A DNA stretch of 33,542 nucleotides from a bacterium. GTDB taxonomy: Bacteria > JAJVIF01 > JAGGVT01. Under the pieces are notes generated by a model. It ran no database searches. It was not told the origin of the DNA and saw only the letters and a program-made list of their open reading frames with translations. Below are positions 1 to 33,542 of this stretch, in pieces; positions within the stretch are counted from its first letter, which is position 1; each line of letters begins with the position of its first letter. The DNA lies in assembly GCA_021157815.1 (NCBI GenBank), contig JAGGVT010000140.1:1-33542 (forward strand). Direction: 5' to 3'. Both the position numbers and the translations under genes were made by a program.

Positions 1-1317
1 AAAATACCAATCCTCGTAATCTCCTATCTCTTCCCACCAAGAGGAGGGGTCGGAGTACAGCGCATTGCCAAATTTGTGAAATATCTGCCTGAAAATGGAT
101 TTAAGCCAATTGTTCTAACTGTGCAGAAACCAGCCGGTTCCGTACCGGAAGATAAAGCTCTTTTGGATGAAATATCGCCTGATGTGGAAATAATCAGGAC
201 AAAAAGCTACGAGCCTTACCATATATATAGAGTTATGGGGGGCAGACGTGCGCAGGATGATCCATCGTTTCGCGGTGAACTTGTAGATAAAGGAACAAAG
301 AAAGGAATTCTTTCAAAACTTTATTTTGAATACCAGCGGCGATATCTGATTCCTGATCCCAAGATCGGATGGTTCAAACCCGCGATAAAAGCATCTAATG
401 AGATTTTCGCTAAACATTCGCCGCGGCTGATTCTGTCAACATCACCTGAGGCTACAGCACATGTGGTAGCGATGAAACTTCATGAGAAATATAAAATTCC
501 CTGGCTTGCCGATTTTCGCGACCCGTGGGTATCGGGTTACTATTCGTTGAATCGTCCGCCGAATGCCGCAAAAAAAGAGATGAACATGGAAAAGAAAGTA
601 CTTTCTGACGCTGACGCTGTTACCGTTGTAATGCGCTCATACATCGACGATTTTAAGAATAATCACCCTGATCTTGATTTAGATAAATTTCATATAATCC
701 CAAACGGATTCGATGAGGATGATTATTCGAATCTGACACCACGCAAATTTGATAAATTCACAATCGCGCATACCGGCTCGATTTATCACCAGCGTTCCCC
801 TGGTCCGTTGTTTAAAGCAATTGCGGAGTTTATAAAAAAAAAGCCGGAAGCGCGGGATAAATTATCGCTGCTTCTGGTTGGCCGTATCGATACAAAATTC
901 CTGAAAACCGCGGAAGAACTGGGCATTTCGGACATAATCCAGACGGAATCTTTTTCAACTCACGATGTCGCTTTATCCACACAGCTTGGCGCGGACGCTC
1001 TCCTCATCCTTAGTGAGGGCATGATGACAGCCAAAATCTATGAATACCTTCGCGCGAAAAAACCTGTGATTGCCATCGCGCCTGCTGGTGAACTCAATGC
1101 CCAAATTTCACTGTGGGGAATCGGGAGAGGATTTGCTCCTGATAAAATCTCTGAAATTGCTGATTTCATCGATGAACTGTACGATGGCTGGTTGAATAAT
1201 CGTGAGTTAATCATGCCGGATTTCAAACAGGTCAATCTTGATAATTTCGAACGTTCCTCGCAATCCAAACAGCTTGCTGACATCCTCCATTCGATGCTGC
1301 CTGATAGCGTGATATAA
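1..1317 (+). CDS. GT4-type glycosyltransferase, 5' end outside window
   Basis: The reading frame is open from base 1, so the true start lies upstream. A GTG at 76 is internal, because the residues before it (ILVISYLFPPRGGVGVQR) are the typical N-terminal strand and glycine loop of GT-B glycosyltransferases. About 438 residues are visible. Family signs include ADFRDPW in the acceptor domain, IPNGFDEDDY at the inter-domain linker, IAHTGSIYHQRSP opening the second Rossmann domain, and TAKIYEYLRAKKPV, the acidic donor-sugar site. No signal peptide is visible, so it is probably cytoplasmic or membrane-associated, moving a sugar from a nucleotide donor to a growing surface glycan. The flippase gene starts 7 nt after its stop, which indicates an operon. 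The sugar and acceptor cannot be told from sequence. Confidence 0.85.
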   Translation, partial: KIPILVISYLFPPRGGVGVQRIAKFVKYLPENGFKPIVLTVQKPAGSVPEDKALLDEISPDVEIIRTKSYEPYHIYRVMGGRRAQDDPSFRGELVDKGTKKGILSKLYFEYQRRYLIPDPKIGWFKPAIKASNEIFAKHSPRLILSTSPEATAHVVAMKLHEKYKIPWLADFRDPWVSGYYSLNRPPNAAKKEMNMEKKVLSDADAVTVVMRSYIDDFKNNHPDLDLDKFHIIPNGFDEDDYSNLTPRKFDKFTIAHTGSIYHQRSPGPLFKAIAEFIKKKPEARDKLSLLLVGRIDTKFLKTAEELGISDIIQTESFSTHDVALSTQLGADALLILSEGMMTAKIYEYLRAKKPVIAIAPAGELNAQISLWGIGRGFAPDKISEIADFIDELYDGWLNNRELIMPDFKQVNLDNFERSSQSKQLADILHSMLPDSVI

Positions 1318-1324
1318 TCATTCC

Positions 1325-2725
1325 GTGATTAAGGACAGTATATGGACATTCATCACGCAAATCATCCTGCTGGTTATCATGCTGTGTGTCAGCGTGATTA
1401 TCAGGAGGTCGCTTGGCGCGGACGGCACAGGCGAACTGGCTAAAATCGTTCTAGTTCCCCAGACTTTATGGGTGCTTGGCACGGTCGGTGTTGACTTGAT
1501 GAACATCTACTATGCCGGCAAGGAAAAGGAAAATCTTCCCAAACTTGTCGCTAACTCATTCTGGCTTGGTTTGGGTTTTGGATTGATATCCATTGTATTG
1601 ACGATCGGTTTTTACTTCGCCTTTCACTCGGTGTTGCCCGGTATCGACAAGCTGTTCGGTGATGTCCCTCGAATAGTCTTTTTCATCATGCTTCTGACAA
1701 TACCGCCGTACCTTATCGGGTATTTCCTTGAATCCATCATTTACGGCCTCGATAAAATTCTAATTATCAACATCAAGAAAATCGCCACTCAGGTTATATA
1801 CCTCGTTTGTATTTACATTCTGGTAACAAACCCGGACGCTCTCATGCCGATTGTTGACAAGCCGTTCAACACCGGAATGAACCTTGGATTGTGGGGAGTT
1901 ACATACGCCCATATCCTGATGATGCTCTTTTTAATGGGGTATTCACTCATTCTCATACGACGATTCGTTAAATGGAAATTATTCTCATTCGATTGGAATT
2001 TTCTCGTTCGCGGTTCGAAAAATATCGGCTTGTATGCGTTTGGAGCGGCAGCTGCGACATTCCTGTTTTTCAAAGTCGCCATTATGGTGATTGCATATTA
2101 CATCGCGTACTCCGGTTTGGTTACGGATGCCGACCTCGGCCTTTACACAACAGCGACACAGATAATCGAAAAAGTTCTTCTAATTCCTAGTTCAATTGCG
2201 TTCGCCCTGCTGCCAAAGGTAACATCGAAAGCGTGGGTGGATGTCCTTTCACTCACGGCAAAATCCTCCCGCCACACATTCATGATTACACTGCTTATCG
2301 TTGGCGTTTTATCTGTTTTCATTCGACCCATTCTTGTTTTTCTCTACACCGATGAATTTGTCAACGCCTGCTATCCATTCTGGTTCCTCGCTCCGGGAAT
2401 TGTGTGCTATAGCGTAGGGCGTGTATTCGGCACAAACCTTATTGGAATCGGCAAGGTTTACTACGCGTTTTATTTTTCAATTGTCACTCTCATTGTAAAT
2501 CTTGTTCTGAATATCCTGTGGATACCGAAATGGGGCATAGCGGGAAGCGCGGCAGCGACATCACTGGCATACATCATTCAAACCATCATGCTATACTGGG
2601 CAATGAATCGTGAGACTAAAATTCCGCTGTCTGAACTGCTGTTTTACAAAAGAGATGACTGGCATGTTTATATAAAAGGCTTCAAGGGACTCTTTGGAAA
2701 TGACATCGAAAACAACGGCAAGTAA
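1325..2725 (+). CDS. Wzx-like oligosaccharide flippase (MOP superfamily)
   Basis: A 466-residue protein made almost entirely of hydrophobic helices (about 12-14), the size and layout of polysaccharide flippases of the MATE/MOP superfamily. These move undecaprenyl-linked oligosaccharides across the inner membrane. The N-terminus (MIKDSIWTFITQ, then RRSLGADGTGELAK) matches the first-helix region in which such proteins carry an R-x-LG-x-x-x-x-G motif. The start is GTG at 1325, 7 nt after the upstream glycosyltransferase stop. The end overlaps the next glycosyltransferase by 26 nt, implying translational coupling. Its place between two glycosyltransferases supports a role in exporting a surface glycan. 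No polymerase (Wzy) gene is in view, so it is not known whether the unit is polymerised after export. Confidence 0.85.
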   Translation: MIKDSIWTFITQIILLVIMLCVSVIIRRSLGADGTGELAKIVLVPQTLWVLGTVGVDLMNIYYAGKEKENLPKLVANSFWLGLGFGLISIVLTIGFYFAFHSVLPGIDKLFGDVPRIVFFIMLLTIPPYLIGYFLESIIYGLDKILIINIKKIATQVIYLVCIYILVTNPDALMPIVDKPFNTGMNLGLWGVTYAHILMMLFLMGYSLILIRRFVKWKLFSFDWNFLVRGSKNIGLYAFGAAAATFLFFKVAIMVIAYYIAYSGLVTDADLGLYTTATQIIEKVLLIPSSIAFALLPKVTSKAWVDVLSLTAKSSRHTFMITLLIVGVLSVFIRPILVFLYTDEFVNACYPFWFLAPGIVCYSVGRVFGTNLIGIGKVYYAFYFSIVTLIVNLVLNILWIPKWGIAGSAAATSLAYIIQTIMLYWAMNRETKIPLSELLFYKRDDWHVYIKGFKGLFGNDIENNGK

Positions 2726-3821
2726 CGGAAAGCTTAAGATTGCAATGGTCGCTCCGGCGAACAATCCGCATACACAGCGGTTTGCGGAGCATTTCATCAA
2801 CAGCGGGCATGAATTAAAAATCGTATCCTATGCAGCTGCTGATATCGAGGGCACTGAGGTTTATGTTCACTCGCAGATTCCTGATGATGTAAAAGGATTA
2901 AAGCGCAAGTGGGAGTATTTTAAGGACTACAAGGAGGTTAGGCGAATCCTCGAATGGGCGGATGTTGTTTTCGTCAACTTCATCTACAACTGGCGTTTCA
3001 ACGAGGTTTATCGCGGATTGAACAACGTTGTGGTTCTGCTGTGGGGCAGCGATATCACATGGCAGGTGGATGAGACCGAGCAGCAGGCCAAATATAAAAA
3101 ACTGATTCTTTCAATCGGGCGAAGGGTACTGGCATTCAGCGATTTCCTTTCCAAAGCCGCTGTCAAATATATGCCTGACGGGCAAATTCCTGAGGTTCTT
3201 CATATTGGTGTGAAACTGGATCAATTCCATCCGGGAAATAGAAAACTTGCAGAGGATGATCCTGTTGTAATCGGCTACGCAAAGGGGCTGTCCTCGAAAT
3301 ATGGCCCTGAGATTCTGATTGAGGCATGCGACATGCTTCGTAATGAAGGCATGAATTTCATTTGCCGTATCGCTGGTGGCGGCGATTTGCAGGTCAGTTT
3401 GAAGATTATGGTTGATCGGCTGGATTTGAAAAAACATGTGGAATTTCTCGGACGCCTTCACCACAATTCCATCCCTAATTTCATGAGGGAGATAGATATT
3501 TTTGTTATGCCAAGCGTTGTCGAGGAGAGTTTTGGCGTTGCGGCACTGGAGGCGTCAGCGACCTGCCTTCCTGTGGTAGCCAGCAATATTGGCGGAATTC
3601 CAGAGGTAATCTGGGATGATGAAACGGGAATTCTTGTTCAACCGGGCAAATCAATTGATCTGGCTTTGGCGCTGAAATCGCTTATTGTCAGTCCCGACCT
3701 TCGCAGCTGCATGGGCAAGCAGGGAAGGGATTTCGTACGGTCAAATTACACGTGGGAGAAAACGGTGGAAAGGCTTGATGAGATTTTCATGGAAGTGTTT
3801 GACGATACCGGTTTGGTTTAA
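2700..3821 (+). CDS. GT4 family glycosyltransferase
   Basis: About 373 residues from the ATG at 2700; a TTG at 2694 is an alternative. It overlaps the flippase gene by 26 nt. The N-terminal domain begins KLKIAMVAPANNPHTQRF, the GT-B opening strand followed by a His-containing loop. The C-terminal domain shows FLGRLHHNSIPNFMREIDIF and then MPSVVEESFGVAALEASATC, the E-x7-E donor-binding motif of GT4 enzymes, followed by PVVASNIGGIPEVI. It would transfer a sugar from a nucleotide donor with retained configuration. With the two preceding genes it forms a surface-glycan assembly cluster. The operon probably ends here, as repeat element A1 begins 4 nt after the stop. Confidence 0.88.
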   Translation: MTSKTTASNGKLKIAMVAPANNPHTQRFAEHFINSGHELKIVSYAAADIEGTEVYVHSQIPDDVKGLKRKWEYFKDYKEVRRILEWADVVFVNFIYNWRFNEVYRGLNNVVVLLWGSDITWQVDETEQQAKYKKLILSIGRRVLAFSDFLSKAAVKYMPDGQIPEVLHIGVKLDQFHPGNRKLAEDDPVVIGYAKGLSSKYGPEILIEACDMLRNEGMNFICRIAGGGDLQVSLKIMVDRLDLKKHVEFLGRLHHNSIPNFMREIDIFVMPSVVEESFGVAALEASATCLPVVASNIGGIPEVIWDDETGILVQPGKSIDLALALKSLIVSPDLRSCMGKQGRDFVRSNYTWEKTVERLDEIFMEVFDDTGLV

Positions 3822-3825
3822 CTGT

Positions 3826-3998
3826 GTTTAGAGGTTGCCGGGAAAAGCTGCCAACTGTAATTCCTCCCCTTAATCCCCCCGCGAGCGGGGGGAAATATTT
3901 TTGCATTTGCAAACGATTTACCCGGTCTATACACTTGCGAAGGGAAAAGACAACATTCTCCCTCCCCGCTCGCGGGGAGGGCTGGGGTGGGGGCATGG
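3826..3998. repeat. Family A repeat, copy A1 (right end decayed)
   Basis: The left end at 3826-3847 (GTTTAGAGG then CGGGAAAAG) matches the terminal inverted repeat of copies at 7369 and 25413. The core, 3860-3998, is nearly the same as 25463-25597. It carries the palindrome CCCCGCGAGCGGGG near 3877 and a second at 3961-3980 (CCTCCCCGCTCGCGGGGAGG). No matching right arm is visible, so this copy is probably truncated. It encodes nothing convincing. Confidence 0.8.
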
Positions 3999-4016
3999 TG
4001 TTATTATAATACACAA

Positions 4017-4946
4017 TCACTCCTGCATAATTTTACTCTCTATCTCCTCGTGTATCTCAATAATCATCCTCTGGCGCATCATCGCATCGCTTTTGCTTTT
4101 GCCAGCAAGTTTCAATATCGCGCTTTTTGATTTTACTATTTTCATCATTCGTTTGTATGTGTTTATGCAGATATCCCTGCCATAGTGTTTTCTGAAATAG
4201 ATATAAGCGCTTTCAAACCAGCATTTTAATTTGTATTTCGCGACATCATCCGAATCCGGGAACGATGCTCCCGACTCGTGTTCCGCAATAATTCCTGGAT
4301 GAACGTACGCTTTTCTCCCCTGCTCTTTCAGGCGATACGCCAAGTCAACATCCTCGAAATATAAAAAGAAATCCTCATCCATCTGATTTGTAATTTGCCA
4401 TGACTCACGCGGTATCAGCATAAACGCGCCTGTTACAAATCCTGCCTCAAACGGTTCGATTTGCTTTTCAACCGATTTAAACGAGCCTGATTCACCTGAT
4501 GAGATAAACCGTCGAAGACCTGAGAAATCAAGCACGAAAGTATCCGGCGTTGGCAAATCACCGTGAGAGTGAATTGAAGCGTTGTTTGAATCGACAATAT
4601 TCGCGCCAATTATCCCAGCTTCAGATTTGTTTTTGGCAAACTCAAGAGCGATTTTCACAGCGTCATCATGGAGATAAAGGTCTGGATTTATAATCAGCAG
4701 GTAATCCCAGTCTGACATTTCAGCAATGCGATTTACACCGTAAGCGTATCCGCGGTTTTTTTCACCTTGCAGAAGTTTAATATCGGGATTATTTTCTGTA
4801 AGGTATTTAACAGCATCATCCTGCGAACGGTTATCGTAAACGATAATTTCGTGATTGATGTTTTTGACAGAGTTTATCAGCGATTGGAGGCATCGTTCGA
4901 TTGTCCCCCTTGAATTGTAGGTTACTATGCCTGTTAAGAGTTTCAT
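4017..4946 (-). CDS. GT2 family glycosyltransferase (rhamnosyltransferase-like)
   Basis: A 309-residue GT-A fold enzyme. The N-terminus reads LLTGIVTYNSRGTIERCLQS followed by IIVYDNRSQDD, the nucleotide-sugar binding half of GT2 enzymes. WDYLLIINPDLYL supplies the metal/donor acidic site. FFLYFEDVDLAYRLKEQGR and the following HESGAS match the acceptor-side motifs of WbbL/RfbF-like rhamnosyltransferases. No membrane helices are evident. It lies on the opposite strand to the first glycan cluster and downstream of a TolQ-like gene, separated from it by a hairpin array. The ATG at 4946 has no clear Shine-Dalgarno sequence. The family is firm; the sugar specificity is inference. Confidence 0.87.
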   Translation of the reverse strand: MKLLTGIVTYNSRGTIERCLQSLINSVKNINHEIIVYDNRSQDDAVKYLTENNPDIKLLQGEKNRGYAYGVNRIAEMSDWDYLLIINPDLYLHDDAVKIALEFAKNKSEAGIIGANIVDSNNASIHSHGDLPTPDTFVLDFSGLRRFISSGESGSFKSVEKQIEPFEAGFVTGAFMLIPRESWQITNQMDEDFFLYFEDVDLAYRLKEQGRKAYVHPGIIAEHESGASFPDSDDVAKYKLKCWFESAYIYFRKHYGRDICINTYKRMMKIVKSKSAILKLAGKSKSDAMMRQRMIIEIHEEIESKIMQE

Positions 4947-4947
4947 T

Positions 4948-5175
4948 AATAATAATCGCTAATTCACACAATACCCCGGCGAAGGGACGCCGGGTTACAA
5001 GTTCAGCTTGTAGCCCGGTTTCTCATTAACCGGGATAAATGATGGCTGATTCACATAAGACCCCGGCGAAGGGACACCGGGTTACAAGTTCAGATTGTAG
5101 CCCGGTTTCTCATTAACCGGGGAAAATAATCGCTAACTCACACAATACCCCGGCGAAGGGACGCCGGGTTACAAG
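4948..5175. repeat. Family C tandem array, 87-bp period, two hairpins per unit
   Basis: The box CCCCGGCGAAGGGACGCCGG occurs at 4974, 5061 (one base different) and 5148, exactly 87 bp apart. Each box folds as CCCGGCG / loop AAGGGA / CGCCGGG. Between boxes lies a second hairpin, CCCGGTT / TCTCATT / AACCGGG, at 5014-5034 and 5101-5121. The flanking bases (ATAATCGCTAA, TCACACAATA) also repeat. Related boxes are found at 22200 and 22254. Confidence 0.9.
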
Positions 5176-5192
5176 ATAATTTTCCATCCGGT

Positions 5193-5219
5193 GTCATTCC
5201 GGGCTTGACCCGGAATCCA
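5193..5219. repeat. Family E palindromic repeat, copy 1
   Basis: GTCATTCCGGGCTTGACCCG followed by GAATCCA; a close copy lies at 32761-32787. The core CCGGG-CTTGA-CCCGG is a hairpin. On the minus strand this repeat supplies the last seven codons and the stop of the TolQ-like gene. Confidence 0.85.
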
Positions 5220-5814
5220 TCAGTGTCTCCATGAAATCCTCCGCGTCAAGGCGAACATGAACCATGACATTGTTGATTCGCCTGATCAGGAAATTGAAAA
5301 GGATGACAGCCGGGACGGCAACAATAAGCCCGGATGCTGTAGCTATAAGCGCCTCTGCGATTCCCGAACTCACGCTTCCGTACGCTGCCGGATCAGCATC
5401 CGAAAGTGCTCTAAACGCGCGAATGATTCCAATCACCGTTCCAAACAATCCGACAAACGGCGCTGTGTTTCCGATTGTTGCAAGCCATCCGACACCACGC
5501 GCCAGTCGATTCTCGAATCGTTTAATCGCGCGATCAAGCATCCTGAGACCATCATTGATTTTGTTTGTGGTTTTGGTAATTTCCGCGAGGCGGTAGTATA
5601 GAGCGAAAAGCGGGTCATCAACGCAACCAGCGAGTTTTTCCTTGTCGCTGTCAATTACTGCCTGCTTGAGTTCGTCAATTTTCCTTCCGATTTTAGAAAG
5701 GAAAAAAAACTTCTCAAGCGTAATCGCTATCACCACGATTGAGAAAATCGTGAGGATATACATTACGAATCCGCCCTGCTGAAACCAATGTTCTGTGCCC
5801 AGATCAAAATTCAT
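5194..5814 (-). CDS. MotA/TolQ/ExbB-family proton channel subunit, no TolR/ExbD neighbour
   Basis: A 206-residue inner-membrane protein with three predicted helices (about residues 14-36, 108-132 and 150-178). The diagnostic segment is IGNTAPFVGLFGTVIGIIRAF, followed by GIAEALIATASGLIVAVPAV. These belong to the proton-channel helices of TolQ/ExbB, which power outer-membrane or periplasmic work through a TolR/ExbD partner. Here no such partner follows: downstream are only repeats and then a GT2 gene. The last residues, MDSGSSPE, are encoded by a dispersed repeat, so the original C-terminus may have been replaced. The ATG at 5814 has only a weak AGAGA upstream. Whether it is TolQ, ExbB or another member cannot be decided. 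Confidence 0.88.
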   Translation of the reverse strand: MNFDLGTEHWFQQGGFVMYILTIFSIVVIAITLEKFFFLSKIGRKIDELKQAVIDSDKEKLAGCVDDPLFALYYRLAEITKTTNKINDGLRMLDRAIKRFENRLARGVGWLATIGNTAPFVGLFGTVIGIIRAFRALSDADPAAYGSVSSGIAEALIATASGLIVAVPAVILFNFLIRRINNVMVHVRLDAEDFMETLMDSGSSPE

Positions 5815-5947
5815 GTTTGTTGTCTCTTGTATGTTTGATTAGCTCAGGAATCCTGTCGTTCAAAATTCTGCTATTTGCTTTTCCGGTTTTCTTCATCTCA
5901 AATAATGCAATGAATATATCGACAGTTTCATTCGTTCATTTCCGGTT

Positions 5948-6610
5948 TTACCGGATATATCTGACTACCTCGCCAAGAGGTTTTCGGTTTGCTTCCTTTG
6001 GCGCCTGCGATGGATACCCGAATGCCACAACCGCAACCAGCCTGCCCTCTTTTATTTCAAGAATCCTCTCGATTTCATCCTTCGCCACAATAGGAGCTGT
6101 CAGCCATACACTGCCGATTCCAAGCGCCCATCCGGCGAGAATCATGTTTTCAATAGCCGCGGATACCGATTGGAGGCCGGACTGCGCATTCTCTCTATTC
6201 TCCCGATAAATCCTGCCTTCCTCGCCAAGCATCGCGTAACTGGCATCGTTGCCTGATATATAAGGAGTAGCCACGCAATATACAGTTAGCGGAGCGTCCT
6301 TAAAAAAGGTCGCGTAAAATTTGGAATATTTAATTGCCTTCTTAGCATCCTTGTCATCGAGAATATCGCTGATTGTGTCGTAGCAGCCGTCGACAATTTT
6401 AGCTATTTTTTTATTGAGTTCCATATTCGTAACAGCGATGAATTCCCACGTCTGCTTGTTCGTGGCGTTTGGCGCGTAATGCCCTGCAAGAAGAATCTTC
6501 TCGATATCCCCATCGCTGATTTTTTCATCAGTGTATTTTCTGATGCTGCGGCGCTCCATTATCATGTCAATCAGTTCAGGGCGCTTTTTGATATACTCCT
6601 CGGATGTCAT
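5948..6610 (-). CDS. Nitroreductase family FMN oxidoreductase
   Basis: A 220-residue protein with the nitroreductase fold. ERRSIRKYTDEKIS near residue 20 holds the conserved Arg-Ser-x-Arg that binds the FMN phosphate. HYAPNATNKQTWEFIAVTN follows (the family usually has AP-S-x-x-N-x-Q-P-W), and GWALGIGSVWLTAP is the central flavin-binding helix. Such enzymes reduce nitro compounds, quinones or flavins using NAD(P)H; the physiological substrate is unknown. The start is supported by GGGAG about 7 nt upstream. It is followed on the same strand, 133 nt later, by the TolQ-like gene. It is divergent from the formyltransferase gene, so the 6611-6703 gap should hold promoters for both. Confidence 0.88.
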   Translation of the reverse strand: MTSEEYIKKRPELIDMIMERRSIRKYTDEKISDGDIEKILLAGHYAPNATNKQTWEFIAVTNMELNKKIAKIVDGCYDTISDILDDKDAKKAIKYSKFYATFFKDAPLTVYCVATPYISGNDASYAMLGEEGRIYRENRENAQSGLQSVSAAIENMILAGWALGIGSVWLTAPIVAKDEIERILEIKEGRLVAVVAFGYPSQAPKEANRKPLGEVVRYIR

Positions 6611-6684
6611 TTCATGTCTCCCGGCATCAAACTGTTATCTTCGAAAGATGTTTCAATTATAGCATTAAGTCTGCTAAAGGCTTA

Positions 6685-6693
6685 TGATAAAAT
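6685..6693 (+). promoter_or_regulatory. Extended -10-like box close to the formyltransferase start
   Basis: TGATAAAAT, with hexamer TAAAAT at 6688-6693, lies 10 nt before the ATG at 6704. If it is a real -10 element, transcription would begin about 3-4 nt before the start codon. The same 9-mer precedes the map gene. No good -35 box is visible. Confidence 0.4.
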
Positions 6694-6703
6694 AACCGTT
6701 GCC

Positions 6704-7369
6704 ATGAACAAAAACAACAAATCATCGGAACTCACAAGCGATATAAGAATCGCATTGTTCGCATCCGGTTCAGGTACGGATGCCAACGCCATTCTCGATG
6801 CGCAGGACAAAGGCTTGATTACTGACGGGAAAGTGGTTCTTCTCGTTTCCACAAAAGATGATGTCGGCTGTATTGATGTCGGAAGGCGTCACGGCGTGGA
6901 TGTTGTAGTTCTGCCGAAGAAAAAGCTCAAAAAGGATTTCACGGTGGAAGTGGAAAAACTTCTGTTGGAACATGGGATAGAGCTTGTCTTCCTCGTTGGG
7001 TGCATTCATAAAATCCCCATTATCCCTGATATTCCCATGTATAACATACATCCGGCAGACACCGGATATCACGGTGGAAAAGGCATGTATGGCGTTAAGG
7101 TTCATCAGAGTGTCCTTGATAAAATCAAAAATGAAATGGAGGATGATATTGAGGATGGAATTAATCGCTGGTTCACATGGATAACCATTCATGAGGTAAA
7201 TGATAAATATGATGAAGGTGAACCGTTCATGAGACTGGCGGTTGAGGTTTACCCCGAATCTGATGACGAGCTTATTCTCCAGAAACGAGTATTGCAATAT
7301 GAGTGGATGATTCTGCCTACAGCGTTGAATGTAGCGATACGCAGGATAAGAATGAAAAAGGGTTTTTAA
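6704..7369 (+). CDS. PurN-like formyltransferase, divergent
   Basis: About 221 residues from the ATG at 6704. The order of motifs matches the formyltransferase N-domain of glycinamide ribonucleotide transformylase. IALFASGSGTDANAI near residue 16 is the phosphate-binding loop. NIHPADTGYHGG near 114 gives the catalytic Asn and His of the N-x-H pair. ITIHEVNDKYDEGE near 160 places an Asp at about 170. The region between the His and the Asp is longer than usual and carries an acidic stretch (EMEDDIED). PurN makes formyl-GAR in purine synthesis; a related 10-formyl-THF or formyl-sugar substrate is possible. No purine genes are nearby. An upstream in-frame ATG at 6614 is less likely, because no homologous residues precede 6704. 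Confidence 0.72.
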   Translation: MNKNNKSSELTSDIRIALFASGSGTDANAILDAQDKGLITDGKVVLLVSTKDDVGCIDVGRRHGVDVVVLPKKKLKKDFTVEVEKLLLEHGIELVFLVGCIHKIPIIPDIPMYNIHPADTGYHGGKGMYGVKVHQSVLDKIKNEMEDDIEDGINRWFTWITIHEVNDKYDEGEPFMRLAVEVYPESDDELILQKRVLQYEWMILPTALNVAIRRIRMKKGF

Positions 7370-7697
7370 AATAGCAGATGGTTTAAGAGCGTGTCGGGAA
7401 AGGCGTTATAATTGGCGACTTACATCATAAGGCGACTGACGTCACAATTGGTACTAAGTCAGGCTCTGGATGATGTTCCGTCATTCCCGCGAAAGCGGGT
7501 TCTTTAGTCTGTCCTCAGAAATCCATTTTTTCTTTTATAGAAAAGTCGGCATCTCGCATTTTTAAATGGATTCCCGCTTTCGCGGGAATGACGGGTTAAT
7601 AAACGAAAAATGATTTCAGTGGCCAATCTTAAGCTTTATCCTTTACTAATTAAAATCAACAACCTTTTTCGATAGGCTCTTAAACTCTTTGCTATTT
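7369..7697. repeat. Family A repeat, copy A3, 35-bp terminal inverted repeats
   Basis: The left arm, 7369-7403, pairs with the right arm, 7663-7697 (28 of 35 bases). Both begin AAATAGCA and contain GTTTAAGAGC. The left arm starts on the last base of the formyltransferase stop codon and the right arm ends 20 nt before the map stop. It fills the gap between two convergent genes. The inner part holds a separate perfect inverted repeat (7478-7594). No open frame of interest lies inside. Confidence 0.88.
7478..7594. repeat. Family D inverted repeat inside A3
   Basis: The arms at 7478-7499 and 7573-7594 are perfect reverse complements over 22 bases, centred on TCATTCCCGCGAAAGCGGG. The 73-base spacer is AT-rich. 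A second copy of this palindrome is at 17570-17720, outside any Family A element, so D is an independent module. Confidence 0.92.
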
Positions 7698-7717
7698 ACA
7701 AACCGTGGGAATAATAT

Positions 7718-8494
7718 CTACGGCCTGTCATCTTCGTTAATGCATGTAAGAATTTCAGGAGCATTGTTTGTAACAAGGAGTGATTCCTCGAAATGGCATG
7801 TGGGCCTGCCGTCTGCTGACGCGATAGTCCAGCCGTCACCGAGAGTTTTTACACGATCATTTCCCGCGACAACCATTGTTTCAATGGCAATAATCATTCC
7901 CGATTTCAGCATGACACCATCACCGGGGTTGCCGTAATTGTAAATCGGTGGGTCCTCGTGAAGCGCGATTCCGACACCATGTCCGGACAGAACTTTGACA
8001 ACATCACAACCCATTGATTGAACGCGGGTCTGTATCGCGTGTGAAATGTGCCCTACTGAATTTCCCGCGACCGCCTGGTCGATGCCGTCGAACATTGACC
8101 ACCTTGTGGCTTTCATCAGATTGTCCTGTTCATCTGTGGGTTCGCCCATAACAATACTAAAAGCGGCATCGGAGTAAAACCCATGGTAAATGAGGCCGCA
8201 GTCTATGCTGACAAGGTCACCCTCTTTGATAGTCCTCTTCGATGGTATCCCATGGACGATTTCTTCATTTATCGAAATACATGTTGTGTTAGGAAACGGC
8301 GGCGGACCATACACTCCCTTGAAAGCCGGTGTTGAGCCAAGACGCAGAATCATATTCTCAGCCTTGCGGTCTATTTCGCGAGTTGTAACACCGATGTGGA
8401 TCTCTTTCTTAATCCTGTCCTCGACTTTTTTAAGAAGCTGACAGGATTTCCTGATTCCATTTATCTGATGTTTGTTCTTTATTATACAATTCAT
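7718..8494 (-). CDS. map: Methionine aminopeptidase, type I
   Basis: A 258-residue enzyme that removes the initiator methionine from new proteins. All dinuclear-metal ligands of the family are present: D98 (SIDCG), D109 (YSDAAF), H172 (GHGVG), E205 (AIETM) and E236 (FEESL), plus the substrate-binding H81 (EEIVHGIP). The length matches type Ia enzymes with no N-terminal SH3 or zinc extension. The start ATG at 8494 has no Shine-Dalgarno sequence, and a TGATAAAAT box sits only 7 nt upstream, suggesting a leaderless mRNA. It stands alone here, away from the secY/infA operon where map is often found. Confidence 0.97.
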   Translation of the reverse strand: MNCIIKNKHQINGIRKSCQLLKKVEDRIKKEIHIGVTTREIDRKAENMILRLGSTPAFKGVYGPPPFPNTTCISINEEIVHGIPSKRTIKEGDLVSIDCGLIYHGFYSDAAFSIVMGEPTDEQDNLMKATRWSMFDGIDQAVAGNSVGHISHAIQTRVQSMGCDVVKVLSGHGVGIALHEDPPIYNYGNPGDGVMLKSGMIIAIETMVVAGNDRVKTLGDGWTIASADGRPTCHFEESLLVTNNAPEILTCINEDDRP

Positions 8495-8501
8495 AATAGG
8501 T

Positions 8502-8510
8502 ATTTTATCA
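8502..8510 (-). promoter_or_regulatory. Extended -10-like box 7 nt before map start
   Basis: On the minus strand this reads TGATAAAAT, followed by seven bases and then the ATG of map. A -10 element here would place the transcription start at or next to the A of the ATG. No Shine-Dalgarno sequence exists in between. Confidence 0.5.
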
Positions 8511-8701
8511 CACTTTGAATGTTCATAAACAATATTTAGTTATTCAATATTACTCATTAGTGCTTTTCATATGGTAAATTAGTCGTATAATAATATATGT
8601 ATTTCTTACCAATACCCGCACAGGAATATTGTCGGGTGATTGGTTATATTTCTTTAAATGAATTCTTATTAAATATGAAACTTCACTCTCAGGAGAAACA
8701 A

Positions 8702-10750
8702 ATGCGCATTTTCTCTCAGTCTCTTATTATTCTAATGCTGTTATTTTTTATCGGATGTTCATCCCAAACATCCACACCGGTTGTTACGCCATCAATGCAG
8801 GACAACGATATGCTGAACCCGTTTGAACGAGTGTCGGCGGCCGCATCAGGCGTTACTCAGCCGTACTGGTCAGATGTGGTTTATTTCGACGGTGAATACT
8901 GGTTTGCACATAAGAACGACAATGGCACTATTCGTCGTGCTTTCGGAAAAGGTGTTTCGGTTTCAGGCACATGCGAGCAGATAATCGATTCACACCCGGA
9001 TTTATTTAAAATATCATCTGACAACCTTGCCAGGATTGAGGATTACACTCATGATGGAATCCGTTATGTTTTCTTCCGACAGGTGGTTGATGATGTCGAA
9101 ATCAAAGATTCAAGGGTTGAATTGCGATTCGCGCGCAATGGAAATCTTATGCTGATTGGCGCGGATGTTTTCCCACAGATTAATATTAACGCAACTCCCT
9201 CTGTTAATTCATCTGAAGCAAGAGTAACCGCGGAAATGGATTCCGGATCGGACAGCAGTGAGCCTGTGTTGGTTATCGAACGAAGGGATTACCGCGATTT
9301 TCACCTTGTGTGGTGGGTTACAAGCGGTGAATATAAGTATCACATTAATGCTCATGATGGCTCCATCCTTGAAATGGAATCACGTAAAATATCAAGCCAC
9401 AGCTGGTCAACGGAATCTGAGATTTATGAATTGTCACCATCCACACCTGTAATTACAATGCCTTATCCTTATCAGAAAAACGATGTCAACATACCCAGCA
9501 GCGGGTATGTGATTAAATACGGCGATAGAGACGGCAACGTTTTCGTGGATACAGAGGATGAATTTATTGATGTGAATTCATGGCTTTTGGGTACCTATGT
9601 CGGTGTCGCACCCTGCGGTGGTTACAATCACGGAAAGATTGAGTGGAGCAGCCAGAACAACGAATCGCAGACTCCCACTTTCGATGATTCAAACTCTCAC
9701 ATGGGTGAGCGCATGGTGGGATACTGGGCAAATGCCTCGTATATCTATGTTAAAAACATTGACCCGACATTCACCGGCCTGGATTTCCAACTTTTCTGCC
9801 AGGCTGACTGCTGCTGCGCATGCAATGCGTTTGCCTACATTGAACCGCCATACAAAATAGCGATGTTTGAAGCTTACAGCGACTGTGTAGCGACAAGCGA
9901 GGTTGCTGATGTTACCTGCCATGAGTACGGGCATATCTATGTCGCAACACAATATACTCTTGGACGCCCACCACTCTCAATTCATGAGGCTTTCGCGGAT
10001 ACGCTTGCCAACGCTGTAACAGCGCAGCCTGAAATCGGAAAGGATATCCGAGGCGCAGGAACCCATTTTAGATCATCCGACAACAAAGTACTTTTCGATA
10101 ATAATGACTGCCACGGCGAAAGCCACTGCATGGGGAATATTCTTGCCGGCGCGCTCTGGGAAGTCAGAGGATTTCTCGGTTACGCATACACCGATTATCT
10201 CTGGCATCAGGCAAGATTCGCGCAATCGTATAGTTTCCCCGAATATGTCGCTGATTTCTACATGATAGACGACGATGACGACAACGTGTTAAACGGCACA
10301 CCAAACGCGGCAATTTTCGAGGAGTGTTTCTGGGATAATCATCACATTCCAATCCCCGAAATGCCTGATATCCCGACCGATGGCGTTGTTATCGATATCG
10401 TTCCGACTGAATTCCCGCTTGAAATGGACAGGTCAATCGGCAACAACCTTTGGTACACAGCAACAATCACAAATCTGAATGATGAGCCTGTTACGTTCGA
10501 TGTCTGGACAGCAGTCGAAACACCATGGGATACATGGTATGGCCCAATGATTCCAGCATCAATCAACATAAAGCAACCAGTTACTCTGCGTCTGGAAGCT
10601 GACCAGGAAATTGTTATCACTGTCAGGCAGTCAATTCCGTTTAATTTGCCGGAGGGTGTATATCGCTATCATGGGAGAATCGGCGAATTTGTTGACCATG
10701 AAAACGACATTCTTCTGGATGACGGCTGGATTGATTTCACACTGTACTAA
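8702..10750 (+). CDS. Secreted gluzincin metalloprotease lipoprotein (M4/M36-like)
   Basis: About 682 residues from the ATG at 8702, chosen because AGGAG lies 6 nt upstream and a lipoprotein signal peptide follows (ILMLLFFIGC, lipidated Cys19). Residues about 50-240 resemble a thermolysin/fungalysin-type propeptide (FRQVVDDVEIKDSRVELRFA, then YKYHINAHDGSILEME). The catalytic site is H407-EYG-H411 with the third zinc ligand E429 in HEAFADTLANAV, as in gluzincins. A run of cysteines (C366, C370-372, C374) precedes the active site, and more flank it, which is unusual for M4/M36. The last ~120 residues look like a beta-sandwich accessory domain. It is probably anchored to a membrane and active outside the cytoplasm, digesting protein. 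An octamer array starts one base after the stop. Confidence 0.85.
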   Translation: MRIFSQSLIILMLLFFIGCSSQTSTPVVTPSMQDNDMLNPFERVSAAASGVTQPYWSDVVYFDGEYWFAHKNDNGTIRRAFGKGVSVSGTCEQIIDSHPDLFKISSDNLARIEDYTHDGIRYVFFRQVVDDVEIKDSRVELRFARNGNLMLIGADVFPQININATPSVNSSEARVTAEMDSGSDSSEPVLVIERRDYRDFHLVWWVTSGEYKYHINAHDGSILEMESRKISSHSWSTESEIYELSPSTPVITMPYPYQKNDVNIPSSGYVIKYGDRDGNVFVDTEDEFIDVNSWLLGTYVGVAPCGGYNHGKIEWSSQNNESQTPTFDDSNSHMGERMVGYWANASYIYVKNIDPTFTGLDFQLFCQADCCCACNAFAYIEPPYKIAMFEAYSDCVATSEVADVTCHEYGHIYVATQYTLGRPPLSIHEAFADTLANAVTAQPEIGKDIRGAGTHFRSSDNKVLFDNNDCHGESHCMGNILAGALWEVRGFLGYAYTDYLWHQARFAQSYSFPEYVADFYMIDDDDDNVLNGTPNAAIFEECFWDNHHIPIPEMPDIPTDGVVIDIVPTEFPLEMDRSIGNNLWYTATITNLNDEPVTFDVWTAVETPWDTWYGPMIPASINIKQPVTLRLEADQEIVITVRQSIPFNLPEGVYRYHGRIGEFVDHENDILLDDGWIDFTLY

Positions 10751-10751
10751 A

Positions 10752-10919
10752 GTTAGTAAGTTAGCAGGTTAGCAGGTTAGCAGGTTAGTAAGTTAGCAGG
10801 TTAGTAGGTTAGTAGGTTAGTAAGTTAGCAGGTTAGCAGGTTAGCAGGTTAGTAAGTTAGCAGGTTAGTAGGTTAGTAAGTTAGCAGGTTAGTAGGTTAG
10901 TAGGTTAGTAAGTTAATAA
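10752..10919. repeat. Octamer tandem array, 21 units, with 32-bp higher-order blocks
   Basis: Twenty-one contiguous 8-bp units of GTTAGYAR. GTTAGCAG occurs nine times, GTTAGTAA six, GTTAGTAG five, and the last unit is GTTAATAA. Writing the unit endings, the order is taa-cag-cag-cag, taa-cag-tag-tag, taa-cag-cag-cag, taa-cag-tag, taa-cag-tag-tag, taa. There are therefore alternating four-unit blocks. The array lies between the protease stop and the glycosylase promoter region. It carries stops on both strands and is non-coding. Confidence 0.97.
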
Positions 10920-10978
10920 GAAAAACGTAATTGATGGATTTTGGCGAAAACTGGAATCCATCTTTTGATTTCATGCGA

Positions 10979-10984
10979 TATAAT
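10979..10984 (+). promoter_or_regulatory. -10-like TATAAT 8 nt before the glycosylase start
   Basis: A perfect TATAAT is followed by eight bases and the ATG at 10993. No Shine-Dalgarno sequence is visible and no clear -35 box is found. If used, it would give a leaderless or nearly leaderless mRNA. Confidence 0.5.
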
Positions 10985-10992
10985 TTCATCGC

Positions 10993-11652
10993 ATGGGAAA
11001 TTCAAAAAACATAAAAAGCAAATCATTGATTGAGCAATTTGAACATATTCCGATTCAGGAATTGCTTCGACATGCAAAGCCGCATGGGCGCTCATTCTAT
11101 GAGCGCGATGCCCGTAAAGTAACACGCGGTCTTCTTGGCTCGCTTCTGATACGGGAACTTGATTCAGCCACTCTTGCAGGATTTATCGTTGAAGCGGAGG
11201 CATACAAACAGAATGAGGAATCGTGCCATGCTCATCGGGGAAAAACAAAACGCACTAAGGTTATGTTCGGCCCCGGCGGGCGATCATATATTTATTTCGT
11301 CTATGGCATGTACTGGTGCCTTAACGCCACCGCTGAAAATGAGGGAATCGGCTCCGCGTGTTTGATTCGCGCGGTTGAGCCTGTCGCTGGAATTGACATG
11401 ATGAAAATAAATCGCGGCAGGGAAAATATCCTTGATTTATGCTCGGGTCCCGGTAAATTAACAGTGGCATATGGCCTTAACAAAGAGCATAATGATCATG
11501 ATTTATCCAAACCGCCATTACGAATTCTTGCACTTCCCGATGACATGAAGCCTCATTTCAAAATACGCAAATCATCAAGGATAGGAATTAACGCCGCAAA
11601 GGAACTTCAGTATCGATATTACATTCATGGAAATCCGCATGTGTCGAAATAG
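10993..11652 (+). CDS. DNA-3-methyladenine glycosylase (AAG/MPG family)
   Basis: A 219-residue base-excision repair enzyme of the alkyladenine glycosylase family, which removes 3-methyladenine and other alkylated or deaminated purines. GFIVEAEAY near residue 55 holds the catalytic Glu (family V-E-T-E-A-Y). RGKTKRTKVMFGPGGRSYIYFVYGMYWCLN is the DNA-binding and intercalation core; only its landmarks (MFG-PG, YFVYGM, CLN) are needed for recognition. SGPGKLTVAYG and, near the end, RIGIN and HVSK complete the family pattern. The usual YGMH is YGMY here. MutS2 follows 35 nt downstream on the same strand, possibly co-transcribed. The start has no Shine-Dalgarno sequence. Confidence 0.95.
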   Translation: MGNSKNIKSKSLIEQFEHIPIQELLRHAKPHGRSFYERDARKVTRGLLGSLLIRELDSATLAGFIVEAEAYKQNEESCHAHRGKTKRTKVMFGPGGRSYIYFVYGMYWCLNATAENEGIGSACLIRAVEPVAGIDMMKINRGRENILDLCSGPGKLTVAYGLNKEHNDHDLSKPPLRILALPDDMKPHFKIRKSSRIGINAAKELQYRYYIHGNPHVSK

Positions 11653-11687
11653 ATAACGTGGTACAGTAATGTACACAGACAACGCTC

Positions 11688-14312
11688 ATGCCTGATAAAC
11701 CCGAAAATACAAGCGCTGAAAAAGCGAATGAGATTGGAAAATTCTTCTCGATTAGAAACCTTGAATTCAAGAAGATTATTTCCAAGCTCGTATCATACGC
11801 CCATTCATCACTGGGAAAAAATCGGGCGCTTGGGCTGCTGCCGCTTCGAATTCCATGGCGGATTATCTTTCATCAGAAGGAGACATCCGAAGCGCGCCTT
11901 TTTCTTGATCGTGAGGAACGACTGCCATCCTTTGGAAATCTCAATGATGTCCGACATCATGTAACCCTCTCGATGAAGGGATCAATCCTGACTATTTTCA
12001 AACTGTGGAATATTGCGGCCACAATTAGAACAGTTCGATTGATAAAAGAATCACTAACCAATACTATTGGCGTGTACCCTATCCTTCACGAATACGCGGA
12101 ACATCTGACCGCGTTTCACAATCTTGAGGAAACGCTGTTTCGTTCGATTGAGGATGAGGAAACAATCGCCGACAAAGCGACCCCTGACCTTCGGAAATAT
12201 CGCCACAACCTGAGAGAGAAAAACTTCCAGATTCAGGAACGCTCAAAGCGATTGTCGCGCAAGTACGCTGATCGCAACATGCTGACTGACAGCACGTTCA
12301 CAATCAGAAATAACCGCTACGTCCTCCCGTTTTCATCGGGATCTATGGGGCGTGAGAAGATTGTAATCCAGAGCACATCGGAAAGCGGCCTTACGTTTTA
12401 TGGCGAACCGCTCGAACTGGTCGAACTCAACAACGAACTTCAAAAGGCGTACCAGCTGGTTCGAAATGAAGAGGAGAAAATCATGCAGATGCTCTCCGCG
12501 CAAATCGGGCTTGTTGGAGAGCAGCTTAATCCGTCAATTGAAATTTGCGGCTATCTCGATTTCATTTTCGCAAAGGGATATCTGTCGCGAGACCTTAACG
12601 CTGTCGAACCCGGATTTAATTCGCAAACAATCAAACTCGAACAGATACGCCACCCCTTGATTAAAAAGGATGTCGTGGTTCCAATCGATCTCGATTTCAC
12701 CCATGGCTGCAAAGGGCTGATTATCACAGGCCCTAACGCCGGCGGTAAAACTGTCAGCATAAAAACTCTTGGACTGACCGCGCTTATGGCGCAAGCCGGA
12801 CTTCATATACCCGCGAAAGACAAATCCGCAATTCCTATTTTTAGATCCATTCTCGCCGAAATTGGCGATGCCCAATCTATCGACCTTGACTTGTCTAGTT
12901 TCGGCGCGCATATCATGTTCCTTCGCACGGTGATTAAATCACTTGATGACAGCTACAATCCATCTGATGATGCATCCGATAAGTGGATTGATAAATATCA
13001 TAGCTGGCAGTCTCGAGGAAAAGAGGTTACTAAAGATTCAGATGATCAGCTGCGTTATGAGTTTTCGCCTTATGATATTCTTCAAAGCGATTCACTGGCA
13101 GAAAGCGTAAAAACATCCTGTGCCTATGATGATGAATTACAACCACTTATTCTACTAGATGAAATAGGGCGCTCAACTGATCCTGAGGAGGGCAGCGCAA
13201 TCGCGCTTGCATTGATTGATCGCCTTATTGAAAAGGGCGCTTTTTTCGCGCTGACTACGCATCTGCCGGCATTGAAAAACCTTGTACTCGAGGAAAGCTC
13301 CCCTATCACAGGCGCCGCTATGGGATTCGATCTCGATAAAATGAATACAACATACAAAGTGGAAAACGACACAATCGGCGCGAGTTATGGAATTGTAATC
13401 GCGGAAAAGATGGGGCTTGAGCCTGAGCTTCTTAAAAACGCAAGAGAGCGGATGTCCGGACGTTTTAACCTTCTGGAAATTGATATCCCCCGCCTTGAAT
13501 CAAAACGTGATGAATTAATGGATTACGTTTCCGAATGGGAAACGAAAAAGAGAATCGCAAGGCGGGAGGAGCTTCGCGAATTGTCCCGACTCCTTGTTTT
13601 AAAAAAGATGGGCATGGAGTATCTTCTATCTTCTGTTGACAAGGGACAGGATGTTCTCAAGGACGCGCAGAAAAAGTCCAGCCGCCTTATTGAACTTTCA
13701 AGAAAGGGAAAGAAGGTTCAACGCGACTTTGATAAAAAGCGAAGCAAACTCAACAAACTGAGGAATGAAATTGAGGAATCATACGCCGCATTAAAACGCA
13801 TGGGGAAAGTAGATGGCATTAAAGACGATACAGCCATACCTGAGTTTGAATTTGAGAAAGGCCAGAGAGTTTGGGTTTCTGTTTTAAACCGCGAAGGAGT
13901 AATCGACAAAATAAAAAAACAGGGAAAACGAATGCTGGTGGTTTTCGACAACAAAAAGATGGAGATAGATTCATCACAGGCGGTGCCCGTTCAGAATCCC
14001 GAAAAGAAAAAAGAGAAATCTAAAATACAAATAAACATTGGGCCTCGCAAATCGACAAGCCTCTGCCTGGATCTTCATGGTGAGCGAGTAGAACCGGCAT
14101 TGGAAAAGGTCGAAGAGTTTCTCCATGACGCTGTTTTGGATAATCGCGCTCAGGTGAATATCATTCACGGCATAGGCACAGGAACGTTGAGAAAAGCGGT
14201 TCGTAAATTCCTTGTGAAACATCCCCTGGTGAAAAGCTTCCGCGACGGCGACCCATCCGAGGGCGCGATTGGCGTGACCATTGTTGAGTTTAAGCGTCAG
14301 GACGATGAATAA
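11688..14312 (+). CDS. mutS2: MutS2 family ATPase with C-terminal Smr domain
   Basis: An 874-residue MutS2 protein. MutS2 is not a mismatch-repair protein; it is linked to suppressing recombination and, in Bacillus, to splitting collided ribosomes. The N-terminal core and clamp regions are followed by Walker A GPNAGGKT (residues 348-355), Walker B LILLDEIGRSTDP (487-499) and a long charged coiled coil (about 600-710). The C-terminal Smr nuclease-like domain has LDLHGE (794) and HGIGTGTLR (827). An extra hydrophilic stretch of about 65 residues (about 420-484) sits between the helix after Walker A and Walker B. In most MutS2 proteins this interval is short. The start at 11688 lacks a strong ribosome site, and the glycosylase stop is 35 nt upstream. 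Confidence 0.95.
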   Translation: MPDKPENTSAEKANEIGKFFSIRNLEFKKIISKLVSYAHSSLGKNRALGLLPLRIPWRIIFHQKETSEARLFLDREERLPSFGNLNDVRHHVTLSMKGSILTIFKLWNIAATIRTVRLIKESLTNTIGVYPILHEYAEHLTAFHNLEETLFRSIEDEETIADKATPDLRKYRHNLREKNFQIQERSKRLSRKYADRNMLTDSTFTIRNNRYVLPFSSGSMGREKIVIQSTSESGLTFYGEPLELVELNNELQKAYQLVRNEEEKIMQMLSAQIGLVGEQLNPSIEICGYLDFIFAKGYLSRDLNAVEPGFNSQTIKLEQIRHPLIKKDVVVPIDLDFTHGCKGLIITGPNAGGKTVSIKTLGLTALMAQAGLHIPAKDKSAIPIFRSILAEIGDAQSIDLDLSSFGAHIMFLRTVIKSLDDSYNPSDDASDKWIDKYHSWQSRGKEVTKDSDDQLRYEFSPYDILQSDSLAESVKTSCAYDDELQPLILLDEIGRSTDPEEGSAIALALIDRLIEKGAFFALTTHLPALKNLVLEESSPITGAAMGFDLDKMNTTYKVENDTIGASYGIVIAEKMGLEPELLKNARERMSGRFNLLEIDIPRLESKRDELMDYVSEWETKKRIARREELRELSRLLVLKKMGMEYLLSSVDKGQDVLKDAQKKSSRLIELSRKGKKVQRDFDKKRSKLNKLRNEIEESYAALKRMGKVDGIKDDTAIPEFEFEKGQRVWVSVLNREGVIDKIKKQGKRMLVVFDNKKMEIDSSQAVPVQNPEKKKEKSKIQINIGPRKSTSLCLDLHGERVEPALEKVEEFLHDAVLDNRAQVNIIHGIGTGTLRKAVRKFLVKHPLVKSFRDGDPSEGAIGVTIVEFKRQDDE

Positions 14313-14435
14313 TTGTAATTCATCTGATTTCAAAATATCATGCAAATTCCATTCCCTCATGCCAGTTTTCCAAATTTAAATAATTTGAAAATGTAAGTAA
14401 TCATTCATACTGCGTTTTATACGATCAAAATGGTT

Positions 14436-14441
14436 TATAAT
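14436..14441 (+). promoter_or_regulatory. -10-like TATAAT before nfeD
   Basis: TATAAT lies 13 nt before the ATG at 14455, with AGGA in between (14446-14449). If used, the leader would be about 7 nt, which conflicts with using the AGGA as a full ribosome site. The upstream spacer is AT-rich without a good -35 box. Confidence 0.3.
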
Positions 14442-14454
14442 ATCCAGGATAAAA

Positions 14455-15996
14455 ATGATGCGAAATCGAAAAAATAAAATAGCTTCTTTCTGGAGTATTG
14501 TTCTTCACGGAACACTTCTCGGGTTGGCGATTTCGCTGCTCTATGTAGGCGCAGTATTTGCGCAGCCTGAAACCGAGACAAAAAAACCGATCTACATTCT
14601 CGATGTCAAAGGCGTGATTAATCCATTCACCGCCAAATACACACTCAGAGGAATTAGCGAAGCTGAACGGGGCGACGCTCAGCTGGTAGTGATAATGCTT
14701 AACACGCCCGGCGGATTGGATACGAGCATGCGCGATATCAATTTGGCAATCCTGAATTCAGACATTCCAGTCGCTGTTTATGTCGCTCCAAAGGGAGCTC
14801 GCGCCGCAAGCGCGGGAGTTTTTATTACGTATTCATCGGATATCGCGGCAATGTCACCCGGAACGAATATCGGCGCGGCTCATCACGTGTCAATCGGCGG
14901 AAGCGGTGATGAGGATAAAAAAGATGATAACAGCTGGATTGACATGGTTCTGGATTTATACAAGGAAGCAAAAAAACGCGAGAAAGAAAAACAAAAGAGT
15001 GAAGATAAAACTCCGGTAGTAACCGAACCTGAAAAGCCAGTTTCCAAGCCTGATGCAACAATCGGGGATGAATCGAAACCCCTGTCCACTCAGCAGGTAA
15101 TGAGTGAAAAGATCACCAACGACGCTGTCGCCGGATTGAGGGCGATTGCGGAATTGAAAGGCCGTAACGCAGACTGGGCTGAAAAAGCTATCAGGGAATC
15201 GGTCTCAATTCCCGCCAGTGAGGCGTATGAAATCGGTGTTGTGGAATATCTGTCTGATTCTGTCGAGGAATTACTCATTCAGATTGATGGCCTTGTAATT
15301 ACAAAATCAAAACAGGAACATACGCTTAACACTGCGGGAGCGCCGGTCAGGCATGTTCCGATGAGCGCAATCGAAAATCTCATGCTTATTATTACAGATC
15401 CGCAAATCGCATATTTCCTGTTAATGATAGGAATCTACGGGCTGATTTATGAAGTCACGCATCCGGGAGCTGTGTTTCCCGGAGTTATCGGCGGGACCAG
15501 TCTCGTGCTTGCTATTCTCGCGTTTAATTATCTTCCCATAACCGCAGCAGGTATCGTTCTTCTAGCACTTGGAATTCTATTCATGGTTGCCGAATTCAAA
15601 GCTCCGGGAATCGGGATTCTTGCCATTGGCGGCGTGATATGTTTCCTGCTGGGAAGTTTCCTTCTCATTGATCGCAATTACAGTGAAATGGTGATTCGTC
15701 CGGAAAGCTATGTTCCCATGACGGTTCTCTCGGTGATTCTTCTGGTGATATTCCTGCCGATAATTTATAAATCGATGAGGGGCAAGGTAGTAACCGGAAT
15801 GAAGGGAATCCAGGAAACAGTAGGCACTGTTGTAAAAGAGCTTTCACCTCTCGGTAAGGTTTATGTTCATGGTGAATACTGGGACGCTCGAACCGAGGAC
15901 GGCTCCACTCTTGAGAAGGACTCCCGGATCGTGGTTATTAAAAAGGACGATGACGAGATGGAACTGATTGTTAAAAAGCGGGAGGATAAGTCTTGA
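14455..15996 (+). CDS. NfeD long form: membrane-bound ClpP-class serine protease
   Basis: A 513-residue membrane protein. It has a signal peptide to about residue 36 (VGAVFAQP), then a ClpP/crotonase-like protease domain with LNTPGGLDTSM and S119 in GARAASAGVF, and the catalytic Lys219 in SEKITNDAVAG. Several membrane helices (about 310-440) and a C-terminal NfeD OB-fold (GKVYVHGEYWDA, residues 467-478) follow. The archaeal homologue cleaves a hydrophobic region of stomatin using a Ser-Lys pair. A charged, low-complexity linker (about 150-210) separates the two catalytic residues, making the gap about 100 residues instead of about 40. The partner slipin lies two genes downstream. Repeat B1 follows 19 nt after the stop. 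Confidence 0.93.
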   Translation: MMRNRKNKIASFWSIVLHGTLLGLAISLLYVGAVFAQPETETKKPIYILDVKGVINPFTAKYTLRGISEAERGDAQLVVIMLNTPGGLDTSMRDINLAILNSDIPVAVYVAPKGARAASAGVFITYSSDIAAMSPGTNIGAAHHVSIGGSGDEDKKDDNSWIDMVLDLYKEAKKREKEKQKSEDKTPVVTEPEKPVSKPDATIGDESKPLSTQQVMSEKITNDAVAGLRAIAELKGRNADWAEKAIRESVSIPASEAYEIGVVEYLSDSVEELLIQIDGLVITKSKQEHTLNTAGAPVRHVPMSAIENLMLIITDPQIAYFLLMIGIYGLIYEVTHPGAVFPGVIGGTSLVLAILAFNYLPITAAGIVLLALGILFMVAEFKAPGIGILAIGGVICFLLGSFLLIDRNYSEMVIRPESYVPMTVLSVILLVIFLPIIYKSMRGKVVTGMKGIQETVGTVVKELSPLGKVYVHGEYWDARTEDGSTLEKDSRIVVIKKDDDEMELIVKKREDKS

Positions 15997-16015
15997 AATA
16001 TTTTTTTGTTCCAGT

Positions 16016-16213
16016 TTCAATAAACCGTGTGGGTGATATTAGATTGAGTAAAAAAGGGGATTGTCCCAACCAAGTGAATAAACACAGTATAAATGAGGGT
16101 TTACAGCATAGTATATTTATAACACCATATTTGAAGATTCATGTGGACGTAACCTGTTATCGGGGAATGCCCCTTTTTTTACGGGGGGCAAATAACCCAA
16201 ATTATTTATTGAA
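16016..16213. repeat. Family B repeat, copy B1
   Basis: A 198-bp element that begins TTCAATAAA and ends TTTATTGAA. Inner arms carry GAGTAAAAAAGGGG on the left and CCCCTTTTTTTACGGG on the right, which can pair into a long hairpin. Copies lie at 29286-29466 (inverted) and 32119-32319. It sits between the two NfeD genes and could act as a partial terminator. A 75-codon frame through it is not a gene. Confidence 0.9.
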
Positions 16214-16260
16214 GCGCTAAATTTTAATTATGAATATTTTCAGCAAGCGGGAATGAAACA

Positions 16261-16554
16261 ATGGAAATGACATGGTGGGTAATCGGAATTGTAATCGTAA
16301 TCGCGTTTATCTGGATAAGCATCGCAAAATCGATTTCAGCGCACAAGGAAAAGGTAGTCGGTGGTGTCGAGGCTCTGGTTGGAAAAACCGGCACGGCGAA
16401 AACCGACATCGACCCGACGGGAAAGTTCTACGTTTACGGTGAATACTGGGATTCCGAGGCTCTCGGTGAGCATTTGAAGGAAGGCGACAAGGGAAGGGTT
16501 GTCGAGATACGGTCATCCGATGAGCAGTATTTGATTGTTGAAAAGATCAAGTAG
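16261..16554 (+). CDS. Short NfeD protein (one helix plus OB-fold)
   Basis: A 97-residue protein with one N-terminal membrane helix (WWVIGIVIVIAFIWISIA) and a soluble NfeD-type OB-fold containing GKTGTAKTDIDPTGKFYVYG and EYWDSEAL. The OB-fold resembles the C-terminal domain of the long NfeD upstream (GKFYVYGEYWDS against GKVYVHGEYWDA), so the two are probably paralogues. It has no protease domain. Short NfeD proteins next to slipin genes are a known pattern and are thought to bind or anchor the SPFH partner. Translation probably starts at the ATG at 16261; an in-frame ATG at 16267 is an alternative. The slipin gene starts 104 nt downstream on the same strand. Confidence 0.88.
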   Translation: MEMTWWVIGIVIVIAFIWISIAKSISAHKEKVVGGVEALVGKTGTAKTDIDPTGKFYVYGEYWDSEALGEHLKEGDKGRVVEIRSSDEQYLIVEKIK

Positions 16555-16658
16555 TATATCAAGATGGTTATCAGGAAGGTTGCACCAGCCAGCAATCCCG
16601 ATTAATATATAGTAAGTCTTATTAGCTTAAGCCGAACAATGGCAATAAGGAGAATAAA

Positions 16659-17438
16659 GTGAATACACCAGCGAATGTTTCACCAGGAATGATTGTTACA
16701 TTATTTATAATATTTCTCATTATAACTAACGCAATAAAAATTCTGCCTGAATATAAACGAGGTGTCGTTTTCAGGCTTGGCCGTGTAATCGGCCAAAAGG
16801 GACCCGGACTCATTTTGATCATTCCGTTTGTTGACCGATTGGTTCAGATGGATCTCAGGACGATTACACTCGATGTGCCGTCGCAGGAGGTTATCACAAA
16901 GGACAACGTGACAATTCGAGTCAACGCGGTTTGTTATTTCCGAGTTCTGGACGCCACAAAAGCGGTAGTTGATATTCTGGACTTTGTGCACGCGACAAGC
17001 CAGATAGCGCAAACTACCCTGCGAAGTGTTCTGGGAGAAAGTGAACTTGATGAACTTCTGTCGAAGCGTGAAAAAATAAACCAGTCCCTTCAGGAACTTA
17101 TCGACAAGCAGACCGACCCGTGGGGAGTCAAGGTTTCAATCGTCGAGATTAAGGATGTCGAACTTCCCGAGACGATGAAACGCGCGATGGCGAAACAGGC
17201 TGAGGCTGAACGTGAAAGGCGTGCGAAAATCATCGCGGCTGAGGGTGAGTTTCAGGCATCACAAAAACTCACGGATGCAGCAATAGTCATGGGAGATCAT
17301 CCAATCGCGATTCAGTTGCGGTATCTGCAAACGCTTGTTGAAATTGCCGCGGAGAAAAACTCCACAACCATCTTCCCGATTCCTCTTGACATGATTAAGC
17401 CGTTTATGGATCTTAGTGAAAAGAAGCTGACGGAATAA
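16659..17438 (+). CDS. Slipin, SPFH/Band 7 domain protein
   Basis: A 259-residue stomatin-like protein. It has one N-terminal membrane helix ([14 protein letters not shown]), then the SPFH domain beginning [18 protein letters not shown] and [34 protein letters not shown] is the hallmark of slipins. The C-terminal helix is rich in Ala and Glu ([17 protein letters not shown]). Slipins form large oligomers on the membrane and are substrates or partners of NfeD proteases, matching the two genes upstream. The start is GTG at 16659, supported by AAGGAG at 16647-16652. The operon ends at a clear terminator 32 nt after the stop. Confidence 0.95.
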
Positions 17439-17470
17439 TATTGCGTTGAAATAATATCTTTAAAAAATTG

Positions 17471-17495
17471 CACCATGCTTTTGCATGGTGTTTTT
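17471..17495 (+). terminator. Intrinsic terminator after slipin
   Basis: Stem CACCATGC (17471-17478), loop TTTT, stem GCATGGTG (17483-17490), then TTTTT. This is a perfect 8-bp hairpin with a T-run and marks the end of the NfeD-slipin operon. Confidence 0.9.
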
Positions 17496-17569
17496 ACTAC
17501 ATTATGTTTTTACTAAATTGAAAGAAGACGCTAAAGAATGGTCTTATATCCAAATTGCACTAATAAAAT

Positions 17570-17720
17570 GTCATTCCCGCGAAAGCGGCTGTTGAAAAAG
17601 AGCTGAATGTAGGGGGTAGGTCTCTGTGCCTACCCTAAATATTGGCATAAATACAGGGCAACCACGGAGAGTTGCCCCTACATAATTAGGTTTTTCAACA
17701 GTCCCTTTCGCGGGAATGAC
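17570..17720. repeat. Family D palindrome interrupted by an inserted element
   Basis: The outer arms CATTCCCGCGAAAG (17572-17585) and CTTTCGCGGGAATG (17705-17718) are perfect reverse complements. They match the D repeat at 7478-7594. The centre has been replaced by the 113-bp element at 17589-17701. Confidence 0.88.
17589..17701. repeat. Family G element, 113 bp, nested in a D palindrome
   Basis: Terminal inverted repeats CTGTTGAAAAA (17589-17599) and TTTTTCAACAG (17691-17701). Inside are nested pairs: TGTAGGGG with CCCCTACA, GGTAGG with CCTACC, and GGGCAAC with GTTGCCC. This is the structure of a small non-autonomous transposable element with no coding capacity. The rest of the 17439-17870 gap holds only the terminator and the promoter candidate. 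Confidence 0.85.
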
Positions 17721-17800
17721 GGAATCTTGTTTCTCAGAATCAGCGATGTTTAGCTTTCACGACATGTTCATTAGCATGGCGCTGTTGTTGCGAAGCTCAA

Positions 17801-17829
17801 TCAACACTTGAACTTTTTCATGGTAAAAT
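17801..17829 (+). promoter_or_regulatory. Possible sigma70-like promoter for the small lipoprotein
   Basis: TCAACA (17801-17806), a 17-bp spacer and TAAAAT (17824-17829), the latter preceded by TGG as an extended -10. This would give a leader of about 36 nt before the ATG at 17871. Confidence 0.4.
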
Positions 17830-17870
17830 CATTATGTTATCCAATAAACCGCTTTCGACAAGAGGTTCAA

Positions 17871-18335
17871 ATGAGACGTTCACTATTCATTTTAGCGATT
17901 CTTATCTCAATCGTATCAATCATGTGCACAAGCGGACCGCCTGAAAACCCTGATGGCAAGTATGGCGACAAACCTGTTGCCAAAGAAAGAACAATCGATT
18001 TCACCGAACTTGGCCCGAAGCGAGGCCAGTATATCAAGCAGGAAATTGTGCTTCGAGGAACCATCATGGAAATAGACACGCTATCAGGAGGGTGGTTAAA
18101 ATTAAAAAGCGGCAGTGGTGGAATAAAATGCACGATTGAGGATTTCGGCCTCCCTCAGAGTCTTATCGGAAAGGATGTTTATGTTCAGGGAATACTGGAA
18201 TTAATATTGGCATCATCGGAGAAAGGCCGACCAATAGGAGGCGAATACACGATGGGGGCTGACCCATCGGGGTCATCGTACGATGATGAGCTCCGGTTGC
18301 GAGTAAACGCGATTGAGGTCGTTATTCCAGAATAA
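17871..18335 (+). CDS. Small exported OB-fold protein (DUF4920-like), putative lipoprotein
   Basis: A 154-residue protein. The ATG at 17871 is chosen because AGAGG lies 5 nt upstream and a signal peptide follows (RRSLFILAILISIVSIMC). The Cys could be lipidated, but the -1 residue is Met, not the usual Gly/Ala/Ser, so lipidation is uncertain. The mature part has IVLRGTIMEIDTLSGGWLKL, IKCTIEDFGLP and SLIGKDVYVQGILE. This order (barrier to strand to 'G-K-x-V-x-V-x-G') resembles small OB-fold domains such as DUF4920. Its function is unknown. It stands alone between a repeat-rich gap and a convergent oxoprolinase gene. Confidence 0.65.
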   Translation: MRRSLFILAILISIVSIMCTSGPPENPDGKYGDKPVAKERTIDFTELGPKRGQYIKQEIVLRGTIMEIDTLSGGWLKLKSGSGGIKCTIEDFGLPQSLIGKDVYVQGILELILASSEKGRPIGGEYTMGADPSGSSYDDELRLRVNAIEVVIPE

Positions 18336-18383
18336 TTATAATAATAATTTATGATTTCATCATATTGGATAAATACCGAACCC

Positions 18384-18399
18384 GGGAGCGCTGGTCTCT
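18384..18399. repeat. Family F fragment between convergent genes
   Basis: GGGAGCGCTGGTCTCT matches 15 of 16 bases of the arm of the large inverted repeat at 32481-32671. It sits in the 84-bp gap between the lipoprotein and oxoprolinase stops. Confidence 0.5.
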
Positions 18400-18419
18400 G
18401 GGAAAAGCATTTTGCCAAA

Positions 18420-21400
18420 TTAACCAAATCCGCCGCCGCCGGGAGTCCTTATTTCCAGTATGTCTCCAGCATTGATTATTCCCTGGAAATGGCCATCCAG
18501 TTTTTCAATTGATCCGTCTGGATGAACAAGCAGATTTTCCCCGGCTTTTGCCGGTTGTCCGCCGTTTAATCCAAACGGTTTATATTTCCTTCGTTCACTT
18601 AAAATCGAAACCGACTGCGATTTCAGAAATCGATATGCCCGGATAACACCATCACCGCCGTGATATTTCCCATCGCCGCCGGAGTCTTTTCTAATCCTGA
18701 AACTCTCAAGCCTGACTTGAGGGAATCGTATTTCAATTACTTCCGGGTCTGTTATTCGAGTGTTGGTCATGTGAACCTGGCATGCGGACGCGCCGCTAAA
18801 TCCATCGACAGCGCCTGACCCGCCGGCGATTGTCTCGTAATACTGTGAAGACGATTTTTCAATATCTCCAAACGCGATGTTGTTCATCGTGCCCTGCGAT
18901 GCCGCCGCCACATTCAATGCGCCAAACAGGCAGTCCACAACTCGCTGCGATGTCTCAACATTTCCGCCGCATACAGCGGCATCCGATGACGGATTTAAAA
19001 GGCATCCTTTGGGAATGATGATTTCAAGCGGCTCAAGGCAGCCATCATTGAGAGGAATCTGACGGTTTATTAAAGTTCGGAAAACATACAGGACAGCGGC
19101 GTATGTAACCGCGGGAGGAGCATTGAGGCTTGAATCCAGTTGCTTGCCAGTGCCCGTGAAATCAACCACGATGGCTGGCTCATTATTTTTATTTCGAAAT
19201 ATTCTGATTGATACAACTATCTTCGCGCCGCAATCAAGATAATCTGAAAAAGCAAATAACCTTTCTGATTTATCCTGCAATAGATTCTCAAGTGCATCCT
19301 GCATTGCCAGGCGCGCGTCATCGCGAATGTGTTTAGTGTACGCTACCACAACATCATCGGAATACTCATCGCAAAGATTTTCAACCTCCCCTATTCCCTT
19401 TTGAACAGCGGCAACCTGCGCTTTAAGATCAGAAATCCTTTCGGGGATATTTCTTGCCGGATATTTCCCGCTTGCCAGGGCGCCAGTTATTTTGCCATTG
19501 TTAAATTTGCCACCGCTTACAAGAAGAAGGTTTCTTAAAACAACGCCCTCATCATCAAGCGTTTTTGCAAAAGGATACATTGAGCCGGGCATCATTCCAC
19601 CTATGTCCGCGTGATGCCCTCTCGCTGCCAGATAAAACGCGATTTCGCCATGTCTAAATACTGGCGCGACAACTGTGATATCCGGAAGATGCGAACCTCC
19701 CGCAAATGGGTCGTTCGAGCAATAGAAATCACCGGGATTGAACTTATCAACGGATGAAATCAGGTTACGCACCGTCTCCCCCATCGCGCCAAGGTGTACC
19801 GGAATATGAGGCGCGTTCGCGACAAGACGGCCTTGTGAATCGAATATCGCGCATGAGAAATCGAGGCGTTCCTTGATATTTACAGAGTGCGCCGTGCGCT
19901 CAAGAACCCGACCCATCTGCTCTGCTATTCCCATGAACAGATGATGGAAAACCTCCAGCAAAACGGGATCATACTCAACATCGGCATCCTGAACTGGCGC
20001 GATTTTCATTATCATTGAGAGAATTCCGTTCTCATCAAGGATGGCATCGAAACCGGGTTCTACAACAATCGTGGAGTGTTCCTCGATAATAAGCGCCGGC
20101 CCGTTAATGGCGATGCCGCAAGCCAGCTCATCGCGCATATACACAGGAGTATCGAGCGGTTTAAACGACTCAAACCAAACGGGTACCGTTCTGATTTGTT
20201 TATTAGACTGCGTTTTCAGATTCATATTTAGAATCTTGTGATTGTTCTGATTCGATTCTTCAATAACCTCAACTCGAATATTCACGATTTCCAGTTCATC
20301 GCCATGAGGCTTGAATCCATATTCCTTGAGATGAGTCTCAACAAACAGCGATTTCAATTCATCTGCGGATTTCAATTCATCCGCGTTGTCGCAGTACGGC
20401 AGTGTCAGCGCGGTGTCCGTTCCCTTTGTTCTGATATCCAACTCGTAATTGGTGATGAACAAGGCATCATCCGGCAATCCTGCTTCATCGCGAATTTCCT
20501 TTTCAAGATTGCTTTTAATTTCCTCAAAGCGTTTTCTTATATCATTGAGCGAATCCTCATTTAAAGAGCGAAGAGTAGTTTCAACATGAGTACGGCGGTG
20601 ATTCGCAAGCAGGATTCCCCAGGCTGACAACAAACTGGCGAGCGGCGGGATTCGAATCAGCCGGATTCCCAACGCCCTCGCTATCCCGCATGCATGCTGC
20701 GCTCCCGCGCCTCCGAAAGTTACAAGCGCATGCGTTCTCGGATCATGCCCTCTCGAAACTGACAGTTCCTTTATCGGGCGGCTCATTGTTTCATTGGCGA
20801 TTCGAATGAATCCAAGCGCCAGTTCCTCGACGCTCATTTTTATTCCCTGCGACTTTTCAATCTGCCGGACTATTTCCTCGAAACGTTTTATTGACGCTTC
20901 TCTATCCAATGGCGATGAGTAATCCGCGCCAAACACCGATGGGAAATACTCAGGATGAATCCGACCCAGAATGAGGTTGGCATCGGTGATTGCGGCTGGG
21001 CCCTTGCGTGAATAGCAGGCTGGCCCCGGCTCGGCGGATGCTGATTCCGGTCCCACTGTTAATTTTCGCGAGTCAAACTGAAGAATGGATCCTCCACCCG
21101 CGGCGACAGTCTGGATTTCAATCATCGGCGTTGTGAATTTAACCCCCGCGGTTTCGACATCCAGCACCCTTTCGAGTGAACCGGCATATCTGCAGACATC
21201 GGTCGATGTTCCCCCCATGTCAAATCCAATCACTTCCTTGTCGCCGGCCAGTTCAGCTATCAATGCCACACCAAGAACACCGCCCGCGGGTCCGGAGAGA
21301 ATAGCGTCCTTTCCGGTGAAACTGCCGCCAGACATCAAACTGCCGGAAGAGGAAATAAAAAACAAAGGAATATCGCCGACCCATTTTCTGATTTTCCTCG

Positions 21401-22073
21401 CATAGCTGCTGATAACCGGTGCGAGATAAGCATCGACAAGCGTGGTTCGACCACGGTTGACAATTTTAATCAGCGGCATAGTTTCATGCGATGTTGACAC
21501 GTTTTTAAAACCGGCATTGATAGCGGTATCACGAACAATTCTCTCATGCGTTGGATTCAACCATGAAAAGAGAAAAACAATCGCGACAGATTCAATTTCT
21601 TTTTCTTTAAATCGAACAAGTGCATCGTTAATAGAGTCCGTGGCGATTTCAGAAATGATAGTTCCATCGCTTCCTGTTCGCTCATCAATTTCCTCAACGG
21701 CATTATAAATCAACCGGGGTTTGTCTATATGAAGCGCGAAAATATCAGGCCTGTCCTGTGTACCGATTTCGAGAATGTCCCTAAAGCCTTTCGTAATGAG
21801 AAGCCCGGTATGCGCTCCCTTTCGCTGAAGAAGCGCGTTTGTAGCAACTGTGGTTCCCATGCGAATCCAGGAGATTTTATCAGACGGCAGGATTTCATCG
21901 CGCGGCAGGTTGAGAATTCGTCTTATTCCCTCGATTCCGGCATCCTCGAACTCAGTCGATTCGGAAAGGACTTTCTCAACCCCGAGTTCACCATCGGAGG
22001 AGAGCCCGATAATATCCGTGAAAGTTCCGCCACGGTCAATTGCAAATCGCCACTTCTTGTTGTTTTCAACCAA
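18420..22073 (-). CDS. Fused hydantoinase A/B, 5-oxoprolinase-like (ATP-dependent)
   Basis: A 1217-residue protein joining the two subunits that many bacteria encode as separate hyuA and hyuB genes. The HyuA half begins [14 protein letters not shown], the actin-like phosphate loop, and contains [16 protein letters not shown] and [12 protein letters not shown]. The HyuB half starts near residue 690 ([20 protein letters not shown]) and has [25 protein letters not shown] and, near the end, [11 protein letters not shown]. The fused layout is that of eukaryotic-type 5-oxoprolinase (about 1280 residues), which opens 5-oxoproline to glutamate with ATP. Hydantoin or acetone-type substrates cannot be excluded. 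The start is TTG at 22073, supported by AGGTGG 6 nt upstream (22080-22085). It is not in an operon. Confidence 0.92.
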
Positions 22074-22169
22074 ACAATTCCACCTGAAATCAATCTAATA
22101 AGTAAAGACAGGTCAATCAACACACCAAAGTATAAGGCATCCACTCTAATAATAGATATGATAGATGGA

Positions 22170-22282
22170 ATTGGTTTTATTTTTAGTATGGCATGAAAAC
22201 CCCGGCGAGGGGACGCCGGGTTACAATTGGTTTTGTTCTAGTATGGTAGGAAACCCCTGCGAGGGGACGCCGGGTTACAATT
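22170..22282. repeat. Family C repeat, two tandem units of about 55 bp
   Basis: Two copies of a unit starting ATTGGTTTT, each ending in the C-box (CGAGGGGACGCCGGGTTACA) at about 22206 and 22260. The second copy has a C to T change that weakens its stem. The rest of the 22074-22414 gap is AT-rich, without other recognisable signals apart from the oxoprolinase ribosome site and the SMI1 leader. Confidence 0.85.
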
Positions 22283-22414
22283 AACTTTAATTAATAAAGG
22301 GGAGTTGGTGTGGTTATTAAGTACTGGAAAACCTCTTTCAGGGCTATTAAATCAGGTGTATACAAAAAAATCATGCCAGCGGATATTATTATTATGAAAT
22401 TGGGAGTTGATAAC

Positions 22415-22831
22415 ATGTATGAAGATTTTCTTGAACTGATTGAAAAATACCGCGATCAGCATGAACTCAATCTGACAACGTTTGAGGATGCTGATATCAA
22501 ACGCGAGGAAGCCCGATTCGGCACGCTTCCACCCAGCTATCTCGAGTTTCTGAAACAATGCCCTACCGGATCATTTTTCAATGAGGCGTTTATCCTGTAT
22601 GAAGGGCCGCTAACTTTCGAGGACCTTTCACTTGAGGTCAGAACCGCGAGCGAGAAGGGTCTTATAGCTTTTGGAGATGATCTCGGCGGCACGATTTTAT
22701 GTTTCGACACAAATAATCCGAACAAAAACGGTGAATTCCCAATCGTTGAATACAAATATCCTGATTACCGTGTACAGATTGCGGATAGTTTTAGTGAGTG
22801 GATAATGGGAATGATAGGCATGTTTGTTTGA
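22415..22831 (+). CDS. SMI1/KNR4 (SUKH) family protein
   Basis: About 138 residues from the ATG at 22415, supported by GGGAG 8 nt upstream; ATG at 22394 is an alternative. EEARFGTLPPSYLEFLKQC is the opening helix motif of SMI1/KNR4 domains. IAFGDDLGGTILCFDTNNP is the central strand pair, and the C-terminus reads VQIADSFSEWIMGMIG. In bacteria this superfamily often supplies immunity proteins to secreted nuclease or deaminase toxins, but also has other roles. No toxin gene is in the window, so it may be an orphan immunity protein. It converges with comM. Confidence 0.85.
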   Translation: MYEDFLELIEKYRDQHELNLTTFEDADIKREEARFGTLPPSYLEFLKQCPTGSFFNEAFILYEGPLTFEDLSLEVRTASEKGLIAFGDDLGGTILCFDTNNPNKNGEFPIVEYKYPDYRVQIADSFSEWIMGMIGMFV

Positions 22832-22940
22832 GTTTCGTCAGGCATTTCCGCTTTGATTTTAATAAAAGATACATCAAATATGTCTAATATTGTATAAGTT
22901 CGAGCCTGATACTTATGCATTGATTTTGCCTTTTCTCATA

Positions 22941-22973
22941 AAAAGGTCCCGGGCGATACTACAACCCGGGACT
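22941..22973 (-). terminator. Intrinsic terminator after comM
   Basis: Read on the minus strand: GTCCCGGG, an 11-nt loop, CCCGGGAC, then CTTTTT. It lies 25 nt after the comM stop. Confidence 0.85.
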
Positions 22974-22997
22974 GACCTCCCCAGAGAAAGCGGTTAC

Positions 22998-24530
22998 TTA
23001 AAACCGATTTCTGTCCAGAGTACGGTACTGGATCGCTTCCGCAAGATCAGCTGTTTCTATGCTATCCCGTCCAGCGAGATCGGCGATTGTCCGCGCGATT
23101 TTGATTACGCGGTTATACGCTCTTGCGCTCAATCCAAGTGAATCAACCGCCCTTTTCAACAATGCCTCCGATTCATCCGGTAGTTCGCAGAACTTTCGAA
23201 CCTCCTTTTGCGACATTCTTGAATTGAAATGCACTTTCGTATTTTTGTATCGCACAAGCTGTCTCTCTCTCGCGGCACGAACTCTGTTTCTTATTGTCTC
23301 GCTCGATTCACCCTCACGGCCTGCTCCTCTAAGTTTTTCATATGGCACTCTTGGAACATCGATGTGGATATCAATTCTATCCAGCAATGGGCCACTGATA
23401 CGCTTCATGTAATTCGCGATTGCATTTGGCGAACAGATACATTCCTTGATAGGGTCGCCGTAAAATCCGCACGGGCACGGGTTCATAGCGGCAACAAGCG
23501 TAAATTCAGACGGAAATGTAAGCGATGTTGACGCGCGTGAAATCGTAACGCTGCCATCCTCCATAGGCTGGCGCATAACCTCAAGAACATCACGCCTGAA
23601 CTCAGGCAGTTCATCGAGGAATAAAATCCCCAGATGCGCCATTGATACCTCGCCCGGTGACGGAAATGAACCGCCGCCAACAAGACCAGCTGATGAAATT
23701 GTGTGATGCGGCGATCTGAACGGCCTATGGCGTTGAATCCCAAGATTTTCAGGAATTAAACCCATGATGCTGTAGATTTTCGTGACTTCGAGCGCTTCCT
23801 CGAATGTCATTGGAGGCATGATGCCGCCAAGCCTTTTTGCCAGCATGCTTTTCCCGCTTCCCGGCGGGCCAATCATAAGTACATTGTGACCGCCAGCTGA
23901 CGCAATTTCCAGCGCGCGCTTCGCCAGTTCCTGCCCTTTGACCTCGTTCATGTCAAAATCATTTGGAGCGCTCAGCCAGCCCTCATGGTTATTTTCATCT
24001 ACGAAAGGTTTGAAATCAGAATACCCGTTGAGTGACTCGACAAGGTCGCGAAGATGCGAGTATGGATAAACATCCAGTTCACGAACCAGCGCGGCTTCAT
24101 TGCCGTTTTCCTTTGGAAGGATTATTCCTCCAAGCCCTGTATTTTTTGCCTGGATTGCAACCGGCAAAACTCCGTTCACACGCCTTATCTCCCCATCAAG
24201 GCTGAGTTCACCGAACACGACATAATTCCGAAGGTCATCACGCGCAAGCTGCCCTGTAGCGCAAAGAATTCCAAGCGCAATCGGAAGGTCATAAACCGGC
24301 CCATACTTGCGGATATCCGCCGGCGCAAGGTTTATGGTAATTCGTTTTAGCGGGAATGAGAATCCGGAGTTTTTAATCGCGCTGCGCACCCTGTCCTTCG
24401 ATTCATTAACCGCGGCATCCGGCAATCCGACAATCTGGAAATTCGGCATGCCGTTGGTCAAATCGACCTCGACCGCAACAGAGTGAGCGTCCACTCCCAT
24501 AACTGTACTTGATGATATTTTTGCCAACAT
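22998..24530 (-). CDS. comM: ComM/YifB AAA+ ATPase (Mg-chelatase-like)
   Basis: A 510-residue protein of the YifB/ComM family. The N-terminal Lon-protease-like fold (MLAKISSSTVMGVDAHSVAV, and GLPDAAVNESKDRVRSAI) is followed by the AAA+ module with Walker A GPPGSGKS at 221-228 and Walker B ILFLDELPEF. CPCGFYGDPIKECICSP holds the family's Cys residues, and RISGPLLDRIDIHIDVPRV follows. ComM is a hexameric helicase that promotes branch migration when natural transformation DNA is integrated, and it is also present in non-competent bacteria. The start is supported by AAGGAG 5 nt upstream. It is monocistronic, with its own terminator. Confidence 0.96.
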   Translation of the reverse strand: MLAKISSSTVMGVDAHSVAVEVDLTNGMPNFQIVGLPDAAVNESKDRVRSAIKNSGFSFPLKRITINLAPADIRKYGPVYDLPIALGILCATGQLARDDLRNYVVFGELSLDGEIRRVNGVLPVAIQAKNTGLGGIILPKENGNEAALVRELDVYPYSHLRDLVESLNGYSDFKPFVDENNHEGWLSAPNDFDMNEVKGQELAKRALEIASAGGHNVLMIGPPGSGKSMLAKRLGGIMPPMTFEEALEVTKIYSIMGLIPENLGIQRHRPFRSPHHTISSAGLVGGGSFPSPGEVSMAHLGILFLDELPEFRRDVLEVMRQPMEDGSVTISRASTSLTFPSEFTLVAAMNPCPCGFYGDPIKECICSPNAIANYMKRISGPLLDRIDIHIDVPRVPYEKLRGAGREGESSETIRNRVRAARERQLVRYKNTKVHFNSRMSQKEVRKFCELPDESEALLKRAVDSLGLSARAYNRVIKIARTIADLAGRDSIETADLAEAIQYRTLDRNRF

Positions 24531-24593
24531 ATCTGCTCCTTAATTACTTGATCACACAATAGACGGCGCCGAACTTAAAAACGCTGCAGGAAA

Positions 24594-25391
24594 ATGAAAA
24601 TAATTTCAGAATATTTTCACTGGACACATCCGGCATGCGATTTGTACACTTACACTGATTTGAATCAACAACGAAATATCTCTCCCGGAAAACCCGCCGA
24701 CATCGGCGACTTTCTCCTTGACAGACGCTTTCGGCTGGTGGGCAAATATGTCCCTGACTATGCTGAAAACGAGAGGATTCTGGATTACGGCTGCGGCAAC
24801 GGCGCGCAGACCATGCTCGTGGCCAAAAGCGGTGTGAGAATCGACGCTTTGGATATTTCCGAGGAACAATGCCTATTAGCGGAAGATAATCTAAAATCGT
24901 TTGAGAATGCCAATGTTATGCTCTACGATGGCGATGTCGCCCCGTTTAATAGCAACACGTTTGATTTTGTCTATTCATTTGAGGTTCTGGAGCATACACA
25001 AGATGACAGGAAATCTGTCGAGGATATTTATCGCATACTCAAACCCGGTGGATGTTTCATTTTTACCGTTCCCAACAAGTGGTGGATTTTTGAAACTCAC
25101 GGCGCGAATCTGCCGTATCTCAAATGGAATCGAGTACCGTTTTTTTCATGGCTGCCATCCTGTCTTCATTCGAGATGGGCGCGAGCAAGGATATATACGA
25201 AATCCGGCATTTTTCGCCTTTTGAAAAACACCGGATTTGAAATCAAACGCTTGTCTTATATAACAGCGCCGCTTGACGCGCTCAGATTCAAGCCTGTTCG
25301 CAATTTCCTCCGCACCACTCTCTTTTCAACTGATGAGACCCCGATTCCATTCATGGCAACCGCGATTATGTGCGTTTGTTATAAGGCATGA
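24594..25391 (+). CDS. Class I SAM-dependent methyltransferase
   Basis: A 265-residue protein with the Rossmann SAM-binding domain: motif I ILDYGCGNGAQTMLVAKSG (about 62-80), the acidic residue of motif II in DALDIS (about 84-89), FDFVYSFEVLEH (motif IV) and ILKPGGCFIFTVPN (motif VI). The N-terminal ~40 residues (EYFHWTHPACDLYTYTDLNQ) are not diagnostic. The pattern is that of Methyltransf_11 enzymes, seen on small molecules, lipids or sugars; the substrate cannot be inferred. AGGA lies 2 nt before the ATG at 24594. It is divergent from comM and followed by repeat A2. Confidence 0.88.
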   Translation: MKIISEYFHWTHPACDLYTYTDLNQQRNISPGKPADIGDFLLDRRFRLVGKYVPDYAENERILDYGCGNGAQTMLVAKSGVRIDALDISEEQCLLAEDNLKSFENANVMLYDGDVAPFNSNTFDFVYSFEVLEHTQDDRKSVEDIYRILKPGGCFIFTVPNKWWIFETHGANLPYLKWNRVPFFSWLPSCLHSRWARARIYTKSGIFRLLKNTGFEIKRLSYITAPLDALRFKPVRNFLRTTLFSTDETPIPFMATAIMCVCYKA

Positions 25392-25412
25392 TGTTTTTCC
25401 AGAGATGCATTA

Positions 25413-25644
25413 AAATATCAGAGGTTTTTAGAGGCTGTCGGGAAAGGTTGTTTTATATCTCATCCCCCCCTTAGTCCCCCCGCGAGCGGGGAGATGTTTT
25501 TTGCATTTGTAAATAATATATCCGGTCAATACACTTGCGAAGGGAAAAGATAACATTCTCCCTCCCCGCTCGCGGGGAGGGCTGGGGTGGGGGTTTCTTG
25601 TTTGCGGCGCCTTTCCCGACAGCCTCTAAAACACTCTGCTATTC
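25413..25644. repeat. Family A repeat, copy A2, best-preserved terminal inverted repeats
   Basis: The left arm 25413-25447 and right arm 25610-25644 match at 31 of 35 bases; the inner 22 bases (25426-25447 and 25610-25631) are perfect and contain CTGTCGGGAAAGG. The core is the same as in A1, with palindromes CCCCGCGAGCGGGG (25478-25491) and CCTCCCCGCTCGCGGGGAGG (25561-25580). It occupies most of the gap between the convergent methyltransferase and dtd genes. Confidence 0.93.
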
Positions 25645-25669
25645 TAATGTGATTTAACAATCAGACATC

Positions 25670-26119
25670 TTAAAATTTCTTTTTGCTGTCTATCATAATT
25701 GTTACAGGCCCGTTGTTGGTTAGATTGACATTCATCATCGCGCCGAATATCCCCTTTTCCACACTCAATCCAAGAGATTCAAGCTTATCGCAAAATATCT
25801 CGTAATACTCCTCGCCCTTTTGCGGATCCGCAGCGGAAGTGAATGACGGCCTGAATCCCTTTTTAACACTGCCATACAGAGTAAATTGTGAAATGACAAG
25901 CGCCGCAAGGCTGTCATCGAGAACACTTCGATTCATTTTGCCATCGCTGTCTGGAAAGATTCGCAGTCCTGAGATTTTATTCACCATGTAATCGATATCA
26001 GTTTCGGAGTCATTTTCCCCTACTCCCAGGAAAATCAAAATCCCCTTGCCGATCTTGCCAGTGATTTCGCCATCGACTGTTACAGATGCCGTATCGACTC
26101 TTTGAATTACAGCGCGCAT
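25670..26119 (-). CDS. dtd: D-aminoacyl-tRNA deacylase
   Basis: A 149-residue enzyme, the normal length for DTD, that hydrolyses D-amino acids (and glycine) mischarged on tRNA. Hallmarks are MRAVIQRVDTASVTVDGE at the N-terminus, the S-Q-F-T-L motif in ISQFTLYGSVKKGFRPSF, and the Gly-cisPro motif in LTNNGPVTIMID near the end. The start is supported by GGAGGTGA a few bases upstream, one of the strongest ribosome sites in the window. It stands alone and is divergent from a small membrane-protein frame. Confidence 0.97.
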   Translation of the reverse strand: MRAVIQRVDTASVTVDGEITGKIGKGILIFLGVGENDSETDIDYMVNKISGLRIFPDSDGKMNRSVLDDSLAALVISQFTLYGSVKKGFRPSFTSAADPQKGEEYYEIFCDKLESLGLSVEKGIFGAMMNVNLTNNGPVTIMIDSKKKF

Positions 26120-26205
26120 TTGTCACCTCCAAGGTTAAATTATATCATGTTGAGAATATCGATATATTTTCCCGCTCATCAATTGCATCAAACAAATTAG
26201 AGACT

Positions 26206-26406
26206 ATGTTTCATACGGTAGAGAAATATATACTTTTGCTGACTGTATTCAGCGCGGTTTTTGGCACTTCGCTGTATATCCAGGGGCGCATATTGAGCAG
26301 GCGGATAAACGGTTACAGCTCCGATTCAAATGCCAAAAGCGGCAAGTTAATCGACTGGCTGATTATCATTGTGATAACCGGGTTTCTGGCTTATTTGCTG
26401 CGGTGA
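26206..26406 (+). CDS. Small putative two-helix membrane protein
   Basis: A 66-residue frame starting MFHTVEKYILLLTVFSAVFG. There is a hydrophobic helix at about residues 8-24, a basic/polar loop (QGRILSRRINGYSSDSNAKS) and a second helix near the C-terminus (WLIIIVITGFLAYLL). I do not recognise a family. The ribosome site is weak (GAGA before the ATG). It lies in the gap between dtd and the rnfB terminator; helix composition favours a real protein but conservation is unknown. Confidence 0.45.
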   Translation: MFHTVEKYILLLTVFSAVFGTSLYIQGRILSRRINGYSSDSNAKSGKLIDWLIIIVITGFLAYLLR

Positions 26407-26426
26407 GTGATTAAAATCCAATATTA

Positions 26427-26449
26427 CAAAAGCCCCCGAGACGGGGGCG
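26427..26449 (-). terminator. Intrinsic terminator of the rnf operon
   Basis: On the minus strand: GCCCCCG, loop TCT, CGGGGGC, then TTTT. A 7-bp GC-only stem, 24 nt after the rnfB stop. Confidence 0.92.
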
Positions 26450-26472
26450 ACACAGCCGATGGGACATCAGCG

Positions 26473-27288
26473 TTACGAAACATCCCTGCCAACCCAGATA
26501 AGCATTTCGCGTGGGCATTTCTCCAAAACAATATCCATTGAATCGTTTTCAGGATCATAGTTTTCATAGTCGATAACGGGAACGTTTCCATCCATGGTGA
26601 ATCGCTCGCTGTTTTTGGCACAGGCTTTGCAGCCGATGCATCCGACCTCGCATACATCAGATACTTCCTTGCCAAAATCCTTGCTTGCGCATTTCACTGC
26701 AAGAATTTTATTGGATTTAAAAGGAACCATCGAGATTATATTTCGAGGACACGCTTTCACACACGCGCCGCATCCGACGCAATTTTGATAATCTATTTGA
26801 GCAAGACCATCGATAATTTTAATCGCGTGGTAATCGCAGGCATCAATGCAATCGCCGAATCCAAGGCAGCCGTACACGCATCCCTGCACACCCGCAACCA
26901 GATTAGCCGCGGTACAGGTTTGTTCGCCAAGGTATTCGTTTTGTTTAAGGCGTTGGCTTGATATCGCCGAGCAATGAACTACAGGCCGTGACGGAATACT
27001 CGAACCAATCTCAACGCCCATGATTTCAGCGATTGCCTCAGCGGTTCCGTCACCTCCGGGAGCGCATAAATTGACATCAGCGCCATCATTAACAATAGCC
27101 TCAGCATATTCGTTGCATCCGACATAACCGCATCCACCGCAGTTAGCGCCCGGAAGAGCCTTGCTTATCGCGGTTATTCTTGGATCAACAAAAACATGGA
27201 ATTTCACATTCGCCCATCCGAGAACATACCCCATTAAAAGCGCCAATATCAACATTATCGCTGCAGCCAGAATAATCGTAATCGTCAT
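26473..27288 (-). CDS. rnfB: Rnf complex subunit RnfB (multi-cluster ferredoxin-like)
   Basis: A 271-residue iron-sulfur protein. One N-terminal helix (IILAAAIMLILALLMGYVLG) anchors it. GANCGGCGYVGCNEYAEAI plus a Cys 16 residues on forms the first 4Fe-4S site, near residue 50. Then CVYGCLGFGDCIDAC, CVGCGACVKACP and CEVGCIGCKAC give further cluster ligands. RnfB is the entry point for electrons from reduced ferredoxin. The length is between the short RsxB of E. coli and the longer clostridial form. It is the last gene of the operon and its ATG overlaps the rnfA stop by one base. Confidence 0.96.
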   Translation of the reverse strand: MTITIILAAAIMLILALLMGYVLGWANVKFHVFVDPRITAISKALPGANCGGCGYVGCNEYAEAIVNDGADVNLCAPGGDGTAEAIAEIMGVEIGSSIPSRPVVHCSAISSQRLKQNEYLGEQTCTAANLVAGVQGCVYGCLGFGDCIDACDYHAIKIIDGLAQIDYQNCVGCGACVKACPRNIISMVPFKSNKILAVKCASKDFGKEVSDVCEVGCIGCKACAKNSERFTMDGNVPVIDYENYDPENDSMDIVLEKCPREMLIWVGRDVS

Positions 27289-27986
27289 TATCCGCCACCC
27301 CTCATCAGGATTCCCGCAAGTCCACTGTCAACGCCCGTGAATCCCATAAACGCCATCGCCAGAATCCCGGCGATAATCATTGTGATTCCAGCGCCTTTCA
27401 GCGGTGCGGGTACATCGCAAAGGTCGAGTTCCTCACGTATTCCAGCCATCAGGACAATCGCGATAAGGAATCCGATTCCGCCGAAGAACCCCAGAATCAG
27501 AGCTTTATCTAGTGTCCATGCGCCCGCGCCGACACCGGAAACGTGTTTCATTATTTCCAGGCAAGCAAACAGAATCGCGCAGTTGGTTGTGATTAACGGA
27601 AGATAGACACCCAGCGATTTGTAAAGCGGTGGGTGGAATTTCCGAACGAACATCTCGACAAACTGAACACTTGATGCAATCACGAAGATATACACAATGT
27701 AGTTCAGAATGCTCAGGTCAACGACCATTTCCGAGTTCGGGTTAATCGTGTGGACAATCCACGATGTCAACGGTGCGTTGGGTTGAAGCACAAACCATGT
27801 TAATGTCCAGCTGAGAAACGCGGCGATTGTGATTACAAAAGTAACCGCCAATCCCATTCCCAAAGCGACATCAACACGTCGCGACACGCCGACAAATGGG
27901 CAGATTCCCACGAAATAATGCAGCACGAAATTGTTAATCAGTGCCGCGTTAATCGCTAGAAGTATAAGAGAGCCAACATAATCCAT
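27288..27986 (-). CDS. rnfA: Rnf complex membrane subunit RnfA
   Basis: A 232-residue integral membrane protein with about six helices. [18 protein letters not shown] and [17 protein letters not shown] each carry the Cys that, with RnfE, holds an intramembrane 2Fe-2S cluster and lines the ion path. It is longer than E. coli RsxA (about 193 residues) because of a loop near residues 66-90 ([20 protein letters not shown]). The end overlaps the rnfB start by one base, and the gap to rnfE is 15 nt. Together with RnfE it forms the pseudosymmetric core of the pump. Confidence 0.97.
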
Positions 27987-28001
27987 AGTTTAATTCCTAT
28001 T

Positions 28002-28619
28002 TTAAGCAGTTTGTTTTTTTTTATTCTGCAGCCAGTTTACTAATCCTATAAGAACTCCCAAAGTTAAAAATGCTCCGGGAGGAAGAACCATAATTACCCA
28101 GTCGGGCCATACGGCAGGCATTACGGGAAGTCCGAACCATGTGCCTGAGCCGAGTATTTCACGAACCGTAGCCACACTTGCAAGGGCAAGCGCGAATCCA
28201 AGTGACTGTCCAAGAGCGTCCATAATCGCGGGACCAAGCTTCTGCTTGGATGCGCAAACCTCGCATCTGCAAATGATTATGCAGTTTACGATAATCAGTG
28301 GAACATAGGGACCCAGCTGCTTGCTCATATCCCACATGTACGCCTGAAGGATTCTGTCCGCAATTGTTACAAAAGTCGCGATTGTGAGCGTGAAAACCAG
28401 AATCCTCAGGTGAGGTTTAAGCAGATGGCGAATCAAACTCACGATTATATTCGCGCTAAGGAGCACGAATGCAACAGCGACTGCCATTGTCATCGCAGGC
28501 TCCATACTGTTGGTTACAGCCAGCGTTGGACACATTCCAAGCAGTTGGCGATAAACCGGATTTTCAGGAAGAATCCCGTTTATAAATCTTTCCAATGCTG
28601 TTGGTTCGTTTCTATTCAT
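28002..28619 (-). CDS. rnfE: Rnf complex membrane subunit RnfE
   Basis: A 205-residue protein homologous to RnfA in inverted topology. The N-terminus has NGILPENPVYRQLLGMCPTL, with the cluster-binding Cys and conserved Asn-Pro. The second Cys site is PYVPLIIVNCIIICRCEVCA, followed by AIMDALGQSLGFALAL. There are about six helices. Its 14-nt distance from rnfG and 15-nt distance from rnfA show tight co-transcription. It forms the membrane cluster and ion-translocation path with RnfA. Confidence 0.96.
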   Translation of the reverse strand: MNRNEPTALERFINGILPENPVYRQLLGMCPTLAVTNSMEPAMTMAVAVAFVLLSANIIVSLIRHLLKPHLRILVFTLTIATFVTIADRILQAYMWDMSKQLGPYVPLIIVNCIIICRCEVCASKQKLGPAIMDALGQSLGFALALASVATVREILGSGTWFGLPVMPAVWPDWVIMVLPPGAFLTLGVLIGLVNWLQNKKKQTA

Positions 28620-28633
28620 ATTCGGATTTATCC

Positions 28634-29239
28634 TTATTTGGCATTCGATGCCAATTTATCTTTAATTTCAGCGACCGTTTTATTCACAAGATCCGTGACC
28701 GCGACGGATGATATTGTCGCGCCTGTGACTGCCATAATTTGATTAACAGTCGGGCTTCCAGCTTTGATAACCTCAATCTGGCTTGCGGTTGGCTTGTCAA
28801 CATACTGCATCTGCCAATCCTCTTCAACGATTTTGTTGCCAAGTCCCGGAGTCTCCTTCTGGTCGAGAACATACAGTCCAGTCAGTTTATCCGCTTTTGT
28901 ATCCAGCCCGATGAGAATTTCGACTTTATCCGCGAATCCCTGTCCTGTCGCCGGTACTACCCATCCTACCTGAGCATCACCGCTCATCGCGCGATAGATT
29001 ATTTTTCCATCGATTTCAAATCCCTTACCTGTATCTGAACCGGGAACAAGATTCGGTATCTGGGAGAAAGTTTCGTTCAGTTTGTTCTGTTGGATTTTCT
29101 CACCCAGAGAGATTTGAACACCGGTGAGACTGGCGCCAAAACATACTGCAAGAAGCAATATTAGCCACGCCTGAGCGATATAATTCCCGCCTTTTTCCGG
29201 TGTTTCATCGACTTGTTCTGTTTTTTCTTCTTCTGCCAT
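28634..29239 (-). CDS. rnfG: Rnf complex flavoprotein subunit RnfG
   Basis: A 201-residue protein with one N-terminal helix (about 22-43) and a periplasmic FMN domain. The FMN-binding motif VTGATISS at 171-178 includes Thr175, the residue to which FMN is attached by a phosphoester in RnfG/NqrC. QKETPGLGNKI near 128 is also a family signature. The N-terminal ~20 residues are acidic (MAEEEKTEQVDETPEK) and may be a cytoplasmic tag. The gene is separated from rnfD by repeat B2, so its transcription depends on read-through or on a promoter in the 29240-29471 gap; I see none with good boxes. Confidence 0.95.
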   Translation of the reverse strand: MAEEEKTEQVDETPEKGGNYIAQAWLILLLAVCFGASLTGVQISLGEKIQQNKLNETFSQIPNLVPGSDTGKGFEIDGKIIYRAMSGDAQVGWVVPATGQGFADKVEILIGLDTKADKLTGLYVLDQKETPGLGNKIVEEDWQMQYVDKPTASQIEVIKAGSPTVNQIMAVTGATISSVAVTDLVNKTVAEIKDKLASNAK

Positions 29240-29285
29240 TAGTTTACCTGTATATCAAAAATAACTTACATTTTATTTTCTGCAC

Positions 29286-29466
29286 TTCAATAAATAATGT
29301 GGGTTATTTGACCCCGTAAAAAAAGGGGACAGTCCACATGAGACTTCCAACTTGTTGATTTCAATAAATCTAATTAATAACACCTGTGTTTATCACATTA
29401 ATAAACGTTATTGGGACAGTCCCCTTTTTTTACTCAACCTAAATTCGACCCAAACGATTTATTGAA
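29286..29466. repeat. Family B repeat, copy B2, inserted between rnfD and rnfG
   Basis: A 181-bp element in inverted orientation relative to B1 and B3. The ends are TTCAATAAAT (29286) and ATTTATTGAA (29457-29466). The inner arms GTAAAAAAAGGGGAC and GTCCCCTTTTTTTAC can form a long hairpin with a T-run in either direction. It begins 5 nt after the rnfD stop, in the direction of transcription, so it could attenuate the downstream genes. Confidence 0.92.
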
Positions 29467-29471
29467 AAGCC

Positions 29472-30488
29472 TTATTTCCTAACCGGTACGGGTCCGCCAA
29501 ACGGTACCGGAATTGTCCACTTGTTGATTAACGGCGTGACTGCGTTCATCAGCAATACCGCAAACATAACTCCCTCAGGATATCCGCTGAATGCGCGTAT
29601 CAACATTACAACTGCGGCAAATCCGATTCCGAATATCACTTTACCTTTTGGAGTAAGCGGACTTGTAACCGGGTCGGTTGCGATAAAAAACGCTCCGAAC
29701 AGAAACGCGCCACCTACAAGGTGATGCAGAACTGTCCATTCCGCTGATGTGTTAGTCAGATTGCCAATTCCAGCGAACACAATCAGAGCTGCTATTGCTG
29801 AAACTGGAATTTCCCATGATGCTGTCCGTTTGATGCAAAGGTAAATTCCGCCAAGAATACATGCAATCGCGCTTGTTTCTCCGAGTGAACCGTTTGTGTT
29901 CCCTATTAAAAGTGCCCATAACGGAGTGGACTGCCCAAGCTGTTTAGCTAGAGTTAATGGGGTCGCCTGTGTGAGAACTTCCATTCCACCTGCGACCTGA
30001 TACGCTGCCGCTCCCAACGCCATTGGGAATGCAAAGAGTACAAATGCGCGCCCGACCATCGCGGGATTAAAAATGTTATAGCCCAGTCCGCCAAATGCAA
30101 TCTTGCCGAGGCCTATCGCTGCCATTGAGCCAATAAACGCGACATACCACGGCACACTGGAAGGGAGAGAAAGCCCGAGTATCACACCTGTAACCGCCGC
30201 CGAGTAATCGCCAAGAGTGATTTTCTTTAATCGCCACGATGTGAAAAGCGCCTCGAACGCAAGGCAGGATAAAACTGAAATCCCGACCTGCACAACGACA
30301 TGCCATTTGAAAACCCATATCGCAACTGCCAGAAGTGGAACAAGCGCGATGAGAACATCAATCATCATTTTCTGCGTGGTGAATGCAGTATTCGACAGAT
30401 GCGGTGACACTGTCACCTGAATCGACGGATTTATTACGGGTTTTTCAACCTTTTCAGCGGTTTTTACTTTATCTGTATTTTCGTTCAC
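29472..30488 (-). CDS. rnfD: Rnf complex subunit RnfD (membrane flavoprotein)
   Basis: A 338-residue protein with about nine helices. LGYNIFNPAMVGRAF near residue 136 is the NqrB/RnfD family signature. VLTQATPLTL near 171-180 contains Thr176 in the A-T-P-L context that carries covalent FMN in homologues (usually SGATPL). The N-terminus (30 residues) is cytoplasmic and charged. The start is GTG at 30488, 46 nt after the rnfC stop. It links RnfG and the RnfA/E core in the pump. Confidence 0.96.
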   Translation of the reverse strand: MNENTDKVKTAEKVEKPVINPSIQVTVSPHLSNTAFTTQKMMIDVLIALVPLLAVAIWVFKWHVVVQVGISVLSCLAFEALFTSWRLKKITLGDYSAAVTGVILGLSLPSSVPWYVAFIGSMAAIGLGKIAFGGLGYNIFNPAMVGRAFVLFAFPMALGAAAYQVAGGMEVLTQATPLTLAKQLGQSTPLWALLIGNTNGSLGETSAIACILGGIYLCIKRTASWEIPVSAIAALIVFAGIGNLTNTSAEWTVLHHLVGGAFLFGAFFIATDPVTSPLTPKGKVIFGIGFAAVVMLIRAFSGYPEGVMFAVLLMNAVTPLINKWTIPVPFGGPVPVRK

Positions 30489-30534
30489 AGTCGTACGCTC
30501 TTTGTTGTTGGTTCATTAATCATTTTTCCCGGAT

Positions 30535-31890
30535 CTATTCCTTTGGCATTAACGCTTTGCCAATTCTAATCAATTGAACAAGCGGTACGCTTGCCGGGCA
30601 TGTGTAAGCACAACTTCCGCACTCCACGCATGCAAGAAGGCTATATGCCTTTGCGGTATCCCACGCTTTGTACTTCGATGCCATCGCTATTTTAGTCGGC
30701 ACCAAACCCAACGGGCAGACATCGACACATCGCCCGCACCGTACACACGTTGTTTCGGCCGCTTTTTTGATTTCATCGTGCGTGAGAATTGTCAAACCGC
30801 TTGTGCCTTTTGTAACCGGTGAGTCCATATCGCCGATTGTGAATCCCATCATGGGACCGCCTGATACAGCGCGTGCCGCATCGGGCTTGAATCCACCGCA
30901 GAATTCAAGAACATCGGAATATGATACTCCGATTGGAACAAGAAGGTTTTTCGGATTTACCACTCCGGCGCCTGTAACAGCCATGATGCGGTGTGTTAAC
31001 GGTTTCCTACGCAGTACCGCTCGCGCGACCGCAGTTGCTGTTCCAACGTTGATAACCACGACTCCGACATCGAGAGGAAGCCCCAAAGTTGGGATTGTCC
31101 TGTTCACAACCGCTGGTACAAGTGACCGTTCCCCGCCCTGCGGATATTTTGTTTTCAACGGAACAATTTTTACCGGCGTGCCCTCAGCTGCTTTTTTTAG
31201 AATTTCTATCGCTTTAGGTTTGTTGTCCTCGACTCCAATCGCGATATTTGTCGCGCCAACTGCCTGAGCTGCCAGAAGTGCTCCGGTTATAATTGGTGCG
31301 GGAGCTTCCACCATAAGGCGGTAGTCGGATGTCAGGTACGGTTCACATTCGCAGCCGTTTATAATAAGAGTATCAATCGGTTTTTTATCGTTTTTGGCGA
31401 ATTTAACATGAGTCGGAAAAGCAGCGCCGCCCATTCCAACGATTCCGGCATCGCTGACAGCTTTCTGGATTTCCTCCTGCTTGTACTTCTCAAGCCCGGT
31501 TGTAGGCCAGTCGCCGCCAAATACATCATCCCACAAAGCCTGGCCCTCGAGCTGTTCACCGTCCGCTTTAATCGGGACACAAGACACGTGACGTCCTGTC
31601 GGCAATGTTCGCATTACAGTTTTAGCGGTTTTACCGTTGATACTCGCGTGAATCGGGGCTGAGACAAATCCGCCTGCCTCGCCAAGAATATCGCCCACTC
31701 GAACATCCACACGCGGCTCAATCGCAAGTTTACATGGCGCACCGATATGCTGAATCAGCGGGATAATAACCTGTTTCGGAGTCGGGAAGATTTCGATTTG
31801 CGCATCCTCGGCAAAACTTTTCCTGTGCGGTGGATGCACTCCTCTTGCGAATGTTCCTTTACCAATTAGTGTTGTATTAGTGCCAGTCAT
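30535..31890 (-). CDS. rnfC: Rnf complex subunit RnfC (NADH-binding, two 4Fe-4S)
   Basis: A 451-residue peripheral subunit, the first gene of the rnfCDGEAB operon. DAGIVGMGGAAFPTHVK (148-163) is the NADH/FMN site shared with complex I NuoF. INGCECEPYLTSDYRLM (177-193) follows. Two 4Fe-4S motifs lie near the C-terminus: C382-C385-C388-C392 and C421-C424-C427-C431. RnfC exchanges electrons with NAD. The complex couples ferredoxin oxidation by NAD to ion export (Na+ or H+), or runs in reverse to make reduced ferredoxin. The start ATG at 31890 has AGGTGAG upstream, with a promoter at 31929-31957. Confidence 0.97.
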   Translation of the reverse strand: MTGTNTTLIGKGTFARGVHPPHRKSFAEDAQIEIFPTPKQVIIPLIQHIGAPCKLAIEPRVDVRVGDILGEAGGFVSAPIHASINGKTAKTVMRTLPTGRHVSCVPIKADGEQLEGQALWDDVFGGDWPTTGLEKYKQEEIQKAVSDAGIVGMGGAAFPTHVKFAKNDKKPIDTLIINGCECEPYLTSDYRLMVEAPAPIITGALLAAQAVGATNIAIGVEDNKPKAIEILKKAAEGTPVKIVPLKTKYPQGGERSLVPAVVNRTIPTLGLPLDVGVVVINVGTATAVARAVLRRKPLTHRIMAVTGAGVVNPKNLLVPIGVSYSDVLEFCGGFKPDAARAVSGGPMMGFTIGDMDSPVTKGTSGLTILTHDEIKKAAETTCVRCGRCVDVCPLGLVPTKIAMASKYKAWDTAKAYSLLACVECGSCAYTCPASVPLVQLIRIGKALMPKE

Positions 31891-31928
31891 TTCTCACCTT
31901 TATCTTTTCGAACAAACAAACGCGGAAT

Positions 31929-31957
31929 ATATTAGCAGAAGTTAGCCTTTTTGTGAA
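31929..31957 (-). promoter_or_regulatory. Sigma70-like promoter for the rnf operon
   Basis: On the minus strand TTCACA (31952-31957), an exact 17-bp spacer and TAATAT (31929-31934). This would give a leader of about 30 nt containing the AGGTGAG ribosome site of rnfC. It is the best match to a standard promoter in the window. Confidence 0.65.
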
Positions 31958-32118
31958 GAGATTCACTTTTCCAGATTGAAAGTGTGATAAAATAATAATG
32001 CTATACTTGCTTGCTGTTTAGCCTCAATATGTGATTTATCACCCTCAACGTATATTGTCCCTAATTGTGTGTGACCAATTTTTACTATTTATTTTTCTGT
32101 GATTATTAAAAAAGGCTC

Positions 32119-32319
32119 TTCAATAAATCGAGTGGGTTGAGTTTGGATTGAGTAAAAAAAGGGGAATATCCCAACCAAGTGAATAAACACAGTATAAATA
32201 AGGGGTTACAGCATAGTATATTGATAACATCTGATTTGAAGCCTCATGTGGACGTACACCGTTATCGGGGAATGCCTCTTTTTTTACGGGAGGGCAAATA
32301 ACCCACACAATTTATTGAA
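32119..32319. repeat. Family B repeat, copy B3
   Basis: A 201-bp element, ends TTCAATAAAT and ATTTATTGAA, closely matching B1 along its whole length (CCAACCAAGTGAATAAACAC and CATGTGGACGTA shared). It lies upstream of the rnf promoter in the 1068-bp intergenic region 31891-32958, which holds no gene I can support; a 62-codon minus-strand frame inside the repeat is not a gene. Confidence 0.92.
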
Positions 32320-32457
32320 GCGCCAAAAGTTTAAAATGACGCATGCAGCACCTCAATCGTATGAATGGATAATAAAGTTATGAACCGTTTCACTTGATAA
32401 TGACATCATGAACTCAATTTGAGTATCAGAATTCCCAATTTTAAATGGGATGCAGGG

Positions 32458-32708
32458 GTTTAATAGTTTTTCGGAAAATGTTTTCCCCTGGGAGCGCTGG
32501 TTTCTAACCGGCACTTGGACAGACTAACTAAAATGTAAAAAAGTGCATCTTACAAACATGGTTGATTAACTCAACGCCTATTTATAGGTATGTCGTTTGT
32601 TAGACAAGCTTAATTGATTTCTATTAACCTAACACAAGTGCCGGTTAGAAACCAGCGCTCCCAGGGGAAAACAAAGTAATAATTGGCTTTCCCGACCATC
32701 TCTTAAAC
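32458..32708. repeat. Family A repeat, copy A4 (degenerate left end)
   Basis: The left end 32458-32480 (GTTTAATAG then TCGGAAAATG) and the right end 32685-32708 (reverse complement GTTTAAGAG then TCGGGAAAGCC) match the Family A inner arm. The cargo is a 191-bp structure with 37-bp perfect arms (next entry), not the cargo of A1 to A3. Confidence 0.75.
32481..32671. repeat. Family F inverted repeat, 37-bp perfect arms
   Basis: The arms at 32481-32517 and 32635-32671 are reverse complements at all 37 positions; the arm includes CTGGGAGCGCTGGTTTCTAA. The 117-bp spacer is AT-rich with no open frame. A short fragment of the arm occurs at 18384-18399. Confidence 0.95.
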
Positions 32709-32760
32709 TCTATGGTTTCAAGTTATCCATATTATCCCAAAATCCGATATTGAACTCGTT

Positions 32761-32833
32761 GTCATTCCTGGCTTGACCCGGAATCCACCTTGTTACCAAA
32801 AGGGAATGGATTCTGAATCAAGTTCAGAATGAC
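32761..32833. repeat. Family E palindromic pair, copy 2
   Basis: Left arm GTCATTCCTGGCTTGACCCG + GAATCCA (32761-32787) and right arm TGGATTCTGAATCAAGTTCA + GAATGAC (32807-32833) are imperfect reverse complements. The left arm is nearly the same as 5193-5219. Confidence 0.8.
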
Positions 32834-32840
32834 ACTCTTT

Positions 32841-32872
32841 CACCACGATTGTCATTCACCACGATTGTCATT
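32841..32872. repeat. 16-bp direct duplication
   Basis: CACCACGATTGTCATT occurs twice in immediate tandem (32841-32856 and 32857-32872), just after the E repeat. It looks like a recent slippage product. Confidence 0.9.
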
Positions 32873-32958
32873 CCGAGTATATTTTCTCTTGATGCCAGCC
32901 TTGCTCTCGTTTATCATTGCTAATCTTAAGTTAAATTAAAAACACTAAGGATTGATTA

Positions 32959-33542
32959 ATGAAAGGATACTACTTCATAACAGATTCCGAGCTAAGCGAG
33001 GCTGGGAGTATCAGCGATGTTCAAAACGCTCTTGATGCCGGTGCGCAAATGGTTCAGTATCGCAATAAAACCGGACCGGATGTTAAGATGTATGAAGAAG
33101 CTTCTGTTCTTACTAAGATGTGCAAACACATTCCCTTTGTCATCAATGACCGGGTTGATATCGCGCTGGCGGTCGATGCCGACGGTGTACATATCGGGCA
33201 GAATGATTTGCCGATTGAAGTTGTTCGCAAGTTGATTGGCCTGGGCAAGTTGATTGGAGTCACTGTTCATAATGCTCAGGAGGCAATAGAAGCGGAATTA
33301 AAAGATGCGGATTATGTTGCAGTCGCGCCTATATATTCTTCAGTCACAAAAGCCAGCACAATAGAACCCGTTGGGCTTGAACTAATCAAGGAAATAAAAA
33401 AAGCCTGCACGATTCCGGTAATCGCAATCGGGGGAATTAATCTGGATAACGCACCGGAAGTAATTGAGTCTGGAGCTGACATGATCTGCGCGATTTCCGC
33501 TGTTTTAAATGCTGATGATATTAAATCTGAGATGGAAAAGTT
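32959..33542 (+). CDS. thiE: Thiamine-phosphate synthase, 3' end outside window
   Basis: The frame starts ATG at 32959 with AAGGA 7 nt upstream, and runs open to the window end (194 full codons). It is a TIM-barrel ThiE: YYFITDSE at the first strand, MVQYRNKTG (phosphate and pyrophosphate contacts), FVINDRVDIALAVDADGVHI with GQNDLP, GVTVHNAQEA, VAPIYSSVTKAS and IPVIAIGGI near the end. ThiE joins the thiazole and pyrimidine halves to make thiamine phosphate. The usual GPIFPT-x-TK loop is APIYSSVTK here. No TPP riboswitch is visible in the short leader and no other thi gene is in view. Confidence 0.95.
   Translation, partial: MKGYYFITDSELSEAGSISDVQNALDAGAQMVQYRNKTGPDVKMYEEASVLTKMCKHIPFVINDRVDIALAVDADGVHIGQNDLPIEVVRKLIGLGKLIGVTVHNAQEAIEAELKDADYVAVAPIYSSVTKASTIEPVGLELIKEIKKACTIPVIAIGGINLDNAPEVIESGADMICAISAVLNADDIKSEMEK

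Follow-up and report, generated by a model that had tools for sequence, protein, structure and literature searches.

A MITE family that probably inserts into hairpin loops and carries several kinds of hairpin cargo

The four repeat loci described here are very probably copies of an IS1182-like MITE that inserts by structure into hairpin loops and has several times acquired hairpin cargo. The loci lie in one contig of 33,542 nucleotides (contig C163; hereafter, the window) of a draft genome that comprises 221 contigs and 3.2 Mb. The element, named M, is a short multicopy element with 17-bp terminal inverted repeats and without a transposase; the genome holds at least 55 complete copies, mostly 192–201 bp in size. 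M would land in the tip of a short intergenic hairpin and the loop would be duplicated, so that each half of the old stem comes to resemble an additional outer arm.

RESULTS

Repeat loci in the window

The features of the window are given below. X, Y and D are target hairpins, T is a second family of elements, and A, D and F are cargo lineages; all of them are described in the following sections.

3827..4005, + strand: truncated A-type M; TTTA at 3827-3830, left end GAGGTTGCCGGGAAAAG from 3831, A interior to ~3993, right end lost, then GCATGGTGTTATT, the right half of hairpin Y (A-lineage consensus compared by eye)
7370..7386, + strand: hairpin X left stem AATAGCAGATGGT and target duplication TTAA (7383-7386); empty X copies occur elsewhere
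7387..7679, + strand: M of the D lineage, 293 bp; D hairpin uninterrupted, T-filled in the relatives at C198 and C149
7478..7594, no strand: cargo D, inverted pair of GTCATTCCCGCGAAAGCGGG hairpins
7680..7696, + strand: second TTAA (7680-7683) and hairpin X right stem
17470..17491, no strand: empty hairpin Y target GCACCATGCTTTTGCATGGTGT
17570..17720, + strand: T-filled hairpin D; stems 17570-17580 and 17710-17720, GAAA before and TTTC after T
17585-17705: T element inside hairpin D, with IS1182-like end GCGGCTGTTGAAAAA
18380..18400, + strand: solitary repeat F fragment GGGAGCGCTGGTCTCTG
25414..25430, + strand: hairpin X left stem and loop copy TTTA
25431..25626, + strand: M of the A lineage, 196 bp, complete
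25627..25643, + strand: loop copy TAAA and hairpin X right stem
32464..32702, + strand: M of the F lineage, 239 bp, left end decayed; flanking TTAA at 32460-32463 and 32703-32706
32479..32673, no strand: cargo F, inverted pair with 39-nt perfect arms 117 nt apart
32707..32716, + strand: hairpin X right-stem remnant

The initial annotation had described four loci with shared arms and differing interiors. Shared arms were recovered at 7370-7696, 25414-25643 and 32464-32716, those of the first two being good, and the interiors of these three loci do differ. At 3826 the right arm is missing and the left one is weak; this locus is an A-type copy that has been truncated and fused to half of hairpin Y. 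Decay is severe in the left arm at 32458 (E 0.28). A GAGCGGGG core is common to the first and third copies, as had been reported. The sequences taken for continuous palindromes are perfect inverted repeats with separated arms: that of D at the 7369 locus is 22 nt long as described (7478-7499 / 7573-7594, 73 nt apart), and that of F in the fourth copy measures 39 nt instead of 37 (32479-32517 / 32635-32673). D and F sequences recur in the window at 17570 and 18380-18400, respectively, and a scan of ten proteins from the window revealed no transposase, both in agreement with the first reading. A search for named RNA families in the window and in four genomic loci returned just one tRNA near an M copy, listed twice in overlapping loci, and none for the elements.

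M has 17-bp ends and at least 55 complete copies

Searched genome-wide, the arm sequence RGTTTAAGAGNNTGTCGGGAAAGG (24 bases, up to 3 mismatches) gave 77 matches versus 0 for the reversed pattern, which is far above chance. The arm had been regarded as one unit of about 35 bp. When all paired arms were listed with their flanks, the outer half covaried between left and right within a copy, and the inner 17 bp, GAGCSTGTCGGGAAAGG, remained constant; the arm is thus two things. The inner 17 bp is the true end of M and the mobile part, whereas the outer half is a target-site hairpin, which is found alone at ~40 loci.

The census was compiled from pattern searches, which covered the first 100 of 144 end matches, and from fetched stretches of the genome; the count of at least 55 copies misses those with more degenerate ends. 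The copies are at separate loci, nearly all of them intergenic. A bias toward convergent gene pairs, an impression from the window, did not hold for the genome as a whole (9 convergent, 31 tandem and 8 divergent pairs). The arm had 0 matches in three genomes of the same class and one match, with 2 mismatches, in 36 more distant genomes; a scan of GTDB genomes gave two isolated matches, the level expected by chance. No relative among those searched carries M, and none supplies orthologous empty sites for this draft genome.

One set of ends encloses unrelated hairpin cargos

By their interiors, the M copies fall into lineages A (21 copies), B (22), C (4), D (3) and F (3); the remaining two are one A/B chimera (C103:31580) and one M/T hybrid (C83:2060). 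The consensus lengths of A, B and C are 198, 197 and 194 bp, respectively, and M usually measures 194–201 bp. Despite the near-equal length, a test by alignment gave no homology between the three interiors: the alignments are no better than those of shuffled sequences (z −1.2 to 1.0), and A, B and C have just the ends in common. All five cargos contain an inverted pair of short hairpins and are REP/BIME-like in this respect. Identity within a lineage is 85–88% on average, and it includes the non-palindromic spacers between the M end and the cargo. Because the identity extends to these spacers, each lineage has spread as a whole unit, and every lineage was found in at least two target families.

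A single set of ends encloses five or more unrelated palindromic interiors. Arms and cargos do not form fixed pairs, nor are the cargos confined to the arms: A, B and F were counted outside M, and D is found without M both within the window and in the role of a target. There are 93 sites of repeat B genome-wide, repeat F forms ~40 inverted pairs, and A-type sites also exist beyond M. The modular organisation originally proposed is upheld on both points. The idea that the arms are a shell taking up hairpins copy by copy fared less well, for each cargo lineage was amplified together with its ends and conserved spacers; exchange of cargo would therefore be rare and subsequently propagated. Modularity survives for the lineage and not for the individual copy. 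At 81 of its 93 sites, repeat B is invariant over 24 bases; it often stops abruptly after its first half, at a fixed boundary, and this suggests recent spread with one-sided truncation.

The genome contains nine Y1/RAYT-like genes, five of whose loci were read. All five match the NCBIfam model of REP-associated tyrosine transposases, below its cut-off on the scanned fragment. The gene at C65 abuts an F repeat and that at C56 is near a run of 12 C-type repeats; no A, B or D repeat was seen beside the genes at these five of the nine loci. The cargos look like REP/BIME units with a mobility of their own that were picked up by M and T. One could go further and suppose that RAYT (Y1) transposases put REP/BIME units into M repeatedly, exchange being RAYT insertion and M mainly a recipient. 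The number of RAYT-like genes, the position of two of them beside F and C-type repeats, and the abundance of cargos B, F and A outside M all speak for this. However, the conserved spacers between end and cargo point to few events that spread as whole units, no cargo-free M was found in the pattern-based census of at least 55 copies, and the occurrence of each lineage in several different hairpins means that M itself moves. We consider this explanation unlikely, although RAYT insertion may be the route by which the first cargo entered M.

M sits in the loops of unrelated hairpins

M copies are located in the loops of at least four hairpin families. Hairpin X (AATAGCAGAGGGT...ACCCTCTGCTATT) is insert-free at ~40 other loci, and hairpin Y (CACCATGC TTTA GCATGGTG) is empty at dozens of loci. 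The other two are hairpin D (GTCATTCCCGC GAAA GCGGGAATGAC) and the weaker hairpin Z (CCTCGAAC GTTA GTGAGAGG). Representatives of X, Y, D and Z are predicted to fold with the 4-nt loops TTTA, TTTA, GAAA and GTTA, respectively; taken alone, the fold of Z is not significant (z −1.17). Left and right stems agree in 36 of the 39 M copies that could be assigned (X 18, D 7, Y 6, Z 5), compared to a mean of 12.7 and a maximum of 26 for shuffled flanks. The other three copies have mixed flanks (D-X, X-Z and Z-Y). The arms had been proposed as a preferred landing site for hairpins, and here the roles are reversed: it is M that lands, and it does so in the loops of X, Y, D and Z. Hairpin D serves as both landing site and cargo.

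With the inner 17 bp taken as the end of M, an exact 4-bp direct repeat flanks 29 of 55 M copies, and 42 of 55 have one with at most one mismatch; 26 copies are without an exact duplication. When the right tetranucleotides were shuffled within each target class, 17.3 exact duplications were expected and none of 5000 shuffles reached 29. Direct repeats are a trace of transposition, whereas an uninterrupted palindrome would yield complements. Among M copies whose loops are not self-complementary, 15 have direct and 5 have inverted loop copies; the direct ones include TTTA/TTTA, TTTC/TTTC and TAAC/TAAC. We also rebuilt and folded the empty sites of 48 M and T copies with a duplication. In 24 of these sites the duplicated bases coincide exactly with the predicted loop, in 17 they overlap a loop, and in 7 they lie outside any loop. 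The stems are kept on both sides and the loop is duplicated, which does not match the stem-loop replacement of IS1272.

Some copies in D hairpins have inverted instead of direct loop copies, among them the T-filled hairpin of the window at 17570..17720 (GAAA / TTTC). Simple duplication of the loop does not predict this, so that later conversion of an arm or recombination is needed; our guess is later homogenisation of both arms.

The same flanks bear on two further explanations. M might be one MITE whose terminal repeats measure 34 bp, so that the element includes the outer half of the arm and the copies differ through decay or pairing-preserving drift. The X stems are the commonest flank, and for this reason the consensus arm does look like a single 34-bp repeat. 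Yet the inner 17 bp is also flanked by three other unrelated stems with agreeing sides, X and Y occur without M, loop copies are more often direct than complementary in the informative copies, and all insertions in D, Y and Z would have to be recombinants. We rejected this very improbable explanation, as the outer stems fall into four separate hairpin families. It is also very improbable that the nested palindromes arose without any transposition, through template switching and through homologous recombination of inverted repeats: this would suit the A/B chimera, the three mixed flanks and the inverted loop copies, but the numerous complete copies at separate, nearly all intergenic loci, with precise ends and duplications equal to the loop, are signatures of transposition, and recombination fits better as a secondary process.

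A second family, T, probably links M to the IS1182 family

T elements, with ends GGGGCTGTTGAAAAAG, are present in more than 20 copies in the loops of D, Y, F and other hairpins. T is flanked by 4-bp duplications in 8 copies and by 5-bp duplications in 7. Like M, T encloses different cargos: E in elements of 129 bp, C in those of 188 bp, and others at 164 and ~208 bp.

Both families are found nested in hairpins of M. T fills the D loop of two D-lineage M copies, one at C198 and one at C149, where TTTC flanks it on either side; the same loop is empty in the D-lineage M of the window (7387-7679), which thus forms a filled/empty pair with them. M itself is nested in D hairpins belonging to other M copies at C131 and C36:1905. 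At 17530-17785 of the window there is a possible fossil of a further M, directly downstream of the filled D hairpin: a right-end-like AGCTTTCACGACATGTTC is followed by ATTA and half of hairpin Y. If it is one, the arrangement would be a Y[M[D[T]]] nest.

Ends of the GGGGCTGTTGAAAAAG type, at L213:1304 and 2296, bound a decayed gene at C90, probably that of an IS1182-family transposase (DUF772, DDE_Tnp_1_6; NCBIfam NF033551); this bounding was seen for T ends. The NF033551 matches fall on two pieces of the one decayed gene (E 3.6e-32 and 1.1e-19), each below the curated cut-off. M is tied to T since cargo C with its spacers is common to both families, aligning over nearly its full length, and since the C83 hybrid has one M end and one T end. 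Both families insert in hairpin loops, which matches a trait of the IS1182 family, some members of which target palindromic or hairpin sites. M most likely belongs with IS1182, given the similarity of the T ends, the shared cargo C, the single M/T hybrid and this behaviour.

No autonomous transposase with the ends of M was found, and among the DUF772 or DDE_Tnp_1 genes found in the draft genome none is an intact transposase gene with M's own ends. This fits the early suggestion that M moves in trans, and a trans-acting enzyme is likely because decayed IS1182-family IS with related ends are present in the genome. Separately, an apparently intact 353-codon IS5/IS1182-like transposase frame was noticed at C155:6681-7739 (L211:1309-2367). 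It was discarded as an autonomous M; its ends, GGTACCGTTGCAAAA, are unrelated to those of M and T.

DISCUSSION

A possible mechanism

M would most likely be mobilised in trans by an IS1182-family DDE transposase. Target recognition by shape is suggested by the use of at least four unrelated hairpin sequences by M, and T, with 4-bp duplications in tetraloops and 5-bp ones in other hairpins, would behave in the same way. We infer that an IS1182-type transposase recognises the extruded hairpin and cuts at the stem-loop junctions. In its general form, this proposal is tentative, and we give it somewhat less than even weight: a DDE pathway that reads hairpin geometry and cuts both stem-loop junctions of an extruded cruciform, making the duplication equal to the loop (4 bp for tetraloops, 5 bp for larger loops). 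If true, any suitable hairpin is a landing site; as M and T carry hairpins, they would be landing sites for each other, and nested hairpins with exchangeable cargo would build themselves up.

For the exchange of cargo, we infer that both families insert next to or within REP-like hairpins, among them those carried by other M copies. If two adjacent or nested elements then each contributed one end, or recombined, the outcome could be a new unit whose ends are unchanged and whose hairpin cargo is new.

Relation to known systems

In staphylococci, two members of the IS1182 family, IS1272 and TnSha1, select hairpins as targets by their structure, whatever the sequence; the stem-loop is deleted or replaced and no target duplication arises (PMC5678879, PMC4923244). 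Wan et al. drew loop duplication only as a hypothetical alternative, 'pathway c' (PMC5678879, PMC4923244). M and T resemble these elements in hairpin targeting that appears to be structure-based, in largely intergenic or terminator targets and in a probable IS1182-family DDE transposase. Different from IS1272, M and T are non-autonomous and have differing cargos under the same ends, and they keep the stem and mostly duplicate the loop. The cut positions can therefore be read from the sequence and are directly testable.

Tobes and Pareja described insertion sequences in REPs (ISPsy8, ISRm22, ISPpu9/10, IS1397 and IS621), some at the hairpin axis and each with one REP consensus as target; ISPsy8 and ISRm22 insert at the symmetry axis with 3- and 6-bp direct repeats (PMC1525189). 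In contrast, M uses at least four unrelated hairpins, and M and T are MITEs that themselves hold REP-like cargo.

Like the bacterial MITEs Chunjie and QMITE2 (PMC10969869), M is short, intergenic and non-coding, with terminal inverted repeats and target duplications. Unlike them, it has five unrelated interiors, all with palindromic pairs, under one set of ends in one genome, and it targets loops specifically. Cargos A–F are inverted pairs of short hairpins as in REP/BIME and REPIN systems with RAYT (PMC2817692, PMC3116915, PMC3733652), and RAYT-like genes are present; different from those systems, the REP-like units are here both landing sites and passengers of DDE-type MITEs.

The combination of unrelated hairpin targets, loop duplication and varied hairpin cargos was not found described in the open-licence papers searched. 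The best reading is that M and T are a variant of known behaviour, that of insertion sequences in REPs and of IS1272 in stem-loops. Target choice by shape is known for a DDE transposase mainly from IS1272, whose hairpin is destroyed. M and T would also show in concrete terms how DNA transposons can come to carry REP-type hairpins, and would account for puzzling extended, covarying inverted repeats in intergenic DNA and for a genome that holds hairpins nested in hairpins.

Other repeats of the window

A further palindromic intergenic element has three copies in the window (16031-16233, 29259-29482 and 32103-32339), with ends like GGCGCTTCAATAAATTGTGTGGGTT and a core AAAAAAAGGGG...CCCCTTTTTTT. 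Copies of this element also interrupt the A-type M at C146:3280 and the IS1182 remnant at C56. Between two genes, at 10752-10923, an 8-bp unit (GTTAGCAG / GTTAGTAG / GTTAGTAA) is repeated head to tail about 20 times, and similar GTTAGCAG runs lie beside other repeats elsewhere in the genome. Three tandem 87-bp units built on CCCCGGCGAAGGGACGCCGGGTTACAAG occupy 4951-5211, with related single units at 22197-22282.

Follow-up and report, generated by a model that had tools for sequence, protein, structure and literature searches.

The window analysed here, a stretch of 33,542 nucleotides of bacterial DNA (contig JAGGVT010000140.1 of assembly GCA_021157815.1), carries an rnf operon in the order rnfC, D, G, E, A, B, all on the minus strand, as read from its open reading frames and a family search. 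The genes were named by NCBIfam matches and gene order: the matches of rnfC, rnfD and rnfB exceed a curated cut-off, that of rnfE lies above the cut-off for NF009070 but not for TIGR01948, and rnfG and rnfA, which fall below theirs, were named by best match and order. As listed in Table 1, a repeat element lies between rnfD and rnfG. Gene positions and repeat alignment both bear out the preliminary description that this repeat splits the operon, and rnfG, E, A and B are intact open reading frames beyond it. The same description had placed the repeat at 29286–29466, starting 5 nt past the rnfD stop. An alignment of 53 copies combined with end-finding showed that this span is the inner part only; with the ends corrected to 29281 and 29471, the element directly adjoins the rnfD stop codon, which sits in the target duplication.

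Table 1. Features of the element, its neighbouring genes and its further copies in the window
Feature	Position	Strand	Remarks
rnfD	29472–30488	−	TIGR01946, 290.9 bits, above cut-off
rnfG	28634–29239	−	best match TIGR01947, 79.2 bits, below curated cut-off of 102; operon position
MITE copy, short subtype, 191 nt	29281–29471	−	sense orientation equals direction of rnf transcription; 53-copy alignment, end-finding, orientation
Terminal inverted repeat, rnfD side	29457–29471	−	GGCTTTTCAATAAAT on minus strand
Terminal inverted repeat, rnfG side	29281–29295	+	TGCACTTCAATAAAT
8-bp target duplication, rnfD side	29472–29479		TTATTTCC; includes rnfD stop codon 29472–29474 (TAA)
8-bp target duplication, rnfG side	29273–29280		TTATTTTC; 7/8 identical to rnfD side
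Inner arm transcribed first in rnf mRNA	29413–29431	−	A7GGGGACUGUCCC; letters of 29413–29431: GGGACAGTCCCCTTTTTTT
Inner arm transcribed second in rnf mRNA	29318–29335	−	GGACUGUCCCC, then U7 at 29324–29318; letters of 29318–29335: AAAAAAAGGGGACAGTCC
Second copy, long subtype	16011–16218	+	between same-strand genes 14455–15996 and 16261–16554
Third copy, long subtype	32114–32324	+	5' of rnfC; inverted relative to rnf copy

The junction between rnfD and rnfG

The terminal inverted repeat of the family is 15 bp long and of the GGCNCTTCAATAAAT type, and the termini of the rnf copy carry 1 and 2 mismatches to it over 14 nt. The imperfect duplication and terminus suggest that the rnf copy is not brand-new. 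When the element and one duplication were deleted in silico, a spacer of 33 nt separated the rnfD TAA from the rnfG ATG. We propose that a MITE inserted at the rnfD stop codon with duplication of 8 bp, which would have preserved the stop codon and left the 33-nt spacer and the start region of rnfG intact downstream. The anatomy of the insertion, the family, the orientation and the hairpin geometry reported here are direct observations.

In other species, rnfG lies next to rnfD at 78 of 80 rnfD loci. Among the 71 loci with a placeable start, the gap from rnfD to the nearest possible rnfG start has a median of 10 nt, and it exceeds 100 nt at 11, so that long gaps are tolerated there. The element itself was found at 0/80 rnf loci of other species and is therefore an addition in this genome; since it is missing from all of them, a conserved attenuator is unsupported.

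The element family and its hairpin core

Copies of the element are dispersed: the window, together with the first 60 retrieved stretches of the genome, holds at least 74 places (one duplicate place removed). Of these, 62 are at least 140 nt long and 54 have both ends readable; the other eight of the 62 had one end that differed from the terminal repeat at more than 5 positions and were excluded, and one copy (L030) was retained despite a doubtful right end. Each family search scored 40 of 133–151 candidates, and at least one long copy (C41:9540–9707) lies outside the set, so the set of copies is large but not complete. End-finding separated two subtypes, a long one of about 210 nt (34 copies) and a short one of about 192 nt (20 copies), to which the rnf copy belongs. 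In 34 of the 54 intact copies the duplications match at 7–8 of 8 positions, against 1.5% expected when left flanks are paired with right flanks of different copies, and the left duplications are 90% A+T.

These properties describe a new MITE family, which is a known sort of element: the rnf copy is shorter than 500 bp (191 nt), lacks a transposase gene (the ORF list of the window holds no frame of 80 aa or more inside it), and has terminal inverted repeats, a target site duplication and multiple dispersed copies (54 intact). The 8-bp A+T-rich duplication and the GG at the start of the element are features that we take to be ISL3-like. A profile search for an ISL3 or IS1595 partner was negative: no autonomous element with matching ends was seen as a PF01610 or PF12762 match, the two families searched in this incomplete 221-contig genome, and without a PF01610 match a derivation from ISL3 was not adopted. 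The family was not found in 39 other genomes searched as relatives; only three of these belong to the same class, and rnfD was undetected in all three. Searches of plasmids, viral contigs (one exact terminal pattern) and Rfam likewise gave no match.

The inner unit consists of an A-tract, GGGGACTGTCC, a spacer, GGACTGTCCCC and a T-tract, and it also occurs without the terminal repeats. In 11 further core stretches, the sequence near the core that comes closest to the 14-nt terminal repeat differs from it at 3 to 6 positions, and several earlier core-bearing stretches are similarly without terminal repeats. Such cores were seen in this genome in stretches L009, L022, L024, L030, L034–L037 and L178–L188; some have a different set of flanks in common, so one core seems to reside in more than one shell. 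The genome holds nine Y1_Tnp genes, and the motif lies near one of them.

Other repeats were observed in the window. Between rnfC and the gene at 32959, a perfect 39-nt inverted repeat (32479–32517 and 32635–32673) with 117 nt separating its arms is probably another small mobile element. A tandem array of 8-nt units of the GTTAGYAR type occupies 10752–10923, and similar tracts, GTTAGCAG, lie on the flanks of cores in L022, L179 and L185. With further dispersed, tandem and inverted repeats at 4951–5211, 25408–25649 and 17570–17720, the genome thus holds several small repeat families. The mutually inverted copies at 29281–29471 and 32114–32324 flank rnfC and rnfD, and recombination between them could in principle flip this segment.

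RNA structure and the terminator question

An excess of rnfCD over rnfGEAB, which the earlier proposal ascribes to a possible terminator in the element, would disturb Rnf if it is, as presumed, a 1:1 complex, unless read-through is efficient. Folding confirmed that the structure of the element exceeds chance. RNA of the plus strand (29270–29480) folds at −54.6 kcal/mol (z −6.05, equalled by 0/200 shuffles), and rnf-sense RNA (29230–29500) folds at −66.2 (z −2.49, equalled by 1/200). The inner arms, described before as a long GC-topped hairpin followed by seven T bases, are real, and the second ends in CCCC followed by U7; they lie 77 nt apart, however, and the hairpin is therefore not compact. 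At equilibrium the arms pair, with −30.8 kcal/mol from A-tract to U-tract. In nascent RNA just past the U-run, while the polymerase hybrid covers the last 9 nt, a local bulged hairpin of −5.9 kcal/mol is favoured, stronger than the class mean of −1.7.

The resemblance to an intrinsic terminator therefore holds in part. A GC stem followed by U7 is present in rnf-sense RNA, with the U-run directly after the long-range stem, but at the U-run no compact hairpin scores better than −4.5 (tail −1.69), and two C separate this one from U7; a compact, GC-rich hairpin with a short loop was thus not found. On the same scale, which is TransTermHP-like and combines pair energies from PMC12306157 with a tail formula, 8.6% of 407 coding T-runs in the genome score −4 or lower, and the copy at 16011–16218 gives −7.2 and −4.7 in its transcribed direction. 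The most terminator-like member by far is a deletion copy, L163 (about 2959–3063), in which an internal deletion fuses the inner arms into a perfect palindrome, AAAAAAAGGGGACAGTCCCCTTTTTTT (−10.0, tail −4.44). A terminator scan reported none at the rnf copy, but it also missed L163, and we did not rely on it. The rnf copy is terminator-like in outline and weak in its compact hairpin.

These properties make it unlikely, although worth weighing, that the element functions as a partial intrinsic terminator. Such a role would draw on the GC stem that runs straight into U7 and on the nascent hairpin two bases ahead of the U-run, and some MITE transcripts do end within the element, as described for QMITE1 small RNAs in PMC5896051. 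The 77-nt loop and the weak score and tail argue against it; the silence of the scan adds little. From sequence, attenuation of rnfGEAB is possible, and the intact downstream frames would fit partial attenuation equally well.

A post-transcriptional role, in which the spacer is a substrate of RNase III or RNase E, or the hairpin shields the 3' end of rnfCD, so that ratios shift without termination, is a tentative alternative that we hold to be somewhat less improbable. The stable folds are consistent with it, and RNase III is described to cleave mRNAs containing Correia elements and ERIC insertions to alter mRNA decay (PMC10969869); against it, the excess of the rnf-sense fold over shuffles is modest. 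It is very improbable that the element supplies a promoter for rnfGEAB. Promoters occur in other MITEs, according to PMC10969869, but a search for sites of the sigma-70-like type found 0 in 29230–29530, where 1.0 is expected by chance, and none around copy L013 or at 15980–16270.

Orientation between genes and comparison with known systems

Of the copies between same-strand genes, 22 have the family sense orientation and 6 the opposite one (p = 0.0037). In tight same-strand gaps, where the spacer outside the element does not exceed 150 nt, the counts are 15 and 2 (p = 0.0023), and the rnf copy shares the orientation of the 15. The counts exclude 4 copies that lie at a contig edge and 2 that fall within gene calls, the genes near copies were predicted with a home-made hexamer score, and the p-values are uncorrected, several thresholds and measures having been tried. 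In convergent and divergent gaps, 11 of 20 copies agree with the local majority gene strand; this absence of skew speaks against a replication-strand bias as the cause. The orientation ratio does not differ significantly between the short (12:1) and long (10:5) subtypes (Fisher p = 0.17). In a post hoc, exploratory comparison, the short sense class makes up 10/17 of the copies in tight gaps and 20/108 by composition (p = 0.0003).

Hairpin strength does not explain the skew, which is real in this sample. The 17 tight-gap copies do not have weaker hairpins than the others on the TransTermHP-like scale (Mann-Whitney p = 0.20) or by folding energy (p = 0.47 and 0.22), and in 60% of trials random flips of these 17 yield a mean just as high. 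Tight same-strand gaps also hold five long copies whose local hairpins lie between −6.6 and −11.0 kcal/mol, and the stronger-hairpin copies there include that at 16011–16218. The stability of the whole nascent RNA differs by orientation in 45 of 53 copies; a test built on it largely repeats the skew and gives no independent evidence. Since hairpin strength is unrelated to tight same-strand gaps, the distribution shows neither purging of terminators nor termination, which speaks further against a partial terminator; the skew itself is no evidence for termination.

Collectively, our results favour, with a probability of roughly 0.68, an ordinary MITE insertion at the rnfD stop codon that the operon tolerates, with read-through and polarity that is modest at most. 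Supporting it are the duplications, the ends, the subtypes, the empty site, the 0/80 loci elsewhere, the weak hairpin and the favoured orientation of 15 of 17 tight-gap copies. Against it stand the inner stem, which is stable at equilibrium and ends at U7, the local hairpin exceeding the class mean, and the negative search for a transposase partner in two families. RNA polymerase would mostly read through the element, because the stable stem needs arms 77 nt apart to pair and only a weak compact hairpin precedes the U-run; the intact rnfGEAB frames, behind an element that is apparently not brand-new, argue for sufficient read-through. The element would probably act as a folded spacer that separates rnfCD from rnfGEAB and may be processed by RNase. 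A more speculative extension, which we consider improbable, is that sorting by orientation and subtype acts on copies in transcription units, the short sense form being a joint that permits read-through and serves RNA processing or stability, and that the core moved between different transposon shells.

With the insertion at rnfD, a regulatory story about an energy-conserving complex gives way to a concrete insertion event. The genome also offers a test set of its own: one hairpin in two subtypes and both orientations, in and outside tight gene pairs. The 15 to 2 skew, if it holds in more genomes, would help to show what operons tolerate between genes.

A full-text literature search with GGGACTGTCCC and two variants gave, among the matches listed, only papers unrelated by title; none was found that joins at least three of REPIN, RAYT, MITE and terminator, and searches on MITE terminators and ISL3 MITEs returned only reviews and other families. 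Like the REPINs described in PMC3116915, the element has as its core an inverted doublet of a short near-palindrome, GGGGACTGTCC, round a spacer, which also occurs without the outer repeats; it differs in its DDE-type terminal repeats and 8-bp duplications, and its link to a Y1 transposase is weak. The remaining comparisons rest on the review PMC10969869. Correia, ERIC and QMITE elements are likewise short, dispersed and hairpin-forming, and enter and can alter transcripts; they belong to other hosts, their effects are reported or proposed, and we liken them by description, not by sequence. SPRITE of Streptococcus pneumoniae is a dispersed repeat with a sequence resembling a rho-independent terminator, whereas our element, read in the rnf direction, has a weak compact terminator hairpin. 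Chunjie of Geobacter uraniireducens (Chen et al. 2008, Genetics 179:2291; also cited in PMC5896051) is again likened by description rather than by sequence: it is a MITE of similar length (178–235 bp) with terminal and direct repeats and many copies, one of them in a reportedly undisturbed operon. Chunjie differs in host, and by analogy it may provide a published precedent for a MITE that resides in an operon without disturbing it.
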